Source: Deinococcales bacterium
GTDB lineage: Bacteria; Deinococcota; Deinococci; Deinococcales; JAAFIG01
Direction: 5' to 3'
Assembly (NCBI GenBank): GCA_013298595.1
Contig: JAAFIG010000002.1
Coordinates: forward strand, 142,781-206,780
DNA length: 64,000 nucleotides
Shown: piece by piece, positions 1 to 64,000 of the stretch
How the letters are laid out: each line of letters opens with the position of its first letter
Numbering within the stretch: position 1 is the first letter of the stretch
The notes under the pieces: model-generated
What the model was told of the DNA's origin: nothing
The model's input: the letters and a program-made list of their open reading frames with translations, nothing else
The model's database searches: none
Position numbers and translations under genes: made by a program

Positions 1-77
1 AGGTTCAAAGCGGTTCGTAAGTGTTTTGGAATTAAAACGTGCCCAAAGGTATCAAGAGTAATGGTTTCACTGTGCAT
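1..77 (-). CDS. AbrB/MazE-type antitoxin, N-terminal fragment (runs off left edge)
   Basis: Reading the minus strand from the ATG at 77 gives 25 complete codons with no stop before the window edge. The peptide contains LDTFGHVLIPKHLR followed by TALN. This matches the SpoVT-AbrB beta-fold signature (L-x-x-x-G-x-h-h-I-P-x-x-h-R) of MazE/VapB/AbrB antitoxins. Proteins of this kind bind DNA as dimers, usually repress their own operon and neutralise a toxin encoded just downstream, which would lie outside the window. The inverted repeat just upstream (79-107) fits as an autoregulatory operator. It could instead be a stand-alone AbrB-like regulator; the rest of the gene is needed to tell. Confidence 0.6.
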   Translation of the reverse strand, partial: MHSETITLDTFGHVLIPKHLRTALN

Positions 78-78
78 A

Positions 79-107
79 ATTGCCAATTAGAATAAAAAAT
101 TGGCAAT
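79..107. promoter_or_regulatory. Inverted repeat upstream of the AbrB-type gene
   Basis: ATTGCCAATT (79-88) and AATTGGCAAT (98-107) are perfect 10-bp arms separated by 9 A/T-rich bases, directly upstream of the antitoxin start at 77. Position and symmetry suggest an operator for that protein. This is inferred from layout only. Confidence 0.5.
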
Positions 108-200
108 AATGCTTTTTAGATTGAGCATCTAATCTGTGTCTTGAATGCTTTACGAACGCTTGCTCGAGACTTAGTAACTTAAAACCTGCACAATAGACCC

Positions 201-956
201 ATGAATTACTTTGCTCATGCCAGTGCGGCTGAACGTTATGCAGCTTTCCGTCCGTATTTTCATCCCAGAGCCGTGAAACTGCTGCTCGAGGCTACAAACC
301 AACAACGTTTCTCGAGGGTGCTGGATGTGGCTTGCGGCACTGGCATGGGAGTCAAAGCGCTGCTTGAGGTTGCAGATTCTGTGACAGGTTGCGATGCCGC
401 TCCTGAAATGCTTGAATTTGCTCAGCGTGACTTGCCACAAGCTGATTTTCTGGAATCTCGAGCCGAAGTACTGCCTTTTGTGGATGCCAGTTTTGATGTA
501 CTAACGACTTTCTTGGCGTTTCATTGGTTTGATGGGGCTAAGTTCTTAACCGAGGCAACTCGAGTACTGCAATCTAATGGTTATTTGATGATTGTGCAAC
601 ACGTTTTTGATTGTTCGCTCGAGGGGGCAGAGTTATTCAGATCAAGTATGGATGATTTCTACGCGGATTATCCACAACCACCACGCAATCCGCTACGGCT
701 CGAGCCTACTGCCAGTACCGATTTTGGATTTCGGATTGTTGCACAGCAAAATTGGTCAGAAACCTTTGCCATGAATGCCGAGCAAGTCGCGCAGTATATC
801 AGTACACAAAGCAATGTGATTGCTAAGGTTGAACAAGGTACTGAACGCTTAGAACAGGTGCTTGAGAAAATTAACGCTCGAGTGCAGCCATTCTTGCAAG
901 GTGGTATGGGGAATTTTGGTTTTACTGGGCAGCTTTGGGTGTTGCAAAAAATTTAA
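201..956 (+). CDS. Class I SAM-dependent methyltransferase (Methyltransf_11-like)
   Basis: A 251-residue soluble protein. Motif I, the SAM-binding glycine loop, is VLDVACGTGMG at residues 40-50. The acidic residue of the next strand is D65 in VTGCDAAPEML, and a motif IV-like FDVLTTFLAFHW follows near residue 100. This is the layout of small-molecule methyltransferases of the UbiE/BioC/Tam type; the substrate cannot be read from sequence. There is no DNA methyltransferase motif (no DPPY/NPPY or PC catalytic loop), so it is not an obvious CTCGAG methylase. The ATG at 201 lacks a good ribosome-binding site; CACAAT at 189-194 lies 6 nt upstream and could be a weak leaderless -10. The gene ends in the shared terminator at 968-992. 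Confidence 0.8.
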   Translation: MNYFAHASAAERYAAFRPYFHPRAVKLLLEATNQQRFSRVLDVACGTGMGVKALLEVADSVTGCDAAPEMLEFAQRDLPQADFLESRAEVLPFVDASFDVLTTFLAFHWFDGAKFLTEATRVLQSNGYLMIVQHVFDCSLEGAELFRSSMDDFYADYPQPPRNPLRLEPTASTDFGFRIVAQQNWSETFAMNAEQVAQYISTQSNVIAKVEQGTERLEQVLEKINARVQPFLQGGMGNFGFTGQLWVLQKI

Positions 957-967
957 TCTCGAGAAAC

Positions 968-992
968 CAAAAACCTCGCCTAGGCGAGGTTT
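968..992. terminator. Bidirectional intrinsic terminator
   Basis: AACCTCGCC and GGCGAGGTT form a 9-bp stem with a 2-base loop, flanked by A-rich and T-rich tracts on opposite sides. It can terminate the methyltransferase mRNA on the plus strand and the tRNA-Asn transcript on the minus strand. Confidence 0.85.
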
Positions 993-997
993 TCTTC

Positions 998-1072
998 TGG
1001 CTCGGGAGGTAGGGATCGAACCTACGACCAATCGGTTAACAGCCGATTGCTCTACCGCTGAGCTACTCCCGA
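998..1072 (-). tRNA. tRNA-Asn (anticodon GTT), CCA encoded
   Basis: On the minus strand the acceptor stem TCGGGAG pairs with CTCCCGA. The D arm is GCTC...GAGC, the anticodon stem ATCGG/CCGAT closes the 7-base loop CTGTTAA giving anticodon GTT, and the T arm is GTAGG-TTCGATC-CCTAC. The discriminator is G (1001) and CCA is encoded at 998-1000. All stems pair, so this is an intact tRNA-Asn with its own promoter upstream and a terminator just downstream. Confidence 0.96.
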
Positions 1073-1092
1073 ACGCGGTTAGTGCGGACGAA

Positions 1093-1121
1093 AATGTATC
1101 ATGGGTTTTCGAGAAACGCAA
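1093..1121 (-). promoter_or_regulatory. Promoter of tRNA-Asn
   Basis: On the minus strand TTGCGT (1121-1116) and TACATT (1098-1093) are separated by exactly 17 bp. Transcription would start near 1086, about 14 nt before the mature tRNA 5' end at 1072. Confidence 0.75.
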
Positions 1122-1151
1122 GCCCCCCTTTTGGTATTATTGGTTTGGGGC

Positions 1152-1180
1152 TTGACGTTGTGCGGTTAAGCGTGTATCTT
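1152..1180 (+). promoter_or_regulatory. Promoter of tRNA-Leu
   Basis: TTGACG (1152-1157), a 17-bp spacer and TATCTT (1175-1180) match a housekeeping-sigma promoter. The predicted start near 1187 gives a leader of about 10 nt before the tRNA. Confidence 0.8.
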
Positions 1181-1196
1181 TTGTTGCCCTGAGCGT

Positions 1197-1283
<87 letters not shown>

Positions 1284-1287
1284 TAGC

Positions 1288-1319
1288 AACCACGATTCTT
1301 GACTCGAGTCGTGGTTTTT
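1288..1319 (+). terminator. Terminator of tRNA-Leu
   Basis: AACCACGA (1288-1295) pairs with TCGTGGTT (1309-1316) around a loop that contains a CTCGAG, followed by a short T run. It is a rho-independent terminator for the tRNA-Leu transcript. Confidence 0.8.
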
Positions 1320-1393
1320 CTTGTATACTTTGTGAGTAACAGGGTTTTGATGATTTTAGCTTGAGGTCGAAAAAGCTGTTTTTTGGGCTTTGG

Positions 1394-1460
1394 TGGGAAA
1401 ACAAAAGCATTATTTGCCTCTCGAGTGGGGTTTGGTGGGGTTGAGTGGTAAAACTGGGGA
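1394..1460 (+). promoter_or_regulatory. dcw promoter region with MraZ-type TGGG operator repeats
   Basis: TGGGG at 1426, TGGGG at 1436, TGGTA at 1446 and TGGGG at 1455 are direct repeats with a 10-bp step (9 for the last). TGGGA also occurs at 1394. MraZ is known to bind TGGGN repeats separated by 5 bp, i.e. a 10-bp period, and to repress its own operon. The array lies upstream of mraZ; the likely -10 is the AT-rich stretch at 1468-1483 (TTATATC), so MraZ bound here would cover the -35 region. The exact transcription start was not identified. Confidence 0.8.
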
Positions 1461-1547
1461 AAGCATGATATTCTCTTATATCAGCGCTTCACTGTTTGCT
1501 GGTCGTGTGTTTTCCTAAGGTGGTCTTAGGAAGCGATTTTGGCACAG

Positions 1548-1562
1548 TGGGAAACGGTGGGA
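1548..1562 (+). promoter_or_regulatory. Second MraZ-box pair overlapping the mraZ ribosome-binding site
   Basis: TGGGA at 1548 and TGGGA at 1558 are exactly 10 bp apart and end two bases before the mraZ ATG (1565), overlapping its GGGAG ribosome-binding sequence. A 6-bp inverted repeat CCTAAG-N5-CTTAGG (1514-1530) lies in the same leader. This may be a second regulatory site; the role is inferred from the repeat spacing. Confidence 0.5.
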
Positions 1563-1564
1563 GA

Positions 1565-2005
1565 ATGCCGTTCGGAGAGTACCCTTACGCAATTGATGAC
1601 AAAGGTCGGGTGGTGATGCCACCAGACTTTCGTAAGTTTGTCGAGGATGGCATGGTGCTGACTCGAGGTTTTGAGGGTTGCGTGTATATCTTTCCGTTGT
1701 CTGAATGGCAACGGATCGAAAGTGCTGTTGATGAATTGCCTTTAAACGATAAAGCTGGTCGTGACTTTATGCGTTTTTTCTATGCTGGGGCGCAAAAAAT
1801 TCGTTTAGATAATCAATCTCGGATTTCGGTTCCTAACACCCTGCGTTCTTACGCAGCGCTCGAGGGCGATGTGGTTGTGACGGGCGCACCTAAGCGCCTC
1901 GAGTTATGGAATATTGATCGTTGGAATGTCATCATTGCCGAAGTGCAAATGCAGCCGCCTAAACAAGAAGAACTGCCTGAAGTCTTACGCAAGTTGGTGG
2001 GCTGA
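1565..2005 (+). CDS. mraZ: Transcriptional regulator MraZ
   Basis: A 146-residue protein with two SpoVT-AbrB half domains: DKGRVVMPPDFR at residues 12-23 and DNQSRISVPNTLR at 82-94. It is the first gene of the division/wall cluster and represses that operon in other bacteria. The N-terminus MPFGEYPY is the form seen in Deinococcus, so the ATG at 1565 is preferred over a TTG at 1496 that would add 23 unrelated residues. Operator repeats lie upstream (1394-1460 and 1548-1562). The stop overlaps the rsmH start by one base (TGATG), implying translational coupling. Confidence 0.96.
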   Translation: MPFGEYPYAIDDKGRVVMPPDFRKFVEDGMVLTRGFEGCVYIFPLSEWQRIESAVDELPLNDKAGRDFMRFFYAGAQKIRLDNQSRISVPNTLRSYAALEGDVVVTGAPKRLELWNIDRWNVIIAEVQMQPPKQEELPEVLRKLVG

Positions 2006-2907
2006 TGGCACGAGTTAAAGGTAAGCGCATTGTTGTGAAAACCGAATCTGATGGTTCGCAACTCAGCCATTTACCTGTGATGCCAAGCGAAGTTCTAGCG
2101 GCACTCGAGCCAAAAGCGGGGGCATTCATTGTCGATGGCACACTTGGTGGTGCAGGGCATACGCGTTTACTGCTCGAGGCGGGTGCTCAGGTGATTGGCA
2201 TAGACCAAGACCCTTTTGCTTTAGCCAGAGCCAAAGAAGCTGGGTTATTGGGTCTTGAGGTGCGTGAGGGTAATTTTCGTGATCTCGAGCTACTTGTACC
2301 TGAACGAGTGGATGGTGTGTTGCTGGATTTAGGTGTTTCGAGTTTCCAATTAGATGATGCCATGCGTGGGTTTTCTTTTCATACTGATGCGCCGCTGGAT
2401 ATGCGAATGTCGCAAAGTGGTGAATCGGCAGCTGATATTGTGAATACCCTAGATTACGAAGATTTAGCCCAAATTATTTATGATTACGGCGAGGAACGTC
2501 ACTCGCGGCGTATTGCCAGAGCAATTGTTGCAGAACGTGAGAAAACGGCTTTCTCGAGCACAGTACAACTGGCAGCGGTGGTGAAAAAAGCGTACCCAGG
2601 TGGTCATGCTCGGGGGATTCATCCTGCACGGCGTACATTTCAGGCTTTACGGATTTACGTCAACGATGAACTTGGCGCACTTGAAGCGGGTTTACGAGGT
2701 GCAAAAACCATTCTCAAAACAGGTGGGCGTTTAGCGGTGATTAGTTTCCACTCACTCGAGGATCGTATTGTCAAGCGTTTTATGCGAAGCGAACTCGAAC
2801 CACTTCATAAAAAACCACTTGAAGCAACAGTTGCAGAACTCGAGATCAATCCGCGTTCGAGAAGTGCTAAGTTGCGTGTGGCAAGTAAAACCGAGGTGAT
2901 CGCATGA
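2005..2907 (+). CDS. rsmH: 16S rRNA C1402 N4-methyltransferase RsmH
   Basis: A 300-residue SAM-dependent enzyme (MraW) that methylates N4 of C1402 in the 16S rRNA decoding centre. Visible landmarks are the SAM loop VDGTLGGAGHT near residue 43, LDLGVSSFQLD near 104, HPARRTFQALRI near 206 and the strongly conserved ISFHSLEDRIVKRF near 246. Length is normal for the family. It is coupled to mraZ by a 1-base overlap and to ftsL by ATGA. The N-terminal 20 residues (KGKRIVVKTE) are a lineage-specific extension. Confidence 0.97.
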   Translation: MARVKGKRIVVKTESDGSQLSHLPVMPSEVLAALEPKAGAFIVDGTLGGAGHTRLLLEAGAQVIGIDQDPFALARAKEAGLLGLEVREGNFRDLELLVPERVDGVLLDLGVSSFQLDDAMRGFSFHTDAPLDMRMSQSGESAADIVNTLDYEDLAQIIYDYGEERHSRRIARAIVAEREKTAFSSTVQLAAVVKKAYPGGHARGIHPARRTFQALRIYVNDELGALEAGLRGAKTILKTGGRLAVISFHSLEDRIVKRFMRSELEPLHKKPLEATVAELEINPRSRSAKLRVASKTEVIA

Positions 2908-3230
2908 GTGAACGTATTCAACGTTTTATGCTTTTTTATGCTGTGATGGTTGTGGTTTTGGTTGGTGTGCGTTTTATGACCAAAGACAGTGCTCAGCAAC
3001 TCGAGGATTTACAAATACAAACAGGTTTATTAGTTGCTGAACGTGCCGAATTACAATTGCAACTGGCTAATCTTGAAAGTCCGAGTCGGGTTCGTAAATG
3101 GGCTTTTGATAACAATATGATTCCGTTTTCAAGTGCCAGTGCTTTACAACTCGAGTTTAAGCCGTTGAAATTGTTAGCACCTATTGCTCCTGTGAAACAA
3201 AAAATTACGGTTGAAACACAGTGGCGTTAA
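2904..3230 (+). CDS. ftsL: FtsL-like cell division protein
   Basis: A 108-residue bitopic membrane protein. A short cytoplasmic tail is followed by one transmembrane helix (about residues 8-25, FMLFYAVMVVVLVGVRF) and a heptad-rich coiled-coil stretch (about 30-62). This is the FtsL/FtsB architecture, and the slot between rsmH and ftsI is where ftsL lies in other genomes. Sequence conservation in this family is low, so the call rests on topology and position. In other bacteria FtsL works with FtsB and FtsQ to activate FtsW/FtsI at the septum. The start overlaps the rsmH stop (ATGA). Confidence 0.8.
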   Translation: MSERIQRFMLFYAVMVVVLVGVRFMTKDSAQQLEDLQIQTGLLVAERAELQLQLANLESPSRVRKWAFDNNMIPFSSASALQLEFKPLKLLAPIAPVKQKITVETQWR

Positions 3231-3276
3231 GTCAGTATCAAGGTATGTAAAATCTGTTGAAAAATTGGAAACCTCT

Positions 3277-4713
3277 ATGACCCAAGTCGAAACTAAACCA
3301 ATCAAAACAACGACAATACCGCTCGAGACAGAGCCTGCGGTTGTTGATATTTTGCCACCAGTTGCAGTGCAACAACCTTGGCGATTTACCTTGGTTGGTC
3401 TTGTTTTAGCTGTGCCGTTGTTGCTTTTATGGCTCGAGTTTGCCAGTTTATCTTTGGGTTTGCCGTTTATTCCAAAAGTTGTTCAAGAAGTCCAACGTGG
3501 ACGAATTCTGATGCGTGACGAAAAAGGTTTTATGACCTTAGCCGAAACAGCAGGTCAAGGGGCTAATCTCGAGCGCCATTATCCTCAGGAGCGTTTAGCC
3601 GCAGGTGTACTGGGTTTTGTTGGTGATGAACAAAAAGGCTTGTATGGTGTGGAACTTTTCCAAAATGAATTCCTGAAAAAAGGCGCAGATTTGGTTTTAA
3701 CGTTAGACCCTAAAATTCAAGCCAGTGCCGAAGCAACCCTCGAGAATGCCATACTTTCTACAGGAGCAGAATCAGGCACAGTGGTGGTGATGGAAGCCAA
3801 GACCAATCGTTTATTGGCAGTGGCAAATGCGCCAGGCTTTGATGCTAGTAATTGGGAAGCTTCAAAAGAAAGTATTTGGAAAAACCGTGCTTTCCGCGAT
3901 ACATTCGATCCTGGTAGCACAATTAAAGGTTTGGTTGCTGCAATGCTGGTTAATGAAGGTATTGCCGATGCCGATTCACCAATTTACGCACCCATGCAAC
4001 GCCAATACCGCAATGCTCCTCCGATCAATGATGCCATTAAGCACCGCCCAGATTTAACCTTAAAAGATGTGCTGAAATACTCGAGCAATGTTGGAATCTC
4101 GAGGTTTGCGGATCGTTTAGGTGCCAGGAAATTACATGATTACTTAGGGAAATTTGGTTTTGGACGCGATGTTTGGGTTAAAGATTCCAGTGTCGAAACA
4201 GGTGTCCTGACCAATTGGCAAGGCTGGCGACCACGTGATTTTGCCACCCATAGTTTCGGACAAGGCTTTACCAGCACAGCTGTGCAACTTGCCACAGCCT
4301 TTAGTGTCTTGGTCAACGATGGGCAGTACATTGCCCCTAAATTATTTGATGGACAAGATATCCCTAAACCAACTCGAGTTATCAGCCCAGAAGCTGCTAA
4401 AGCAACGCGTACCATGCTCGAGTACACAGTCAACGAAGGCGTCAAACGTGCCCAAGTGCCAAATTATTGTGTTGGTGGTAAAACTGGTACATCTGAAACG
4501 TGGGTCAATGGCAAGATATCCTCGAGCCGTTTCCATGCCTTATTTGCTGGATTTTTTCCTGTGGATAATCCAAAAGTGGTGATTGCTGTGCAGTTGTATG
4601 CACCAAAATCGGTCTACCATGGTTCATTGGTGTCTGCGCCTGTTTTTAGACAAATTGTGCTTGAGACAGCCGCACGGTATGGTATTGCACCTTCTCCTTG
4701 TGTGAAACGGTAG
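3277..4713 (+). CDS. ftsI: Class B penicillin-binding protein FtsI (septal transpeptidase)
   Basis: A 478-residue protein with a cytoplasmic tail, one transmembrane helix (about 37-58) and a periplasmic transpeptidase domain. The three active-site motifs are present: STIK (214-217), SSN (269-271) and KTG (402-404). It cross-links septal peptidoglycan together with FtsW. It is shorter than the roughly 550-600 residues of many FtsI proteins because the region before the catalytic domain is small. The ATG at 3277 is preceded by GGAAA; an upstream TTG at 3211 would overlap ftsL. It is followed by a 20-bp palindrome (4758-4777) before murF. Confidence 0.93.
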   Translation: MTQVETKPIKTTTIPLETEPAVVDILPPVAVQQPWRFTLVGLVLAVPLLLLWLEFASLSLGLPFIPKVVQEVQRGRILMRDEKGFMTLAETAGQGANLERHYPQERLAAGVLGFVGDEQKGLYGVELFQNEFLKKGADLVLTLDPKIQASAEATLENAILSTGAESGTVVVMEAKTNRLLAVANAPGFDASNWEASKESIWKNRAFRDTFDPGSTIKGLVAAMLVNEGIADADSPIYAPMQRQYRNAPPINDAIKHRPDLTLKDVLKYSSNVGISRFADRLGARKLHDYLGKFGFGRDVWVKDSSVETGVLTNWQGWRPRDFATHSFGQGFTSTAVQLATAFSVLVNDGQYIAPKLFDGQDIPKPTRVISPEAAKATRTMLEYTVNEGVKRAQVPNYCVGGKTGTSETWVNGKISSSRFHALFAGFFPVDNPKVVIAVQLYAPKSVYHGSLVSAPVFRQIVLETAARYGIAPSPCVKR

Positions 4714-4757
4714 AATTGTTCGATGAAGTCTTTATTGACAGTATTAACAACATATGG

Positions 4758-4777
4758 GGGCTTGCTCGAGCAAGCCC
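4758..4777. repeat. Perfect 20-bp palindrome between ftsI and murF
   Basis: GGGCTTGCTC and its exact reverse complement meet at a central CTCGAG. No T run follows, so it is not a standard terminator. In RNA it would fold into a strong hairpin about 24 nt before the murF start, so it could act in processing or attenuation. TTGACA at 4735-4740 lies nearby but has no matching -10. Confidence 0.6.
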
Positions 4778-4801
4778 TGATTCGTGTCTACCGAGGTTCT
4801 G

Positions 4802-6073
4802 ATGATTGATCCTCGAGTGTGGGCAGCTGAACTTGGTGCGATCGTCAGTGCCGATGCTGGTGTGGCAAAACGCATTACTTTTATGACTGCTGAATGTAAT
4901 GAAGAAACAGCCTTTGCGGCTCTGCAAGGTGCAACGCGGCATGGCAATGATTTTATTGAAGCAGCACTCGAGGCAGGAGCACCATTTATTCTGACCAATC
5001 TCGATGTGCCTCGAGCGGTTAAAGTGGCGGATAGCACGGTGGCATTGCGTCGCTGGGCAAGATTACACCGCGATGCTACGCAAGCTGAGTTAATTGGTAT
5101 TACAGGTTCGGCAGGCAAAACCACTGCTAAAAGCTTGGTCTCGAGTGCTTTGGCTGTGCCGACCACACCAGGAAATTTAAACACCCTCAATTACTTGGCA
5201 TGTTATTTACTTTCAAATGTGACCACTGGCAGTACCCATGTGATCGAAATGGGCATTGACCGCATTGGCGAAATGGATGAATTAATGGCATTGGTTGCAC
5301 CAAGTATTGGTGTGATTACGGCTGTAGGAGCAGCTCATCTCGAGTTTTTTGGAACTGTCAAAACAGTTGCTTATGAAAAAGGCAGAATGCTTCAAGCGCC
5401 TTCTGGATTGGTAGCAGGTAGCACAGCGTATCGTTATCCCAACACACCAAGTTATGGTTTCCTCGAGACCTGTACTTTCGCGGCTACAGCCCTTGAAGTT
5501 GATGCTGAAAGTGTTTCGTTTACCTACCATAATCAGCGTATTACTTTGGCAACACCAAGTGTGCAAATTGCTGAAAGTGCAGTGCTGGCACTTGCTCTTG
5601 CTGAAAAATTTGCGATTCCACTCGAGGTAGCTAAAACCAGACTTGAGCAGAGCCAAATCCCAAGTGGTAGGCTCCGTATTGAACGTGGCAATATCACCCT
5701 GATAGACGATGCGTACAATGCCAATCCGCTTTCAGTAGCTGCTAGTCTCGAGACACTAGCGCGTTTCTCTGGGCGTAAAGTGGCTATTCTTGGGCATATG
5801 CGCGAACTTGGTACTTATAGCCGTGAGTACCATCACGAAGTTGGCATTATCGCTGGTAAACAAGCTGATCTTGTCATTGCCATCGGCGAACATAGTGATG
5901 CTTTGGTACAGGCAGCCCTCGAGAACGGAACAGAAGCTATTGCTTACGAAACTACCGAGATTGCTAAGACACAGGTTTACAAACACATCAAAAATGGCGA
6001 TAACATCCTCGTCAAAGGCTCGAGATTTGTTGCTCTCGAGCAGTTGGTGGAGGTGTTACGTGAAAAACTTTAA
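4802..6073 (+). CDS. murF: UDP-MurNAc-tripeptide--D-Ala-D-Ala ligase MurF
   Basis: A 423-residue cytoplasmic Mur ligase that adds D-Ala-D-Ala to complete the UDP-MurNAc-pentapeptide. The ATP-binding loop TGSAGKTT is at residues 101-108, and the later motifs LIDDAYNANPLS and AILGHMRELG are recognisable. GAGG at 4793-4796 is 5 nt before the ATG at 4802, so this start is preferred to a GTG at 4784. No murE or ddl is found in this cluster, as in Deinococcus. The gene is the last before a lipoprotein gene inserted in the cluster. Confidence 0.95.
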   Translation: MIDPRVWAAELGAIVSADAGVAKRITFMTAECNEETAFAALQGATRHGNDFIEAALEAGAPFILTNLDVPRAVKVADSTVALRRWARLHRDATQAELIGITGSAGKTTAKSLVSSALAVPTTPGNLNTLNYLACYLLSNVTTGSTHVIEMGIDRIGEMDELMALVAPSIGVITAVGAAHLEFFGTVKTVAYEKGRMLQAPSGLVAGSTAYRYPNTPSYGFLETCTFAATALEVDAESVSFTYHNQRITLATPSVQIAESAVLALALAEKFAIPLEVAKTRLEQSQIPSGRLRIERGNITLIDDAYNANPLSVAASLETLARFSGRKVAILGHMRELGTYSREYHHEVGIIAGKQADLVIAIGEHSDALVQAALENGTEAIAYETTEIAKTQVYKHIKNGDNILVKGSRFVALEQLVEVLREKL

Positions 6074-6122
6074 AGGGTGCTATGAGCGATTCTTGAGCGG
6101 GTATCAAAAAAATCTTAGGAAA

Positions 6123-7022
6123 ATGCATGGCATATTCAGTGATGATATGAACGTGTTGCAAGCCCTTTCCCCAGTTCGCGCTTCGCTTGAACGCCCCTCT
6201 AGAGGGGTTGGGGAGAGGGTTTATCGCTCACTGCTCTTCTTGGGTTTACTCAGTATTGCCTTGGGTTGTGCCCCTGCTCGAGTTGCCTCGGGTGCGGCTG
6301 TGCAAGCATCTGGCATTGTTAGTTTAGTGGTCAATTTAGAAGGAGATGCTGTTTGTATTGCTGCTAATACCACCAGCGTGGCGTTGTTTCCTCGAGCAGC
6401 GATTCGTGGTTTAACTGGGCATGATTGGTTATCTGCTGCGGCTCGGGTGAATAGTGCCGCTTGGGTTGGTGGGGCGTGGTGGTTGGCTTTACCTCGAGCT
6501 GGTGTGATTCAAAAAGCGCAAGGTGTGCCACAAAATGTGTTTATTGCAGGGCAACCCAATTTACTTTCAAGTCGGTTGGTGTTCACCCTCGAGGGAGATG
6601 TGTTTTCTTTTGCGGGGCAGCGGGTTGGGCGTTTAGCCAAGCAACCTTCAAGCGTTATAGATGTCAAAGATAAAACTTTTGCCTTAGTTGGTCAGGATGT
6701 CTACGCCATTGCCGATGGGATTACTCGAGTGACACAACTTGCTAGTGCAGATTATTCTTTGGTTGCTGATAAGGATTCGTTTGCAACAGTTAAAGGTAAG
6801 GCAGTGCGGCAAGATAATCTGACTTATTCGCTCGAGAAACAAACAATGGTGATTCGTCGTTTTGATGGTCAGAGCATTAAAACCATTGCTTTTTCCGATA
6901 TGCCATCACAAATTGCAGTTGGTGGCGATACTTTAGCAGTGGCAAGTGGCTCGAGTGTACAATTTTTTGATGCTAGAACTTTTGTACCACTGCTAACTCG
7001 AGCTTGTGAGGTGACGCGGTGA
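6123..7022 (+). CDS. Putative lipoprotein in the dcw cluster, unknown function
   Basis: About 299 residues. After an odd N-terminal stretch there is a signal-like segment YRSLLFLGLLSIALGC that ends in a lipobox-like cysteine, so the mature protein is probably lipid-anchored outside the membrane. The remainder is rich in short beta strands (repeated xxFxFAGQ, DVYAIADG, VQFFDA), consistent with a beta-propeller; no enzyme motif is seen. The first 25-30 codons include a 57-bp palindromic element (6163-6219) read in frame, which probably moved or extended the start; an ATG at 6147 is also possible. The stop overlaps mraY (GTGA). Location suggests a role in envelope growth, but that is inference. 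Confidence 0.7.
   Translation: MHGIFSDDMNVLQALSPVRASLERPSRGVGERVYRSLLFLGLLSIALGCAPARVASGAAVQASGIVSLVVNLEGDAVCIAANTTSVALFPRAAIRGLTGHDWLSAAARVNSAAWVGGAWWLALPRAGVIQKAQGVPQNVFIAGQPNLLSSRLVFTLEGDVFSFAGQRVGRLAKQPSSVIDVKDKTFALVGQDVYAIADGITRVTQLASADYSLVADKDSFATVKGKAVRQDNLTYSLEKQTMVIRRFDGQSIKTIAFSDMPSQIAVGGDTLAVASGSSVQFFDARTFVPLLTRACEVTR
6163..6219. repeat. REP-like palindromic element inserted in frame
   Basis: Outer arms CCCTTTCCCC (6163-6172) and GGGGAGAGGG (6210-6219) pair with one mismatch and enclose a perfect inner palindrome CCCCTCTAGAGGGG (6194-6207). The element is 57 bp, a multiple of three, and is translated as the N-terminal extension before the signal segment of the lipoprotein. G/C-rich nested palindromes like this are typical of REP-type dispersed repeats. 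Confidence 0.65.
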
Positions 7023-7951
7023 GATTTGTTTTAACAGCCTTACTTTCATGGTTTGCTGTTGGTATGTTTCTGCGTTTTGCTAAAGAACGCGGTTGGGGGC
7101 AAACTGTGCGCCGTGAGGGTCCTGCGACGCATTTGGTTAAAGATGGTACGCCAACAATGGGTGGTATTCCATTTACTTTGGTTATTTTACTGGTCTGGCT
7201 TGTTTTTGTTGGTATTCCAGGTTTATCAGATATTAAAGGTTGGGCTGTGGTTTGGTTAGCTTTTGGTATGTACTGCATTGGCGCTTGGGATGATATTGGC
7301 ATTGTTCGCTCGAGAATGCTTGGGCGCGCAACTCGAGGTGATTTACCAGCTCGTTATAAATTCCCTGCTCAGATTGTTGTGGCTGCCATTTTTGCTTATG
7401 TGGTGGCTGGACAAATTTCGTTGTTTAGTAATTTCTGGTTTGATGCCTTGTTTTACTGTTTTGTTGCGGTCGGTACAGCCAATGCTGTGAATTTTTCGGA
7501 TGGTTTAGATGGTTTATGTGCGGGTACAGTGGCAATTATTCTTGTGCCTTTAATTATTTCTTCGCCAATTGCAGGTATTACCATTGCTGCCTTACTTGGG
7601 TATTTATGGTTTAACGCGCCAAAAGCCCAAATTTTTATGGGCGATGCAGGTTCGCATGCGCTTGGTGGCATTGTGGCAGGTGTTTATATTACCCAAGGTT
7701 GGACTTGGGTTTTACCTATAGCTGCAATTTTCCCTGTTATGGCAATTGTGAGTGTGGTGTTGCAGGTGCTTTCCAAACGCTATAACGAACGTTTTCATGG
7801 TGTGGATAAGCGCTTATTTTTAATGACACCGATTCACCATCATTTTGAAAAACTGGGTTGGGCAGAAACCAAAGTCACCATTCGATTCCTTGCCATTACG
7901 GCTGTTGCCACCATGCTTGCTTGGAGTCTGATGAACGGCGGCAAAGCATGA
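7019..7951 (+). CDS. mraY: Phospho-MurNAc-pentapeptide translocase MraY
   Basis: A 310-residue polytopic membrane enzyme that transfers phospho-MurNAc-pentapeptide to undecaprenyl phosphate, forming lipid I. Diagnostic segments are TPTMGGIPF near residue 42, the Mg-binding NFSDGLDGL near 159, FMGDAGSHALGG near 206 and the cytoplasmic loop TPIHHHFEKLGWAE near 270. About ten hydrophobic helices are visible. Start codon is GTG, overlapping the upstream stop (GTGA); the stop overlaps the murD start (ATGA). Confidence 0.96.
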   Translation: MRFVLTALLSWFAVGMFLRFAKERGWGQTVRREGPATHLVKDGTPTMGGIPFTLVILLVWLVFVGIPGLSDIKGWAVVWLAFGMYCIGAWDDIGIVRSRMLGRATRGDLPARYKFPAQIVVAAIFAYVVAGQISLFSNFWFDALFYCFVAVGTANAVNFSDGLDGLCAGTVAIILVPLIISSPIAGITIAALLGYLWFNAPKAQIFMGDAGSHALGGIVAGVYITQGWTWVLPIAAIFPVMAIVSVVLQVLSKRYNERFHGVDKRLFLMTPIHHHFEKLGWAETKVTIRFLAITAVATMLAWSLMNGGKA

Positions 7952-9252
7952 AAACCCTCATTTTTGGTTTGGGGCGAAGCGGTACCAGTGTTGCTCGCCA
8001 TTTAGCTAAACTCGGCTGGACAGGCGTTTGGTTTGATGATTCAGCTGAACCTTTTGGGGCTGCTGAAGCAATTGCACTGGGTTTTGCTCGACTCGAGCAA
8101 TTTGATTTGCAGGGTATTGAACTGGTTGTGGCTGCCCCTGGTGTGATGATGCGCCACCCAAAAATGCAAGCCGCATTAGCAGCAGGTATTCCTGTTTGGG
8201 GCGAAGTTGAACTAGCCTTTCGTACTCAGCAATTCTCGAGTATTGGGATTACGGGTACAGCCGGCAAAGGCAGTACCACTTTACTGATTGCCCATTTGCT
8301 TGTCTCTCAGGGGTTAGATGCCAGAGTTGGTGGTAATTTTGATCCGCCACTACTCGAGGTTTTAGATGCCGAGGTTTGTGTGGTTGAACTTTCGAGTTTT
8401 CAACTCGAGCGTATCGATTTGTACCATCCTGAAGTGGCAGTTGTGACTAATATTGGTGTGGATCATGTGCGCGATCATGGTTCGCTTGAGGCGTACAAGG
8501 CTGCGAAATGGCAATTGGTCAAGAATTTAACTGCTAAGAATGCCTTGGTTTTACCTGCGTCTTTACCTGTAGCTCGAGCCACTCCTGCTGCAATCCTACC
8601 TGTACCCGAAAGTGGCGATGTCATGGCGGGTATAACCAAACTCGTGGCGCTCGAGGAAATCCCGCACACAGTGCATCCACAAAATGCTCGAGTGGCAGTT
8701 GTGGCAGCACTGGCATACTTAGAACGTATTGGTAAACCGATGGACTTAGCATGTTTACGAAAAGCTTTACTCGAATTTCTAGGTGTGCCCGGTCGTTTTG
8801 AAACCATTGCAACCCTGCAAAACACACGATTTATTGAAGACAGTATTGCCACTCGGGTTTTAGCTGTGCAAAGCGCACTCGAGAATGCACCTGCACCGAT
8901 TGCTTGGATACTTGGTGGACGCGATAAACTCACACCAGAAGAACATTTTTCCGAGTTGCCTAAACTCGAGCAATTGGTTAAAAACAAGGTTAGCGTAGTA
9001 CTGGCATTTGGTGAAAGTGGTCTCGAGTACGCTAAAGCCTTGCAACATATCGGTGTGAAAGTGATAGATTTAACCAAGGAAACATCTGAAAGTATTATGC
9101 CAAAAGCAGTACAACTTGGATTTGAACATGCCAAAGGTGGCAGTGTAATTTTAGCCCCACTTGGTACAAGTTTTGATTTATTCAAAAATTATAAAGCTCG
9201 AGGACAAGCATTTCGGGATGCTGTAGAACAACTCGAGAAAGGAAATCTATGA
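7948..9252 (+). CDS. murD: UDP-MurNAc-L-alanine--D-glutamate ligase MurD
   Basis: A 434-residue cytoplasmic ligase. An N-terminal Rossmann-like domain begins FGLGRSGTSVARHL (6-19), followed by the ATP loop GTAGKGSTT (103-111), VVELSSFQLER and the C-terminal ADP/Glu domain (WILGGRDK near residue 317). It adds D-Glu to UDP-MurNAc-L-Ala. The ATG at 7948 overlaps the mraY stop; an upstream start would lie inside mraY. The gene ends in an ATGA overlap with a 22-codon reading frame. Confidence 0.95.
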   Translation: MKTLIFGLGRSGTSVARHLAKLGWTGVWFDDSAEPFGAAEAIALGFARLEQFDLQGIELVVAAPGVMMRHPKMQAALAAGIPVWGEVELAFRTQQFSSIGITGTAGKGSTTLLIAHLLVSQGLDARVGGNFDPPLLEVLDAEVCVVELSSFQLERIDLYHPEVAVVTNIGVDHVRDHGSLEAYKAAKWQLVKNLTAKNALVLPASLPVARATPAAILPVPESGDVMAGITKLVALEEIPHTVHPQNARVAVVAALAYLERIGKPMDLACLRKALLEFLGVPGRFETIATLQNTRFIEDSIATRVLAVQSALENAPAPIAWILGGRDKLTPEEHFSELPKLEQLVKNKVSVVLAFGESGLEYAKALQHIGVKVIDLTKETSESIMPKAVQLGFEHAKGGSVILAPLGTSFDLFKNYKARGQAFRDAVEQLEKGNL

Positions 9253-9317
9253 AAAAATGGCGTGTACCGTTTTTTGTGTGCTTTGCACAGACTCTTTTTG
9301 AGGTTGTATCATGTTAA
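9249..9317 (+). CDS. Possible 22-codon coupling peptide between murD and ftsW
   Basis: The ATG at 9249 overlaps the murD stop (ATGA), and its frame (MKKWRVPFFVCFAQTLFEVV...) ends at 9317, just inside the ftsW start at 9311. It spans the only gap in this part of the operon. It could be translated to carry ribosomes across to ftsW, or it may be fortuitous. No homology can be judged for so short a peptide. Confidence 0.25.
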   Translation: MKKWRVPFFVCFAQTLFEVVSC

Positions 9318-10447
9318 AACCTTTACATCCAATACTGGTGGCTGTGCAGTTTGTATTATTTGCTTTGGGTATTCTTGCTATGGCAACTGTCGCGCCTGAC
9401 AATGTGCCTAAAAGTTTAATGTTTGTAGGTATTGGTATTGCTGTGACATTTGTGGTTTCGCAAATGCGTTCAGGTGCTTCAGTGCAACTCGGTAGTTATG
9501 GTTGGGTCTTTTGTTTACTTGCTTTAGTCGCTGTGTTATTTATTGGACGTGAAATTAATGGTGTCAAACGCTGGATTCTAATTGGTGGTTTTCAATTTCA
9601 GCCATCAGAATTTGCTAAGGTTGCTTTGATAGCTTATTTCGCATCGTTTTTTGCGCGGCGTGGCTCGAGGCATGGGTTAATTTTTCCATTTGTGGCTTTA
9701 GGGGCAACGACTGGTTTTATTTTACTTGCCCCTAGTATTTCGGCAGCGGTGTTTACATTTTTACTCGGGTTGGGCGTGATGTTTATTGCTCAAGTTCCGC
9801 TGGGTCGAATTATTAGTATTGCCATTACTGCTGGGTTATTGGCTTCACCATTTATTGGAGTGGTGATTGGGCAACATAAGTACATTGGTGATCGCATTTC
9901 TGGATTTAATGAAACGCTTCGTACCGATGACCTTTGCTACAAACCCGATAAAACCCAAGTCGAATTTGCACGTTGTTTTATAGAACGTGGCGGTGTTTGG
10001 GGACGCGGACCAGCCCAAGCAAAATGGAAATTATTTGCTGAAACCGATGATTTTGTCTCGAGTACTGTGGCGCATAGTCTTGGCTTACTGGGAATTACCA
10101 CGATTTTTGCGGCTTTTGCTTGTATTTTATGGATTGGTTTAGACTTACTGTACCGCCTCTCAAGATTGCAAATCTTGGATGTGGATGAACGCAACGCTGC
10201 TAGTATTTTATGCGGTGGTGGCATGTTGTTATTGGTTGCTCATGCGGCGATTAACTTAGCTGTGACGGTGGGTAAATTCCCGAATACAGGTATGACTTTA
10301 CCGTTTGTGTCCGATGGTGGCTCGAGCATGATTACTTGTGCTATTGCAATTGGTTGGATGCACGCAGCGTATGCCTTATTGGTAAAACACGAAAAAGTTG
10401 CCAATCCACGAAAAGTCAGTCATCGCCAATCAGTAGCAATGCAGTAA
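9311..10447 (+). CDS. ftsW: Septal peptidoglycan polymerase FtsW (SEDS family)
   Basis: A 378-residue integral membrane protein with about ten helices. SEDS signatures are visible: NGVKRWILIGGFQFQPSEFAK near residue 85, HSLGLLG near 255 and the C-terminal TGMTLPFVSDGGSSM near 325. FtsW polymerises lipid II at the septum and works with the FtsI encoded upstream. A soluble loop containing paired cysteines (DLCYKPDK...ARCF, about 212-224) is the large extracytoplasmic loop. The ATG at 9311 fits the start of the first helix. It lies between murD and murG as in many dcw clusters. Confidence 0.93.
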   Translation: MLKPLHPILVAVQFVLFALGILAMATVAPDNVPKSLMFVGIGIAVTFVVSQMRSGASVQLGSYGWVFCLLALVAVLFIGREINGVKRWILIGGFQFQPSEFAKVALIAYFASFFARRGSRHGLIFPFVALGATTGFILLAPSISAAVFTFLLGLGVMFIAQVPLGRIISIAITAGLLASPFIGVVIGQHKYIGDRISGFNETLRTDDLCYKPDKTQVEFARCFIERGGVWGRGPAQAKWKLFAETDDFVSSTVAHSLGLLGITTIFAAFACILWIGLDLLYRLSRLQILDVDERNAASILCGGGMLLLVAHAAINLAVTVGKFPNTGMTLPFVSDGGSSMITCAIAIGWMHAAYALLVKHEKVANPRKVSHRQSVAMQ

Positions 10448-10485
10448 TGTGTAGGAGTTGCTTGCCCACAAACCTAGAAAATCTT

Positions 10486-11580
10486 ATGACTCAAACCTCG
10501 AAAACAAAAATTCTGCTCTCAGCGGGTGGTACAGCCGGTCATATTTTTCCAGCTATTGCCTTATCCAGAGAACTCAAATCTCGAGGTATTGAATCGGCTT
10601 TGATTGGGGCTGCTAGTGGGATGGAAGCAGGTTTAGCTGCCACCGAAGGTCTCGAGTTTTTTGGTGTGCGTTCGGGTAAGTTGGATCGTTCGCGTCCAGA
10701 CCCTAGGGCGTTATGGCGTGCGGGCATGGGTTTTTTTGATGCTGTTGGTGTTTTACGGCGTTATAAACCAACATTGGTGGTTGGATTTGGTGGTTTTGCC
10801 AGTTTGCAAGGAATGGGTGGCGCAGTCTTTACAGGTACACCACTTGCCATGCACGAAGCCAATGCGTACCCTGGTTTGGTGACACGGTTTTTCGCGCCTC
10901 GAGCCAGAGTGGTTGCTTTAGCTGACGCGGCAACAAAAATGTATTTGCAGGGTGTGAAAACGGTTGTGGTTGGTATGCCTGTGCGAGAAAATAAGGTTGC
11001 TCGGCTCGAGGCGCGAAAAAGTTTTGGTTTAGAAACCGATAAGTTTACGGTATTGGTCATGGGTGGTTCGCAAGGCAGTATGCGTTTAAATGCTTTGCTG
11101 CCAGCTTTACTCGAGCGGGCTTTAACAGGTAAGAATGCTCAAGTGCTGCATCAAACAGGGCGTGGTCGTCTTGAAGAAGTGATGCCAAAAGTTTCGCATT
11201 TGCCTTGGTACAAGTGTGCCGAGTTTGTGGATGGTAGTGCAGCTTGGAGCATGACCGATTTTGCTATCACCAGAGCTGGTATGAGCACCATTGCTGATGC
11301 CGCTTTTCATGGTGTGCCATTAGCGCTTGTACCTTTACCCAGCAGTGCCGAAAATCATCAAATCAAAAATGCCCAAGCCCTTGAAGCTCGAGGGGCTGGT
11401 GTTTGTGTGCTCGAGTCCGAGTTGGAAGCCGAACTTTCGGGTCTTGACGGTAAACTCATTAGCGGTATGCTGTCGTGCTTTGACGTTGTGCATTATAGTG
11501 CATGGCAACAAAAAATTTTACAATTCAGTCCAGCAGGAGCAGCAAAACGCCTTGCAGACGCGATACTCGAGGGGTTATGA
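10486..11580 (+). CDS. murG: UDP-GlcNAc:lipid I N-acetylglucosaminyltransferase MurG
   Basis: A 364-residue GT-B glycosyltransferase acting on the inner face of the membrane to make lipid II. GGTAGH (14-19) is the acceptor-side loop; VVGFGGFAS, VLVMGGSQGS and ITRAGMSTIADAAFHGVPLALVPLP (donor site) follow in order. The ATG at 10486 puts the glycine loop where the family has it; an in-frame ATG at 10447 overlapping the ftsW stop would add 13 residues. It is followed by a purine/pyrimidine-rich hairpin (11581-11661) before murC. Confidence 0.95.
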   Translation: MTQTSKTKILLSAGGTAGHIFPAIALSRELKSRGIESALIGAASGMEAGLAATEGLEFFGVRSGKLDRSRPDPRALWRAGMGFFDAVGVLRRYKPTLVVGFGGFASLQGMGGAVFTGTPLAMHEANAYPGLVTRFFAPRARVVALADAATKMYLQGVKTVVVGMPVRENKVARLEARKSFGLETDKFTVLVMGGSQGSMRLNALLPALLERALTGKNAQVLHQTGRGRLEEVMPKVSHLPWYKCAEFVDGSAAWSMTDFAITRAGMSTIADAAFHGVPLALVPLPSSAENHQIKNAQALEARGAGVCVLESELEAELSGLDGKLISGMLSCFDVVHYSAWQQKILQFSPAGAAKRLADAILEGL

Positions 11581-11661
11581 GAGCAGAGAAAAGAGAAAAA
11601 AGAAAAGATGAAAGAAGGTCGTTACCTTTTTCTTTCCTCTTCGTACCTTCCTCTTTCTTGA
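11581..11661. repeat. Purine tract/pyrimidine tract inverted element between murG and murC
   Basis: A nearly pure A/G tract (11583-11618) is followed by a nearly pure C/T tract (11625-11659) on the same strand, so the two arms can pair imperfectly as a long hairpin. A similar A/G-then-C/T arrangement occurs at 13946-14015, inside the start of ftsQ, with shared CCTTCCTC words. It may be a small dispersed repeat. AAGGA at its end serves as the murC ribosome-binding site. Confidence 0.4.
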
Positions 11662-11671
11662 AAGGAAACTC

Positions 11672-13048
11672 ATGCACTACCATTTAATGGATGTTGGCGG
11701 TATTGGCATGAGTGGTTTAGCCTTAATTTTGCAGTCGTTTGGGCATCGGGTTTCTGGGTGCGATAAAAATGTATTTGATAAAACCCGTGAACTCGAGGCG
11801 CATGGTATTGCTGTGGCACATGGGCACGATGTTTCGCATGTGACTGTTGATGTGGATGCTTTGGTGTTATCCACAGGTATTCGTGCCGATGAACCTGAAG
11901 TGGTTTTTGCTCAGGCTGCTGGCAAAACGGTGATGCGTCGTATCGAGTTGCTGGCAGATTTGATGCGACAAAAACAGGGTGTTTCGGTGGCGGGTACACA
12001 TGGTAAGACCAGTACCAGTGCTATGGTGGCAACAGTTTTTCAGGGTTGTGATGCCGATCCGACAGCTGCTGTTGGTGGCGAAGTTGCCGCTATTGGTGGC
12101 AATGCTAAAGTGGGCTTAGGTAAGCATTTTATTGCCGAAATAGATGAATCCGATCCGCTGTTTGCCAATGTTACTTCTGATATTGCCATTATTACCAATA
12201 TCGAAGATGACCACGTAGCATTAGACGAAGATGATGTTCGTAACAATTATCATGCCAGTGTTGAAGATTTACACAATGCTTTTCGGGTGTTTGCGCTCAA
12301 TGCTAAAAAAGTGGTGTATTGTGCTGATTGGCATTCACTCGAGCAAATTTTGGCAGGTTGTCTCGAGAATGCAGTTTCTTATGGGATCGAACGTGGTGCG
12401 TATCGTGCTGAGAATTTGTCGCTCGAGGGTGGTCAGCCAACATTTACATTAACGCTGCATGGTCAAAAACTGGTGGATGTGCGTTTGATCGTACCTGGAG
12501 CGCATAATGTACTTAACGCGGTGGCAAGTTTAGCTGTAGCCCATCTCGAGGGTTTGGATTTGGTGAAAGCTGCGGCTGCCTTAGCCGATTTCCCTGGGGC
12601 TGGTCGGCGCTGGGAAATACTTGGTGCTTTCCAAGAAGCTTTGCTGGTGGATGATTACGCGCATAATCCAACCAAAGTCAATGCTGCAATTCGCGGTGCG
12701 TTATCGTATGGGCAGCGTGTGCGGGTGATTTTTCAGCCACATCGTGTGATTCGTACAGCCAGAGATTGGGAGCGTTATGTTGAAGTTTTACAACAAGCTC
12801 ACGAAGTCCTACTGCTTGACATTTACACTGCAGGAGAAAAAGCCATCGCTGGCGTAAATTCACAACGTATTTTAGAAAAAATGCAAAGTCAAGGATTCCA
12901 AAACGTGCATTACTACCCAAGTTTAGCTGCTGTGAAAAATCATGTACTTAAAACGGCTCAAAGCGGTGAGTTAATTGTTTCAATGGGCGCAGGTGATGTT
13001 ACCAAAGTATTGCGTGAAGTACTGCAAGAAGCTCGAGGTGGTTTGTGA
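11672..13048 (+). CDS. murC: UDP-MurNAc--L-alanine ligase MurC
   Basis: A 458-residue Mur ligase that starts the stem peptide by adding L-Ala to UDP-MurNAc. The N-terminal nucleotide-binding segment is DVGGIGMSGLA (7-17), the ATP loop is AGTHGKTSTS (107-116), and EIDESDPLF, ITNIEDDH and DDYAHNPTKV appear in the expected order. AAGGAAACTC precedes the ATG at 11672. The stop overlaps the murB GTG start (GTGA). Confidence 0.96.
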   Translation: MHYHLMDVGGIGMSGLALILQSFGHRVSGCDKNVFDKTRELEAHGIAVAHGHDVSHVTVDVDALVLSTGIRADEPEVVFAQAAGKTVMRRIELLADLMRQKQGVSVAGTHGKTSTSAMVATVFQGCDADPTAAVGGEVAAIGGNAKVGLGKHFIAEIDESDPLFANVTSDIAIITNIEDDHVALDEDDVRNNYHASVEDLHNAFRVFALNAKKVVYCADWHSLEQILAGCLENAVSYGIERGAYRAENLSLEGGQPTFTLTLHGQKLVDVRLIVPGAHNVLNAVASLAVAHLEGLDLVKAAAALADFPGAGRRWEILGAFQEALLVDDYAHNPTKVNAAIRGALSYGQRVRVIFQPHRVIRTARDWERYVEVLQQAHEVLLLDIYTAGEKAIAGVNSQRILEKMQSQGFQNVHYYPSLAAVKNHVLKTAQSGELIVSMGAGDVTKVLREVLQEARGGL

Positions 13049-13944
13049 ATGCGGAGGCGTGTACTGTGATGGTGGCAGCCAGCACTAAAGGTGCACCTCG
13101 AGTGGTGCGTTTATCGCAATTCACTACACTTGGCGTGGGTGGCGAAGCTGAGTTATGGGTTTGCCATGATTTGCCCGAGTTACTCGAGGCAACGACTGCG
13201 CCATACCGTGTTTTGGGTGGTGGTAGCAATTTAATTGTTTCTGACGCTGGTGTTTCTGAACGGGTTATTCGACTTGGTGGTGAGTACAGCAAAGCTGATT
13301 TAACCCCTGAATTCGAGACAGATACCCATGTTTTTACGGGTTGGGTTGGGGCAGCTAAACCGATTCCTGGTTTTGTTCGTGATTTGCAACGTCGTGGTTT
13401 ATCGGGTTTAGAGGGTTTATGGGGTGTGCCAGCCCAAATTGGTGGGGCAGTACGAATGAATGCAGGTACGCGATTTGGTGAAATGGCAGATTGTTTAGTG
13501 GCATTAGAAATTGTTGTGGATGGTCAAGCCAAAGTGTTTACGCCACAAGAGCTTGGTTTTGTGTACCGAAATTCCAATCTTCCACAGGGTAAAAATGGCG
13601 TTGGTATCGTGACCAAAGTTAAATTAAAACTCGAGAAATCCACACCCGAAACGGTTCAAGAGCGTATGAATTTTGCCGATGAAGCCCGTAAAGGACAACC
13701 GCATTGGCGCACTTTTGGTTGTGCTTGGAAAAATCCTGTGGGTCAAAGTGCTGGGCGTATGGTAGATCAGGCGGGCTTAAAAGGTACAAAAATAGGAAAC
13801 GCCATGATCTCACTAGAACATGGTAACTTTATAGTCAATCTAGGTGGTGCAACTGCATCGGATGTGATTTCGCTCCTCGAGAAAATCGAGGCGACACTGG
13901 CATTGCCACTCGAACGTGAAGTCGAAATCTGGGGTGAGATATGA
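13045..13944 (+). CDS. murB: UDP-N-acetylenolpyruvoylglucosamine reductase MurB
   Basis: A 299-residue FAD enzyme reducing UDP-GlcNAc-enolpyruvate to UDP-MurNAc with NADPH. FAD-binding residues lie in TTLGVGGEAEL and VLGGGSNLIVSD (near residues 28 and 55); GVPAQIGGAVRMNAG and FVYRNSNLP (with the conserved serine) follow, and the C-terminal GCAWKNP...SAGRMVDQAG completes the fold. The start is uncertain: GTG 13045 overlaps the murC stop, but GGAGG at 13053-13057 is well placed for GTG 13066 or ATG 13069. The stop overlaps ftsQ. Confidence 0.94.
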   Translation: MNAEACTVMVAASTKGAPRVVRLSQFTTLGVGGEAELWVCHDLPELLEATTAPYRVLGGGSNLIVSDAGVSERVIRLGGEYSKADLTPEFETDTHVFTGWVGAAKPIPGFVRDLQRRGLSGLEGLWGVPAQIGGAVRMNAGTRFGEMADCLVALEIVVDGQAKVFTPQELGFVYRNSNLPQGKNGVGIVTKVKLKLEKSTPETVQERMNFADEARKGQPHWRTFGCAWKNPVGQSAGRMVDQAGLKGTKIGNAMISLEHGNFIVNLGGATASDVISLLEKIEATLALPLEREVEIWGEI

Positions 13945-14624
13945 AGTACAAAGAAAGAAAAGAGGCAAGAGAAATGGAGTTTGAGCCTTCCTCCTTCCTC
14001 CTTTCGCCTTCGTCTCGAGTTGTTTGGCGTGGTTTTTTTGCACTTGGTGTGATTGTATTTGCCTTATTTGCCAGTAGCTGGTTTTTCTTGCCAGTGGATA
14101 AAGTCTTGGTGTCTGGTAGTAAAAACTTGGATGCCAAAGAAGTTGCTCGGATGGCAGGGGTAGCTCGAGGTAATCCGTGGTTATGGGTTTCAACAGCTCG
14201 AGCTGCGGCATTGGAACGTGAACCATGGGTGCGAAAAGCCAGTATTGTGAAGAAATTCCCTGACACTGTAACCATTCAACTCGAGGAACGTGTGCCACTT
14301 GCTATGTGGAAAAGAGCTGGTAAATTTGAAGTCATTGCCGAAGATGGCACAGTCTTACCAACTGCCAGTGCCAAACTTACCCTCGAGGGTGAAAGCCAAG
14401 CCCGTTTTGCCGAGGCGTTAACTGTGGCTCGAATAGCTCGAGATATGGGTGCTAAACGAGTTAAATTTGATACTAATGGTTTTTCGGTGGGGTTTGCGAA
14501 CGCCGAAATCTGGGTGGAATCATTTGAAAGTTTGATGAAATACGGAGAAAGTGTCAGAATGATGGTTATGCAATCTCGAACAAAGCGGGTTAATGTGTAT
14601 TCTTGGGGGGTGAGCGCGCAATGA
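13941..14624 (+). CDS. ftsQ: Cell division protein FtsQ/DivIB
   Basis: A 227-residue bitopic protein: cytoplasmic tail, transmembrane helix (about 31-50), then a POTRA domain beginning VDKVLVSGSKNLDAKEVARMAGV and containing EREPWVRKASIVKKFPDTVTIQLEERVP. FtsQ links the FtsL/FtsB pair to the divisome. The first 25 codons are formed by a purine-rich then pyrimidine-rich stretch (13946-14015) resembling the repeat before murC, giving a low-complexity tail (KYKERKEARE...PSSFLLSPSS). ATG overlaps the murB stop; ftsA starts within the last codons. Confidence 0.9.
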   Translation: MKYKERKEAREMEFEPSSFLLSPSSRVVWRGFFALGVIVFALFASSWFFLPVDKVLVSGSKNLDAKEVARMAGVARGNPWLWVSTARAAALEREPWVRKASIVKKFPDTVTIQLEERVPLAMWKRAGKFEVIAEDGTVLPTASAKLTLEGESQARFAEALTVARIARDMGAKRVKFDTNGFSVGFANAEIWVESFESLMKYGESVRMMVMQSRTKRVNVYSWGVSAQ

Positions 14625-15997
14625 ACTCAAGCACAGATAGCCGCTTAATTGTTGGTTTAGATATTGGAAGTACTAAGATTACCACAGTGATTGGTGAAGT
14701 TGGTCCAGATAATGTTCTGGATATTATTGGTGAAGGTACAGTGCCATCCGAAGGTTTAAAAAGAGGTGTGGTTGTTAATCTCGAGCGAGCCACTGCCAGT
14801 ATTCGTGCAGCTATTAATGCTGCTGAGCGTGTGGCTGGAGCATCTGTACACGATGTCTATGTGGGTGTAGCAGGTGGGCATTTAAGTGCTTTAACCAGTC
14901 ATGGTTTAGCAGCGATTCGCCGTGGTCAACAAATCGCTCGATCAGATATTGACCGAGCTGTGGAAAATGCCAGAGCTGTGCCTTTAGACCCAAACCGTGA
15001 AGTGATTCATGTTTTACCTCAGGAATACACTGTAGATGGGCAAGAAGGCATCAAGAACCCCTTAGGAATGCATGGTGTGCGTCTCGAGGTGGATGTGCAT
15101 ATTGTGACGGGTGCACAAGGTCCTTTAGCCAATTTACGACACTGTGTTTCACAAGCAGGTGTCCATGTTAATGGTTTGGTGTTACAAGGTTACGCCAGTG
15201 GTTTAAGTGTGCTCGAGCCAGCCGAAGAAGATACCACCACAGTTTTAATTGATATTGGTGGTGGCACAACCGATGTAGCCGTGTTTCGTCGTGGCAATTT
15301 AGCCCACAGTGCTGTGTTACCACTGGGTGGCGAACATGTCACCCAAGACTTAGCACAAATCCTGAAAATTCCAGCTGACGAAGCTGAACGGGTCAAAAAG
15401 AAATATGGCAGTGCAGTTCCAGAACTTGCTGACCCAGAACTGAATTTGGAATTAACCCAAAATGGTGTGGTACCAAGTGTCTCGGCATTTGATTTAAGCC
15501 GCATTATCAAACCTCGAGTTGCTGAAATTTTTAACCTAGCCCGAGCCGAAATAGATAGTGTGCTCGGACCTGTCGAACTGATCGCTGGTGGTGTGGTCTT
15601 AACAGGTGGTACTGCCCTGATGCGAGGCGTGGTTGAGTTAGCTCGAGAGCGCTTTAAATTGCCTGTGCGGGTCGGTAAACCACGCAGTGTTGCTGGTGGT
15701 TTAAATAATCTGATTGGTTCGCCTACCCATGCAACTGTGGTTGGTTTAATTTGGTACGGCATGGAACACGCTGCTGGTAGTGGTGCAATCCGCCCAGAAG
15801 CTCCAGAAATGCCCATCGAAGAAACCTTAGTTGCTGCTACTTCTAACCCAGATTTCTCCCGCATTGAACGCCTCGAGCCTCGTATGGAACGTGCCGAGGG
15901 TACACTTGAAACCATTCAAGAACGTGATCGTTTAGCAGCTTCGGATAAACCAGGTTTGCTTGATCGTATTCGGGGTTTCTTTAAGGATTGGTTTTAA
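14621..15997 (+). CDS. ftsA: Cell division protein FtsA
   Basis: A 458-residue actin-like ATPase that anchors FtsZ to the membrane. ATPase motifs include VGLDIGSTKI near residue 10 (phosphate 1), VLIDIGGGTTDVAVF near 206 (phosphate 2) and VVLTGGTALM near 325 (adenosine). The C-terminus RIRGFFKDWF is an amphipathic membrane-targeting helix. The ATG at 14621 overlaps the ftsQ stop and follows a G-rich ribosome-binding stretch; a TTG at 14603 would overlap more of ftsQ. It is upstream of ftsZ as usual. Confidence 0.95.
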   Translation: MNSSTDSRLIVGLDIGSTKITTVIGEVGPDNVLDIIGEGTVPSEGLKRGVVVNLERATASIRAAINAAERVAGASVHDVYVGVAGGHLSALTSHGLAAIRRGQQIARSDIDRAVENARAVPLDPNREVIHVLPQEYTVDGQEGIKNPLGMHGVRLEVDVHIVTGAQGPLANLRHCVSQAGVHVNGLVLQGYASGLSVLEPAEEDTTTVLIDIGGGTTDVAVFRRGNLAHSAVLPLGGEHVTQDLAQILKIPADEAERVKKKYGSAVPELADPELNLELTQNGVVPSVSAFDLSRIIKPRVAEIFNLARAEIDSVLGPVELIAGGVVLTGGTALMRGVVELARERFKLPVRVGKPRSVAGGLNNLIGSPTHATVVGLIWYGMEHAAGSGAIRPEAPEMPIEETLVAATSNPDFSRIERLEPRMERAEGTLETIQERDRLAASDKPGLLDRIRGFFKDWF

Positions 15998-16022
15998 TGA
16001 TACCAACACTCATTTTTTTTGA

Positions 16023-16063
16023 TAGAATTTCAACCCGCGCAAACAGATTTTGCGCTCGGGAGG
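16023..16063 (+). promoter_or_regulatory. ftsZ leader: possible -10, hairpin and strong ribosome-binding site
   Basis: TAGAAT (16023-16028) could be a -10 box for a private ftsZ promoter, though no good -35 is seen. A stem GCGCAAA/TTTGCGC with a 5-base loop (16037-16055) is followed by GGGAGG (16058-16063), 7 nt before the GTG start. The hairpin sits directly on the edge of the ribosome-binding site and may influence ftsZ translation. Confidence 0.45.
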
Positions 16064-16070
16064 CATAATC

Positions 16071-17156
16071 GTGCATGGAGCTAAGATTCGGGTAGTCGGA
16101 CTGGGTGGCGCTGGTAACAACGCTGTCAACCGCATGATTGAAAACGGTTTAGATGGTGTGGAGTTTATTGCGGGTAACACCGATGCCCAAGTACTTTCCA
16201 AAAGCCATGCCGAGTATCGTATTCAAATGGGTGATCGTATCACCCGTGGTTTAGGGGCAGGCGCAGACCCTGATGTTGGCGAAAAAGCCGCCGAAGAAGA
16301 CCGCGAAACCATCAAAGAGCATTTGGCAGATACAGATTTAGTTTTTATTACAGCTGGAATGGGTGGTGGCACAGGTACGGGTAGCGCACCTGTGGTAGCA
16401 GAAATTGCTCGAGAAATGGGTATTTTAACCATTGCTATTGTTACCCGACCATTTCGTTTTGAAGGTCCAAAGCGTTTACGGGTTGCTGAAGAAGGTATTA
16501 AAAAGCTTTCCGAGCGCGTTGACGGCATGATTATTGTTAATAACGAAAAATTGATTCAAGCCAACGATAAAAAAGTTTCTTTAAAAGATGCTTTCTTGAT
16601 GGCTGACCGAGTACTTTATTATGGTATCAAAGGTATTTCTGATGTCATTAACTCGAGCGGCATGATTAACGTGGATTTTGCCGATGTGAAAAATCAGCTC
16701 AAAGATGCAGGTAGTATCCTCATGGGTATCGGTGCGGGACGTGGTGATAAGTTAATCGAAGAAGCTGTTGCCAGTGCGATTCATTCGCCATTGCTCGAGC
16801 GTAGTATCGAAGGTGCAAAAAAGATTTTAATTAACATCACAGGGCATGAAGACAAAGTGACGTTGTCCGACACTTACGAAATTGTGAACCGAATCACCGA
16901 AGCCACAGGCTTTGACCAGAACACAGTTGAAGTCTTATTTGGTGTTGCTTACGACGAAAGCGCAGGCGATGAAATCCGAGTGACTGTGGTTGCCAGTGGC
17001 TTTAACGAAACACCTGGTTTAGGTAATTTTATTCGTGGTTCGCAACAATCGCCATTAACCCCACCATTTCAAAATATCCCAAATCCCAATAATTCCCCAG
17101 ATATTTACGAAATCCCAACTTTTTTGCGTTGGCAAGATAAAGATAATAAACGTTAA
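16071..17156 (+). CDS. ftsZ: Cell division GTPase FtsZ
   Basis: A 361-residue tubulin homologue that forms the Z ring. N-terminal VVGLGGAGNNAVNRM, the tubulin signature GGGTGTGSAP (near residue 100), and the T7-loop region NVDFADVK are present. A short linker leads to the C-terminal peptide DIYEIPTFLRW that binds FtsA and other anchors. GTG at 16071 is chosen because GGGAGG lies 7 nt upstream and because the family starts just before the glycine loop. CTCGAG is relatively sparse here (3 sites). A strong terminator follows at 17163. Confidence 0.97.
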   Translation: MHGAKIRVVGLGGAGNNAVNRMIENGLDGVEFIAGNTDAQVLSKSHAEYRIQMGDRITRGLGAGADPDVGEKAAEEDRETIKEHLADTDLVFITAGMGGGTGTGSAPVVAEIAREMGILTIAIVTRPFRFEGPKRLRVAEEGIKKLSERVDGMIIVNNEKLIQANDKKVSLKDAFLMADRVLYYGIKGISDVINSSGMINVDFADVKNQLKDAGSILMGIGAGRGDKLIEEAVASAIHSPLLERSIEGAKKILINITGHEDKVTLSDTYEIVNRITEATGFDQNTVEVLFGVAYDESAGDEIRVTVVASGFNETPGLGNFIRGSQQSPLTPPFQNIPNPNNSPDIYEIPTFLRWQDKDNKR

Positions 17157-17162
17157 AAGACT

Positions 17163-17204
17163 AAACAAAAAAGACGAAAGCTTTGGCTTTCGTCTTTTTT
17201 GTTT
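17163..17204. terminator. Bidirectional terminator between ftsZ and mscL
   Basis: A 19-bp stem (AAACAAAAAAGACGAAAGC at 17163-17181 and its complement at 17186-17204) with a 4-base loop and T-rich downstream arm on both strands. It ends the dcw transcript and the convergent mscL transcript. Confidence 0.92.
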
Positions 17205-17210
17205 CAAGAA

Positions 17211-17579
17211 TTATCTTTTAAGTAAATCACGAATTTCGGTTAACAATGCCTGATCGGGTGTAGGACCGGCTGGAGCAGCTGGTGCTTCTGGCTTTTTCAT
17301 ACGAGCCATTGCTGCATTCATTGGAACCACAATAACGAAGTAAACAACTGCTGCAAGGATCACAAAAGCCACCACTGCGTTGATAAAATTACCAATCAAA
17401 ATGGGTCCGAGTTTGATGCTCGAGAAATCTGGTGAACCGCCTAAAGCACCAATCAATGGTGTGATGACATCTTTCACCATTGAATCTACGATCTTACCGA
17501 ATGCCCCACCGATGATAACACCAACTGCTAAATCTACAACGTTCCCACGTAACAAGAAATTCTTAAAGCCTTCAATCAT
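17211..17579 (-). CDS. mscL: Large-conductance mechanosensitive channel MscL
   Basis: A 122-residue channel protein that opens under membrane tension to release solutes during hypo-osmotic shock. The N-terminal amphipathic helix and first membrane helix read MIEGFKNFLLRGNVVDLAVG..., with conserved VIIGGAFGKIVDS; a second helix spans NAVVAFVILAAVVYFVIVV, and a charged C-terminal bundle (LLTEIRDLLKR) ends the protein. The start at 17579 has a strong AGGGGAGG ribosome-binding site; longer reading upstream is unrelated. It converges on ftsZ. Confidence 0.96.
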   Translation of the reverse strand: MIEGFKNFLLRGNVVDLAVGVIIGGAFGKIVDSMVKDVITPLIGALGGSPDFSSIKLGPILIGNFINAVVAFVILAAVVYFVIVVPMNAAMARMKKPEAPAAPAGPTPDQALLTEIRDLLKR

Positions 17580-17671
17580 ATGAGTACCTCCCCTTCTTTC
17601 TTTGAATTGCCCGTAAAGTCTAAGCCATTTGTGTTCCAAAAAGCAATTCAAAAGTGTGAAAGAACCAACAG

Positions 17672-19048
17672 TTACGCACGACGTTCTTTGACAGCGTGGG
17701 CGCTATAGCCAAATTGTGGCAAGCTACTCTGGGCATTCTCGAGAATGACTCGAGCTAATTCACCAAGGTTTTTGCCACCACTGCGGACATCCATTTTGAG
17801 TTTTTCACGTAAATTTGTCAGACTGATATCGTCAAGCATCAATTCTGTGCCGTAACGCAAAGTGCTTGGGCTAACAATCAGTAAATCTGCTTCGGCTGGC
17901 GTAATATTCTCGAGGAAACAACGCCCAGTCAGTAAACCAGCCACGGTAGTAACCGTACCAAAGGTTTTATTCTCGAGTGCTCGAACTTCGATATGTAAAC
18001 CCCGCACTGCCCGTAAAGGCTCGAGGGCAAGATCTAAAATTGGGGCGAACAATTTACCTGTTCCAAGAATCACTCGAGTGCCAGGTACGGCTTTTGGCAA
18101 CGGTGGCAATTCGCCGCTGAGAAAATCACGTACCATACCCACACCATTCTCGAGCATTGGGTAACCTTCGTAGGCTTCTTCTGGTGGTAGCGGTTCGCCA
18201 GCCAGAATATAAAATTCATCGGATGGAAAAATAAATCGCGTGCCACGTTCCTCGAGCAATTTTTTCTGCCACTTATGAGCGATACGCAGCACATCCTTGG
18301 CTTCTGGAGCAGTGTAAGGACGTAACTCGGGCAGATTGCGCCGATGGTCGGTTAAACCAAGTGGTACACAGGCAACCGATAAGACATTTGGTAAACTACT
18401 CAGGTATTCAAGCGATTCCTCGAGATACTGCCCATCGTTACGGCTTGGCAACAAAACAAGTTGCGTGTACAAATCAATTGGCTCAAGACGTTTTAAGGTG
18501 TCTTGAATTTTGGTACTTTCAGGGTCTTTGACTTTTAAGCGCCACCATTTCATCATATCTGCCCGCAAAGCCTGATCGGTACTGTGCACCGAGACATACA
18601 AAGGCGAGAGATTCTCCGAGATAATTCGGTCAAAATCGGCTTCGGATAAATTGGTTAGCGTTACAAACGAACCATACAAAAACGACAAACGATAATCATC
18701 ATCCATCACATATAAACTCTTACGAAATCCCTTAGGCATCTGGTGTACATAACAAAACTCGCATTTATTGGCACACAATTTAATACCATCAAACAGCACT
18801 TCACTAAACTCGAGACCAGGATCTTCCCAAGAGACACGAAATTCAAAAGTACTACTATCAACGCGTTGCATCTCGAGGGTCACATCACCCGCTTCGAGTT
18901 CACGCCGGTACGCCAGAATATCGGTAATGGCATTGCCATTGACGCGCAGCAAGGCATCACCGGCTTGTACACCCGCTTGGGCAGCCGCAGAATCAGGTTC
19001 AACCCTCGAGACAAAAGCAGGATGAACAGGGGAGAGCAAAGACATCAT
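17672..19048 (-). CDS. PDZ-DUF512 radical-SAM-like FeS protein
   Basis: A 458-residue protein of the DUF512 family. Residues 1-70 form a PDZ-like domain (SRVEPDSAAAQAGVQAGDALLRVNG). A cysteine cluster LCANKCEFCYV (C92, C96, C99) resembles a radical-SAM or NifB-type FeS site, and the DUF512 domain fills the C-terminal half. Its reaction is not established. The ATG at 19048 is supported by a leaderless promoter: TACACT at 19060-19055 ends 6 nt before it. Next gene upstream on the same strand is the MaoC-like protein, 48 nt away. Confidence 0.85.
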   Translation of the reverse strand: MMSLLSPVHPAFVSRVEPDSAAAQAGVQAGDALLRVNGNAITDILAYRRELEAGDVTLEMQRVDSSTFEFRVSWEDPGLEFSEVLFDGIKLCANKCEFCYVHQMPKGFRKSLYVMDDDYRLSFLYGSFVTLTNLSEADFDRIISENLSPLYVSVHSTDQALRADMMKWWRLKVKDPESTKIQDTLKRLEPIDLYTQLVLLPSRNDGQYLEESLEYLSSLPNVLSVACVPLGLTDHRRNLPELRPYTAPEAKDVLRIAHKWQKKLLEERGTRFIFPSDEFYILAGEPLPPEEAYEGYPMLENGVGMVRDFLSGELPPLPKAVPGTRVILGTGKLFAPILDLALEPLRAVRGLHIEVRALENKTFGTVTTVAGLLTGRCFLENITPAEADLLIVSPSTLRYGTELMLDDISLTNLREKLKMDVRSGGKNLGELARVILENAQSSLPQFGYSAHAVKERRA

Positions 19049-19054
19049 GCCTCG

Positions 19055-19060
19055 AGTGTA
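19055..19060 (-). promoter_or_regulatory. Leaderless -10 box of the DUF512 gene
   Basis: TACACT on the minus strand followed by CGAGGC and then the ATG at 19048. The last bases of the box and the spacer together make a CTCGAG. Confidence 0.65.
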
Positions 19061-19096
19061 GCGTACTCGGCGCTGAGAAACGAGGGACGACCCGCA

Positions 19097-19504
19097 TTAA
19101 GCGCCAACCAGTACTGTGGCACTGGAGGTAATACAAACATCTGTACTCGAGCGTAACTCACCTTCGAGTTTGACCAGAAAACCATTGAGTGTGGTTTTCC
19201 AAGTCACTTCGACCACATGCCATTCAATCAAATGCTCGAGATTCGCCAGCACAGGACGACGAAATTTCATGGTAAATTCTAAACCAAGCATCGAGCTTTC
19301 TCGAGAAAAATACGAAGCTGTTACCCCCATCGTCAACCCAGAAGTTTGAGTACCACTAGCAATGGTGTCTGAAAACCCCTGAGTTAAAGCTGCCTCGAGA
19401 CGATGATGCACAGGATTAAAATCCTGCACTAAACTCGAGAAAGCAGCAATTTCTGCTGAGGATAACAAGATTTTCTGACGAAAAACCTCTCCAACTTCTG
19501 GCAT
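19097..19504 (-). CDS. MaoC-like hot-dog dehydratase
   Basis: A 135-residue single hot-dog protein. The catalytic signature QDFNPVHH (residues 27-34, with D28 and H33) is that of R-specific enoyl-CoA hydratases and related MaoC proteins, followed by ASGTQTSGLTMG. It probably hydrates or dehydrates an acyl-thioester; the precise substrate is unknown. The ATG at 19504 is favoured over upstream options because a -10 TACACT ends 6 nt before it and because an upstream start would run into the divergent aldo/keto reductase. Confidence 0.8.
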   Translation of the reverse strand: MPEVGEVFRQKILLSSAEIAAFSSLVQDFNPVHHRLEAALTQGFSDTIASGTQTSGLTMGVTASYFSRESSMLGLEFTMKFRRPVLANLEHLIEWHVVEVTWKTTLNGFLVKLEGELRSSTDVCITSSATVLVGA

Positions 19505-19510
19505 GACTCG

Positions 19511-19520
19511 AGTGTAAACT
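19511..19520. promoter_or_regulatory. Overlapping divergent leaderless -10 boxes
   Basis: Minus-strand TACACT (19516-19511) serves the MaoC gene at 19504, and plus-strand TAAACT (19515-19520) serves the aldo/keto reductase at 19527. The two boxes share two bases and each ends 6 nt before its start codon. Only 22 bp separate the two start codons. Confidence 0.7.
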
Positions 19521-19526
19521 ATTCGT

Positions 19527-20501
19527 ATGGAACCACGCATTCTTGGGCGTTCAGGGATTGCCGTTGACGGTATGGGCTTAGGTTGCTGGGCAATCGGTGG
19601 ACCCTTCTGGGATCGTGGTGGCTACATGGGTTACGGCACTGTGGACAGCGCAGAAGCCAAACGGGCATTGCAATGTGCCCTCGAGCTTGGCATTCGTTTT
19701 TTTGATGTAGCAGGTGTTTACGGTTGTGGTCAAGCTGAAACACTGCTTGGAGAAGCAATTAAAGCCTACCCAGATGTGATTATTGCTGCAAAGTTCGGCT
19801 ACATTTTTAGCCAAGACCCACCTGCTGTCATAGGTAAAGATATTTCCCAAAAAGGTATTCAAACTGCGCTCGAGCAAAGCCTGAAACATTTACAACGCGA
19901 GTACATTGATATTTACCAACTGCACTTATTTGATTTACCACTCGAGCAAGCCCTTGAAGTCAGCGCAATTTTAGATGGATTCCAACAACAAGGACTGATT
20001 CGAGCTTACTCGTGGTGCAACGAACAAGCCACAACAATTGAACAATTTGCTCGAGCCAGCCATGCCAGTGTGATACCAATTTTACTCAATGTTTTAGAAG
20101 GTAACAAAGATTTACTAACCCTTTGCGAAACCCTCGAGTTAGGTATGATTATTCGCCGACCACTGGGTATGGGCTTACTGACAGGCAAAATCCAAGTGGG
20201 TCATGTGTTCGATTCTCAAGATATGCGAATCCGTTTCAAATGGAATCTCGAGCATGGTAAACAAGCTCAGCAACTCGAGCAATTGCAGAGCATTCAAGAA
20301 TTACTCACCCAAGGCGGCAGAACCCTGGCTCAGGGTGCACTGGCTTGGCTTTGGGCGATCAATCCCAACATTGTACCCATCCCAGGATTTAAGACCGTAA
20401 AACAAGTTGAAGAGAACGTTGCTGCAATGCAATTCGGGGCTTTACCAGCAGTTACATTGCTCGAGATTGAACAAATTCTGAAAGGAGCAAATGCCAAATA
20501 G
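19527..20501 (+). CDS. Aldo/keto reductase
   Basis: A 324-residue NADPH-dependent oxidoreductase of the (beta/alpha)8 family. The catalytic tetrad is visible as D60 and Y65 (FFDVAGVYG), K89 (AAKFGY) and H133 (QLHLFD). The late ANP-type coenzyme segment VPIPGFKTVKQVEENVAA is present. The substrate is unknown. The first codons follow a leaderless -10 (TAAACT at 19515). The next gene begins inside its last codons (ATG 20491), implying co-expression with the DNA glycosylase. Confidence 0.88.
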   Translation: MEPRILGRSGIAVDGMGLGCWAIGGPFWDRGGYMGYGTVDSAEAKRALQCALELGIRFFDVAGVYGCGQAETLLGEAIKAYPDVIIAAKFGYIFSQDPPAVIGKDISQKGIQTALEQSLKHLQREYIDIYQLHLFDLPLEQALEVSAILDGFQQQGLIRAYSWCNEQATTIEQFARASHASVIPILLNVLEGNKDLLTLCETLELGMIIRRPLGMGLLTGKIQVGHVFDSQDMRIRFKWNLEHGKQAQQLEQLQSIQELLTQGGRTLAQGALAWLWAINPNIVPIPGFKTVKQVEENVAAMQFGALPAVTLLEIEQILKGANAK

Positions 20502-20988
20502 TTTCCCAGTTGTTGCTCGAGCCGATGCCAGAATTTTGATTTTAGGCTCAATGCCAGGTGTGGCTTCACTAAAGGCACAAGAATACTACGCACATCCTCG
20601 TAATGCCTTCTGGAGCATACTCGAGGCACTGTACGGCATTCCTCGAGTTGCACCTTACGCGCAACGGCTCGAAGCGTTGCAAAACGCTGGTATTGCCCTT
20701 TGGGATGTGCTCGAGTCCTGTGAACGCCAAGGCAGTTTAGATAGCGCAATTATTCCTGAAAGTATTGTTGTCAATAAAATTCCAGAATTACTGATTAGCT
20801 TACCAAACCTCGAGATGATTGCTACAAATGGTGGTACAGCCAGCAAATTATTTAAAACCCATGTTTGGCAAACCATGCCACCCTCGAGTCTGCGCTGGCA
20901 GCAATTACCCAGTAGCAGCCCAGCCAATGCCAGAATTAGTCTCGAGCAAAAAATAGTGATTTGGCAAGAACAATTATTGCTTGATTGA
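20491..20988 (+). CDS. Hypoxanthine/uracil DNA glycosylase (UDG superfamily)
   Basis: A 165-residue protein with UDG-fold landmarks: LILGSMPG (residues 16-23, base-recognition loop), YYAHPRNAFW (32-41) and the C-terminal LPSSSPANA (near 150). This pattern is that of the DNA-deoxyinosine (hypoxanthine) glycosylase family, which removes deaminated adenine to start base-excision repair. The exact base preference is inferred. It overlaps the end of the aldo/keto reductase gene by 11 bases. Deinococci carry several UDG-type enzymes, so the presence of one here is not surprising. Confidence 0.8.
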   Translation: MPNSFPVVARADARILILGSMPGVASLKAQEYYAHPRNAFWSILEALYGIPRVAPYAQRLEALQNAGIALWDVLESCERQGSLDSAIIPESIVVNKIPELLISLPNLEMIATNGGTASKLFKTHVWQTMPPSSLRWQQLPSSSPANARISLEQKIVIWQEQLLLD

Positions 20989-21077
20989 AATTTGGATAGC
21001 TCGAAATGTGAAATCGAGATGGTACAGTACTCGAGAAATGGTTAAACGTATCATTCAATCCTGTACGTATCTCGTTT

Positions 21078-21629
21078 ATGGAAACTGACCTTTTGCGCCC
21101 ACGCACACCACTACCCAGTGCGCCACGTAATTTCTTTGAACTCGAGCGCTACTCGAGCATTAAACGCTTCTGGGATTTACTCGAGGGGTGTCACTCACAT
21201 GGTTTTGCTGTGGTCGTGCCATCCCGTACCGAACCCAGTTTGTGCCGCCGAGCAATTACAGGGATTACTCGAGCCAAAGCAGGTGGTTTAATCAATGATG
21301 CTGCGCTAAGTACAGCCTTGCTCGAGGATGAAGATATTGCCTTAGAAGCTTTTAACCTCAGTCCTGAAGCCAGAGAAGCAGTTCAGAAATTACTTGAAGG
21401 CTACCGAGCACCATTGGTGGAAATACTCAGTACCACCTACCAACTCGAGTTTGATATTCAACTGGCATTTACCGCCCGACGTGAAATGCTGATGCGAGCC
21501 AGTGCAGCTTTTGTGCCATTGCCATATCTCGAGCCGCCCTTTCCAGTTTCTTGGAAACTCGAGCCGATTCGCTGGCGCAGAGACGATTATAAAGTTCTGC
21601 TTGAGCGTGCAGCTTCTGGGCTGCTGTGA
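21078..21629 (+). CDS. Conserved-looking hypothetical protein
   Basis: A 183-residue soluble protein that I do not recognise. It is rich in CTCGAG-encoded LE/SS/TR pairs, has the codon use of its neighbours and a proline-rich start (RPRTPLPSAPRNFFELERY), and is largely helical by composition, with basic ends. No cysteine cluster, signal peptide or membrane segment is seen. It sits between the DNA glycosylase and the peroxidase on the same strand. Start support is weak (a TACGTAT stretch 8 nt upstream). Confidence 0.65.
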   Translation: METDLLRPRTPLPSAPRNFFELERYSSIKRFWDLLEGCHSHGFAVVVPSRTEPSLCRRAITGITRAKAGGLINDAALSTALLEDEDIALEAFNLSPEAREAVQKLLEGYRAPLVEILSTTYQLEFDIQLAFTARREMLMRASAAFVPLPYLEPPFPVSWKLEPIRWRRDDYKVLLERAASGLL

Positions 21630-21659
21630 TTTTTGACCAATACAGCAAAAAATACTGTG

Positions 21660-21665
21660 TAAAAT
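21660..21665 (+). promoter_or_regulatory. Leaderless -10 box of the di-haem peroxidase
   Basis: TAAAAT, 7 nt before the GTG at 21673. A TTGACC at 21633-21638 is too far (21 bp) to be an ideal -35. Confidence 0.6.
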
Positions 21666-21672
21666 ACCCATT

Positions 21673-22947
21673 GTGAAGTTTTCTCGAGTCTTCGGTTTTG
21701 TCCTGGCAGCATTTACTTTGCTGACTGTGTCTTTTTCTGCCAATTCGGGCTGGACAAGTAAAGAACTTGCAACGTTACAAAGCCTATGGTTGGACAGTCT
21801 ACCCGAAAAGCCCTCAGACCCAAGTAATGCCTATGCAGATAACCCAAAAGCTGCTGAACTAGGGCAAAAATTTTTCTTTGATACCCGTTTTTCTAAAGAT
21901 GGTACGGTTTCTTGTGCCACTTGTCATATGCCCCAAAATGGTTTTGTGGATAATTTACCTCAAGCCAAAGGCATTGGAACAACGACCCGTAAAACCATGA
22001 ACATTGTTGGTGCCGCTTATGGTAAATGGTTCTTCTGGGATGGACGTGCAGATGCCTTATGGAATCAAGCACTTGGACCACTCGAGAGTGCAGTAGAACA
22101 TGGTGGCACCCGTACTCAATACGCAAAGACTATCGCAAAGGTGTATCGCAGTAGTTATGAAAGTGTTTTTGGACAAATCCCCAATCAAGATTTTTGGAAT
22201 GACATTCCTGATAGAGCAGGACCTACTGGTAATGCTAATCAACAACGTGCTTGGCAAAATATGAATCCACAACAACAAGAAACAGTAAACCGAATATTTG
22301 CCAATCTGGGTAAAGCCATTGCTGCTTACGAAATGAACCTTAAACCAGGACGCTCGAGATTCGATCAGTACGTTGGTGAATTGGTCAATACATCAGCTGA
22401 TGGTTCAACTGCCGCAAGTAACTCGAGTCAAACACTATCAGAACAAGAAATAGCTGGTTTACGATTATTTATTGGTAAAGCCAATTGCATTGAATGCCAT
22501 AACACTCCACGTTTTACCGATGACAGCTTTTATAATGTTGGTGCGCCTGACTTAGCCAATATTGCTTTCGATAACGGACGACAAAATGTGTACAGAACAG
22601 CAATACTCGCTGAATTTGGTTGCCGTAGTACCTATTCGGATAATACAGATCGTTGTCCGTCGGTGCAAAACACAGCAGAAACCCCTGCTTTTCTAGGAGC
22701 GTTCAAAACACCAAGCCTACGCAATGTTGCAGAACACGGACCTTACACACATGCAGGGCAGTTGGCTTCACTCGAGGATGTGGTGATGCACTACAGCAAA
22801 GCCCCCTCTGCCAATGTTGGTGAAAATGTGATCAAACCCTTAAATTTAACACCAACCGAACAAAGCCAATTGGTGGCTTTTCTTGAGTCTTTAACAGCGC
22901 CAATTAACGCGCCTGCTTCGATGCTGATCTCGCCAATAATGCCGTAA
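21673..22947 (+). CDS. Di-haem cytochrome c peroxidase / MauG-like protein
   Basis: A 424-residue exported protein: signal peptide MKFSRVFGFVLAAFTLLTVSFSA, then two c-type haem motifs, CATCH (near residue 78) and CIECH (near 274). Flanking conserved text (KFFFDTRFSKDGTVSCATCH; AFKTPSLRNVAEHGPYTHAGQLASLEDVV) matches the bacterial CcpA/MauG family. It reduces hydrogen peroxide or carries out a MauG-like oxidation in the periplasm. The GTG start follows a leaderless -10. It abuts the convergent arginase gene with no gap. Confidence 0.92.
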   Translation: MKFSRVFGFVLAAFTLLTVSFSANSGWTSKELATLQSLWLDSLPEKPSDPSNAYADNPKAAELGQKFFFDTRFSKDGTVSCATCHMPQNGFVDNLPQAKGIGTTTRKTMNIVGAAYGKWFFWDGRADALWNQALGPLESAVEHGGTRTQYAKTIAKVYRSSYESVFGQIPNQDFWNDIPDRAGPTGNANQQRAWQNMNPQQQETVNRIFANLGKAIAAYEMNLKPGRSRFDQYVGELVNTSADGSTAASNSSQTLSEQEIAGLRLFIGKANCIECHNTPRFTDDSFYNVGAPDLANIAFDNGRQNVYRTAILAEFGCRSTYSDNTDRCPSVQNTAETPAFLGAFKTPSLRNVAEHGPYTHAGQLASLEDVVMHYSKAPSANVGENVIKPLNLTPTEQSQLVAFLESLTAPINAPASMLISPIMP

Positions 22948-23865
22948 CTATAAAATATGCTTACCTAATAAGCTGGCAGCCATTTTAACCATCACAGCGG
23001 CGGTCATATTTTCACGGTCTAGCACTGGATTGACTTCTACTAAATCTAAGCTACTGACTTTTTGAGTATCTGCCAGTAATTCCATTAACAAATGTGCCTC
23101 TCGGTAAGAAATACCACCAGGCACAGGTGTACCAACCCCAGGAGCAATACTTGGGTCGAGTGAATCGGCATCAAAAGAAACATGCCACTGCTCGAGGTGA
23201 GCTAAGTGTGCTCGAGTTTGTTCGACAATTGTTGCCATACCTAAACGGTCAATGTCTTTCATGGTGAACACTTTAATACCTTTTTGTTGTTCGGTTTGCA
23301 TGTACTGCCTAAGTAGTTCACCCTCTTTGCTATCCACGCTGCGAATACCAATCATGACAATATCTTCTGGGCGGACTTTTGCACCAATACCACCAATACC
23401 CACTAAGCGAGCATCGCCTAAACCAATTAAACTGGCTACAGGCATACCATGAATATTGCCACTTGGACTGATTTCAGGCACATTAAAATCGGTATGAGCA
23501 TCCACCCAAATTAAGCCTCGTCGTTGCCCACGAAAAGCACCAGCTACAGTTCCCATACTCATCGAATGATCGCCGCCAATGGCAATGGGAAAGACATCAG
23601 ACTCGAGTGCAGCCAGTATTTGGGCTGCGTTTTCACAAGCCGCTCGGATTTCCTCGAGATAATGCGGGTCGGTGCTGGAACGATCTATGGTTTCCACTAT
23701 TTTGACAGCCACATTACCAAGGTCTACAACATCGTGCCCAAGGTCACGTAGGGTCTCTGAGAGTTGTGCGTAGCGCAAAGCACTTGGTCCCATGTCCACA
23801 CCACGCCGCCCTGCTCCTAAATCCATTGGAATGCCAAGGATCCGAATCTTCTTTTGCTTTTGCAT
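22948..23865 (-). CDS. rocF: Arginase
   Basis: A 305-residue ureohydrolase. The Mn-binding segments GGDHSMSMG, WVDAHTDFN and SFDADSLDPSIAPGVGTPVPGG are all present, along with GIPMDLGAGRRGVDMGP near the N-terminus, which favours arginase over agmatinase. It hydrolyses L-arginine to L-ornithine and urea. In Deinococcus the peptidoglycan stem carries L-ornithine, so it could supply cell-wall synthesis as well as arginine breakdown. The ATG at 23865 follows GATACT with a 7-nt gap; an upstream start at 23922 would overlap the divergent gene. Confidence 0.9.
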   Translation of the reverse strand: MQKQKKIRILGIPMDLGAGRRGVDMGPSALRYAQLSETLRDLGHDVVDLGNVAVKIVETIDRSSTDPHYLEEIRAACENAAQILAALESDVFPIAIGGDHSMSMGTVAGAFRGQRRGLIWVDAHTDFNVPEISPSGNIHGMPVASLIGLGDARLVGIGGIGAKVRPEDIVMIGIRSVDSKEGELLRQYMQTEQQKGIKVFTMKDIDRLGMATIVEQTRAHLAHLEQWHVSFDADSLDPSIAPGVGTPVPGGISYREAHLLMELLADTQKVSSLDLVEVNPVLDRENMTAAVMVKMAASLLGKHIL

Positions 23866-23872
23866 GCCGCAA

Positions 23873-23916
23873 AGTATCATGCTGCTCAGAACCGCAGATA
23901 AGCAAAATGTTAGACT
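23873..23916. promoter_or_regulatory. Divergent leaderless promoters (arginase / thioesterase)
   Basis: Minus-strand GATACT (23878-23873) ends 7 nt before the arginase ATG at 23865. Plus-strand TAGACT (23911-23916) ends 7 nt before the thioesterase ATG at 23924. The start codons are 58 bp apart. Confidence 0.6.
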
Positions 23917-23923
23917 ACCCATA

Positions 23924-24361
23924 ATGTTGCTCGAGAAAGAACAAATTCGTACCGAAGCTGCTCGTCATCACCGTGAAGTGTTCGCTGTGCAAGCCGATGA
24001 TATTGACGAACTTGACCATGTCAATAACAGCGTCTTTTTGCGTTACGCAGATCGGGCAGCCATTGCCCATGCAGCTAGAGTGGGTTTAGATTTTGCCACT
24101 ATGCGCGGACTTGGTGTTGTGCCAGTGGTGCATGGTCATACCATTAAGTACAATAAATCGGCGTTGCTTGGGCAAACACTCGAGGATTACACTTGGATTG
24201 AAAGCTGCCAAGGTATTCGTTCGGTGCGGCGGCATGAAATTCGTTGTTTAGAAGAGAACACTTTGTTAGTAGAAATCAAAACCGATTGGGTTTGGGTTGA
24301 CCCGATCACCCAACGACCAAAACGAGTGGCTCCTGAAATTTTAGTTGCCTTTGGGTTGTAG
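23924..24361 (+). CDS. Acyl-CoA thioesterase, 4HBT hot-dog fold
   Basis: A 145-residue protein with the 4-hydroxybenzoyl-CoA-thioesterase signature: VQADDIDELDHVNNSVFLRYAD near residues 20-42, where the Asp and HVNN segment form the active site. It hydrolyses acyl-CoA or acyl-ACP thioesters; the substrate is not known. The ATG at 23924 is supported by TAGACT 7 nt upstream; a longer reading from 23792 would run antisense into arginase. The alr start lies 2 nt after its stop, so the two are probably co-transcribed. Confidence 0.85.
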   Translation: MLLEKEQIRTEAARHHREVFAVQADDIDELDHVNNSVFLRYADRAAIAHAARVGLDFATMRGLGVVPVVHGHTIKYNKSALLGQTLEDYTWIESCQGIRSVRRHEIRCLEENTLLVEIKTDWVWVDPITQRPKRVAPEILVAFGL

Positions 24362-24363
24362 TC

Positions 24364-25452
24364 ATGACTGATACCCATGCACATATCAATCTCGAGGCGA
24401 TCAAAGCTAATACTAAAATCTTATCTGACTTCGCCAATCGCCCTGTGCTTGCACCAATCAAAGCCGATGCGTATGGGCATGGTGCGGTACGTGTAGCCCA
24501 AGTGCTCGAGCCTGAAAGACATGTTATCGGTTTTGCCATTGCCACCAGTTCTGAAGCCCTCGAGTTACGAGCCGCTGGTATCTGCAAAGATATTTTGCTG
24601 CTCACACCGCCGCCACCAGAACAAATCGCTATTCTGATTCATAACCAAATCAGTTTTGTCATCTCGAGTAGCGCCGAACTGAGTGCGCTTTCGAGCGAAG
24701 CGACAGCCCAAAATGAACGCCCAAAAATTCATTTGAAAATCAACACAGGCTTAAATCGGCTAGGCGCAAACCCTCGAGAAGGTGCAGAAATCCTCGCCAA
24801 AACGGTGCACTCAAGCGTTGAATTAATCGGCATCATGACCCACCTTGTGGATTCCGAAGATATCCCAGCCATACACGCTACAGAACAAATTAAGCGCTTC
24901 AAAAACTTCCTCGAGACACACCAACCAGCTGTGCAATACCGCCACGCTGCCAATACAGGCGCAGTACTCAACAAAACCTTACAAGCCGAATTTGATTTGA
25001 TACGCCCAGGTATTGGTTTATACGGTTACGCTCCAGGAGCAGATTGCGAAAATATTCTGCCACTCGAGCCAGCCATGAACTTAAAAGCCCGAGTCATTCA
25101 CATTAAAAACCTAGAGCAAGGCGAACCAGTCTCGTATAACGCCACTTGGACAGCCCCACAAGCAACGCGGGTTGCCACCGTGCGTTTAGGCTATGCCGAT
25201 GGCTACCCTCGAGCAGTTTCGAGTAAAGCGCAAATGCTACTGCACGGACAAAAAGTCCAACAAATCGGACGAGTCTGCATGGATCAATTACTGCTTGATA
25301 TTGGCGAAGTAGAAGCAGAATATGGTGATATGGTCGAAGTTTTCGGGGCTAAGCAAATAACCGCTGACCACGTTGCAAACTGGGCAAATACCAATAGTTA
25401 CGAAATTCTCACAGGCATTGGTGCTCGAGTGCCACGTCAATACAGTGTTTAG
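24364..25452 (+). CDS. alr: Alanine racemase
   Basis: A 362-residue PLP enzyme converting L- to D-alanine for peptidoglycan. The PLP lysine is in APIKADAYGHGAV (K near residue 36), the catalytic tyrosine in YNATWTAPQATRVATVRLGYADGYPR (near 260), with TGLNRLGA and RHAANTGAV between. Length is normal. It follows the thioesterase by 2 nt (TAG-TC-ATG). Its product feeds D-Ala-D-Ala formation used by MurF of the nearby dcw cluster. Confidence 0.95.
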   Translation: MTDTHAHINLEAIKANTKILSDFANRPVLAPIKADAYGHGAVRVAQVLEPERHVIGFAIATSSEALELRAAGICKDILLLTPPPPEQIAILIHNQISFVISSSAELSALSSEATAQNERPKIHLKINTGLNRLGANPREGAEILAKTVHSSVELIGIMTHLVDSEDIPAIHATEQIKRFKNFLETHQPAVQYRHAANTGAVLNKTLQAEFDLIRPGIGLYGYAPGADCENILPLEPAMNLKARVIHIKNLEQGEPVSYNATWTAPQATRVATVRLGYADGYPRAVSSKAQMLLHGQKVQQIGRVCMDQLLLDIGEVEAEYGDMVEVFGAKQITADHVANWANTNSYEILTGIGARVPRQYSV

Positions 25453-25478
25453 ATACCGTTCAACCCAGCAATCATCGC

Positions 25479-25489
25479 TATACTCGAGG
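25479..25489 (+). promoter_or_regulatory. -10 box and ribosome-binding site of the GGDEF gene
   Basis: TATACT (25479-25484) overlaps a CTCGAG and is followed by GAGG (25486-25489), 7 nt before the ATG at 25497. Here the same TANACTCGAG arrangement used by leaderless genes is placed 12 nt from the start, so the mRNA has a very short leader or none. Confidence 0.45.
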
Positions 25490-25496
25490 TAACGCT

Positions 25497-27218
25497 ATGA
25501 GCCAACCAAGTGTTACAGCAAAAACTGAATTCGAGCAACGCCTCGAGCAATTTGATGCTGTTGTGCAAAGTAACCCCAGTGAAGCCCTGACCATTGCCCA
25601 ATCTAGTCTTGCACTAGCCACTACCCAACACCAGTGTGGCAAGGTTTATGTGCGCTTAGGTTTAGCCCAAAGACTCTTATCGCAATTACACAATGCCGAA
25701 ATAAACAACAACAAAGCCCTCGAGATTTTTTTACAACACAACGACCTCGAGAATCACACCCTTGCTTTGATATCAGCAGGTGCAATTGAAATTTACAGTG
25801 GCAAACGCGAACAAGCCTACCACCATTTAATGAAAGCCCTTGAACAAAGCCGAACCATTCAACACAAACTCTACGAAGCTCGAGCCTGCAATACACTGGG
25901 CGCATTATTTGACTGGTACAGCAATGCCAGCATTGCCCTCGAGTACTTATTAGAAGCTTTACGATTGATGCGAGAATTGCAAGAAACCATGATGGAAAAC
26001 ATTATTTTATCCAACATTGGTGCGATTCATTACCGCCAAGGAGAATACGAAAAAGCCCTCGAGTATTACAACACCAGCCTTGAAGGATTACGCATTCTTG
26101 GTGCCGAATTACACATTGCCCACGGAGAACTCAATATTGCTGAAAGTCTGATTAAATTAAACAGACCTACCGAAGCCGAAACAATCATACAAAATGCCAT
26201 TCAAGGTGTACAGAACCAACAAGATATTCTAGGAGAAAGCTTTGCCTTACGTACCCTAGGAACAGCTCGGTTGGCTCAACAAAAAAATACAGATGCCTTA
26301 ACCGCATTTCAAACTGCTTATGAAATTGCTGACAAGCACCAATTACTCGAGGAAAAAAGCCTTGCCCAACTTGGCATCGGACAAGCCCATATCGCCCTTG
26401 GGCAAGCCAACCAAGCATTAACGGTACTGGCTCAAGCTAGGCAAGGTTTAAGCCAAAGCAGTGCCGAAAACCAACTCGAGGTTTTAAAAGCCATCGTGAC
26501 TGCCAATGAGCAACTAGGACAATACAAAGAAGCCCTTGAAACCCAACGTCAATACACTGCACTCGAGCAGCAATACCGCGAAACCAATTCGCAGCGCTAC
26601 GTGCAAAGCCTGATGTTACGTTTTGAATTATCCGAAACCCAACGCGAAGCCACAGCTGCAATAAAACGTAACAAAGACCTCGAAAGTGTGATCCAAGAAA
26701 AAGAACAACTGACCGCAGAACTCGAGCGATTAAGCCTCCAAGACCCACTGACGGGCTTATACAATCGCCGTTACCTCGAGCAACACTTTGCACAATTACT
26801 CGAGGTTTTTCAGAACCAAGCCCACGATGTTACTGTGGCATTACTCGACATAGATCATTTCAAAAATATCAACGATCAGTACTCGCATTTAATTGGCGAC
26901 CAAGTGCTACGGCAAATAGCCCAGTTGCTCTTAAAAAATTTGCGTCCAAGCGATATCACTGTGCGCTTTGGTGGAGAAGAATTTCTGGTCATACTGCCAA
27001 GCACCAACCCCGAAATTGCTTACACACTTGCAGAGCGTTTACGAAAAAATGTACAACAACACGCGTGGTACAGAATCCATCAGCATTTACAAGTCACCAT
27101 CAGCATCGGACTAGCCACACTCGAAGCAACGGATACAACCGAGCAATTACTGACTCGAGCTGACCAGAATTTATACAAAGCCAAACAAAACGGACGCAAC
27201 CAAGTCATCAAAAATTAA
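25497..27218 (+). CDS. TPR-repeat diguanylate cyclase (GGDEF)
   Basis: A 573-residue cytoplasmic protein. About ten tetratricopeptide repeats fill residues 1-360 (for example NAEINNNKALEIF, ALEYYNTSLEGLR), a helical coiled-coil linker follows (about 360-410), and a GGDEF domain ends the protein. The active site is intact (FGGEEF), and RPSD five residues before it is a product-inhibition I-site (RxxD). It should make cyclic di-GMP in response to a protein or peptide bound by the TPRs. It converges on the BTAD regulator with a 4-base overlap. Confidence 0.93.
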   Translation: MSQPSVTAKTEFEQRLEQFDAVVQSNPSEALTIAQSSLALATTQHQCGKVYVRLGLAQRLLSQLHNAEINNNKALEIFLQHNDLENHTLALISAGAIEIYSGKREQAYHHLMKALEQSRTIQHKLYEARACNTLGALFDWYSNASIALEYLLEALRLMRELQETMMENIILSNIGAIHYRQGEYEKALEYYNTSLEGLRILGAELHIAHGELNIAESLIKLNRPTEAETIIQNAIQGVQNQQDILGESFALRTLGTARLAQQKNTDALTAFQTAYEIADKHQLLEEKSLAQLGIGQAHIALGQANQALTVLAQARQGLSQSSAENQLEVLKAIVTANEQLGQYKEALETQRQYTALEQQYRETNSQRYVQSLMLRFELSETQREATAAIKRNKDLESVIQEKEQLTAELERLSLQDPLTGLYNRRYLEQHFAQLLEVFQNQAHDVTVALLDIDHFKNINDQYSHLIGDQVLRQIAQLLLKNLRPSDITVRFGGEEFLVILPSTNPEIAYTLAERLRKNVQQHAWYRIHQHLQVTISIGLATLEATDTTEQLLTRADQNLYKAKQNGRNQVIKN

Positions 27219-30172
27219 TTCAATAATCGTTGCACTTCCCGACCACGTTGCAACTCGATAAACACGGCTTCAAAGCGATCACCTCGAGATACCGCTAAGC
27301 CTTGCAAACCATCATACGCTTCATCCGTCAAAGGCTCGAGGTGCAACACAAACTGATACGCTTCTAAAGCCAGCAATGGCTCGGATGCTTCGGCATTTTG
27401 AGCCATTGCCAACACTCGAGCAACTAACAAATTCTGTAAACGCTGCCGCGTCTGAGCAGCCCAATCTGTTTCGGCAAAAGGCAAGAATTCACCAGTATAA
27501 GCCGCTTTTAATTGCTCGAGTGATGAATCAGGATTTCGTAACAATGCCTCGAGTGAATGCACATCCCACTCGATTTTTAAGTACTCCGATAACTCATACC
27601 GCCCAGCCTCGAGTGGTAAAGGATCAAAATTCACCACCGAAACACTGGTTAATGCCAAACGCAATTTACGAATTGCCACCCTGAAATAATCCGTGGCTAA
27701 ACGCGCACCTTCCCAAACCGCACTGACTAAATCTTTTTGCAAACTTGAGCCTTGGCTAAGCAAAAAAGCCAGTACTTCCTTAGATTTAGAAAGTGGCACA
27801 TCAACTTCTACATCATCAATCAAAACTTGAAAATCACCCAGCGAACGCACTTTCAGCACAGGACGAGTGTCTCGCTCCACTGACACAGACTCGAGCAAAG
27901 CGAACAAATTCTTGACTCGAGTTTTGTACAACGGATTAGGTAATAAGTGTTCTTTATAAAAAGGCTCGAGCACCGAGAAATCTGAAAGCAAAGGTGTGTC
28001 GTGTTGCACAGAATCATCTATTTTCTGAAAAGCTATTGCAATACTTTCTGAGCTACTTTCACCTAAGTAAAATTGACAAGCCCCAACAAACATATATGCA
28101 CGGATTTCGTCCCAAATAAAAAGATTCAAAGGAATTGCCTTAGTAAAAAAATCTATTGCAACCACATAATCCTTTTTACAAAATGCAATCAGAGCTTCCG
28201 TAAAAAAAATGCCATTCTGATTTTGATCCGAACCCTGCTCGAGCAATTTTAGTTCTGCAAGTAGCTTTTCAGCCTCGAGTAGATTGCCAGTCAAAGTAGT
28301 CACTTGAGTTAGCGAAGAACGGTGCAAAAAAGCATATTCAAATTGAACATCTTTTATCAGGTGCAAAGATTGCTTAAAACAATTCGCAGCTTTTGCGGGT
28401 TTATTCAAAGCATAAAAAGTTAAACCTTGTTGACCAAGCAAAAGAATACTTGCTCGCCCATGTTTTTGTCCTACTAAACGAATCCCAATGTCAACACAAT
28501 CCAAAGCAACTTGTAAACGACCGTGTGTTAAAGCAACATCTACCCAATTGTTATACATCTCAAGTTTTGGTCGAATTGCACCTAAAGTATCATAAATGCG
28601 GACTGCTTCAGTAAAAGCCGCATCAGCTTCATTATGTTTTTTTAGCTCACCATATATTGTGCCTATGTTTGTCAAACCTTTTGCATAATGAATTGGATTA
28701 TCTAAACTCTTAGCAATTTGTATGCCTTGACTTGCATATACCAATGCTTCGGATAAGCGACCCATTGAAAACAATTGAAACCACCCTGAGTTATATAACT
28801 CGAGGCGAAATCTTGGATTATTTTCGGTTTGTAAACCCTCTTCAACAATTGCCAATGCTTGGGAATAGCGACCATGAAACGCTTCTATTTGCGCCAAAAT
28901 AGCTTTTTCATATCCAGAAAGTGTTTTTTCTTGTGATAACTCTTGTAAAATAGACTTGCTATCTGCAACTGCACCAGTAACGTACAAAGTATAACCCAAC
29001 ATAGATAAGAGTTGTTGTGTCAGATACTTTTTTGGAACAGGTTGCGAGATTTTTTTTAGTAATGAATACTCATGTCGTTGTAAAAAAATCGGTGCAACTT
29101 TTTCTAATACTTTAACTGATGCTGACCAATCTCGAGCGGCACAAAAATGCTCGAGAGCAATTAAAGGCTTATCTTGTTTTAAGTATAGTTGACCCACTAA
29201 AACTCTAAATTTGATATGCCGCGCCGAATCTAACTCGAGTTCTTTGCTTAAAACCTCGAGAAACAACTGATGTGGGCGGTACTCGGTGGTGGAAATTGGC
29301 ATGAGAGGTAAACCAATAGCCAAGACTGTTTCAAAAAAACCAGTTGGTAATTTCAAAGTTAAATCTTTAGCCACTGCAACACTCCAAACATCCAGCACAG
29401 CCAGTGGCGGCAGTAACTCTTGAATTTCTTGTGGTAAACGCTGCACTCGCTCGAGAATCAATGATTGTGGTGAAACCAACGTTTTTTCTTGTTGTTGCAC
29501 TGCTAATGCCAGCGCAGCAGGGAAACCATCTAAGGAAGCCAGAGCGGATTCCTCGAGATTACCAGCAAAACCCTTGGTTTCGGCATCCGAAAAACGCAAT
29601 TGATCGGCAGAGAACACCAGCACATCCGAACGGGCTGCCCAGCGCGATAACGGCAACGGTGAAGATGCAAAACCAGCCAGTAACACCCGATGCCCTTCGC
29701 CGAGTTGTTCGACAAAAACCTCGAGAAAAACAGATACAGAAGCACTTAAAACCTCGGTACGATCCAGTACAATATCCACGGTTTGCTTGGCTTCCTCGAG
29801 CGCATTTAAATCTCGAGCCAACGCCCGACCTAAGCCCTCCGCCGAAGCCTGAGCTGCCAAAGCAGCTGTGGTTGCTTGTGCAGCAAAAGAAGGTAGCATC
29901 CGCTTTAATTCCTCGAGTAACACCTCGAGCAAACGCAACACTGAAGCATCATCGGGTGTTAAAAGTACCCACGCCACAACTCGTTTAGAACGCCGTGCTA
30001 ACTGTGCCAACAATGTGGACTTACCAAAACCAGATGGTGCAAGCAATGCCACCACACGGCAATCGGGTAAGCCTGAAACTTGTTTCAGCAAAGCCTTACG
30101 CTCGAGTTCAAGTGGTAATTCCTTTGGGATACGAGCCACGGGTTTACGCGAAGAAGTTGTCAAACGAGCCAT
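27215..30172 (-). CDS. Large ATPase-TPR-BTAD transcriptional activator
   Basis: A 985-residue regulator. An N-terminal STAND/AAA-type ATPase carries Walker A APSGFGKST (45-53) and a Walker B-like VDIVLDRTEVL; TPR-rich helices occupy about 330-720; near 740-830 there is an OmpR-like winged helix (LKVRSLGDFQVLID...KEVLAFLL), then a bacterial transcriptional activation (BTAD) domain to the end. The DNA-binding part is thus C-terminal, as in MalT-like proteins but with a SARP-type reader. CTCGAG is frequent at both ends but absent from about 28290-28795 and again from 28812-29130, where the sequence is more AT-rich. Confidence 0.88.
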   Translation of the reverse strand: MARLTTSSRKPVARIPKELPLELERKALLKQVSGLPDCRVVALLAPSGFGKSTLLAQLARRSKRVVAWVLLTPDDASVLRLLEVLLEELKRMLPSFAAQATTAALAAQASAEGLGRALARDLNALEEAKQTVDIVLDRTEVLSASVSVFLEVFVEQLGEGHRVLLAGFASSPLPLSRWAARSDVLVFSADQLRFSDAETKGFAGNLEESALASLDGFPAALALAVQQQEKTLVSPQSLILERVQRLPQEIQELLPPLAVLDVWSVAVAKDLTLKLPTGFFETVLAIGLPLMPISTTEYRPHQLFLEVLSKELELDSARHIKFRVLVGQLYLKQDKPLIALEHFCAARDWSASVKVLEKVAPIFLQRHEYSLLKKISQPVPKKYLTQQLLSMLGYTLYVTGAVADSKSILQELSQEKTLSGYEKAILAQIEAFHGRYSQALAIVEEGLQTENNPRFRLELYNSGWFQLFSMGRLSEALVYASQGIQIAKSLDNPIHYAKGLTNIGTIYGELKKHNEADAAFTEAVRIYDTLGAIRPKLEMYNNWVDVALTHGRLQVALDCVDIGIRLVGQKHGRASILLLGQQGLTFYALNKPAKAANCFKQSLHLIKDVQFEYAFLHRSSLTQVTTLTGNLLEAEKLLAELKLLEQGSDQNQNGIFFTEALIAFCKKDYVVAIDFFTKAIPLNLFIWDEIRAYMFVGACQFYLGESSSESIAIAFQKIDDSVQHDTPLLSDFSVLEPFYKEHLLPNPLYKTRVKNLFALLESVSVERDTRPVLKVRSLGDFQVLIDDVEVDVPLSKSKEVLAFLLSQGSSLQKDLVSAVWEGARLATDYFRVAIRKLRLALTSVSVVNFDPLPLEAGRYELSEYLKIEWDVHSLEALLRNPDSSLEQLKAAYTGEFLPFAETDWAAQTRQRLQNLLVARVLAMAQNAEASEPLLALEAYQFVLHLEPLTDEAYDGLQGLAVSRGDRFEAVFIELQRGREVQRLLN

Positions 30173-30705
30173 AACGCAGTGTACACAATTTGCAAAAAGC
30201 TAAGCTCGAGAGAATATGGGATGGTTAGCTCCTCATCAGCCTTCGGCAGCTTCTCCCTTGGGAGAAGCGCTTGTGGGTTGCTGCGGATACGTTTTGGGAT
30301 TGGTTTACTTAGGCAAAAGTTGTTTCGGGTATCCACGAGCTTTGCTCGGTTTATGGTTATCCCATAGGAGAAGCGCTTGTGGATTACTGTAATTTTTAGC
30401 ACTCAACGTTCTCGAGGAAAGCCCACCAATCCTTCTCCAACGGAAGAAGGTGGCGAAGCCGGATGAGGGGCTTTCTGCCCCACGTTTTCTTGGTTGCTCG
30501 AGGTTTGGTTTTGCTCTGGCTTGAGCTGGTTTTTGCTGGCTCGAGATAGGCTTGCTCATCTCTTGCTCATGTTTAATCCGAGTTGTCTATCACGAACGAT
30601 TTATGGGTGATTAACACCCCCTAATTTACACTGTTTTCGGTGCATCGGGAGGTGTACCACCAAGCTCGAGCAACCTCGAGTGACCAGACCCCACGGAGGG
30701 AACAT
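30173..30705. other. Non-coding region with small repeats
   Basis: This 533-bp gap has no credible gene. TACACT (30178-30183, minus) ends 5 nt before the BTAD regulator start. A composite repeat occupies 30231-30470 (separate entry). GGGTG-ATTAA-CACCC (30605-30619) can form a small hairpin; TACACT at 30627-30632 may be the -10 for the PA14 lipoprotein, whose mRNA would then carry a leader of about 65 nt. GGAGGG precedes the start at 30706. Confidence 0.6.
30231..30470. repeat. Composite inverted/direct repeat element
   Basis: CCTCATCAGCCTTCGGC... (30231-30267) and its imperfect complement (30432-30470, ending GCCGGATGAGGGG) form arms of about 37 bp. Inside, a 23-bp direct repeat beginning GGAGAAGCGCTTGTGG occurs at 30261-30283 and 30367-30389 with two mismatches. 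The arrangement resembles a short non-autonomous, MITE-like element. It has no coding capacity. Confidence 0.6.
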
Positions 30706-31995
30706 ATGAACCGAATACTCTCAACCCTAAGCCACAGCACTCAGCGATACATCGCAGCTTTTAGTTTACTCTTCCTATTCGCCGCTTGTAACCAAACACC
30801 AACACCAAACAACCCAGACCCAAACAACATAACTGGAATGCAAGTCGAAAACGAAAATGGTACACTCAGCTTAGCCGCAGCCACAACCCAAGGTTTAACA
30901 GGTGATTATTTTGATAACATGGATTTCACTGGAACCAAAAAAACACAAATAGATGCCACCATCAACAAAACATGGAACAACAACAGCCCAGTAACAGGCA
31001 TCGCCAAAACCACGTATAGCGTCAGATGGACAGGTCAAATCCAACCTCAATACACGCAAAAGTACACGTTTTACGTAACCTCGAGTGACGGAGCTAGGCT
31101 TATGGTTAATGGTCAAGCTTTGGTCAATGATTGGAAAGATGGCGTGAACCGAGTTCGTAGTGGAACAGTGGACTTAATAGCCAATACCAAGTACGACATT
31201 CGACTCGAGTACTACCGTAATGCAACCAATGCAGGAGCTGTGAAACTCGAGTGGCAAAGTACGAGCCGAACGAGACAAGTTGTGCCACAAGTAAAATTAT
31301 ACCCAACAGGCAGCAATTCAACTATTGCTTTCAATCTTGTTACTCAAAATGCGAAATTTCAAGCACTAAATTTAGTTGTGAACCAAACAGAAGTTTTTGC
31401 TGTCTTAGGTTCAGATGGAACAATATCAGTCAATATGCCTGAGAAAAATGGCTTAGGATTTGCTATTGCAGCAATTAAACAAAATGTTGTCCAACAATTA
31501 TTTTACATTTCACGATTGAATGATGTTGGCGTTTTTAAAAATGTACTGAAAAATAAGAGTGTTGAAATTCCTAATTTAAGTCAGTTTAGGAATGCCGATG
31601 GCTCATATACCTTGAGTCAACTTCAAAGTGTTGCTAATCTATTGGTAGAAGTAGTTTCAGAAGGCGCTATCAAGAAACAACTTTCAAATGCTCAAACCAC
31701 AAGTATCAAACCACAATGGGCTGAGTCTATTCCAAATGCGTGTAATTGGATTCCACCACCTCCAAGTTGTACCAATGGTAATTGCTCCATAATTGCTGAT
31801 GCGTATAGAGAGGCAGTGTGTGGTGTTCTTTATGGGACAGGTGAATTTTTGCTGGGTCAGGCGGCAGGAGCCATACTGACAGGTGGGTGGGCAAATGTAG
31901 CCTTTTATAGGTGGGTCAGCACCACTAGATGTGCTTTTGAGACTCACTTCATTAGAATCGTTATGGGAAAAGTATATTCTATGTATCTCTGGTAA
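30706..31995 (+). CDS. PA14-domain lipoprotein, probably frameshifted at the 3' end
   Basis: A 429-residue product. The signal peptide ends in FLFAAC with C28 as lipidated residue, followed by a Pro/Asn-rich linker. A PA14 domain spans about 62-195 (GLTGDYFDNMDFTG ... FYVTSSDGARLMVNG ... VKLEWQS); PA14 is a carbohydrate-binding beta barrel. The later part has no recognised domain. GGAGGG precedes the ATG. The last 25 codons read poorly and the neighbouring frame opens at 31901 and continues into the next ORF without a signal peptide, so the two may be halves of one gene. Confidence 0.75.
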   Translation: MNRILSTLSHSTQRYIAAFSLLFLFAACNQTPTPNNPDPNNITGMQVENENGTLSLAAATTQGLTGDYFDNMDFTGTKKTQIDATINKTWNNNSPVTGIAKTTYSVRWTGQIQPQYTQKYTFYVTSSDGARLMVNGQALVNDWKDGVNRVRSGTVDLIANTKYDIRLEYYRNATNAGAVKLEWQSTSRTRQVVPQVKLYPTGSNSTIAFNLVTQNAKFQALNLVVNQTEVFAVLGSDGTISVNMPEKNGLGFAIAAIKQNVVQQLFYISRLNDVGVFKNVLKNKSVEIPNLSQFRNADGSYTLSQLQSVANLLVEVVSEGAIKKQLSNAQTTSIKPQWAESIPNACNWIPPPPSCTNGNCSIIADAYREAVCGVLYGTGEFLLGQAAGAILTGGWANVAFYRWVSTTRCAFETHFIRIVMGKVYSMYLW

Positions 31996-33532
31996 ACTAC
32001 CATCTGATAATGCTGGAACAATGATTGTTGGATGTCCACCAAAGATAATTACACCTGAACCAATAGGAATCCGTAAACCCCTCAATACATTAGGTACTGT
32101 AGCAATTCCAGTAAAAAGTGATGGTACTTCTGATTCAACACTCCAATATAGTCCTTACCTTGTAGGAAGTACCTCAAAAGGAAAACAAATACGTGTTATT
32201 TTTTCTGAAGATGGTGAAGTATTTAAACTTTTAAAGGGAGACGAGTATGCTCATTTTCTGAGCTATGCTTGTCCAGATATACCTTCAGAGTGGGTCGGTA
32301 TTTTATTTTTATACCATAATGCGCTTACGAACCAATCTGGTATGGCAGTCGATAATCCGTATAAAATCAGTGTAAAAATAACTTGTTATGGTGAACCCAG
32401 ACTAATAGTAGACCCTAATCCTGTACTAATGTCTACGCCAGTTAATACGATATTACCAACTAAAGTAGTTAAGATGACAAACGATGGTACAGAAGTTCTC
32501 GAGATTACAGGTTTTGATTACAAGGAAATCAAGCCTTTAACGGGTAGCAAAGTCACTCCTTTGTTTCCTGCGGCTTCTACTGCTAATCCGTTAAAAATTG
32601 CTGTGGGCGGAAACAATTTCTTTTCGTTAGACCCCGTTTGCGGTAACACTGCTGGTAAGCTCGAGGGTACTATTACTATCTCGAGTAATGCTACGAATGT
32701 GCCCAATGGAACTTTAAGCGTAGGCGTAACGCTCGAGTGTACTGGTGCGCCTCAAATCTTGGCAACACCTAATCCTCTGAACTTGTACGCACCAAATACT
32801 TTTTCTGGTTACGCAGATTCTATCGCAGGTGGCATTATTAAGGTAGAAAATAAGGGTGTTGGAAATTTAATTATTAAAAACACTACTTTGGTAGGCAATA
32901 AGTTTAGTATGCCTAATCCTATTGCACCAAATACGGTCATTGCACCAAATGACTTTCAGAATGTAGTAATTCAGGGTGTTTGTGATAAAACTACGACTGT
33001 TTATTCTGGAACATTGAAAATTGAAAGTAATGACCCAAGTTCACCGTTTACGGATGTTGGGCTTACACTCGAGTGTTTCTGGCAAGTGAATACGGGTGTT
33101 GAGATTAGAACGTTCCAGAGAGGTGGTAGTTTTGGATCAAGACAAAATCTCATTACAGGTCAATCAGAATGCTATGAAGAACATAACATAACCATTTTTG
33201 CTAGTGTATATAATGGTGGTGTCATTATAAATCAACCAAATGACATTTCTTGGAGTAGTGGTGAAGGTCAAGTTAATGTTCTAAGCGTTTCAGGTTCTAT
33301 AGATTGTAGGGCAGAGTTTAGCGCTAAATGGAACGCAGCTAAAGATGGGTATTACAATCTTGCGAAGAAGATTATAGTGGATAAGTTGAAACCGTATTAT
33401 CGGTTGAAAATTCTAAATTTACCAATGGATAGCTTCGATTATACATTGCTTCCTAACTATGGTGCTACTAATCAAATTGAATTAAATTGTACAACGCCTA
33501 ATAGTGTTTATTATTGTGGTGGTAAGCTTTAA
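31931..33532 (+). CDS. Secreted Ig-like (ASPM/choice-of-anchor) repeat protein, possible 3' half of a split gene
   Basis: 533 codons from a GTG. Two or three related beta-sandwich repeats are visible: PRLIVDPNPVLMSTPVN..., PQILATPNPLNLYAPNTF... and neighbouring KMTNDGTEVLEITGF / KVENKGVGNLIIKNT; each ends with SVGVTLEC or DVGLTLEC. These resemble ASPM-SPD2-Hydin-like repeats of extracellular proteins. No signal peptide is present, which is odd for such a protein and supports a frameshift between this ORF and the PA14 lipoprotein (overlap 31931-31995). CTCGAG is absent from about 31252 to 32497. It ends before the terminator at 33566. Confidence 0.65.
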   Translation: MLLRLTSLESLWEKYILCISGKLPSDNAGTMIVGCPPKIITPEPIGIRKPLNTLGTVAIPVKSDGTSDSTLQYSPYLVGSTSKGKQIRVIFSEDGEVFKLLKGDEYAHFLSYACPDIPSEWVGILFLYHNALTNQSGMAVDNPYKISVKITCYGEPRLIVDPNPVLMSTPVNTILPTKVVKMTNDGTEVLEITGFDYKEIKPLTGSKVTPLFPAASTANPLKIAVGGNNFFSLDPVCGNTAGKLEGTITISSNATNVPNGTLSVGVTLECTGAPQILATPNPLNLYAPNTFSGYADSIAGGIIKVENKGVGNLIIKNTTLVGNKFSMPNPIAPNTVIAPNDFQNVVIQGVCDKTTTVYSGTLKIESNDPSSPFTDVGLTLECFWQVNTGVEIRTFQRGGSFGSRQNLITGQSECYEEHNITIFASVYNGGVIINQPNDISWSSGEGQVNVLSVSGSIDCRAEFSAKWNAAKDGYYNLAKKIIVDKLKPYYRLKILNLPMDSFDYTLLPNYGATNQIELNCTTPNSVYYCGGKL

Positions 33533-33565
33533 TCAAAAACGTAATACTTGAGTAAGTTCAAAAGC

Positions 33566-33598
33566 AAGGAGCGCAGGGTTTTCGCCTGCGCTCCTTTG
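33566..33598. terminator. Bidirectional terminator
   Basis: AAGGAGCGCAGG (33566-33577) and CCTGCGCTCCTT (33585-33596) form a 12-bp stem with a 7-base loop. It lies between the convergent Ig-like repeat gene and DUF4384 gene. Confidence 0.8.
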
Positions 33599-33626
33599 GA
33601 CAAATAGGTTGTCTACCTGCTCGAGT

Positions 33627-34628
33627 TTAATCAATTTCCACGCTGAACCGCACGGCGTTTCCATCGCGCTCCAAGCGGAGCTTCATCCCTTCGTCCCCAC
33701 GACGAAACTCGAGTCGAATGTTTTCGTTTTTAATTTTAATTTTGCTAACAGCCCAACCTCGAGTTTCAAGTTGACGGCGGTGCGTGTCGGCAAGTACGCC
33801 AATGCTGTTGTTAGTGGTAATTAAGGCGCTGAATGAATCGTTGTCGTTGTCAAAGATGCGGATGATGCTCGAGCCTGGCATTAAGTTCATGCCAAAGCGG
33901 GTGAATGGGTCGCTCGAGATAACCACTGGGTTCGGGCGGTTGGTGTTGATGTTGATGTTGACACTGACACTTGGGTTTGGTTGTACAACAACGGTTGGAG
34001 CTGGGTTTGGTTGAACCACAACTGGGGCTGGTGGTGTGCTGACGTAACCACGGGCTTGAACTTGGAATTGAGCGGTGGTGGTTACCCAATCCTGAGCTGG
34101 GAGTGGTGAGACAACCACGGCTAATGGGCGAGCTAATCCACTCGAGCCTTGAATGCTTGGGTTGACAGTGGCAAATGATTGACCGTTTTTGAAAGTGGCT
34201 ATTTCTGAGAGGTTGAGTTGGCGTTTACTAGCCACAACCAGTAGTTGGTCTTGTCCGTATGGTGCAGTGATATTGAGTTGCCAATTTGCGCCTTGGGGTG
34301 GGAATTGTTTGGTTTCGCCACCGCGCATAAATTCGGCTCCACCTGCGAATCGGTTTGGCAGAATTAAATCTACGCTGCCTGCTGCGTCAATGCTGAATAA
34401 GTAAACGTAAGCATCTTGGTTGACACTGACACGAATTTTAATATTTTCGCCAACAAAATACACTGGGTTGATACCTTGTTTGTCTACGCTAACTTGAGCT
34501 TGTAACGTGGTTTGGACTGGGTTGACAATGATGCCTTGTGGGCTAACCACTGGGTTGCTCTGTGCGAAGGCATTGTTGAGGGCGAAACTCGAGGCGATAA
34601 GGGCGGTTAATATTGCAATCTTTTTCAT
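33627..34628 (-). CDS. Exported DUF4384 domain protein
   Basis: A 333-residue exported protein with signal peptide MKKIAILTALIASSFALNNAFA. After it, IIVNPVQTTLQAQVSVDKQG...NPVYFVGENIKIRVSVNQDAYVYLF is the DUF4384 domain, common in secreted Deinococcus proteins. A Pro/Val-rich linker (VVVQPNPAPTVVVQPNP, about 205-235) separates it from a C-terminal domain with many basic residues. Function is unknown; an envelope or S-layer-associated role is a guess. AAGGAAAA lies upstream of the ATG at 34628. Confidence 0.8.
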   Translation of the reverse strand: MKKIAILTALIASSFALNNAFAQSNPVVSPQGIIVNPVQTTLQAQVSVDKQGINPVYFVGENIKIRVSVNQDAYVYLFSIDAAGSVDLILPNRFAGGAEFMRGGETKQFPPQGANWQLNITAPYGQDQLLVVASKRQLNLSEIATFKNGQSFATVNPSIQGSSGLARPLAVVVSPLPAQDWVTTTAQFQVQARGYVSTPPAPVVVQPNPAPTVVVQPNPSVSVNININTNRPNPVVISSDPFTRFGMNLMPGSSIIRIFDNDNDSFSALITTNNSIGVLADTHRRQLETRGWAVSKIKIKNENIRLEFRRGDEGMKLRLERDGNAVRFSVEID

Positions 34629-34893
34629 AATCGTTTTCCTTTTTGCCCATGCGAACTGTGTTGCTTCTGGGCGGTACACCATGAAGGTACACCTCGTTTC
34701 TCGAGCTGCGATGAAGCGAAGGTTTTGATGTCTTTAGAAATGAAGGTGGGGTTAAGAAAAGCCTGTTTTTTGTGTTGGATATGAGAGAAGGTTAAAAGAA
34801 AAAGGATAAAGGCAAAATACAAAACTGTAGAGCTGCCTTGCCCACATGCCTTGCTCGAAGCACGAGATAACAATTTCGTCTTGAGCGTAGCTG

Positions 34894-34899
34894 TACACT
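34894..34899 (+). promoter_or_regulatory. Leaderless -10 box of the gene at 34906
   Basis: TACACT ends 6 nt before the GTG at 34906; no ribosome-binding site is seen. Confidence 0.6.
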
Positions 34900-34905
34900 G
34901 TTGTT

Positions 34906-35202
34906 GTGTGGACTTTGGTTGAATCTGATGATGATGTTCATTACCGTGCAATTCTCGAGGGGTACTTGGTTTTTTTGCGGCTCGAGCCTTCAGATTTTTC
35001 GCGGCGCAAACAAAAGAAAAAGCGTGGTTCAGGCGATTGGTTTGTGCATTTTTTAATTCCTTCTGAGGAGCGCGAGAAAGCGTTTTTGGCGGGTGAGGGT
35101 TTTAGTAGTGGGGTTCTTCTCGAGCGAGCGCAAGCCATTGCGTTTGAAAAGGCACTCGAGTTGCGTGGTGCGCTGGAGCGCAAAGCGAAACGCAGCCTGT
35201 AA
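34906..35202 (+). CDS. Small hypothetical protein
   Basis: A 98-residue protein starting at GTG, supported by a leaderless TACACT. It begins with an acidic stretch (ESDDDVHYRAILEGYLVFLRLEP), has a basic middle (SRRKQKKKRGSG) and a Glu/Ala-rich helical C-terminus (ERAQAIAFEKALELRGALERKAKRS). Native composition is shown by several CTCGAG sites. I do not recognise a family. It lies 89 nt before a large lipoprotein gene on the same strand. Confidence 0.55.
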   Translation: MWTLVESDDDVHYRAILEGYLVFLRLEPSDFSRRKQKKKRGSGDWFVHFLIPSEEREKAFLAGEGFSSGVLLERAQAIAFEKALELRGALERKAKRSL

Positions 35203-35291
35203 TCGAGCGGCATTTTTTCCCAAATAGGTAACGCTCAGGTAACGCTGTGTGTTGTACTTTGTTGTTGTGTCGTAAAAGCAAAGGAGAAAGT

Positions 35292-38201
35292 ATGAAAATA
35301 CTGAGGTTGGGGGTTGGGGTTATTTTGGCATTCATGTTGGCTGGGTGTCGTCCTGATGGGATGACATTGCCAACCATTGGCTCGACGGGTGGTACGGTTT
35401 CAACGGCGGATAATTTGGCAAAGCTGATTATTCCTAGTGGAACATTCTCGAGTCCTGTGGCGATTTCTTTGCAGAAAGTGGTGGTGCCTTCACCTGATCC
35501 GCTCGAGTACACGGCAATTGCTGGTGGTGGTTTTGAGATCAAAGCCCCTGCGGCTTTTACTGCGTCGCAAACTGTGACATTGCAGGTGGAAGATAGTGCT
35601 TTGACCTTGGCGAACGGGCAGCGTTTAACCCCGCAAGCCGTGCCTGCTGGTTCGATTGTGGTGGCGTTAGCCCAACGCCCAGAGGATAGTTCGCCTGTGA
35701 TGTTGCCTGTGCAGCGTGCTGAGATTACAGTGCAACGAGTTGTTCCTGCTTGGCAAGTTACACTCAGCAAAGAACTTGTTTGTTTTGCTTGCCGCATTTG
35801 GTATTCGTTTTTTACGCCAACTCGGATTAGTATCAATGTGCCTGATCTTGCTGAGGGCGGCAGTGCCACGGCAACTTTAACTGCTTTTGATAAAAATGGT
35901 AATTCGGTTTCACCGAATAATGTGACCCCAACATGGTCTAGTCTTGATACCAGTATTGCCACTGTCAACTCGAGTGGTTTAGTGACTGGGGTTAAATTAG
36001 GCTCAACGATCATTCGGGCTGTTGTGACAAATCTAGTGCCAGCCGAGGATGCGTTAACAGTGATTGCCAAACCTGTGGTGTTCACTGCCGATTTTAACGG
36101 TGGGATAATTCGTGGTTACTCGAGAGGGCAACTTGCCAGTAGTGGGATTCCTGTTCCTGCAATAACGGTTACATTACCCACAGGGTCTAAACCCAACGAT
36201 CTCGAGTTTGATGCTGCTTTGAATTTATGGGTGACAGATAATGCCAATAATCAGTTGTTGCGCTTATCACCGAATCAGTACAGCACAACCAACTCGCCAA
36301 CCCCCAGTGTCATTATCAGTGCCAATTCTGGCAGTATTAACGAACCTGTTGGTTTGGCTTTCGACTCGAGCAATAATCTTTGGGTGGCAAATAAAACCAG
36401 CTTGGTGCGTTTTACAGCTGCCAGTTTAGCTGCCAGTGGTGCACCCGCGCCTGATAAAACCATTACGGGTGTCAGCATTAATTTCCCCGGTGGTATTGCT
36501 TTTGACTCGAGTAATAATCTTTGGGTGGCTATGTTTGGAACCAATAAAGTGCATCGTTGGATACCTGCCGAACAAACAGGTACGACTGCACCTTCGATCA
36601 CCATTTCGCCTAGTTTGCAACCTGCTGGGCTGACTTTTGACTCGAGTGGGAATTTATTTGTTGGACAAATTGGTGGCGCTGCAACTTCTGGGGTCAGTGT
36701 CTATTCAGCTCCGATTAGCAACAACGCAAGTGCAGTTCGCACCCTCGGTACAGGTGCAACCAATAATGTCTACGGTGTGGCTTTTGATGCCAACACAGGT
36801 GGTGTTTGGGCAAACAACCAAGGCGCAGGCGAATTGATTGGATTTTCCTCGAGTAGCCTGAGTACCAATGCTGTTGCGCCTACTGTCAAAATTGGTGGTG
36901 CAACTCAGGCAAATCTTGGGTATGGTGGTGTTGCCACGTTGCCCAATAGTAACCCTGCCAATCCGCCACCGAGTATCTCGAGTTTCACGGTCAATCCGCC
37001 GAATCTGGGCAGTGGTGGTGGCAATGTCACTTTTTCTTGGGTTGTTACTGGTGCCAGCAGTTTAAGTATTAACAATGGGGTTGGCACTGTAACTGGCTCG
37101 AGCCGCGTGCAGAATGTCAGCACTACAACTTCGTTTACATTAACGGCTACCAATGCTTTTGGTAGCACTGTCTCGAGTCCTGTGACTGTGACTGTGGCTG
37201 TGCTCGGACGTAAACTCTGGCATGCGTCGTTCAGAGAGAATCTGATTCGTGGCTATGCGTATAACGAAGCTGCTGGGACTGTGGCAGCTGCCCCGACAAC
37301 AACACTGAATTTAGCGGCGTGCGGTGCGAATATTTATCCGAATAGTGTAATTCAGGATAACGCTGGGAACATTATTTTTAGTGCGCCAGTCCAAAACAAG
37401 GTGGTGCGTATCGACTCGAGTTTAGTGGCGCAAAATGGAACAGTTAATATAACGGCTGCTCAGTGCAAAACACTGATTTCTGGTCATGGTGATTACATTG
37501 GTTTTGCTTTGGATACCGATGGACGCAGTTTCTTTGCTGGTTCACAAAGTGGTGTGCGTTACGCAAAGTACAATGCTGGTTCAGATTCGTATGCGGATGT
37601 CAACATGCCTATTTTGAATACAGTGTATAAAATCTCTGGTTTGCATCTGATTGGTAACCGTTTGTACGCTGTGGATCACATCGATTTTGCTGGTAGTGTA
37701 GATGGCAAAGTGCGGGTTTACGATCTTGATCAAAACCGTATTGCCGATGCCAGTTTGCGTTTAACTTTCCAACCAACTGGTAACAATTTCCGTCTTCCAG
37801 AAGGTATTGCTATTGCCGAAAATCGTTTGTGGGTAGCCAACAACAGCGGTGATAACCTGATGGGCTTTGCGCTTGCTGATATTGACGCGAACTTAAAAGC
37901 TGCCAATTCGGTGGCAGCAAAAGCCAATAGCGCACTGGCGTTTAAAGCCATCAATACCACTGCTGGTACAAGCAATATGCACTGTCCGGGTGGTATTGCC
38001 ACCGCGCCAAATGGTGAATTATGGGTCAATGTACAAGGTGCCAATGCCGCAGATTGCGGTAATTTTGGCTCGAGCCTAGGCAATGTCTTTAAGTACAGCA
38101 AAGCTGATCTCAACGGTGCGAATAATGCACCTGCCTCGAGTTTACAGATCTCTGGAATTGTTAGTGTGCCCGGTTTTGGTGGTTTGTTTTTCGGTAAGTA
38201 A
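35292..38201 (+). CDS. Large Ig-like/beta-propeller lipoprotein
   Basis: A 969-residue lipoprotein: MKILRLGVGVILAFMLAGC with lipidated C19. A ZU5/Ig-like N-terminal part is followed by a BIG2-type domain (about 175-255, NNVTPTWSSLDTSIATVNSSGLVTGVKLGSTIIRA) and then NHL/YVTN-like repeats with the core GLAFDSSNNLWVAN, GIAFDSSNNLWVAM and LTFDSSGNLFVG, a second Ig-like domain (about 560-640) and a C-terminal propeller. Such proteins are extracellular binding platforms; no enzyme motif is seen. GGAGAAAG precedes the ATG at 35292. Two propeller blades share nearly identical DNA containing CTCGAG. Confidence 0.85.
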   Translation: MKILRLGVGVILAFMLAGCRPDGMTLPTIGSTGGTVSTADNLAKLIIPSGTFSSPVAISLQKVVVPSPDPLEYTAIAGGGFEIKAPAAFTASQTVTLQVEDSALTLANGQRLTPQAVPAGSIVVALAQRPEDSSPVMLPVQRAEITVQRVVPAWQVTLSKELVCFACRIWYSFFTPTRISINVPDLAEGGSATATLTAFDKNGNSVSPNNVTPTWSSLDTSIATVNSSGLVTGVKLGSTIIRAVVTNLVPAEDALTVIAKPVVFTADFNGGIIRGYSRGQLASSGIPVPAITVTLPTGSKPNDLEFDAALNLWVTDNANNQLLRLSPNQYSTTNSPTPSVIISANSGSINEPVGLAFDSSNNLWVANKTSLVRFTAASLAASGAPAPDKTITGVSINFPGGIAFDSSNNLWVAMFGTNKVHRWIPAEQTGTTAPSITISPSLQPAGLTFDSSGNLFVGQIGGAATSGVSVYSAPISNNASAVRTLGTGATNNVYGVAFDANTGGVWANNQGAGELIGFSSSSLSTNAVAPTVKIGGATQANLGYGGVATLPNSNPANPPPSISSFTVNPPNLGSGGGNVTFSWVVTGASSLSINNGVGTVTGSSRVQNVSTTTSFTLTATNAFGSTVSSPVTVTVAVLGRKLWHASFRENLIRGYAYNEAAGTVAAAPTTTLNLAACGANIYPNSVIQDNAGNIIFSAPVQNKVVRIDSSLVAQNGTVNITAAQCKTLISGHGDYIGFALDTDGRSFFAGSQSGVRYAKYNAGSDSYADVNMPILNTVYKISGLHLIGNRLYAVDHIDFAGSVDGKVRVYDLDQNRIADASLRLTFQPTGNNFRLPEGIAIAENRLWVANNSGDNLMGFALADIDANLKAANSVAAKANSALAFKAINTTAGTSNMHCPGGIATAPNGELWVNVQGANAADCGNFGSSLGNVFKYSKADLNGANNAPASSLQISGIVSVPGFGGLFFGK

Positions 38202-38208
38202 TTTGCAA

Positions 38209-38250
38209 AAAACATCACCTCGAGCGTGTTCTCTCGAGGTGATGTTTTTT
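38209..38250. terminator. Strong terminator with CTCGAG in the stem
   Basis: A 16-bp stem (38209-38224 with 38233-38248, AAAACATCACCTCGAG and complement) with an 8-base loop and a T run. Both arms carry a CTCGAG. It ends the lipoprotein transcript. Confidence 0.9.
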
Positions 38251-38302
38251 TGCTTAAGGGTTCTTTTACATGTTCGTGTGCGTATCAAGGGCGTATCTGG
38301 TA

Positions 38303-38323
38303 GGGGCGATCCTTGTGATCGCC
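38303..38323. repeat. Small hairpin repeat, copy 1
   Basis: A 21-bp unit, GGGGCGATCCTTGTGATCGCC, whose arms GGCGATC/GATCGCC form a hairpin. An identical copy is at 38899-38919, on the other side of the gene at 38403. A related G/C palindrome of the same style is at 55825-55844. Confidence 0.75.
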
Positions 38324-38390
38324 TTGTGTAAATGGTTCGTCGATCAATTTGCAATTTTGCAGCTTTTGTTTGCCTCAGGCTGATATATGG

Positions 38391-38396
38391 TACATT
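38391..38396 (+). promoter_or_regulatory. Leaderless -10 box of the gene at 38403
   Basis: TACATT ends 6 nt before the ATG; TTGCCT (38370-38375) is a possible -35 with a short 15-bp spacer. Confidence 0.6.
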
Positions 38397-38402
38397 GCGA
38401 TC

Positions 38403-38879
38403 ATGCAAACAAAACATGGAATGGTTTTTAATACGTTGGCGCTGACACTGGTTTTTTCAGGAGTTCTGGCACTTGCTGGCGATACAACCCCTGTTGGTCA
38501 GGTTGGCAAAGTGGTGAATTTGCGAGCCGATTTACCAAAAAGTGTGGTTGCTTTTGCGCCAACGGATGCTAAGGCAATTCGTTTTACAGCAACTCTCAAA
38601 GATAAATCAGTACCAGCGGATTTAGTGGTCCATTGGAATACTTTTAAGTATAAAAAAAGCACGTTTTTACTTTCCTATTGGGTGACGGTTAAAACGGCTT
38701 ACCCAAATATCGAATTAAGCCAGCCTTATAACGATAATTCAATTAATCGGGGTACCGAAGAATCTGTGATTCAGGGAATTCGCATATTTATCAAGTGGCA
38801 AGACCAGAAATTAGTGAAGTCTCGATTTGGCACGGTATGGGCGGAAATTCAAGCCGACGGTAAATTTAAAGTTCAATAA
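38403..38879 (+). CDS. Small exported hypothetical protein
   Basis: A 158-residue protein with a signal peptide (MQTKHGMVFNTLALTLVFSGVLALA) and a mature part rich in beta strands (KAIRFTATLKD, STFLLSYWVTVKTA). No known domain was recognised. The ATG at 38403 is chosen because TACATT ends 6 nt before it and because it places the signal peptide at the N-terminus. It is flanked on both sides by the same 21-bp hairpin repeat. CTCGAG is absent from this gene, unlike most neighbours. Confidence 0.6.
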   Translation: MQTKHGMVFNTLALTLVFSGVLALAGDTTPVGQVGKVVNLRADLPKSVVAFAPTDAKAIRFTATLKDKSVPADLVVHWNTFKYKKSTFLLSYWVTVKTAYPNIELSQPYNDNSINRGTEESVIQGIRIFIKWQDQKLVKSRFGTVWAEIQADGKFKVQ

Positions 38880-38898
38880 AATTCAATAAAAGTACCGT

Positions 38899-38919
38899 GG
38901 GGCGATCCTTGTGATCGCC
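38899..38919. repeat. Small hairpin repeat, copy 2
   Basis: Identical over 21 bp to 38303-38323. It lies between the convergent genes ending at 38879 and 38945, where a hairpin could also act as a weak terminator. Confidence 0.75.
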
Positions 38920-38944
38920 CTTTAACGTAAAATCAAATGCACAG

Positions 38945-40576
38945 CTAAATAGCGACGGGTTCTTCGTACACGCCGTACACGTTGCGTAGTACATCCATTT
39001 GCTCGCCGAGGGTAGCGTAGGCATGGGCGCACTCGAGAAAGGCTGGCATGGTGTTTTGCCCAAGAATAGCTGCTTTGCGTAGACTCTCGAGGGCAGCTTT
39101 GTGGCGAATCGGGTCGCGTTCACGGCGAACTCGAGCGAGTCGTTCGGCTTGAATGATTTCGACTTGTTTGTCAATCAGTTGAATGGGTACGCGGGCGGGT
39201 TTGTTATCGCCAAATTCGTTCACTCCGACGATGATGCGTTGCTTACTGTCTAATTCGCGTTGGAATTGGTAACTGGCATCGCCGATTTCGGTGGCAAAGA
39301 AACCTGCTTCGAGGGCTTTGACAACGCCGCCTAGGTCACGGATTTGGGTGATGTATTTCATGGCTCGAGCTTCGACTTGGCTGGTTAGGCTTTCGACGTA
39401 GTAACTGCCTGCCAGTGGGTCTACAACGTTGGCAACGCCAGTTTCATAAGCGATGATTTGTTGGGTGCGTAGTGCAATGGTGGCAGCTTCTTCGGTGGGT
39501 AGTGCAAGGGCTTCATCGAAGGAATCGGTGTGTAGACTTTGTGTGCCACCAAGCACAGCCGCGAGGGCTTGGATGGCAACTCGAGCGATGTTGTTCAGTG
39601 GTTGCTGAGCGGTTAAGCTGACCCCTGCCGTTTGGGCATGGGTGCGAAGGATCCATGATTTTGGGTTGCGAGCGCCGTAGCGCTCGCGCATTTGGGTTGC
39701 CCAGATGCGTCTGGCTGCGCGGAATTTGGCAATTTCTTCAAAAAAATCGTTGTGTACATCCCAGAAAAAACTGATGCGTGGCGCAAATTCGTCGATGTCT
39801 AAGCCGCGTTTAAGGGCTTCTTCGACGTAATGAAAACCATCAGCGAGCGTAAACGCTAGTTCTTGGATGTTGGTGCTACCAGCTTCGCGGATGTGGTAGC
39901 CAGAGACGCTGATAAAATTCCATTTTGGTGTGTGTTTTGGCGACCATTCAAAGGTGTCTATGACCAGTTTGACACTGGGTTCTGGGGGAAAAATAAATTC
40001 TTTTTGGGCAATGAATTCTTTTAAAATATCGTTTTGGATGGTGCCGCCTAAGTTCTCGAGTTTAAAACCTTGTTTTTCGGCATTGGCAAGGTACATTGCC
40101 CAGATGGCACTGGCTGGCGAGTTGATGGTCATGCTGGTGGTGACTTGCTCAAGGTTGATGCCGTTAAATAGCACTTCCATATCGGCTAGACTCGAGACTG
40201 CCACACCGCATTTACCAACTTCGCCGACACTAAATGGGTGGTCGGCGTCGTAACCCATCAGGGTTGGTAAGTCAAAGGCAGTGCTGAGTCCGGTTTGCCC
40301 AGCGTTTAATAATTGATGAAAGCGTTGATTGGTTTGTTCGGCACTGCCAAACCCAGCGAACATTCGCATTGTCCAGAGTTTGGCGCGGTACATGCTGGCT
40401 TGGGTGCCTCGAGTGTAGGGGTACTCGCCAGGCATGGGCAGTTCTGGTGGGGCATCCTCGAGTGTGTAGACAGGGTCTGGTTCGATACCGCTCATGGTTT
40501 TGAACAAGAAGTTTCGCTCGGGGAATTTGGCAGTGGCTTTGGCGTATTCGCTCGAGAGCCAATCGTTCTTTTTCAT
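38945..40576 (-). CDS. Acyl-CoA mutase large subunit (methylmalonyl-/isobutyryl-CoA mutase type)
   Basis: A 543-residue catalytic subunit of a B12-dependent acyl-CoA mutase. Segments [46 protein letters not shown] and [20 protein letters not shown] match the substrate-binding TIM barrel of the family. There is no C-terminal B12-binding domain (no DxHxxG), so a separate small subunit must be encoded elsewhere. [10 protein letters not shown] is nearer to the isobutyryl-CoA-mutase-like group than to classical methylmalonyl-CoA mutase, but substrate is uncertain. TATACT ends 6 nt before the ATG. Confidence 0.88.
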
Positions 40577-40582
40577 AAATAA

Positions 40583-40588
40583 AGTATA
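40583..40588 (-). promoter_or_regulatory. Leaderless -10 box of the mutase gene
   Basis: TATACT on the minus strand, followed by TTATTT and the ATG at 40576. Confidence 0.65.
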
Positions 40589-40627
40589 ACGGATTTTGCG
40601 AATTAAAACGCAGAAACGTCATATAAA

Positions 40628-41359
40628 TTATCTGCCACCAGCAATTCTCAGGATTGCACCTGTGGTGTACGCCGATAGCTCGGAGAGTAAAAACAGGGCA
40701 GCTTCAGCAATTTCTTGGCTGGTACCAGCCCGTTGCATTGGAACTGTTGGCACAACTTGTTCGAGGCGTTCAGGCGGACTCATTTCTGTGGCAATAAACC
40801 CAGCCGCGATGGCATTAACTCGGATGTTCTCGAGGGCTACTTCTTTGGCTAAACCTATCGTCATGGCATCCACAGCTGCTTTGCTGGCAGCGTACCAAAT
40901 GTAATCGTTGGGGCTACCAAGGGTGGCTGCGGCACTGGACAAGTTGACGATTGCGCCACCTTGTCCGCCATGTTGTGTGGACATGCGTTGTACAGCAGCT
41001 CGAGCACAAAGCAATGTGCCAAGGGTGTTAATTTCAAGGGTGCGGCGCATATCGGTTGCTGTGGCTTGATCTAATCGGCTGCGTTTGCCTGTAATCCCAG
41101 CACTATTAACCAAATGTGTTATCCACCCTAAGCTCGAGTCGAGCGTTGCGAACATGGTTTCGACTTCGGTTTCGCTCGAGACATCAGCTTTAATGGCAAT
41201 GGCGTTGACTCCGTACTCGAGGATTTGTTGCAGGGTTTCCTCAGCAGCTGGTTGGTTGCTGGTGTAATTGATGGCGATGTTATAACCATGTTGTGCGGCT
41301 AGTAAGGCAATACTTTTGCCAATACCTCGGCTGCCGCCTGTAATTAAAAGGGTTTTCAT
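40628..41359 (-). CDS. Short-chain dehydrogenase/reductase, FabG-like
   Basis: A 243-residue classical SDR. The NAD(P) glycine motif TGGSRGIGKS is at residues 7-16, NSAG near 87, the catalytic serine in NLSSAA near 139 and YAASK near 155. The C-terminus RIAGGR is typical of FabG-type oxidoreductases. It lies 51 nt upstream of the mutase start on the same strand, so acyl-CoA-related chemistry is plausible but not proven. TACACT ends 6 nt before its ATG. Confidence 0.88.
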   Translation of the reverse strand: MKTLLITGGSRGIGKSIALLAAQHGYNIAINYTSNQPAAEETLQQILEYGVNAIAIKADVSSETEVETMFATLDSSLGWITHLVNSAGITGKRSRLDQATATDMRRTLEINTLGTLLCARAAVQRMSTQHGGQGGAIVNLSSAAATLGSPNDYIWYAASKAAVDAMTIGLAKEVALENIRVNAIAAGFIATEMSPPERLEQVVPTVPMQRAGTSQEIAEAALFLLSELSAYTTGAILRIAGGR

Positions 41360-41365
41360 GGCTCG

Positions 41366-41371
41366 AGTGTA
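41366..41371 (-). promoter_or_regulatory. Leaderless -10 box of the SDR gene
   Basis: TACACT (minus strand) followed by CGAGCC and ATG; the box and spacer include a CTCGAG. Confidence 0.65.
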
Positions 41372-41426
41372 GCAAGTTTGTTTCTGGCGCTGTTTTGATA
41401 GTGGCGGCTCGGTATGCTATTGCTCG

Positions 41427-42644
41427 ATGTTTGCCGCGTTTGCTGTTACGCAGTACAAGCGATTTTGGTTCGCTCAGGTTTTCTCATTGATTGGTTCGTG
41501 GTTGCAAGCCAGTGCGATTTCTTGGTTGGTGGTCGCAATTTTATATCCTAACGAACCTGCTTTAGCCACTTCGCAAGCGGGTTTACTCAGTGCCATTCAA
41601 TGGACACCAAGTTTGGTGCTGTCTTTGTTTGCTGGGGCATTACTGGATCGGGTCTCGAGGCGCATCACATTGTTGTTATCGCAAATCACTTTGATGTGTG
41701 TGGCAATTGGTTTTACCTTGGTGCTGGCGTTTCAGGTGGCTTCGTTTCCATTGGTGGCTGGTTTAGCTTTTTGCGCTGGTTTAGCCAATGTTTTTGATAT
41801 TGTGGCACGGCAAAGTTTAGTGCCTAGTTTAGTCCCCAGAGAACTGATGCCCAATGCAATCGCTTTAAATACGTTAGCATTTAATACCACACGGATTCTT
41901 GGCGGGGCATTGTTTGGGGTGGTTGCACCACTTGGTTTAACCAGTATTTTTTTGTTTAACGCATTATCTTTTTTAGGCGTGCTGTACGCGATTTGGCGCA
42001 TTCAAATTCCGCAGCCACAACCCAAAGAAACCAACATTCTCGAGGATATGAAAATTGGTTTACGTTATGTCCGAGACAATAAGCGTGTTGGCTCACCGAT
42101 TTTACTTTTGATGTTCTTATCACTGACGGTCATTAACTTCCAAGTGATTATTCCAACCTTTGCTAAGTTTGCTTTACAGCTCGAGGAAGGTGGGTTTGGT
42201 CTGCTGAGTGCAGCTTTCGGGGCTGGAGCTGTCGCTGCTGCTGTGCTTCAGGCTTCGCTAGCGAAGAATCGCAGTTTTATGATTTGGGGTGCATTGCAAT
42301 TAACAGGTGCAGTCTTGTTGCTGGCTTGGATGCCCACTATTTGGACAGCAGGGCTGAGTTTATTTTTAGCAGGTAGTGGTATGAATTTGTTTACTGTCTC
42401 AGCTAATTCAGCTGTGCAATTACATACCCCAGACGAACTTCGTGCTCGAGTGATGAGTGTGTACTCCTTGGTCTTTGCGGGTATGACCCCGCCAGGGGCG
42501 TTGCTTTCTGGTTGGCTCATGTCTGTATTGGGTGTGCGGGGTGGTGTTTTGATGCTTGGCGCGCTTGGGTTAGTGGCAGTACTGTGGTTATTGCCAAGTT
42601 TGCGTTCACTTACGGAAAGCAGCAATCCCACCAAGCCGAGTTAA
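41427..42644 (+). CDS. MFS transporter (MFS_3/EntS-like exporter)
   Basis: A 405-residue integral membrane protein with about 12 hydrophobic helices. RFWFAQVFSLIGSWLQASAISWLVV at the N-terminus and the loop GALLDRVSRRITLLLSQ (motif A-like, GxLxDRxxRR) are typical of the MFS_3 exporter family. The substrate is unknown; relatives export siderophores or drugs. TATGCT (41413-41418) ends 8 nt before the ATG. Its 3' end overlaps the convergent mono-haem gene by 39 bases. Confidence 0.88.
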   Translation: MFAAFAVTQYKRFWFAQVFSLIGSWLQASAISWLVVAILYPNEPALATSQAGLLSAIQWTPSLVLSLFAGALLDRVSRRITLLLSQITLMCVAIGFTLVLAFQVASFPLVAGLAFCAGLANVFDIVARQSLVPSLVPRELMPNAIALNTLAFNTTRILGGALFGVVAPLGLTSIFLFNALSFLGVLYAIWRIQIPQPQPKETNILEDMKIGLRYVRDNKRVGSPILLLMFLSLTVINFQVIIPTFAKFALQLEEGGFGLLSAAFGAGAVAAAVLQASLAKNRSFMIWGALQLTGAVLLLAWMPTIWTAGLSLFLAGSGMNLFTVSANSAVQLHTPDELRARVMSVYSLVFAGMTPPGALLSGWLMSVLGVRGGVLMLGALGLVAVLWLLPSLRSLTESSNPTKPS

Positions 42645-43031
42645 TTCGTTACTCAGAGCAACGGCAGTTTTACTTGGACGACTTTTCTTATCACCAGGAG
42701 CGGTTTTAGCAACAATCTCGAGAATATCCATATACCCATCCTGATCAGAATCTTTGCGAGCCGATAGTGCTTGGTATAAGGCAGTGGGGAAATCGTATTT
42801 AGCAGTGCCATAATAAAAACTCGAGATTAACGTACCAAAACCATTCCAAGTATCCCCACCGTATTTGTTGGTATGGCAGTACGTACAAGTCATTGGGTTG
42901 TTCTTAGGGTCGAGTTTTAATTGGCTGATGGCATGTAAGCGATGTGCATTGGTGGCACTCGAGGAAATTTGGCTGATTATAAGAATACCAAGAACGGCAA
43001 AGCCGAGAATTCGGGTGGCGGAAGATTTCAC
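42606..43031 (-). CDS. Exported mono-haem protein with EF-hand-like loop
   Basis: About 141 residues from GTG 43031: signal/anchor segment (KSSATRILGFAVLGILIISQISSSA), one c-type haem motif CTYCH, and further on DSDQDGYMDILEI, a Ca-binding EF-hand-like loop. The combination suggests a periplasmic electron carrier or a haem-binding accessory protein; no family is recognised with certainty. A TTG at 43073 would give a longer N-terminus, but AATAAT ends 7 nt before the GTG, in keeping with the local leaderless pattern. It overlaps the end of the MFS gene. Confidence 0.7.
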   Translation of the reverse strand: MKSSATRILGFAVLGILIISQISSSATNAHRLHAISQLKLDPKNNPMTCTYCHTNKYGGDTWNGFGTLISSFYYGTAKYDFPTALYQALSARKDSDQDGYMDILEIVAKTAPGDKKSRPSKTAVALSNELTRLGGIAAFRK

Positions 43032-43131
43032 GATGCTTATTATTGCCTGAATTGGGTCGGTCGTTTTGGTCAAAACCTGATTTACGAGAAAAACTCATCT
43101 AAAGTCTTGTTTTCTCTCTCATGATTCGAGG

Positions 43132-43137
43132 TACAAT
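43132..43137 (+). promoter_or_regulatory. Leaderless -10 box of the ABC operon
   Basis: TACAAT ends 8 nt before the GTG at 43146; TTGTTT (43107-43112) is a possible -35 with a 19-bp spacer. Confidence 0.6.
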
Positions 43138-43145
43138 GCAGTCTT

Positions 43146-44072
43146 GTGCTGATCGTTGAGCATCTTCAAAAACGCTATGGTTCGTTCACCGCCGTCCACG
43201 ACGTGAGTTTTCATGTCCAAGCAGGGGAGGTCTATGGTTTACTTGGACCGAATGGCGCAGGAAAATCCAGCACTATTCGGGTTTTATCGTGCCTTGCCAA
43301 GCCAGATTCGGGTTCGGTACGGATCAATGGCATGGATATTGTTCGTGAACAAGGCAAAGTTAAACGCACAATTGGCATTGTGCCCCAGGACTTTGCTCTT
43401 TACGATGACTTCTCGGCTCGAGAGAACCTGATTTTCTTTGGGCGCTTGTACGGCATTAGTGGGCGTGAACTCAAAATTCGTGCCGATGAACTGCTCGAGG
43501 CAGTGGGTTTACTCGAGCGAGGCAACGAAGCTGTTGGGACTTTTTCGGGTGGTATGAAACGCCGCATTAACATTGCGGCTGGTCTGATGCACAAACCCAA
43601 GATGTTGTATTTGGATGAACCAACAGTAGGCATAGACCCCCAATCGCGGCGCAATATCCTCGATTTGGTCAAAACCCTTAATGCAGGTGGTTTGACTGTG
43701 CTTTACACCACGCATTATATGGAAGAAGCTGAAGAACTCTGTCACCGAATTGGGGTCATAGATCAGGGCAAAATCATTGCTGAAGGCACACTTTCTGAAA
43801 TGCGTTCAATGGCAGGAGAAACTGCACCCATTCGGCTCGAGTTACGCGATAATCTTTCAAAACCTCAACTCGAGCAATTACGCACCATTGCCGAAGAAGT
43901 CATTACCCAAGATAAAACCATTACCTTGTTTACTCGAGATCCAAAAACGGCGTTATCGGGTATTTTGCAAATGCTGGCAGATTTTGGTGCCCATGTACAC
44001 CATCTTGAACTTGATGAACCTGATCTCGAGACAGTTTTTTTGAAATTAACAGGGCGGCGTTTACGTGATTAA
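43146..44072 (+). CDS. ABC transporter ATP-binding protein (ABC-2 type)
   Basis: A 308-residue ATPase of the DrrA/CcmA type. Walker A GPNGAGKSS (near residue 35), the signature FSGGMKRR (near 134), Walker B LYLDEPTVGID (near 154) and a C-terminal accessory domain are present. It powers export by the two membrane proteins encoded next. The GTG start is supported by a leaderless TACAAT box. The next gene starts at a GTG inside its last codons. Confidence 0.93.
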   Translation: MLIVEHLQKRYGSFTAVHDVSFHVQAGEVYGLLGPNGAGKSSTIRVLSCLAKPDSGSVRINGMDIVREQGKVKRTIGIVPQDFALYDDFSARENLIFFGRLYGISGRELKIRADELLEAVGLLERGNEAVGTFSGGMKRRINIAAGLMHKPKMLYLDEPTVGIDPQSRRNILDLVKTLNAGGLTVLYTTHYMEEAEELCHRIGVIDQGKIIAEGTLSEMRSMAGETAPIRLELRDNLSKPQLEQLRTIAEEVITQDKTITLFTRDPKTALSGILQMLADFGAHVHHLELDEPDLETVFLKLTGRRLRD

Positions 44073-45246
44073 TCTGATCCTAACGGTTACTTGGCGCGAT
44101 GTGGTGGCACAATTGCGTTCGCGCAGTTTTATGGTATTTACCTTGTTATTGCCGATTGTGCTTACTTTGATAATTGGTAATGCCATCGGGGGTACAACCG
44201 ACTTTAAGCCTCTGCCTGTGGCAGTGGTTGGCACAGGCGAAATCGCTAATGGCTTAAAGAAATTACTCGCCGATACCAAAACCGCTGTGGTTTTCACCCT
44301 TGCTGATGCGAGCCAAGCCGAAACCATGGTGCGAATTGGTAAAGCCACCATGAGTATTGTGCTGCCCGAACGGCTCGAGATTAAGTTTTTACGTAATGAT
44401 CCGCTGAACATCGAAGTGTACTTAGATCCGACTAGCCATCAACGTGGCGAATTGATTAAACAATTGGTACAAGGCTATATGCAGCAACTCGAAGCAGCCA
44501 GAGCTGCATTGCTAGGCTCAGTACAAGCCATTGCCCCTGCCACAGCCGCTGATTTACAAAATACCTTGCTTGCAGTACGAACAAAAATCGAAAAGCAATA
44601 CCAAATTGCAGCGGTTAACCTCGAGCAAAAAGAAGCAGGTGGGCGCAGCCAAGGGATTTTTGCCTATTACGCAGTGGCGTTCGGTGTGATGTTCACATTG
44701 TTATCAGCAACCAATGGCGCTGGTGGTGTGATAGATGAACTCGAGCGTGGCACAATTCATCGGCTATTGGCTTCACCATTAACCCCAACATTATTGCTGG
44801 TCTCAAAATTTATTGCCTTATGGATACTTGGCGTTTGGCAACTTGGGGTGTTTGCAGTTTTTTCAAGCATTATTTACGGTGTTTCATGGGGTTCACCATT
44901 GGCTGTGCTGCCAGTACTGCTGGCAACGGCTGCTGCTGCTGCTGGTTTTGGCGGTATTATTCTGGGCATCTCACGCTCCAGAGAACAACTCAATACCCTC
45001 TCCTTGGTTTTTGTACTGGTCATGAGTTTACTTGGTGGTTCGATGTGGCCACTCGAGACTTTACCTGCGGCTGCACAAATGCTTTCAAAATTAACCTATA
45101 ACCGTTGGAGTATCGAAGCCTTTCAATTGGCTGCTGTTTCCTCGAGTGATCCACAAATTCTGATTGCTATTGCTGTGCTGAGCGCTATGGCAATTGTTGG
45201 GGTTTGTTTTGGTTCGATGCAATTAGCCCGAAGGATGGCACGATGA
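44065..45246 (+). CDS. ABC-2 type permease, first subunit
   Basis: A 393-residue membrane protein: one N-terminal helix (RSFMVFTLLLPIVLTLIIG), a large extracytoplasmic domain (about 45-200) and five C-terminal helices containing RGTIHRLLASPLTPTLLLVSKF, the hallmark loop of ABC-2 permeases. It pairs with the next gene to form the exporter channel. GTG start overlaps the ATPase gene; the stop overlaps the next ATG (ATGA). Confidence 0.9.
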   Translation: MINLILTVTWRDVVAQLRSRSFMVFTLLLPIVLTLIIGNAIGGTTDFKPLPVAVVGTGEIANGLKKLLADTKTAVVFTLADASQAETMVRIGKATMSIVLPERLEIKFLRNDPLNIEVYLDPTSHQRGELIKQLVQGYMQQLEAARAALLGSVQAIAPATAADLQNTLLAVRTKIEKQYQIAAVNLEQKEAGGRSQGIFAYYAVAFGVMFTLLSATNGAGGVIDELERGTIHRLLASPLTPTLLLVSKFIALWILGVWQLGVFAVFSSIIYGVSWGSPLAVLPVLLATAAAAAGFGGIILGISRSREQLNTLSLVFVLVMSLLGGSMWPLETLPAAAQMLSKLTYNRWSIEAFQLAAVSSSDPQILIAIAVLSAMAIVGVCFGSMQLARRMAR

Positions 45247-46382
45247 ACACGCCTAAAGTTATGATTCATATTGCTATTGCCGAAGCATTGCATGTCTTTA
45301 AGCAAGCTAACTTAATGCTGATGCTAATTTTTTTACCCATTGTGTTTTCATTTATCTTAGCTTTAATGCAAAGCAGCGATATTGAACCAGTACGGATTTT
45401 AATTTCGCGTCCAAATACACCACAAGCGGCACGTTTTGAAAAAGAATTACTCGAGTCTGGTGCCGATGTGCAAACTGCCGGGGTGCGTGCCCAGAATTTG
45501 ATTACGACAGCATACCGAGATGCTTGGGTCAAACTACCAAGCGACTTTGATAAGCAGCTTGTAGCTTTACAACCATTACAAATCGAAGTGGTTACCAGCA
45601 GCAGCAACACCCGCATTTGGGATGCAATTCAACGCATTCGCGCCACTGCTGTGCGAATGCAAACCCCGCTCATTGCGGCTCGAGTCGCACCGAACACCAA
45701 CGCTGCCACTCGAGCCGAAGCGTTACTGAAAACCAAGATTTTTACGGTCAATAGTCGCCAAGTGACTGTTGAAAACAGTAAAGTTGTGGAAATAGCTGGT
45801 GCTGAACAAATCGCTCCAGGAATGACACTGATGTTTGCATTATTATTTGGTGCACAAACAGGTTTAGCTTTTTTACGCGAACGTACCCAAGGCACATTGA
45901 TCCGATTATTTGCAGCTCCTGTCTCGAGGGTAACAATGGTGATCGGTAAATTGCTTGGCAATACCTTGGTACTATCAGTGCAACTCACCATCATGATTAC
46001 GTTCTCGAGCGCGGTACTCGGTGTGCGTTGGGGTAATCCTCCAGCGCTGATCATGCCAACATTGGCATTTGCTTTTGCTGCAGCTTCTTTTGGAGCGCTT
46101 TGTGCAGCCCTGACCAAAACCCCAGCCCAATTGAGTGCCTTTAGTGTGCTCAGTGTTAATATTTTATCGGCATTGGGTGGTTTGTGGTGGCCGCTCGAGG
46201 TGACACCAATGTGGATGCAAAAAGTTGCCCAATTCCTGCCAACGTACTGGGGTTTACAGGCTTTACAAAGTGTGATTTTGAAACAATCAGCGGTGCTGGA
46301 TTTATTGCCTCATACTGCGATTCTGCTAGGTTTTGCCGCTATTTTTGTTGCGATTGGCTCGAGAGCTTTTAAGTACGAATAA
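45243..46382 (+). CDS. ABC-2 type permease, second subunit
   Basis: A 379-residue homologue of the preceding permease with the same plan: N-terminal helix (ANLMLMLIFLPIVFSFILAL), extracytoplasmic domain, and C-terminal helices with ERTQGTLIRLFAAPVSRVTMVIGK. The two permeases and the ATPase make a complete exporter of unknown substrate. The ATG at 45243 overlaps the previous stop; an upstream reading from 45204 is not needed. No clear terminator follows. Confidence 0.9.
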   Translation: MNTPKVMIHIAIAEALHVFKQANLMLMLIFLPIVFSFILALMQSSDIEPVRILISRPNTPQAARFEKELLESGADVQTAGVRAQNLITTAYRDAWVKLPSDFDKQLVALQPLQIEVVTSSSNTRIWDAIQRIRATAVRMQTPLIAARVAPNTNAATRAEALLKTKIFTVNSRQVTVENSKVVEIAGAEQIAPGMTLMFALLFGAQTGLAFLRERTQGTLIRLFAAPVSRVTMVIGKLLGNTLVLSVQLTIMITFSSAVLGVRWGNPPALIMPTLAFAFAAASFGALCAALTKTPAQLSAFSVLSVNILSALGGLWWPLEVTPMWMQKVAQFLPTYWGLQALQSVILKQSAVLDLLPHTAILLGFAAIFVAIGSRAFKYE

Positions 46383-46436
46383 TCACCCCTCGAGTCAATG
46401 AAAACGATTTTAAGATTCTTTTATTAATTTCAAGAC

Positions 46437-46850
46437 TTATACGGCGTTGTATTGCGCGAACTCTTCGCTAAATGGAATCACTTGGATGATGTCTATCAAG
46501 ATGTTGTTTGGGTCGCTGGTGATAAAATGCCGTTGTCCAAAGTTTTCGCTACGTAGCTCAAGGTGAATAGGTAAGCCTGCAGTTGTGAAAGTTTGATACG
46601 CTAGATCTACATCTTCAACTTCAAAGTTGAGCAGCAAACCTCTTGCAGTGCTTTTTCGGTAGGCTTGGGGAAGGGTTTCGTGTGTTGCATCAAGTAGCGC
46701 AAGTTCAAAAGTTGGATTGGTACTGGTTTTTAGGCTGATGTACCAATCGGCTTCAAAGGTTGTTTCAAAAGGAAAGTACTTCAAGTAAAAATCCTTGGAT
46801 TCCTTTATGTTTGATGTGCAGATAACGCTGTATAGACTATTGATTTTCAT
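46437..46850 (-). CDS. VOC/glyoxalase-bleomycin resistance protein
   Basis: A 137-residue vicinal-oxygen-chelate protein with two beta-alpha-beta-beta-beta halves: [23 protein letters not shown] at the start and [19 protein letters not shown] followed by [15 protein letters not shown]. The activity is unknown; VOC proteins bind metals or drugs. GGAGG precedes the ATG at 46850. It is transcribed divergently from tetR across two palindromes at 46864-46913 and is its probable target. Confidence 0.82.
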
Positions 46851-46863
46851 TGTTCCTCCGATT

Positions 46864-46913
46864 ACATACAACCTGTATGTAATAAAAATGTATAATACAT
46901 ACAGGTTGTATGT
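46864..46913. promoter_or_regulatory. Paired TetR operators in a divergent promoter
   Basis: ACATACA-ACC-TGTATGT (46864-46880) and its inverted copy ACATACA-GGT-TGTATGT (46897-46913) are each a 7-bp-arm palindrome. Between them TATAAT (46891-46896) is the -10 for tetR. On the minus strand TTGACA (46917-46912) with a 16-17-bp spacer to TATACA is the VOC promoter. Both sites overlap promoter elements, so repression of both genes is expected. Confidence 0.85.
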
Positions 46914-46926
46914 CAAGAGGTAAGAA

Positions 46927-47505
46927 ATGACAAAAACAAAAAAAGAACGTTCAGAACAAACCATTGGCGCTGTCCTCGAAATAGCAGAGCAACACTTTGC
47001 TGAATATGGTTTTGCAGGAGCTTCTACTGAAATGCTGGTTCAAGAAATTGGCTTAACCAGAGGGGCGTTATACCATCACTTTGGTAGCAAACAAGGTTTG
47101 TTTGAAGCTGTGGTTGAACGCATCCACCAAAAAGCTGCAAATGCAATCGCAACAACGACTTCAGACGATTGGCAAGGTTTCATCAACGGCTGTCTTGCAT
47201 GGCTCGATGTGGCAACGGAGCCTGCAGTACAAAGGATACTGCTACTTGATGCCCCAGCTGTGATTGGTTGGGAGCGGTGGCTCGAGCTAGATGCACAATA
47301 CGGTTCTCAGTTATTACTTGAAGGTATCGAAAACTTAATCAATACTCGAGTTATTGTCTTTCCATCAGCGGTAGCACTACTGCATTTACTCAATGGTGCG
47401 ATCAACCAAACAGCGTTGTGGGTAGCACAATCCAAGAACCCAAACAAAACAAAAAAAGAAGCTCGAGAAGCGCTTGTGGAATTACTTAATCGACTTCGAG
47501 CTTGA
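46927..47505 (+). CDS. TetR-family repressor
   Basis: A 192-residue regulator. The helix-turn-helix is in the first 60 residues ([44 protein letters not shown]), with the usual ligand-binding helical C-terminal domain. The palindromes at 46864-46913 lie just upstream, between this gene and the divergent VOC gene, and are its likely operators. AAGAGG precedes the ATG. The ligand is unknown. CTCGAG sites are fewer here than in most neighbours. Confidence 0.93.
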
Positions 47506-47557
47506 AAGGTATAAGGTAAACGCTTACCCACATTACACATAAGTCAGCTGATTTGGT

Positions 47558-48529
47558 CTAATACCTTGTTCCCAGCGCAAAACCTTTGGGTGCTACTTGC
47601 TCGAGAGCTGCCAAATCTTGTGTGGAGAGTTTAACCTCGAGTGCAGCCATGTTTTCATCTAAGTACGCAATGCGTCTGGTTCCAGGAATCGGTACGAAAT
47701 CCATGCCTAACGATTCGCCTTGTGCGTACAACCAAGCCAACGCCAGTTGTCCAGGAGTACAAGATTTTTGTACTGCAAGTTCCTCGACTTTTTTCACCAC
47801 CTCGAGGTTCTTAGCAAAATTCTCACCAACAAAACGCGGGTTGGTACGACGAAAATCATCAGCTGCAAAATCCTCGATGCGTTTGATCTGCCCAGTCAGG
47901 AAACCGCGTCCAAGCGGGCTGTACGGCACAAAACCAATGCCTAACTCATGGCATGTTGCCAAAATATCATCCTCAGGGTCTCGAGACCACAAGCTGTACT
48001 CGGTTTGCAAAGCAGCAATTGGATGCATCGCATTGGCACGACGGATGTTATCGCTGTTTGCCTCGGAAAGCCCGAGGTAACGCACCAGTCCATCTTTGAC
48101 CAGTTCTGCCATCGCACCAACAGTTTCTTCAATGGGCGTTTTAGGATCTACCCGATGTTGATAATACAAATCTATGTGATCCACACCAAGGCGTTTGAGG
48201 CTTGCCTCGCACGCAGCCCGCACATACTCTGGTTTGCCATTGATACCTAAAAACGCACCAGTTTCCTGATTGCGAACACTACCGAATTTCGTGGCAATCA
48301 CAAATTGATCGCGTTTACCTGCAATGGCTTTTGCCAGCAATTGTTCATTGCGACCCATACCATACATATCAGCGGTATCCAAAAAATTTAGACCACGCTC
48401 GAGACCATGATCAATCACTGCAATCGACTCGGCATCGTTACGAGCACCATAAAAATCGCTCATACCCATGCAACCCAAACCCATCTTTGAAACCATTAAA
48501 CCCGACCGACCAAGTGCAACTTGTTGCAT
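47558..48529 (-). CDS. Aldo/keto reductase
   Basis: A 323-residue AKR. The catalytic tetrad is recognisable in FLDTADMYG (Asp and Tyr), ATKFG (Lys) and LYYQHRVDP (His), with the coenzyme segment [20 protein letters not shown] at the end. It belongs to the AKR13-like group often controlled by MerR regulators. AGGAG precedes the ATG at 48529. It lies 15 nt downstream of the broken merR, so it was probably part of a merR-AKR operon; with a non-functional regulator its expression may be altered. Confidence 0.92.
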
Positions 48530-48544
48530 GTCAAACTCCTATAT

Positions 48545-48987
48545 TTACGCCCGAGCAGTCACTCGAGGTGAGGAAAAGGAACAGGAAGTTTTCGTACCTG
48601 TTGCTTCAATACTTTTGTACGTATCAATTTTTGTTGTGATTGCCTCCAAATTTGTCTCGAGTTCCCTGATGTTGGCACGAACTGCTTGCTGATGTGCCTC
48701 GAGCAAAGCACGTCTTTCAGCAACCGCACTGTCCCCAGCCTCGAGCAAAGCAACTGCACAAAACGCTGCATCACCCCAATCGGCATTCCAGTCGCCCGAA
48801 GGGTTAGCAAAATCGAAATTGCTCCTAAATTATCGGCAGTGTACCGACGCTGACCGTTCGCATCTCGAGCGATGCTGGGCAGCAAACCAATCCGTTCGTA
48901 ATAACGCAATGTATGCGCGGATAACTTGGTTTGTATAGCAGCTTCGTGAATACTAATCGTGGCAACGTGGCTGTCTCGAGAACTCAT
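48545..48987 (-). pseudogene. MerR-family regulator, frameshifted by a 5-bp duplication
   Basis: The N-terminal MerR wHTH is intact (ISIHEAAIQTKLSAHTLRYYERIGLLPSIARDANGQRRYT). After MQRFVQL the frame goes wrong; the normal continuation LEAGDSAVAERRALLEAHQQAVRANI is in another frame and runs to 48545. The break is at a tandem repeat TTGCT-TTGCT (48744-48753, minus strand); removing one 5-bp copy restores MQRFVQLLEAGD. It may be a real mutation, a slipped-strand switch or a sequencing error. TAGAGT ends 7 nt before the ATG at 48987, inside the 46-bp palindrome. Confidence 0.85.
48744..48753. repeat. 5-bp tandem duplication disrupting merR
   Basis: AGCAA occurs twice in tandem on the plus strand (TTGCT-TTGCT on the coding strand). 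One copy is exactly the excess that shifts the merR frame. Confidence 0.8.
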
Positions 48988-48989
48988 GG

Positions 48990-49035
48990 AGCGTACTCTA
49001 AACCTTAGAGTGCACTCTAAGGTTTAGAGTACGCT
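48990..49035. promoter_or_regulatory. Perfect 46-bp palindrome: MerR operator/promoter
   Basis: Positions 48990-49035 are an exact palindrome centred on GTGCAC (49010-49015). It contains CTTAGAGTGCACTCTAAG, the usual kind of MerR-family operator, flanked by a second pair of ACTCTAA/TTAGAGT arms, giving four half-sites. It overlaps the merR -10 box (48995-49000). Confidence 0.88.
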
Positions 49036-49259
49036 GATCTCGAGTCATTTTCAGATGCGGACTAAGTAAAAACCTATTTGCCACATCATCGGTAAGGGCA
49101 TGCTTCGCTGCTACGGCAACACAGAAATCACCCGAGGAATTTTTTGTCTCGAGTGACAACCAGCGACAGATGACAGATGGTTTAAAGTCTATGGCTTGTC
49201 CAGAACACTGTTGTACACGGGGCGAGGCATGACGAGCTATTATTGCGCTGTCCGACTGA
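49036..49259. other. Intergenic region without a recognised gene
   Basis: 224 bp between the merR palindrome and the lipoprotein gene stop. The reading frames crossing it show no family resemblance. GGGCGAGGCATG at 49220-49231 matches half of the palindrome at 55825-55844 and may be a decayed repeat copy. Confidence 0.5.
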
Positions 49260-50714
49260 TTACTTGTTGGTAAACTCGAGTAACCAGTCCACACTGGGGT
49301 TGGCTCGAGCAGCTAGTAAATCTAAGTGCGTAGCATTGGGGAAATCTTTAATTTCAATTTTTTGCTGCATTTTTTTCTCGAGTGGTTCAAAAGCGTTAGC
49401 TGCTGTAACAATGCCGCGCCCACCGCGAATGGCAAGCACTGGAATTTTGGTGTCTTTGACATGCCAAACGCGTAGTTTCTCTCGTGCCCAACTGGGTGCT
49501 TCGATGCCAACTGCACCAATGTCTAAACTGAGCCGCGCTGGGAAATACCATTCTTGAAAATCGGCTTGGGCATTGTAAAACCGTGTAGAAAAATCCAGCG
49601 GGTCGGTTAATTCTCGAGGGTCGGTAGGGCTGGGGCTTTGCCATTCAACTCGAGTTGCACCATCTTGTACACCAACAACATCCAACGACCAACCACCGAC
49701 AAACCACGATAATACATTGATTGAAACTTGGGCATTGAGTGCGTACCCAGCTGTGATTGAAAAAATATTGATTAAAGCGTATTGGTCATCACCAGAAACC
49801 AAAGCGGCAGCCAAATTGCTGGCAGGATAACTAACTACACCCGCTGGGCTGGTGCCATTGGGGTCTAAACTGGCAAGTAAGGCGGCTGCGCCTAATCTGG
49901 ATAATCCATTCGGGTCAAAACCAAAAGCACTAAAGTACGGTAAATCTGTTCCAGCCTCGAGTCCACGCAGACCAGCACCGCGAATACCAAAAGGTCCAAT
50001 CACACCTGCCTCGTAATCGGCTTGCGTCGTGCCATTCTCGGCATTGGTGCGCCCTGCCACACCATCGAGTAGAACCAAGCCATCGATATCCTTGTGCCCA
50101 GCTATGCCAGCGAAATCCCAACCAGCGTACAAAGACACCATGACAGCGCCAAGACTATGCCCGCCGAGAAAAACTTTTTGTCCAAACGAACGCGCCAGCA
50201 AAACCACGCGCCGTAAATCCTCGAGATGCACCGCTAAACCCCAGTAACCCATGAATTTGAGACTACTCGGGTCTCGAGCTTTGAAGCCATTGGACTTGCC
50301 AGCATCGCGGATATGGTATTGCCAAGCAATCATTGGGTCGCGTTTGGCAAGGGATTCTTGTAATTTACTATGGTCTTCTAAACCATTGCTGCGCCGATCC
50401 ACCGCCCAGACTTCCAAGGTTGGATCTTTAGCAACTAAGCTTCGTGCCAAACGATCAAAATTGGCTGCACCACCTAAAAATCCTGGCATTAAAACCAGCA
50501 CAGCTCGAGCCTTGGTGGGCTTTGCCACACTGTAGCGCACATAAAAAGCTTTATCGAACTGGTCTGGGGTGTTGGGTTCGTTAAAACCAGCAATCTCGAG
50601 CCGTTCAGCAGAAACAGCGGCAAGGCTTTTGGGGTCTGGAGTCGAAGTAGTATTTGGCTGTACCGCAGGCGCACAAGCCATCAGGGTTAAAGCTACAAGC
50701 AACAATTTTTTCAT
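49260..50714 (-). CDS. Alpha/beta-hydrolase lipoprotein (lipase/esterase-like)
   Basis: A 484-residue lipoprotein: MKKLLLVALTLMAC with lipidated C14. The hydrolase fold shows VLVLMPGFLGGAANFDRLAR near residue 80, the nucleophile elbow GGHSLGAVM near 190, and a late histidine (ATHLDLL). It probably cleaves an ester outside the membrane; the substrate is unknown. TAGACT ends 6 nt before the ATG and overlaps a CTCGAG. Next gene upstream on the same strand begins 52 nt away. Confidence 0.82.
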   Translation of the reverse strand: MKKLLLVALTLMACAPAVQPNTTSTPDPKSLAAVSAERLEIAGFNEPNTPDQFDKAFYVRYSVAKPTKARAVLVLMPGFLGGAANFDRLARSLVAKDPTLEVWAVDRRSNGLEDHSKLQESLAKRDPMIAWQYHIRDAGKSNGFKARDPSSLKFMGYWGLAVHLEDLRRVVLLARSFGQKVFLGGHSLGAVMVSLYAGWDFAGIAGHKDIDGLVLLDGVAGRTNAENGTTQADYEAGVIGPFGIRGAGLRGLEAGTDLPYFSAFGFDPNGLSRLGAAALLASLDPNGTSPAGVVSYPASNLAAALVSGDDQYALINIFSITAGYALNAQVSINVLSWFVGGWSLDVVGVQDGATRVEWQSPSPTDPRELTDPLDFSTRFYNAQADFQEWYFPARLSLDIGAVGIEAPSWAREKLRVWHVKDTKIPVLAIRGGRGIVTAANAFEPLEKKMQQKIEIKDFPNATHLDLLAARANPSVDWLLEFTNK

Positions 50715-50720
50715 ACCTCG

Positions 50721-50726
50721 AGTCTA
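50721..50726 (-). promoter_or_regulatory. Leaderless -10 box of the hydrolase gene
   Basis: TAGACT (minus strand), CGAGGT, then ATG at 50714. Confidence 0.65.
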
Positions 50727-50765
50727 CGCAATAAAACCTTGGCGCACCTCGGGAAGGGATACAGT

Positions 50766-51638
50766 TTATTGAGTGCAAAGCTCAAAATTGTTGATTCGTT
50801 TGAATCGCAAGTAATCAAAATGGTTTTCACTGGTACCTGCAACTTCAATATCGTTCGACATGATGCCAATTTGTAGTGTAGTGGGTAAATCTGGGCGTTG
50901 TAAGCGAATTGCACCATTCCCATTGATACCTGCCACAGGTGCTTCTGAACCTGCTTTGACTGTATCAGCACTGATTATTTCTTCTTGCCAATTGCTGGCA
51001 GTGACTGGTTTTGCATAGAAACGAAATTCAGCCCCAATGCGGCAAATTCGGAGTTGAAATTCGTTACTCGAGCCTTCAATTTTATTGGAATACCATGTTG
51101 ATAGCGATGAATTCCCCAGGAAACTATCCAAGGAAAACCCAGTGCTGTCTCGAGTGGTTTTAACTTCGGTACCAAAAAAACCATCTTGCGAGCCGATGTT
51201 AAATACTAACCAACGCATTTTTCCTGCACTGCTGTCAGGGTCGCGGATGATCAAACCAGCCGAGGTGTATCTCGAGTCGCTACGGGCTTTTTGGTCGGTG
51301 CGTTGATTGGATTTAATTTTTGTTTCAACCATCAAATCACCTGTGGTGTAGGCGTATAACATGCTGCCACTGGTGTCCGAGTACCACACCGAACCACGGT
51401 TGGTATTCCAAACCCGTAGCCATGAATTTTCAACGGTTGGAGCTTGCACGGCACTATCGTCAAGCCAAGTTAGATTGCCAAGACCTGCATTAAATTCAGT
51501 ATTGAGTGGTGATAAATCTGCAGCATTACTCAGTTGTTGCTCGAGTGTTGTGGGTGGTCGAGCAACTGGGGGTTGAGCTGGAGCGCAAGCACCAAGTAAG
51601 CATGTCAGACCGATAACCGTGATGATTTTGTGAGGCAT
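50766..51638 (-). CDS. Lipoprotein with concanavalin-like (DUF1349-like) domain
   Basis: A 290-residue lipoprotein. The signal peptide MPHKIITVIGLTCLLGAC ends in lipidated C18. The rest resembles a jelly-roll lectin domain: WLRVWNTNRGSVWYSDTSGSMLYAYTTGDLMVETKI, then SAGLIIRDPDSSAGKMRWLVFNIG and FDYLRFKRI. This is the DUF1349/concanavalin pattern of sugar-binding domains, so it probably binds a glycan. AGGAGA precedes the ATG. It begins 10 nt after the stop of the molybdenum oxidoreductase gene. Confidence 0.75.
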   Translation of the reverse strand: MPHKIITVIGLTCLLGACAPAQPPVARPPTTLEQQLSNAADLSPLNTEFNAGLGNLTWLDDSAVQAPTVENSWLRVWNTNRGSVWYSDTSGSMLYAYTTGDLMVETKIKSNQRTDQKARSDSRYTSAGLIIRDPDSSAGKMRWLVFNIGSQDGFFGTEVKTTRDSTGFSLDSFLGNSSLSTWYSNKIEGSSNEFQLRICRIGAEFRFYAKPVTASNWQEEIISADTVKAGSEAPVAGINGNGAIRLQRPDLPTTLQIGIMSNDIEVAGTSENHFDYLRFKRINNFELCTQ

Positions 51639-51648
51639 GGTTCTCCTT

Positions 51649-53820
51649 TTAGGACTCGAGTTTGAGGGGTAATTCGCGTAAACGCTGACCTGTTAGGGCA
51701 AAAACGGCATTGGCTACGGCTGCTCCAACAGGTCCAATGACAGGTTCACCCATACCTTGTGGGTCGAGATCACTTTCGACAAAATGCACATCTATACGAG
51801 GTGGGGTTTGCTTGAGGCGCAACAATGGGTAATCATCAAAGTTTTTTTGTTGTACTGCACCATTTTCAACAACAATTTTTTCGATTAAAGTACTCGATAA
51901 GCCCATCACAACCGAACCTTTGGCTTGTAAGGCTGCGCCATTGGGATTGACTACCAAACCACAATCTATGGCTATTGAAACTCGAGTTACTGTAATTATT
52001 TGGTTTTGTACTTGAACTTCAACCACCATTGCCACAGCCGTATTGCTCGAGAAACTACAAGCCACACCTCGAGCTGTGTTGCGAGGATTTGGTGTAGTCC
52101 AATCACTTTTGATTTTGACGGCTTCGAGTACAGCTTTTAATCGTCTAGCCTGAAGGTCAGCTCCCAGATTATTCAATCGAAACTCGAGTGGGTCTTGTTT
52201 AGTTTGATGGGCTAATTCATCAGTGAAACTTTCTAAGGCAAAAACATGTGGGAATAAGCCGAGTCCGCGCCATAGACCAGTTGGAATTGGCAATTCGACC
52301 AAGCGGGTATGGACTCGGTAATTGGTCATTGCATATGGACTAAATAAACCTGTAAAAATACCAGGGTCTATTTGATAGCCCACAGCAAGTATTGGACTGA
52401 TAATCGCAGGGTCAAAACTGCCTGTAAGAATATCGCCACTAGCAACCGTATGCTCGAGCGAAATAATTTTGCCATTGCTATCTACATTGCCTCGTAGCAC
52501 AGTATGCGATGGTTGACGATAAAAACTATGCTGCATTTCTTCTTCTCGAGTCCAAGCAATATGTACAGGTGCACCAACAGCTTGAGATAACATCGCTGCC
52601 TCGAGCACCGCAGTCTGATTACCTTTGCGTCCAAAACTGCCACCCATTTGCATCCCATAAACAATAATTTTGCGATTCGTACCAAATTGTTGCTCTAATG
52701 CAGCTGTCTCAAGTGCCACACTTTGGGTTGAAACCCAAGCCTCGATTAAATTCGATGTCACACTAACCAGAGCAGTTAAAGGCTCGAGGTGCGCGTGAGC
52801 AGCCAATGGTGTTCGGTACGCCGCTTCAAGGTTCAGTTCGCCAATATTGCCTATGTTACGAACGACTGTGCCCTGTCCTGCTCGAGCTGTAACCAACGAT
52901 TCCAGTTCTGTCTGACCGATGTTGCTACCACCTGTGTACTCGAGTTGTAATTTAGCTAAGGCATTTTTAGCTCGAGTACGGGTATCGGCTACCACACCTG
53001 CGAAATTATTTGCCACATCAATTACAACTTTTTTTACACCCGGCATGGTTTCGGCTTGTCCAGCATTTCCAGAACGTAAGGTTGCTCCGAAACGCGGCGC
53101 TCGAGCTACCGCGCCATACAACATGCCTGCCGCTCGAGCTTGAATGCCATATTGTGCTTCTCCAATGATTTTAGCAGGCACATCTACCCGAGGTGTGTTC
53201 TTACCAATGGTAATAAATTGCTGGCGTGATTTTAAGGTAGCTGTTGTGGGTTCAACCCATTCCCCTTTTTTTGCTGCCACAATTTGGCTAAAGGCTAATT
53301 TCTTATTGGGCTTAGTTCTGGCAAAACATGTACCTCGAGAAACAATAACTTCGCTCAGAGGAACGCCAAGCTGAGTGGCAGCTTCGCTGCGAAGCATTTC
53401 ACGTAAATTGGCGGCAGCTTGTCGCACAGGTTGGTACAAACTGGTGGTTGAACTACTGGCAAATGTACCGTGTAAATCCGCAAAACCTTGGCTCGAGTTA
53501 GCAAAAGCAATTTGTAACTGCATGGGTTCCAGCTCGAGTTCTTCGGCAGCCAATTGTGCCATGACAGATTGCACAGCTTGACCCATCTCGCCCTTAGGAA
53601 CATATAAGGTAATGCCCGTCTTAGGGTCAATGGCAAACCAAAAAAGTGGTTGTGTCGGACCACTACCACCACCTGATTCAGTGGCAATCTGATCTACTAA
53701 GGTTGGAATGGCAGCTTTGAAACCAAAGTACCCTCCAACACCCAACACACCAAGACTACCAGCCCCAATCAGTAAACGTCGCCGCGTGGTTTTCCAACGC
53801 ATCTCAGCAGTCGGTTTCAT
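51649..53820 (-). CDS. IorB-type molybdopterin oxidoreductase large subunit (TAT-exported)
   Basis: A 723-residue subunit of the xanthine-dehydrogenase/isoquinoline 1-oxidoreductase family. The N-terminus carries a twin-arginine signal (TTRRRLLIGAGSLGVLGVGGYFG), so the enzyme is exported folded. Later GGSFGRKG, YGMQMGG, WTREEEMQHSFYR and GMGEPVIGPVGAAVANAVFALTGQ are Mo-cofactor-binding segments. With the adjacent 2Fe-2S subunit it forms a two-component aldehyde or N-heterocycle dehydrogenase. The start overlaps the ferredoxin stop. Confidence 0.9.
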   Translation of the reverse strand: MKPTAEMRWKTTRRRLLIGAGSLGVLGVGGYFGFKAAIPTLVDQIATESGGGSGPTQPLFWFAIDPKTGITLYVPKGEMGQAVQSVMAQLAAEELELEPMQLQIAFANSSQGFADLHGTFASSSTTSLYQPVRQAAANLREMLRSEAATQLGVPLSEVIVSRGTCFARTKPNKKLAFSQIVAAKKGEWVEPTTATLKSRQQFITIGKNTPRVDVPAKIIGEAQYGIQARAAGMLYGAVARAPRFGATLRSGNAGQAETMPGVKKVVIDVANNFAGVVADTRTRAKNALAKLQLEYTGGSNIGQTELESLVTARAGQGTVVRNIGNIGELNLEAAYRTPLAAHAHLEPLTALVSVTSNLIEAWVSTQSVALETAALEQQFGTNRKIIVYGMQMGGSFGRKGNQTAVLEAAMLSQAVGAPVHIAWTREEEMQHSFYRQPSHTVLRGNVDSNGKIISLEHTVASGDILTGSFDPAIISPILAVGYQIDPGIFTGLFSPYAMTNYRVHTRLVELPIPTGLWRGLGLFPHVFALESFTDELAHQTKQDPLEFRLNNLGADLQARRLKAVLEAVKIKSDWTTPNPRNTARGVACSFSSNTAVAMVVEVQVQNQIITVTRVSIAIDCGLVVNPNGAALQAKGSVVMGLSSTLIEKIVVENGAVQQKNFDDYPLLRLKQTPPRIDVHFVESDLDPQGMGEPVIGPVGAAVANAVFALTGQRLRELPLKLES

Positions 53821-54281
53821 GTTGCACCCCGAGCAATTTCTGAGGCTCGAGCCACATTCTGACGAATATTATTGTACCCACCACAACGACATAAATTTGC
53901 GTCCATTGCTGCATCAATTTGCACTGAGCTGGGATTAGCAGTGTTCTCGAGCAACACAACAGCTGTCATGATATGCCCAGTCATACAATAACAACACTGC
54001 AAAGGATTCTCGAGAAAAGCCTGTTGGACAGGATGTAGTTTATCGCCATTGGCTAAACCCTCGAGGGTTATCAGTGATTTGCCCACAGCTTGACTGGTTT
54101 TGGTTTGGCAACTGCGTGTCGCTTTGCCATCCAGAATTACTGTACAACTGCCACACCAACCTGCGCCACAACCATAACGTGAACCATTGAGTTGCAGTCT
54201 GTCGTGTAAAGTCCAAATCAGGGGTTCGTCGCGTAAATCCTCAGCGATTTCGATATTTTTTCCATTAAGATTGAGCTGCAT
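53817..54281 (-). CDS. IorA-type 2Fe-2S subunit
   Basis: A 154-residue protein with two [2Fe-2S] sites: the plant-type YGCGAGWCGSCTV (with the later Cys in RSCQT) and the CxxC pairs QCCYCMTGHI and ANLCRCGGYNN. This is the small subunit of xanthine-dehydrogenase-family enzymes, passing electrons from the Mo site encoded by the next gene (ATGA overlap). AAGGAGA precedes the ATG at 54281. No signal peptide is present, so it is exported with the TAT-bearing partner. Confidence 0.93.
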   Translation of the reverse strand: MQLNLNGKNIEIAEDLRDEPLIWTLHDRLQLNGSRYGCGAGWCGSCTVILDGKATRSCQTKTSQAVGKSLITLEGLANGDKLHPVQQAFLENPLQCCYCMTGHIMTAVVLLENTANPSSVQIDAAMDANLCRCGGYNNIRQNVARASEIARGAT

Positions 54282-54665
54282 TGGGTATTCTCCTTGGCAT
54301 TATTTCTAGCATAGATTTATATGAAAAGTCTAAATTAGATTATAAGTCTAGTGTTAAAGTCGGAGAAACAAAAACATGCGAGGAAATCCTCGCATGTAAA
54401 AATGTGCAACAAAAAACTAAGTATCTCACGCTTTTCTTAACCCTAAGACGCACCTCACGGGCAGGGTCGCTCATTTTAGAATTTTCAAAAAACGGCAATT
54501 CTGTTCTTGCTCGTAAAATAGCACCTTGCGGGCTACTCGCGCTCATTACAGCGTGAGATACATCGCCCTTACTCCTTTTCTTGACCTAAAGCGCCACCTG
54601 ACGGGGCTGGGTCGCTTAGTCGGAAATGTTTTAGCAAAAAACTCTAAAACATTTCAGGGATGTAC
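54282..54665. other. Non-coding region with hairpins and duplicated modules
   Basis: 384 bp. A perfect 10-bp-stem hairpin ACATGCGAGG/CCTCGCATGT lies at 54374-54397. A 41-bp module (TTTTCTTAACC...GGGTCGCT) at 54431-54471 is repeated with variation at 54575-54615, and each copy is followed by a hairpin (AGAATT...AATTCT; GAAATGTTTTAG at 54623-54634 with 54644-54655). No credible gene is present, and no CTCGAG. Confidence 0.6.
54421..54561. repeat. Segment bounded by 11-bp inverted repeats
   Basis: GTATCTCACGC (54421-54431) and its exact complement GCGTGAGATAC (54551-54561) bound 141 bp. Together with the duplicated module this suggests a small mobile or folded element. Confidence 0.5.
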
Positions 54666-55268
54666 TTAGCCGCGATGATGCTCGAGGAAAATCACTTGAA
54701 TTAAAGCCAATGCCACAAGCCGCTCATCTGCACTGTGATGCCCATCAGGAGCCACTTGCTCGAGGGTAAAATTACGATCGATTAAACTGCGTTTCTTGGT
54801 AATACGGTACAACAACGTGCCGTTTTCATCGGTCATCAAGTAACGCGGATTGATGAAACTGGCAATGACAAAACCAACCAATGGGATTTCGCCAACCACT
54901 TCGTCCAGCACTTTAATCCAAGGATTTTCTTCTCGCACCGTTAAAATGGTGGTATCACTCGAGTCGGTAATATCGTATTGTGTGCGCCACAAACTACGAA
55001 AACCAGCTGCTTTGACCGAACCAATCACCGTATTATCCGATAAACGCGTGATCCGGTGTACAGCTCGGAAACCCATAATCCGATCTGCCAGCATTTTGTA
55101 CAATGGAATTTTTTTAGCCTCATCGGCAAAAACCGTAGTTTCTTCACGTAGCGTTAAAGCTTTTTGTTTGACTTGCAAAATAACACTGCCGCTTGCGTCA
55201 CGTACCGCCACTTCAGGCGAAAGCGACAGAATTTTAAAAGTAGCCTGCAAAGGGTAATTGATTGCCAT
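54666..55268 (-). CDS. LURP-one/tubby-like fold protein
   Basis: A 200-residue protein with the beta-barrel pattern of the LURP-one-related (LOR) family: YPLQATFKILSLSPEVAVRDASGSVILQVKQKAL and RAVHRITRLSDNTVIGSVKAAG, with a central hydrophobic helix (EIPLVGFVIASFINPRYLMTDE). Its role in bacteria is not known. The ATG at 55268 is supported by TAGAAT 6 nt upstream, divergent from the phosphoesterase gene. The hairpin at 54623-54655 follows its stop. Confidence 0.7.
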   Translation of the reverse strand: MAINYPLQATFKILSLSPEVAVRDASGSVILQVKQKALTLREETTVFADEAKKIPLYKMLADRIMGFRAVHRITRLSDNTVIGSVKAAGFRSLWRTQYDITDSSDTTILTVREENPWIKVLDEVVGEIPLVGFVIASFINPRYLMTDENGTLLYRITKKRSLIDRNFTLEQVAPDGHHSADERLVALALIQVIFLEHHRG

Positions 55269-55290
55269 AGAACCATTCTACCCGTAAACT
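55262..55290. promoter_or_regulatory. Divergent leaderless promoters (LOR protein / phosphoesterase)
   Basis: Plus strand: TTGCCA (55262-55267), 17-bp spacer, TAAACT (55285-55290), 6 nt, ATG 55297. Minus strand: TAGAAT (55280-55275), 6 nt, ATG 55268. Only 28 bp separate the start codons, so the two promoters interlock. Confidence 0.8.
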
Positions 55291-55296
55291 CGAGAA

Positions 55297-55812
55297 ATGC
55301 GAATTGCACTGATCTCCGACACGCACGGTTTTATGGATAACGAAATTCTTGAACACTGCCAAGATGCCGATGAAATCTGGCACGCAGGTGATATGGGAGC
55401 TAAAAGTGTCATGACCATGCTCGAAACACTCAAAAAACCCGTTATTGCTGTCAGTGGCAATGTAGACAATCATGCTTTGCAACTCGAGTACCCCGAAGAT
55501 CAACGTTTTAGCAAAGAAGGCGTAACTGTCTGGATGCGCCACATTGTTGGACACCCCAAGCGCTACCGACCCGAAATTCTCGAGATGCTACGCGACCCAG
55601 AACAACGCCCCAAACTCCTGATCTGTGGACATTCCCATATTCTCGAGATTGCCCGTGATGCCTTTGGTGTCTTGTACATCAACCCAGGAGCCGTGGGGCA
55701 TCATGGCACCCACCAGAAACGCACCATGGTACGCTTTTCTCTCGAGTCTGGCAGCATAAAAAATGTGGAAGCCATCGATTTTGGCACTCGAGGACGGCAA
55801 GTAAAATCGTAA
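55297..55812 (+). CDS. YfcE-family metallophosphoesterase
   Basis: A 171-residue calcineurin-like phosphodiesterase. Metal-binding blocks are ISDTHG (residues 6-11), HAGDMG, VSGNVDN and ICGHSH, in the usual order for the YfcE/MJ0936 family. Its natural substrate is not known; relatives act on phosphodiesters in vitro. The ATG at 55297 is backed by an almost perfect promoter (TTGCCA-17-TAAACT-6-ATG). A 20-bp palindrome follows the stop. Confidence 0.92.
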   Translation: MRIALISDTHGFMDNEILEHCQDADEIWHAGDMGAKSVMTMLETLKKPVIAVSGNVDNHALQLEYPEDQRFSKEGVTVWMRHIVGHPKRYRPEILEMLRDPEQRPKLLICGHSHILEIARDAFGVLYINPGAVGHHGTHQKRTMVRFSLESGSIKNVEAIDFGTRGRQVKS

Positions 55813-55824
55813 ACAGCCAGCGTA

Positions 55825-55844
55825 GGGCGAGGCATGCCTCGCCC
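55825..55844. repeat. Perfect 20-bp G/C palindrome
   Basis: GGGCGAGGCATGCCTCGCCC lies just after the phosphoesterase stop. It is preceded by GTA, as is a related 21-bp hairpin unit at 38303 (GTAGGGGCGATC...). It may act as a weak terminator, though no T run follows. Confidence 0.65.
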
Positions 55845-55908
55845 AGCCAACCAATTAAAGAGTAGACAAGCCACTCGAGAATTATTTTAGATCATGCCAA
55901 AATGATGT

Positions 55909-56715
55909 ATGCAACTCGAGACTTACTTCAAACGCATTGGCTACACAGGGACTCGAGAACCAACTTTGGCTGTGTTGAACGCCGTACAAGAAGCCCATCT
56001 GAAAAGTATTCCTTACGAGAATCTGGATATTCATCTCGGGCGAACACTACCAATTAGTGAAACTCGAGCTTATGAAAAAATTGTGCTCGAGCAACGCGGC
56101 GGTTGGTGTTACGAAATGAATTCGTTGTTTGCTTGGGCTTTACGCGAAATGGGTTTTGTTGTGCAGTACCACTCGAGTGCCGTATTGCGTCCAAATGGTT
56201 TAACCCCAGATGGCGATCATTTGATTTTACTGGTACAACTCGAGGAGGGTACTTTCCTTGCTGATGTTGGTTTTGGTGATGGTTCAATTCCTGTTTTACC
56301 TTTGCAGCAAGGCACGTACCAATCGGGATTTCTCGAGTATGGCATGAGTTACACTGCGCCTTATTGGACAATGCACAACCCAAAACAGAGCAACACCGCA
56401 GGTTTTGCTTTTACCCTCGAGCCAAGGCAACTCAAGTTTTTTCAGGAGCGCTGCACCGATTTACAAACCAATGCCGAAAGCGGATTTGTCCGTACTACCG
56501 TTTGTCAGCGGATTACTCGAGAAGCGCTTTATACCTTGCGTGGCGCAGTGCTAGGCGAATTAACAGCAAGTGGCAAAACTGAACGTACTCTCAAGAATAT
56601 GGCAGATTATCAAAAAGTTTTACTCGAGAAATTCAACCTCGAGTTACCAGAAGCACCGATGCTCTGGGAGAAAATCTGGGCACGGCATCTCGAGTGGGTA
56701 AATAGACTAGGTTAA
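55909..56715 (+). CDS. Arylamine N-acetyltransferase
   Basis: A 268-residue NAT. The catalytic cysteine lies in RGGWCYEMNSLFAWAL (near residue 68), the histidine in GDHLILLVQLEEG (near 107) and the aspartate in FLADVGFGDG (near 122), completing the Cys-His-Asp triad. It transfers acetyl groups from acetyl-CoA to arylamines or hydrazines. The start at 55909 has a weak upstream CAAAAT. It converges on the SIR2-domain gene with a 9-base overlap. Confidence 0.94.
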   Translation: MQLETYFKRIGYTGTREPTLAVLNAVQEAHLKSIPYENLDIHLGRTLPISETRAYEKIVLEQRGGWCYEMNSLFAWALREMGFVVQYHSSAVLRPNGLTPDGDHLILLVQLEEGTFLADVGFGDGSIPVLPLQQGTYQSGFLEYGMSYTAPYWTMHNPKQSNTAGFAFTLEPRQLKFFQERCTDLQTNAESGFVRTTVCQRITREALYTLRGAVLGELTASGKTERTLKNMADYQKVLLEKFNLELPEAPMLWEKIWARHLEWVNRLG

Positions 56716-59700
56716 ACCAATCTTAACCCAAGGTTTCCAAACTTCTGGTAACACATCTTTTTTCGCTTCGGTCTGCCATAACTCGAGAGCATCTGGGATT
56801 GGCTTATTTTTATGTTGAAACTCCCTCCATAACTTAGCCGCTAGTTTTGATGCTCTTGCCCGTAAGATGGGACGGTCTGTCCATGAAACTCCTATAAATG
56901 TATCCAAATCATCACCAGCTTTAATCTGCGAATCTAATAAGGCACGGTGTAAAATGCTCAAAATAATTGGCATTACTGAATCAGGTAGGTTTGCTGCAAA
57001 AGTATCTTCACTGACCGCTTCCCACATGGTCTCTGTCGCAGCATGATTTGTAAATGGTAGATTGTACAAACACAGTTCAATTAAGCGTTCTGGGCAAGTC
57101 CGTGTATTACTCTTTTTTGTATAGTTTAACCAGCGCATAATTCCAAAACCTGTACTTGTACTAAGTTTGTAATCAGAACTTGTTAAGTCTTTAGTAAATT
57201 GCTTTTCGAGTTCTTCCTTAGAAATCTGGTTTGTTAAAAGTTTAGTAGGTGCGATTGCTGCTAAATTTATACCTTCATTTTCGATAGTCTCAAACCAATT
57301 TGCAATTTTCAACTTATTGGTTTTTGAAAGAGGAAGTAATTTAGGTATTAAAAAATCGACTGTTACCATGATTGCTCTGATTATTTGATCTTTCTTACTC
57401 CATTGACTATCATCTTTGACAAAAGTAACCCCATCATCTTTCCACCAACTAAGAATATTGTCGAGTAAAGCTGTAAGTTCTTTTTGACTAAATTCTATTG
57501 AGCTGTCTGGGTGGAGCAGGGTAGTTAACTCTTTGAAAAAATAACTATTTTCATCTGGACCTAAAGCGTAATTATTGTCTGGATTTCTGATTTTTGGTAC
57601 TGCCGAATGAATATAGTGTTGTTTGATTGTTTGTAAGACGTTGTTTTGTGGCGGATGAGGTAGTTTTAGGTAAGCTGTTTTGTAAAAATTTAAAAAAACT
57701 GGTAAATGACCCTGTTTTGTATCATTCCAAATTCGTTCTCCAAATAACTCTAGTTCCAACCTATTCAGAGCATGTTTTTCGGATAAAAAAGATAGTCGCA
57801 AGATGGCTCTACGTTGAGTTTCTCTATTCTTGGATTCAGCTAGGAAAAGTAATTTTTTTACTATACTTCTATCAACTCCTAAATCGATATTAAAAGATTC
57901 TTGATAAAGAAAAGCAGCACTAAAAGGCTCTGGGTATTCTGTTGCTATTTGCCCCTGAGCAAAGTTTTCTTCCCCAGGAATGGGAAGCTCAAGTAAGTAT
58001 GGTATTTTGGGAACAATATCCTTTATTTGTAATGTGGCACAAGTCCTTTCAAAAGCATTTCGCAAAGGGGTTTGTAAAAACATCCAAGTCTGCACTCGTG
58101 GCAACTTGAAAACTTGAATAATTAAGTCTAAGAAATGAAGACGCTTTTCCAAAGACATTCGTAAAGTAAGTCGAGAAAGAATCTCTGTGCCATATTCAAA
58201 AATTACGTCGTCATAGTGTCTTCCTGGTTCTATTTCAAATTGATTGACATTTTTTTCGGTGCATTCAATTGCTTTTTTTAAAGCAATGAGCAATAGTTCA
58301 ATAATTTCTGAAACATTACTTTCGGGTAATGCCAACACTCCTATTCTAGTGAAATGTTCTTCAATAAAGTTTTTATCACCACACCGTATTGCATGAAATG
58401 TAGCGATGATGGGAGATTTTCGCCATAGTTGAACTATCGATTTTGTAACAGCATCTTTATGGATTGAAACATTCCCAATTTTGTAGGGTGTAGCACCTTG
58501 TACAGTCATTTCAAGAAATGCAACTGCTTGTATAAAATCAAACTCGGTGTTGTTTCTTGTTGAATGGGAACGTGTATAGACTTGAGGATCAAAACTATTT
58601 CGACCACTACTCTGCTTTAAGCTAGGTGGAATAATTCGGAATGGTATGTCTCCTTCAGTATTCGTAATTTCGGGATTAGGATTGCATAAATCCCGCTCGA
58701 GCTGCTCAAAGCGTTCTTTGGTTTCAATGATAGATGTATCTTTATTTATGAATTTTTGATATTTACCTAAATTTTCAAGTAGATTGAGCGTCCAACCTTC
58801 TTCTGAAAGCCGACCATAGTCGGTAAAATTTCGATTGATACGATTACGGATCTCAGTCAGCGCTTCTGATGCGACTGAAATTGCTTCTTCTATTTTTCCG
58901 AGTTGAGCAAGATAGGCGGCACGACGAGTCTCAAAAAATGGATTATTAAAATCTGGTTTCCAAGATTTTAATATTATGCTTGCAGATTGATGATCCAAGC
59001 AAGAAATAGCAAACTCTAGCTCTTCAAGTTTGATTTTACTATTCCAAGCATTATTATTTAGAGTAACGGATTTTAACGTACTTAGGGTGCTATTGAATAG
59101 ATTTTGATCAAGATTTATCCGTGCAGTCCGTAAGATATTAAATCCAAGATCACGCCAAGCTAGGCTATGGCTATTTTCTATATTCCGTTTCCAAGTTTTA
59201 ATAAAATCTGATAACACTGAGTTAGGTAGCCCAGCAAGCAACATCTCAAACCACCAACAAATTTCGCTTAGAATTTCAAGTTCGAGAGATTTATTTGTAT
59301 TGTGGATTAGCATTTTTGGGTTATTCCATAGCCAGGAAAGCCAAGTATTCCAATCGCGTGATAGTAGTCTAATACCCTGATGCAACCACTTCCGCTGCTT
59401 GGATGGGCAAATTACCCATCCAGCATAACGTTTTCGCATTTCTTTCCAAAGTAATAAACGTTCTCGAAGGGGTGAGCTATCATCATTTGAAATATCTATG
59501 TGATAATCAAAGAGCTTACCAAAATCTAACGGAGTATAACCATCTGGTTCTGAATTGGTTGAAATTTGTTTTTCTTGAAAAGGATTGTATACAGCTGGAA
59601 AATCTTTTGGATTTAATCCTTTACGCTTTTGTAATTCTTCAGTAAACCATTCTAAAGGTGCATGATATTTTTCCAATTCTGAAAGAGGTCGGTCAAACTT

Positions 59701-60486
59701 TACTGTACCTAAGTCAAGAACATTGATGCCTTGAGTCTCGAAATACTGACGTTGGGTTGAATCTATTTTTGTTGTTGTTACAAGTAAGATATGTGGCGCA
59801 TAGTCTCCAAGTTCATCACGAACCCAGCCAGCCCAAGCCTTGAAATTTGGATCATCCCCTGAAAATCCAAGCAAAACGAAGGTGTTTTCCATCAAGGATT
59901 GTTGAACCAAATTGATAAAAGGCGCAAATTTCTTCGGGTATGTTCGGAAATCTTCAGTAGTGATGATAAATGGGCGCTGTGATGGAAAACTGCCATGAAG
60001 TTTAACAATACGTGGTGCGCGGCTCGAAGTAATATCTGGTATATTTGCAACTAAGCTATAACTACGGTCAGTAATAAGTTTGGCAGCATCTTCTAACAGC
60101 GTATCGTAATTTGTTGTAAAAATATCAGTCCAAGGAAGCCGTATCAAATCAGTATGTAACGAACTTGGACTATACGAATCGTTGTCTACAACTTCAAGAA
60201 TAGCTGCTGCGAGTGCATCTTTTCCAAATGTCATTTCAAATTGCCCTGCAATATCTTTGCCATCTCGAGTATTGATGGTTTTCTCAGGTAAATTTAATCG
60301 CTCGCCTAAAAATTTCGTAATTTCCCACCATGTAGGAGCGGGGCGTTGGTCAGTACGATGAAGGACAGCATTTCTACTAAAGCCTGCTCCAATTAAAACA
60401 GAGGCACGTTTTTCCTTGAATAAGCGTCTTGCTAACCAATCAATTTGCTGCTCAACAATAGGTGGAATCTCGGTGGCTTTTAACAT
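56707..60486 (-). CDS. Giant SIR2-domain protein, putative anti-phage NADase (DSR-like)
   Basis: A 1259-residue protein. An N-terminal SIR2-like domain shows GAGFSRNA (33-40, NAD loop), TTNYDTLLED (N126, D128), KLHGS (H164) and LLGFSGDDPNF (206-215). The remaining 900 residues are helical with no recognised domain. This is the plan of defence-associated sirtuins, which sense phage proteins with the large C-terminal part and degrade NAD+. The region is AT-rich and has only 3 CTCGAG sites in 3.8 kb, so it was probably acquired recently. Yet its start carries a native-like TAGACT-6-ATG. No second defence gene is adjacent. Confidence 0.82.
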   Translation of the reverse strand: MLKATEIPPIVEQQIDWLARRLFKEKRASVLIGAGFSRNAVLHRTDQRPAPTWWEITKFLGERLNLPEKTINTRDGKDIAGQFEMTFGKDALAAAILEVVDNDSYSPSSLHTDLIRLPWTDIFTTNYDTLLEDAAKLITDRSYSLVANIPDITSSRAPRIVKLHGSFPSQRPFIITTEDFRTYPKKFAPFINLVQQSLMENTFVLLGFSGDDPNFKAWAGWVRDELGDYAPHILLVTTTKIDSTQRQYFETQGINVLDLGTVKFDRPLSELEKYHAPLEWFTEELQKRKGLNPKDFPAVYNPFQEKQISTNSEPDGYTPLDFGKLFDYHIDISNDDSSPLRERLLLWKEMRKRYAGWVICPSKQRKWLHQGIRLLSRDWNTWLSWLWNNPKMLIHNTNKSLELEILSEICWWFEMLLAGLPNSVLSDFIKTWKRNIENSHSLAWRDLGFNILRTARINLDQNLFNSTLSTLKSVTLNNNAWNSKIKLEELEFAISCLDHQSASIILKSWKPDFNNPFFETRRAAYLAQLGKIEEAISVASEALTEIRNRINRNFTDYGRLSEEGWTLNLLENLGKYQKFINKDTSIIETKERFEQLERDLCNPNPEITNTEGDIPFRIIPPSLKQSSGRNSFDPQVYTRSHSTRNNTEFDFIQAVAFLEMTVQGATPYKIGNVSIHKDAVTKSIVQLWRKSPIIATFHAIRCGDKNFIEEHFTRIGVLALPESNVSEIIELLLIALKKAIECTEKNVNQFEIEPGRHYDDVIFEYGTEILSRLTLRMSLEKRLHFLDLIIQVFKLPRVQTWMFLQTPLRNAFERTCATLQIKDIVPKIPYLLELPIPGEENFAQGQIATEYPEPFSAAFLYQESFNIDLGVDRSIVKKLLFLAESKNRETQRRAILRLSFLSEKHALNRLELELFGERIWNDTKQGHLPVFLNFYKTAYLKLPHPPQNNVLQTIKQHYIHSAVPKIRNPDNNYALGPDENSYFFKELTTLLHPDSSIEFSQKELTALLDNILSWWKDDGVTFVKDDSQWSKKDQIIRAIMVTVDFLIPKLLPLSKTNKLKIANWFETIENEGINLAAIAPTKLLTNQISKEELEKQFTKDLTSSDYKLSTSTGFGIMRWLNYTKKSNTRTCPERLIELCLYNLPFTNHAATETMWEAVSEDTFAANLPDSVMPIILSILHRALLDSQIKAGDDLDTFIGVSWTDRPILRARASKLAAKLWREFQHKNKPIPDALELWQTEAKKDVLPEVWKPWVKIGLT

Positions 60487-60492
60487 TATCTC

Positions 60493-60498
60493 AGTCTA
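60493..60498 (-). promoter_or_regulatory. Leaderless -10 box of the SIR2-domain gene
   Basis: TAGACT on the minus strand followed by GAGATA and the ATG at 60486. Confidence 0.6.
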
Positions 60499-60553
60499 AT
60501 ATATTGAATAAGTATCTGTGTGGATTTCTCTGTATTTAAACTCGAATTGTTAG

Positions 60554-61060
60554 TTACTCGAGGAATCGTGTGGTGTTGGCAATTTGCATTCCATTTTCTG
60601 TGAGGTTGTAGTTGCGTTGCCAATGCACAAGTAATGTGTTTTGCTCGAGGTCATCTAAGGTGAGAATCAGTGCTCGAGAGGTGATGTTGGGTAGCACTTC
60701 GAGCAATCTCGAGAAACGATTGTGGTTTTGTAGGGCTTGAATGGTGGGTAATGCCCATTTTTTCAGCAGCGTCTCGGTTTTTGGCTCGAGTTGTTGCAGT
60801 AGCGTATGGGCGTGGGGTGCGAGGTTTTTACCTGTTGTTGTGAGGATGTATTCGGGGCGTAATGGGTGAGCGTAAACGGTGTTGCGTTCGATCAGTTGTA
60901 GGTTTTGCATAATTTGCAGGGTGCGACTGAGAGAATCGCGGCTTAACTCGAGGCGGTTAATCAGCGTGACAAATTTGCTGCCTCCGTTTTGCTTGTGCAG
61001 TTCGGCAAGGATTGGCAGGATCCAGCGGTGGTGGCAGAGTTCGATCAGGGTTGGGTTCAT
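60554..61060 (-). CDS. Double HxlR-type winged-helix regulator
   Basis: About 168 residues made of two related winged-helix units: CHHRWILPILAELHKQNGGSKFVTLINRLELSRDSLSRTLQIMQ (residues 8-50) and KWALPTIQALQNHNRFSRLLEVLPNITSRALILTLDDLEQN (about 93-135). Single HxlR regulators act as dimers; this is a fused pair. The start at 61060 gives the usual HxlR spacing; readings further upstream are unrelated. It is divergent from a VOC gene whose promoter carries a symmetric site (61086-61103), its likely operator. Confidence 0.85.
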   Translation of the reverse strand: MNPTLIELCHHRWILPILAELHKQNGGSKFVTLINRLELSRDSLSRTLQIMQNLQLIERNTVYAHPLRPEYILTTTGKNLAPHAHTLLQQLEPKTETLLKKWALPTIQALQNHNRFSRLLEVLPNITSRALILTLDDLEQNTLLVHWQRNYNLTENGMQIANTTRFLE

Positions 61061-61085
61061 GGTTGTTTGATTCCTAAAGATTATG

Positions 61086-61114
61086 CTCTTGACAGAACAA
61101 GAGTTTTGTATAAA
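61086..61114 (+). promoter_or_regulatory. Promoter and candidate HxlR operator for the VOC gene
   Basis: TTGACA (61089-61094) and TATAAA (61109-61114) suggest a promoter with a short 14-bp spacer (or TAAAAA at 61111 with 16). CTCTTG-ACAGAA-CAAGAG (61086-61103) has perfect 6-bp arms overlapping the -35, as expected for a repressor site. Confidence 0.6.
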
Positions 61115-61213
61115 AATAGTACCAAGAACTTGGAAAGATGTCTGCAAGCTAAGCAACAAAGCGGCATCGCTAAACCTTGTTTACCATAAAAATCGTACCA
61201 AAAGGAGAACACT

Positions 61214-61609
61214 ATGTCCACAAACAATCGTCTCGAGAGTCTAGGATTTAAGCCCACCGTGGTTGCCAGCACCAGTGTCAGCAACCTCGAGCAGAGCATC
61301 AAATGGTATTCGGAAAAACTTGGTTTAGAACTGATTTATAAAGTAGACGAAATTGCTTGGTGCGAAATGACCACACCAGTTCCGGGCGTAACCATCGGTT
61401 TATCGCAAGTCGAAAACCCACAAGTTCACGGCACCGTCATGACATGGGAAGTCAACGATGTCGCCCACACTCGAGCGATTCTCGAGCAAGCAGGGGTGCA
61501 ATTTGCGGGTGAAACCAGTACCATTCCAAACTTGGTAACGCTGGCAAGTTTCTACGACCCAGATGGCAATACTTACATGCTCGCACAAAACCTGATGCAG
61601 CCATCATAA
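61214..61609 (+). CDS. VOC/glyoxalase-family protein
   Basis: A 131-residue vicinal-oxygen-chelate protein. The first half carries PTVVASTSVSNLEQSIKWYSEKLGLELIYK, the second NDVAHTRAILEQAGVQFAG and FYDPDGNTYMLAQNLM with the conserved DPDGN turn. It may detoxify or bind a small molecule; its regulator is probably the divergent double-HxlR protein. AGGAG precedes the ATG at 61214. It overlaps the end of the convergent AAA regulator gene by 6 bases. Confidence 0.85.
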   Translation: MSTNNRLESLGFKPTVVASTSVSNLEQSIKWYSEKLGLELIYKVDEIAWCEMTTPVPGVTIGLSQVENPQVHGTVMTWEVNDVAHTRAILEQAGVQFAGETSTIPNLVTLASFYDPDGNTYMLAQNLMQPS

Positions 61610-64000
61610 GTCAGTCTCGAGCCATTTTTGGCGTAACACCCACGTGTCTGGAATCTCGAGTTTCCGTTTTTGGCACAATGCTAAATTTACCTCGAGCGGT
61701 TCTCCAACTTGCACAAATTCGGCTAATCTCGAGATAATGAAATCAGCTTTTTTGTCTGCCCCGCTGTGTCTAAGCGCTTGTACCTCAAGCCAATGCCGCA
61801 CTTTTGGCGCATGAATACCTCGCCAATTGTGGGTGCGTTCTCGAATCTCGAGTGCCTTTAAGGCATGTTGTGCGGCGGTTTCCCAGTTGCCAAGTTTGGC
61901 GTTGGTAGCACATAAAAAAGACTCGAGGTAATCGTTATAAGTATCACCAATAATCTCGTACTCTTTAGGCTCGAGTGCTTGAATACGTTGTTGGGCTTCG
62001 AGAATCACATCTCGAGCCAAGACAAATTCTGCTTGTTCAAAATAGACGAACCCCAAGGCAAAACAAAATTCGGCTGCCATACGTGGCAATGCCGTCACTC
62101 GGCAAGCATAAGTTTGCAAACATAAAGTGCTGGCATGTTCGGTTTCGCCACGCTCGAGCAAAGCATAAGCGAGGTACACGGCTGCCATACCAGTAAAAGC
62201 AGGGTTATCATCTATGGCTTGTTTCATCGAAAAAGCTTCGCGGGTATTCTGGATGGCGCTATCAAGTTGCCCAAGATTGGTTTGGCAAAACCCCAAATTC
62301 TCGAGACGGTAGGCTCTAAAATCGTTCGGACAAATACTGATGGAACTGGCTAAAATATCGTCCCAGTTTTGAGCAGCTTCGTGCCAGTACCCCCACGCTT
62401 GACGGGTACTGGCGATGGTTGCCAGTACCGAAGTGTAAGTGTCTAAACTCAGTACTTTTGCTTCGGGTAGCAAGGCTTCAAATTCAGTAAAAAACGCAGC
62501 ATGATCTTTTCGAGGGCGTTGCTCGATACCAATCCAGAGTAATTTTAATTCAAACAATGCTCGTTGATCGCCTGTGGTTTTGAACAGCTCTTGGGCTTGT
62601 AATTGCAAGGCTCGAGCCTGATCTGGTTTTTGCCAACCAAGCGTATCGGCTAAAAACATCAGCCCATGTGCCTCGAGATTTACATCGGGAATGGCTCTGG
62701 CGAGGGCAATGGTTTCGTTGGCGAGGGTTGAGTTGGCTTCAAACATATTGAGTGTTACATGGAGTTGTGCGGTATTGCCGAATAATTCGGCAAGTTCAAC
62801 TGAGCCTAAACCCAAACCATGAGGTACACCATCAGGGCGCTCAACCAAAATACGCCGAGCTGTCTCGAGGTGGGTTAAAGCATCACGCCACGCATAATTC
62901 AAACTGGCAGCATCGGCAGCTTCAACCGAAAAACGTACTGCTTCAAGCCAAGCCCGTGCACCAATCGCATGGGTTGCCCGTTGCGCTGCACTACCATGAA
63001 CTCGAGTCAGTGCCAATGATTGCAAAGCCTGTAAACGTGGCGCACTGAGGCGTTGCAAAGCAGTTTCTCGCAATTTATCATGCGAAAAAGTGTATTTGGT
63101 GGCTTGTAAATCCGTGGCAGGTAACTCGAGCAACACCCGAGCACGCAAACATTCTTCGAGCGCCAGTAACAATTCGTTTTCGGGGATTTGAGCCACTCGA
63201 GCCGCATCTGAAAAAACAAAACCTTGTCCGAGTACCGCGCCAACCTCGAGCAAAATCCGAGCGGTATGGCTGAGCCGAGCAAAGCGAGCTTCGATCACAG
63301 TGCGAACCCCAGGAGCGGTTTGTGGCTGATCTGCAAAATGCACTTTCCAACCATCGCGCTCGGCTAAAAGCACACCATTCTCGGCAAGGCTGCGCAGTGT
63401 TTCTGCAATATACAGTGGTTGCCCACTGGTTTCGGAAAACAACCAATCCAGCAGTGCGGCTGGTGGCACACCCATATCCTCGAGTAAACGCAGGGTTTCG
63501 TCTTTAGAAAAAGTGCCAAGCGCCAAAGGTTCAACAGTGACATCTCGAGCCAGATTATTTAACCAGTTTTCGATTTGCTCCAGCGCTTCGCTACGAACTG
63601 TCGAAACCAATAAAATTGGGGTGCGATCAATTGCGGCGCGTCGCAAAACAAACAACAGCATCTCGAGCGAAGCTGCATCTGCCCATTGTGCATCATCCAG
63701 AAACCAAATCAGATGCCCAAGTTTTTGCGATAATTTAATGACCGCCTCAAACACTCTCGAGCGACCCAATGCCTCATCGGACACAGGGGCTGGTAAATTT
63801 GGTACCTCGAGTAATTCTGGCAGTAAACGCGCTAATTCAGCTAACCAAACAGGGGAGAGTAACCCCTCGAGATTTGGCACCCGACGCAACGCATCAGTAA
63901 TGCACTGATACGCCAAAGCACCACCTTCAAAAGCCCGAGCCGACAAAATTGTAGCCCCACGAGCACTCGCCCAAGCCAGAAATTCCTGAGCCAAACGAGT
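61604..64000 (-). CDS. AAA/TPR signalling regulator, N-terminus outside the window
   Basis: The frame stays open to the last base (peptide TRLAQEFLAWASARG...), so about 798 residues are seen and the gene begins beyond the edge. KTRLAQEF would directly follow a Walker A (GxxGxGK) upstream; Walker B is HLIWFLDDAQWAD. Winged-helix-like and TPR repeats fill the rest (for example LLEVGAVLGQGF, GNTAQLHVTLNMF). It resembles COG3899-type regulators that have an N-terminal BTAD/SARP or kinase domain. An internal TTG at 63994 is not the true start. CTCGAG is abundant. Confidence 0.85.
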   Translation of the reverse strand, partial: TRLAQEFLAWASARGATILSARAFEGGALAYQCITDALRRVPNLEGLLSPVWLAELARLLPELLEVPNLPAPVSDEALGRSRVFEAVIKLSQKLGHLIWFLDDAQWADAASLEMLLFVLRRAAIDRTPILLVSTVRSEALEQIENWLNNLARDVTVEPLALGTFSKDETLRLLEDMGVPPAALLDWLFSETSGQPLYIAETLRSLAENGVLLAERDGWKVHFADQPQTAPGVRTVIEARFARLSHTARILLEVGAVLGQGFVFSDAARVAQIPENELLLALEECLRARVLLELPATDLQATKYTFSHDKLRETALQRLSAPRLQALQSLALTRVHGSAAQRATHAIGARAWLEAVRFSVEAADAASLNYAWRDALTHLETARRILVERPDGVPHGLGLGSVELAELFGNTAQLHVTLNMFEANSTLANETIALARAIPDVNLEAHGLMFLADTLGWQKPDQARALQLQAQELFKTTGDQRALFELKLLWIGIEQRPRKDHAAFFTEFEALLPEAKVLSLDTYTSVLATIASTRQAWGYWHEAAQNWDDILASSISICPNDFRAYRLENLGFCQTNLGQLDSAIQNTREAFSMKQAIDDNPAFTGMAAVYLAYALLERGETEHASTLCLQTYACRVTALPRMAAEFCFALGFVYFEQAEFVLARDVILEAQQRIQALEPKEYEIIGDTYNDYLESFLCATNAKLGNWETAAQHALKALEIRERTHNWRGIHAPKVRHWLEVQALRHSGADKKADFIISRLAEFVQVGEPLEVNLALCQKRKLEIPDTWVLRQKWLETDL

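What the first reader, a model, noticed from the sequence alone, without database searches (positions are those of the whole stretch)
1..64000. CTCGAG is a highly iterated palindrome of this genome, comparable to cyanobacterial HIP1
Seen: 34 copies in 1-5000 and 22 in 19001-21000, against about 1.2 and 0.5 expected; a rough extrapolation is several hundred in the window. It falls in all three codon phases (Leu-Glu, X-Arg, Ser-Ser/Arg), in non-coding gaps, in terminator stems and at promoters, so a protein-level cause is unlikely. Known: HIP1 (GCGATCGC) in cyanobacteria is the classic case of such a motif. I know of no description of CTCGAG in this role in Deinococcota. Possible causes are a DNA-repair or recombination signal, a modification site or mutational bias. 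No methylase candidate for it is in the window.
Basis: partly seen in the sequence, partly recalled or inferred. Interest (0 to 1): 0.92.

Follow-up and report, generated by a model that had tools for sequence, protein, structure and literature searches.

The report
CTCGAG repeated 27,000 times per genome
In an uncultured family of Deinococcus-Thermus-group bacteria the six-letter DNA palindrome CTCGAG occurs about every 170 bases, roughly 30 times more often than chance, in genes and between genes alike, so strongly that it has changed the amino-acid make-up of the proteins, and no known reason for it was found.

Summary
Confirmed, and larger than claimed. The window has 399 CTCGAG (12.7 expected from base composition); the genome has 27,159 in 4.58 Mb. 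All four family members held have 26,600-28,200. No other palindrome is enriched comparably; most are avoided. Enrichment occurs in all codon phases and equally in intergenic DNA. Leu-Glu pairs, coded CTCGAG in 65-71% of cases, are 2.3x over-represented, so a DNA-level force has altered proteins.

The trait grades through the phylum (26-32x, 6-11x, about 1x).

New: sites repel each other below about 50 bp (0.23-0.87 of expected pair density), beyond which use is flat. Other palindromes, inverted hexamers and HIP1 in sampled cyanobacterial loci show no such exclusion. This argues against hairpins and against functions that saturate over kilobases. It suggests independent units with a protein-sized exclusion zone.

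No DNA methyltransferase from five Pfam families is shared by all rich genomes, and XhoI endonuclease accompanies roughly halved density. A conserved MTase, as reported for HIPs, was therefore not found, though specificity cannot be read from sequence.

Best reading: a HIP-class motif, new in sequence and phylum, selected per site by an unidentified CTCGAG-recognising protein. Mechanism unproven (0.4); no earlier report found in the papers searched.

The parts
1..64000 (.). 399 copies of the palindrome CTCGAG spread over the whole window; first sites at 163, 285, 311, 457, 559, last at 63866
   Evidence: 12.7 expected from composition; counts in 2-kb bins near Poisson, variance/mean 1.17
1..5000 (.).
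19001..21000 (.).
56707..60486 (-). Dsr2-like defence gene, GC 0.37, poor in the motif: 3 sites against 21.5 expected (56782, 58696, 60264); reads as recently acquired DNA
   Evidence: NCBIfam Dsr2 match E 1.5e-184, below the curated cut-off; site count

Best explanation
CTCGAG is a genome-wide DNA motif of the highly-iterated-palindrome class, favoured site by site. A chromosome-wide DNA-binding protein (architectural, repair or self-marking) recognises CTCGAG, each occupied site gives a small independent benefit, and two sites closer than about 20-50 bp cannot both be used. Selection has therefore added the motif wherever coding allows, in every frame and between genes, and has raised Leu-Glu frequency in proteins. 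Shown: abundance, all-phase and intergenic spread, proteome shift, short-range exclusion, no long-range saturation, clade-wide distribution, no MTase of five Pfam families shared by all rich genomes. Inferred: that selection rather than biased repair drives it, and that a bound protein sets the exclusion zone. The protein is not identified.
For: Whole-genome count; all phases and intergenic DNA; Leu-Glu coded CTCGAG 571 of 808 times against 12.7 expected; Leu-Glu dipeptide 2.0-2.6x in rich genomes, 1.06 in G004; pair density 0.23 at 6-10 bp rising to 1.0 beyond 60 bp, with no deficit for other palindromes or inverted hexamers; use of Leu-Glu flat at 0.73-0.77 from 60 to 400 bp in site-rich surroundings; deficit below 20 bp repeated in G001, G002, G003 and g11; density about 6/kb in family members of sampled GC 0.45-0.60; 53 of 62 conserved Leu-Glu pairs keep CTCGAG although conserved Leu codons match only 26%.
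Against: No candidate protein identified. A mutational or repair bias blocked by a bound neighbour would give the same exclusion. The exclusion is not seen in the moderately enriched genomes G008 and G006. Positions turn over: phase-1 sites shared in only 9 of 47 cases.
Confidence: 0.4

Rival explanations
1. HIP ratchet: CTCGAG is methylated, and methylation-directed mismatch repair preserves mutations that create the site (Elhai's model for HIP1), so sites accumulate without needing a function.
For: Every cyanobacterial HIP had a plausible MTase (PMC4390886). G000 carries several MTases of unknown specificity. A C5 MTase is shared by G000, G001 and G012.
Against: No MTase of the five families is common to all rich genomes. 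Homologues of the C5 enzyme elsewhere lie in CTCGAG-poor DNA. The model predicts saturation at about 1 kb; use here is flat from 60 to 400 bp.
Confidence: 0.25
2. Context-free mutational or repair bias towards CTCGAG, without function or methylation.
For: Affects every sequence class alike, including intergenic DNA, and changes amino acids.
Against: Short-range exclusion is not predicted by a context-free bias. Transition one-offs are in excess, not depleted as efficient conversion of near-matches would give.
Confidence: 0.15
3. DNA-uptake or recombination drive: competent cells preferentially take up or recombine CTCGAG-bearing DNA, as with DUS/USS.
For: Uptake sequences accumulate by molecular drive and are reported to be evenly spaced (PMC1939737); foreign DNA such as the Dsr2-like gene is poor in sites.
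Against: Drive through fragments of kilobase size should make sites redundant over hundreds of bases; the effect ends near 60 bp. A palindromic 6-mer is unlike known uptake sequences (own knowledge).
Confidence: 0.12
4. Restriction-modification: CTCGAG is the protected site of a XhoI-type system.
For: The genome avoids most other palindromes, as under restriction pressure.
Against: XhoI endonuclease (PF04555) is absent from the rich genomes and accompanies about half the density in genus g10. Known R-M sites are usually avoided, not enriched (own knowledge).
Confidence: 0.05
5. Protein or codon cause: Leu-Glu pairs with preferred codons.
For: Phase 0 is the commonest phase; codon preference adds to phase 0 in high-GC relatives.
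Against: CTC and GAG are minor codons outside Leu-Glu (CTC 460 of 5308 Leu; GAG 415 of 2292 Glu). Phases 1 and 2 and intergenic DNA are strongly affected too.
Confidence: 0.01

Closest known systems
HIP1 (GCGATCGC) of cyanobacteria
   Same: Short palindrome, massively over-represented genome-wide, coding and intergenic, clade-wide with losses
   Different: Other motif and phylum; about 5,900/Mb against 500-2500/Mb (PMC4390886); no shared MTase found here; sites exclude each other at short range, which sampled HIP1 loci do not show
Alternate HIPs of single cyanobacteria (GGCGCC, rCCGGy, GCsGC; PMC4390886)
   Same: Hexamer-scale palindromes replacing HIP1 as the dominant motif
   Different: Those are reported as sporadic in single genomes and paired with a plausible MTase; CTCGAG is held by a whole family and part of its sister family
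DNA uptake sequences (DUS/USS) of Neisseria and Haemophilus
   Same: Abundant, even spacing reported, foreign genes poor (comparison partly from own knowledge)
   Different: Those are longer and not palindromic; here exclusion ends near 60 bp and density is far higher
XhoI/PaeR7I restriction-modification (CTCGAG)
   Same: Same recognition sequence
   Different: Endonuclease not found in the rich genomes; where present in this phylum, density is lower

Membership tests
Highly iterated palindrome (HIP) class | One palindrome far more over-represented than all others, genome-wide | tested here: met
Highly iterated palindrome (HIP) class | Present in coding DNA in all phases and in intergenic DNA | tested here: met
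Highly iterated palindrome (HIP) class | A DNA methyltransferase able to modify the motif is present (Elhai 2015) | tested here: inconclusive
   Five Pfam families searched; none shared by all rich genomes; specificities unknown
Highly iterated palindrome (HIP) class | Motif itself methylated in vivo | not testable with these tools
   Needs nanopore, PacBio or bisulfite data
HIP1 itself | Sequence GCGATCGC in cyanobacteria | tested here: not met
   Motif is CTCGAG in Deinococcota; CGATCG is depleted in sampled f1 relatives
XhoI restriction-modification | XhoI-family endonuclease (PF04555) in the genome | tested here: not met
   Absent from G000-G003, G012, G016 and G008
DNA uptake sequence | Sequence-selective uptake in competent cells | not testable with these tools
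   Needs a transformation assay

The most novel reading that the evidence does not exclude
A sequence-specific chromosome-coating protein of Deinococcota recognises CTCGAG at some 27,000 sites per genome with a footprint of a few tens of base pairs; the demand for sites is strong enough to have more than doubled Leu-Glu frequency in proteins, and it works without a conserved methyltransferase.
Probability: 0.28. Interest if true: 0.93.

Novelty: new variant of a known kind. Interest (0 to 1): 0.85.

Why it matters
HIP1 has lacked an accepted function since its description in 1995, and models for it centre on methylation. A second, denser and apparently methyltransferase-uncoupled case in an unrelated phylum, present in weaker form in genomes that look like Meiothermus (7-11x), makes the question testable outside cyanobacteria. 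The exclusion zone and the flat long-range behaviour count against kilobase-range models and point to a footprint-sized local actor. Site density may also flag recently acquired genes such as the Dsr2-like gene in this window.

Tried and rejected
Codon or protein cause: rejected (all phases, intergenic, minor codons). XhoI restriction-modification: rejected. C5 MTase L051 as driver: weakened, since its relatives elsewhere lie in CTCGAG-poor DNA. Gamma M.XhoI-like MTase as driver: 8 of 101 genomes match; the g13 carriers are no richer than congeners. Hairpin avoidance or direct-repeat deletion as the cause of spacing: rejected by same-palindrome and inverted-hexamer controls. 5mC deamination signature: not seen, since transition one-offs are similar at positions 1, 2 and 3. 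VSP-like repair: not supported, since CTTGAG is in excess, not depleted. Helical or longer periodicity of spacings: only the 3-bp codon period. Viruses: a scan for dense sites found contigs with about 8x excess and few or no GAGCTC, hosts unknown; one (G101) was a poly-serine artefact. Xu et al. 2018 on HIP1 selection is not held. Literature searches found no report of CTCGAG in this role, in open-licence papers only.

Full report
OBSERVATION. The window holds 399 CTCGAG against 12.7 expected from composition and 27.7 from an order-2 Markov model; the next palindromic hexamer is about 2x. The window lies in a 4.58-Mb, 68-contig assembly with 27,159 CTCGAG, one per 169 bp, and 15 GAGCTC. In 984 kb of it, O/E against a model built with the motif masked is 72.6.

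NOT A PROTEIN EFFECT. In 184 kb, phases 0/1/2 hold 571/228/159 sites against 64/27/9 after synonymous shuffling, and intergenic DNA has 5.73/kb against 5.81/kb in coding DNA. Leu-Glu is written CTCGAG 571 of 808 times; Leu and Glu codon use elsewhere predicts 12.7. Over 984 kb the figure is 65% of 4109 pairs. The DNA-level force has changed proteins: Leu-Glu is 2.34x over-represented (Glu-Leu 1.00), 2.0-2.6x in the other rich genomes, and 1.06 in G004, a sister-family genome without the excess. Gene calls here are longest non-overlapping ORFs, which is adequate for bulk statistics but not for single genes.

DISTRIBUTION. All four genomes of the family carry 26,600-28,200 copies (about 6/kb) although sampled GC runs from 0.45 to 0.60. 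In the sister family f2, genus g11 has 6.2-7.7/kb, g8 3.6/kb and g4 0.3/kb. Elsewhere in the phylum enrichment is moderate (6-11x in most sampled genomes of g6, g13, g29, g23; several others about 4-9x), with excess outside phase 0 in most, and near absent in g7 (Thermus-like, where TCGA itself is avoided), G041 and G052. Genome names are hidden, so genus guesses are inference; the phylum search returned 111 genomes, all of one order.

OTHER PALINDROMES. The genome avoids most of them: pooled O/E 0.50; TTCGAA 8 against 783, CTTAAG 12 against 386, GAGCTC 6 against 176, both strands. CTCGAG stands out against general palindrome avoidance.

SPACING. Pairs of CTCGAG occur at 0.23, 0.42, 0.47, 0.71, 0.74 and 0.87 of the far-field density at 6-10, 10-15, 15-20, 20-30, 30-40 and 40-60 bp, then about 1.0. 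Same-motif pairs of the other 63 palindromes (0.8-1.45) and inverted pairs of ten common hexamers (1.0-1.1) show no deficit, so neither hairpin avoidance nor repeat deletion explains it. Use of Leu-Glu as CTCGAG rises from 0.22 when another site is 6-10 bp away to 0.77 at 120-200 bp and stays 0.73 at 200-400 bp in site-rich surroundings; phase-1 and phase-2 opportunities repeat the curve. The 6-20 bp deficit recurs in G001, G002, G003 and g11, not in G008 or G006; HIP1 in 429 kb of cyanobacterial loci shows no clear deficit. Each site thus behaves as an independent unit with a footprint-sized exclusion zone. A function needing one site per kilobase would have produced a longer-range fall-off.

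DECAY AND CONSERVATION. One-off neighbours reached by transitions are in 2.0-2.5x excess at positions 1, 2 and 3 alike; transversion neighbours are 0.5-1.3x. This looks like ordinary mutational decay of a maintained motif, not methyl-cytosine hotspots or efficient conversion of near-matches. In orthologous segments at about 72% protein identity, conserved Leu-Glu pairs keep CTCGAG 53 of 62 times while conserved Leu codons match 26%; phase-1 sites are shared in 9 of 47 cases. So density is kept while many positions turn over. The Dsr2-like defence gene (56707-60486) has 3 sites against 21.5 expected, consistent with slow accumulation after transfer.

METHYLTRANSFERASES. Elhai (PMC4390886) found a plausible MTase with every cyanobacterial HIP. 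Five Pfam MTase families were searched in 12-13 genomes and hits compared. None is common to all rich genomes. The best candidate, C5 enzyme L051, is shared by G000, G001 (74%) and G012 (59%) but not G002 or G003; its relatives at 54-66% identity in other phyla lie in DNA where CTCGAG O/E is 0.21. XhoI endonuclease occurs in 4 of 101 genomes, not in the rich ones; three congeners carrying it have about half the density of three without. Two MTase types sit beside XhoI genes: a beta-class one close to a Thermus enzyme with a solved structure (2zie; the Thermus origin is my own knowledge) and a gamma one that occurs patchily. Neither has a close full-length homologue in f1. A CTCGAG MTase differing from genome to genome remains possible, because specificity cannot be read from sequence and assemblies are 91-94% complete.

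MECHANISM. I favour per-site selection through a CTCGAG-recognising DNA-binding protein (0.4): it explains the exclusion zone, the flat long-range behaviour, the similar density at different GC and the proteome shift. A methylation ratchet (0.25) has precedent but lacks a shared enzyme and predicts kilobase-scale saturation. Context-free bias (0.15) does not predict distance dependence, though biased repair blocked by a bound neighbour would. Uptake drive (0.12) predicts fragment-scale saturation. Restriction-modification (0.05) and codon use (0.01) are disfavoured by the data. The remainder is for causes not thought of.

NOVELTY. It works like, and on abundance belongs to, the highly iterated palindromes, but the motif and phylum appear new, it is denser than most reported HIPs (500-2500/Mb; PMC4390886), it has measurable spacing behaviour, and the methyltransferase criterion is unproven. 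No earlier report was found in the open-licence papers searched; subscription journals were not searched.

Noticed in passing
window 56707-60486 (-): Dsr2-like anti-phage sirtuin gene, GC 0.37, almost free of CTCGAG; motif poverty marks it as recent foreign DNA.
   Followed up: partly
G000 and relatives, 984 kb sampled: Extreme avoidance of most other palindromes (TTCGAA 8 against 783, CTTAAG 12 against 386, GAGCTC 6 against 176), and GGCC almost absent from G000, G001 and G003 but not from G002.
   Followed up: partly
G000, 984 kb sampled: The octamer CCTCGAGG is much rarer (60) than other flank combinations of CTCGAG (255-501), so one outer context is disfavoured.
   Followed up: no
G018, G042, G048 (L404-L406); G009 (L407): XhoI-family endonucleases beside a beta-class MTase in genus g10, and a XhoI gene broken by stops beside a gamma MTase in G009; carriers in g10 have about half the CTCGAG density of congeners.
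   Followed up: partly
IMG/VR contigs behind L331 (110 kb), L296 (73 kb), L302, L241: Viral contigs with about 8x CTCGAG and 0-1 GAGCTC, enriched in all phases; hosts unknown, possibly hosts with the same motif.
   Followed up: partly
proteins of CTCGAG-rich genomes: Ser-Ser is also over-represented (1.4-1.8x against 1.19 in G004), perhaps from phase-2 sites.
   Followed up: no

Follow-up and report, generated by a model that had tools for sequence, protein, structure and literature searches.

In the 64-kb window (the whole stretch of DNA that was analysed), the interval 56707–60486 holds one intact long open reading frame, a dsr2-like gene on the reverse strand whose 1259 codons contain no internal stop; it is the sole SIR2_2 gene in the assembly. 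An earlier note on this DNA ended the gene at 60498, which is 12 bases beyond its ATG. Its description of the gene as distinctly AT-rich, with three CTCGAG palindromes in about 3.8 kb, agrees with our counts: GC content is 37.1% in the gene and 45.5% in the window, and the three palindromes are those listed in Table 1 together with the parts and neighbours of the gene.

Table 1. Positions of the dsr2-like gene, its parts, its CTCGAG sites and its neighbours in the window.
Feature	Position	Strand	Extent or relation	Basis
dsr2-like gene	56707..60486	-	1259 codons; ATG at 60486, stop 56707-56709	Open reading frame and full-length Dsr2 model matches
SIR2 domain, NADase type	59650..60486	-	Residues 1 to ~279	Fold model; top matches all solved DSR2 chains
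C-terminal all-helical HEAT/ARM-like solenoid, presumed sensor	56710..59646	-	Residues 281-1259	AlphaFold model; fold and profile matches
CTCGAG site 1 of 3 in the dsr2 gene	56782..56787	.		
CTCGAG site 2 of 3 in the dsr2 gene	58696..58701	.		
CTCGAG site 3 of 3 in the dsr2 gene	60264..60269	.		
Arylamine N-acetyltransferase gene, resident left neighbour	55909..56715	+	Convergent with dsr2; 9-base overlap of the dsr2 stop	
HxlR-type regulator gene, right neighbour	60554..61159	-	Upstream of dsr2, same strand	

Pfam recognizes only SIR2_2 in the encoded protein, and the models of two databases for Dsr2 (defence-associated sirtuin 2) match it along its full length, SIR2 domain plus tail: PADLOC PDLC02184 scores 613 bits over residues 11–1243 (positions 9–1208 of the 1222 in the model), and NCBIfam NF041819 scores 616 bits over residues 14–1243. 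The latter falls well short of the NF041819 equivalog cut-off of 1400 bits, which members from Serratia and Pectobacterium pass with 1420 and 1526 bits. The Dsr1 model (NCBIfam NF041818) gave no match to the protein even at E ≤ 1. Judged by these scores, the protein belongs to the wider Dsr2 family as a distant branch, outside the narrow NCBI equivalog. It is 19–28% identical to the other members that we collected, and with identities and bit scores this low, the case for its function is carried by the family and the active site rather than by close orthology.

The active site is well preserved. The SIR2 motifs comprise GAGFSRNA, W53, T124-T125-N126-Y127-D128 and K162-L163-H164-G165, and the NAD-site residues that the earlier note had picked out (GAGFSRNA, N126, D128 and H164) are thus all present, the last three being invariant in 56 of 56 homologues. 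These three are equated with N133, D135 and H171 of DSR2, whose NADase activity in vitro falls when N133 or H171 is replaced by alanine (PMC10981675). A model of residues 1–500 (pLDDT 78) found only DSR2 entries among its best 50 structure matches, which tells against the absence of an NAD-binding fold. Residues 281–1259, modelled by AlphaFold from 48 sequences, form an all-helical chain with pLDDT 82 and pTM 0.86, whose fold matches are HEAT/ARM solenoids of the importin-beta, SF3b and CAND1 type; TM-scores are low, so that these matches point to a class of fold rather than to close homology. A profile match to designed armadillo repeats points the same way, and each of the 50 homologous tails tested matches the Dsr2 model. 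With Dsr2 matches over its whole length, its catalytic residues kept and a SIR2 fold like that of the solved DSR2 structures, the proposal that this gene encodes a defence sirtuin is well founded, and the gene is an added branch of a known defence family.

How far this kinship extends to the DSR2 of Bacillus subtilis (WP_029317421; PDB 8wy8, 8k98 and others), which is activated by the tail tube protein of phage SPR, is a separate matter. One reading is that the window protein senses a phage tail tube exactly as that enzyme does and would be blockable by DSAD1-like proteins. The two share a name, a build (an N-terminal SIR2 domain followed by a long helical tail) and a similar SIR2 domain: partial chains align at 3.3 Å with a TM of 0.83 of the target, and the catalytic N, D and H are conserved along with the C-pocket W. 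On the other hand, the window protein has 1259 residues to the 1005 of B. subtilis DSR2, with a tail of about 960 rather than about 700, and the profile of its family (A1) covers only the SIR2 part of B. subtilis DSR2, stopping at residue 294. Comparison of the two kinds of tail by hhalign gave a probability of 1.9%, there was no DSR2 chain among the best 50 fold matches of the window tail, which are importin-like solenoids, and neither Dsr2 model matched a B. subtilis-type protein from Priestia (L139) that is 67% identical to B. subtilis DSR2 in its SIR2 part. In these tests, then, the Dsr2 of the databases and the DSR2 of B. subtilis appear, by sequence and by model, to share only the SIR2 domain, although their tails may have a weak common origin. 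Because the tails are unlike in sequence and in best folds, neither the tail-tube trigger nor inhibition by DSAD1 can be transferred by name, and we consider sensing of the B. subtilis kind unlikely here. The earlier note had likened the whole build to known defence sirtuins; a long helical tail does follow the SIR2 domain, but it is a different solenoid from that of B. subtilis DSR2 and does not imply tail-tube sensing.

The SIR2 domain is also detectably related to that of ThsA, a protein of about 480 residues from the Thoeris system. ThsA carries a SLOG domain and works with a TIR partner, ThsB, whereas in the window protein we saw no SLOG domain, and no TIR partner was seen.

The genomic background against which the gene must be read is unusual. 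CTCGAG occurs 399 times in the 64 kb, 60-fold above first-order expectation, at a mean of 6.2 per kb in the window (range 2–12 outside dsr2) and 6.0 per kb over 1.06 Mb; the typical background of 7–11 per kb given in the earlier note is too high. At loci of three relatives from the same family the density is 5.6 to 9.8 per kb (excluding the island on G003:C32, described below), and resident loci of these relatives (G001, G002 and G003) use 46–65% of the places where the palindrome could stand. Since these occupancies are similar to that of the window genome, the enrichment is at least family-wide. A search of genomes G000–G004 for the XhoI-type endonuclease family (PF04555) gave no matches, the control being likewise silent. 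In cyanobacteria the over-represented palindrome HIP1 (GCGATCGC) bears on the detection of transferred genes, and its density in two quoted genomes is 855–1,418 per million bases (PMC3497702, PMC4390886). The likeness lies in a short palindrome that is vastly over-represented genome-wide and affects tests for foreign genes; CTCGAG is nevertheless a different and shorter word, denser at about 6,000 per million bases, and its host does not appear to be a cyanobacterium.

Against this background the dsr2 gene carries three copies where the remaining window would lead one to expect 24.9 (Poisson P = 4e-8), and of all the stretches between CTCGAG sites in 263 kb of contig, the two longest both lie inside it. 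CTCGAG density drops as GC drops, and with local GC as a covariate a Poisson fit expects 13 copies in the gene (P = 0.001). As a control at the codon level, we counted the places where the amino acid sequence permits CTCGAG synonymously in any frame, and took the fraction of these that is used as the occupancy. Across the ORFs of the contig other than dsr2, CTCGAG stands at 1202 of 2258 possible places; from codon frequencies alone, 92 would be predicted. A survey of 821 ORFs over 1.06 Mb (about 23% of the assembly) gave 5457 of 9251, or 59%; dsr2, at 3 of 31, has the lowest occupancy of all 821 (P = 1.4e-8).

Might the gene nonetheless be an old resident, its low GC and few CTCGAG sites following from its own AT-rich codons and not from recent arrival? 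The dependence of CTCGAG density on GC speaks for this, as does the finding that genes below 40% GC in the same genome show an occupancy of 33% (114 of 349) and not 59%. Members of the dsr2 family are moreover AT-rich nearly everywhere and in every host: its AT content exceeds that of the flanks at 52 of the 54 homologous loci compared, and the mean difference is 7.6 points. Low GC was therefore discarded as proof of transfer, being typical of the family nearly everywhere and so weak evidence for the window gene; the suggestion that AT-richness betrays a recent donor does not survive this comparison. Distance in codon usage was likewise rejected as a mark of transfer, since overall usage in dsr2 is not unusual (76th of 119 in distance from the host mean). 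The palindrome count is a different matter. The occupancy of dsr2 is far below that of the AT-rich genes of the same genome (Fisher P = 0.004), and some genes that share its third-position GC reach 50–62%, such as that at 31931–33532 of the window (5 of 8). The CTCGAG deficit thus exceeds what chance or AT-richness would give, and since the congener and nearly every genome of the phylum lack the gene, as set out below, long residence is highly improbable.

The palindrome also singled out other genes. Families were assigned to the genes of next-lowest occupancy only afterwards, once the ranking had been made blind. Two defence genes of the same genome were found in this way by low occupancy, an E1-E2-JAB ubiquitin-like fusion (3 of 18; L143:9159–11378) and a gene matched by the PADLOC 'Helicase' model (2 of 14; L161:16428–18542), and a Tn7-like element (C12:92318–97406) contributed TnsB (3 of 14) and TnsC (2 of 11). 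The second-lowest of the 821 genes encodes an AlgX-like acetyltransferase (2 of 22; L123:11077–12777, on C12); other low scorers are a D12 DNA methyltransferase (1 of 8), an FG-GAP repeat protein (0 of 8) and several ORFs of no assigned family. Given the prominence of defence and transposition genes among the low scorers, the palindrome flags foreign DNA, and the use of its scarcity as a marker of acquired genes, proposed in the earlier note for dsr2, holds up. For no other gene tested does a shortage of CTCGAG mark a newcomer as clearly as it does for dsr2.

Several further observations accompany this survey. The AlgX-like gene has near-normal GC and is a further candidate for recent transfer. 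The Tn7-like element is an AT-rich TnsA-TnsB-TnsC-TniQ set (L127:12318–17406), and on the same contig, C12 of genome G000, there may be type I-E-like cas genes, since models for Cas5e, Cas6e and their relatives match some of the ORFs. Three ORFs (L178:6795–7442, L145:248–1234 and L142:4799–5875) leave every possible CTCGAG site unused and match nothing in Pfam or PADLOC; they are candidates for uncharacterised mobile or defence genes. In the sister genus (G003), contig C32:1–16000 (L010) reads, from its ORFs, as a QueC/QueE/QueD/TGT-like set with large helicase, PLD-like and TniQ-like genes; it is probably a DNA modification island, resembling those of the 7-deazapurine kind. Its genes include low CTCGAG scorers (several at 0 of 10, 0 of 4 or 2 of 16), and it adjoins a C-terminal piece of dsr2 at the contig end.

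That piece consists of only the last ~80 codons, 54% identical to the window gene, and could be either a remnant or an assembly break. A Dsr2-model match was found in two of 111 genomes of the phylum, namely the window genome and G106, which belongs to another family of the same order, and a tree of 57 homologues places their copies apart: the G106 copy falls in a clade with other taxa (support 1.0), and the window copy lies near plasmid and genome copies from Bacillota (support 0.88). The congener G001, 94% complete, has no dsr2 genome-wide, so that orthologues do not stand at this locus in all close relatives. Because the congener and 109 of the 111 genomes of the phylum lack the gene, which has in addition the lowest CTCGAG occupancy of 821 genes, its horizontal acquisition, as the earlier note had supposed, is well supported.

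The acquired piece appears to have been small. On the left, the acetyltransferase aligns with its counterpart in G001 as far as residue 262 (~56694), and on the right the HxlR protein aligns with that of G002 as far as residue 194 (~60578); conservation up to these two points limits the insert to ~3.9 kb at most, essentially the gene alone. In G002 the glyoxalase and HxlR genes form the divergent pair but dsr2 is missing, and a phosphorylase-like gene follows HxlR. The right-hand AAA-TPR and ABC genes have their G001 orthologues together on C406, and beyond them stand other genes and not glyoxalase-HxlR-dsr2. Rearrangement has left G000 and G001 with different gene orders around this locus, the left side not being conserved, and no clean empty site was demonstrable. 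We saw no defence gene, integrase or transposase adjoining dsr2 in the window, and no convincing target-site duplication at the insert ends. The only direct repeat flanking the gene, at 56620 and 60554 (12 of 13 positions), was considered as an insert end and rejected; its left copy lies within conserved acetyltransferase coding sequence and contains CTCGAG, and the repeat is probably due to chance.

The wider distribution of the family is sporadic. A single-sequence search of genome contigs gave no relatives, while an alignment search gave 371, and 80 of these were kept. The 56 homologues in which N, D and H are invariant span many phyla and include archaea and viral contigs. One homologue (L011) has, as read from the ORFs, an Mrr-like gene and a type I restriction system as neighbours, another (L027) an integrase, and others IS elements; restriction genes, integrases, IS elements and viral contigs are the surroundings expected of defence genes. 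Among the neighbours of homologues, 280 PADLOC families were matched by 144 genes as against 45 by 131 control genes, the former figure being inflated by redundancy of the methyltransferase models and the latter coming from a control contig that itself has cas-like genes, so that this comparison lends the defence setting weak support.

It could also be argued that this is an intact-looking SIR2-solenoid gene without function, or one domesticated for a cellular role and not for defence. It stands alone beside metabolic genes, the adjoining HxlR regulator could control it, and the sister genus retains no more of it than the short piece at the contig end. But 1259 codons have been kept without a stop and with the catalytic residues intact, and a sporadic distribution with transfer is typical of defence genes. 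We regard a loss of function or a cellular role as very unlikely.

The reading that we prefer, with a probability of roughly 0.8, is that the gene is a single-protein anti-phage system of the Dsr2 family, acquired horizontally as an essentially lone gene, which would hydrolyse NAD+ on sensing a phage. By analogy with DSR2, in uninfected cells the SIR2 domains would be held inactive, probably within an oligomer. A protein made by the phage would bind the long helical solenoid of the tail, which would thereupon release the SIR2 site, where N126, D128 and H164 would hydrolyse NAD+ to ADP-ribose and nicotinamide; the cell would then stall or die before the phage matures. We infer the NADase activity, the oligomeric restraint, the phage trigger and the abortive outcome from DSR2 and other defence SIR2 proteins. 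The scarcity of CTCGAG would, on the same reading, reflect a short residence in a genome that fills its possible sites to 59%.

Whether this scarcity can also be read as a clock, as the earlier note had it, is less certain. Homologues elsewhere with GC below 42% carry CTCGAG at 6 of 714 possible places (0.8%), and the 3 of 31 in the window gene lies slightly above this near-zero, naive level (P = 0.005). The scarcity does mark acquisition, and the clock may already have started in this gene, but it has no calibration. If the approach to the host level were gradual, dsr2 would, on an uncalibrated scale, have covered about 15% of the distance between the naive level and 59%. A few sites would equally be present if the gene had come from another CTCGAG-rich relative. 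Tentatively, we suggest that genes of this lineage gain CTCGAG progressively after arrival, so that the filled fraction would be a true clock of residence time with dsr2 among the youngest arrivals, that ranking the genes of the genome blind by this measure would recover the order in which its defence and mobile genes came in, and that the sensor, an importin-like solenoid, would represent phage sensing solved a second time and independently under the name Dsr2.

For the family, it follows from the comparison of tails that the tail-tube mechanism should not be copied onto genes that databases name Dsr2. For this lineage, CTCGAG occupancy separates foreign from resident genes singly and without relying on GC and, if it could be timed, the gain of CTCGAG after arrival would tell when defence genes came in, a date that can seldom be had.
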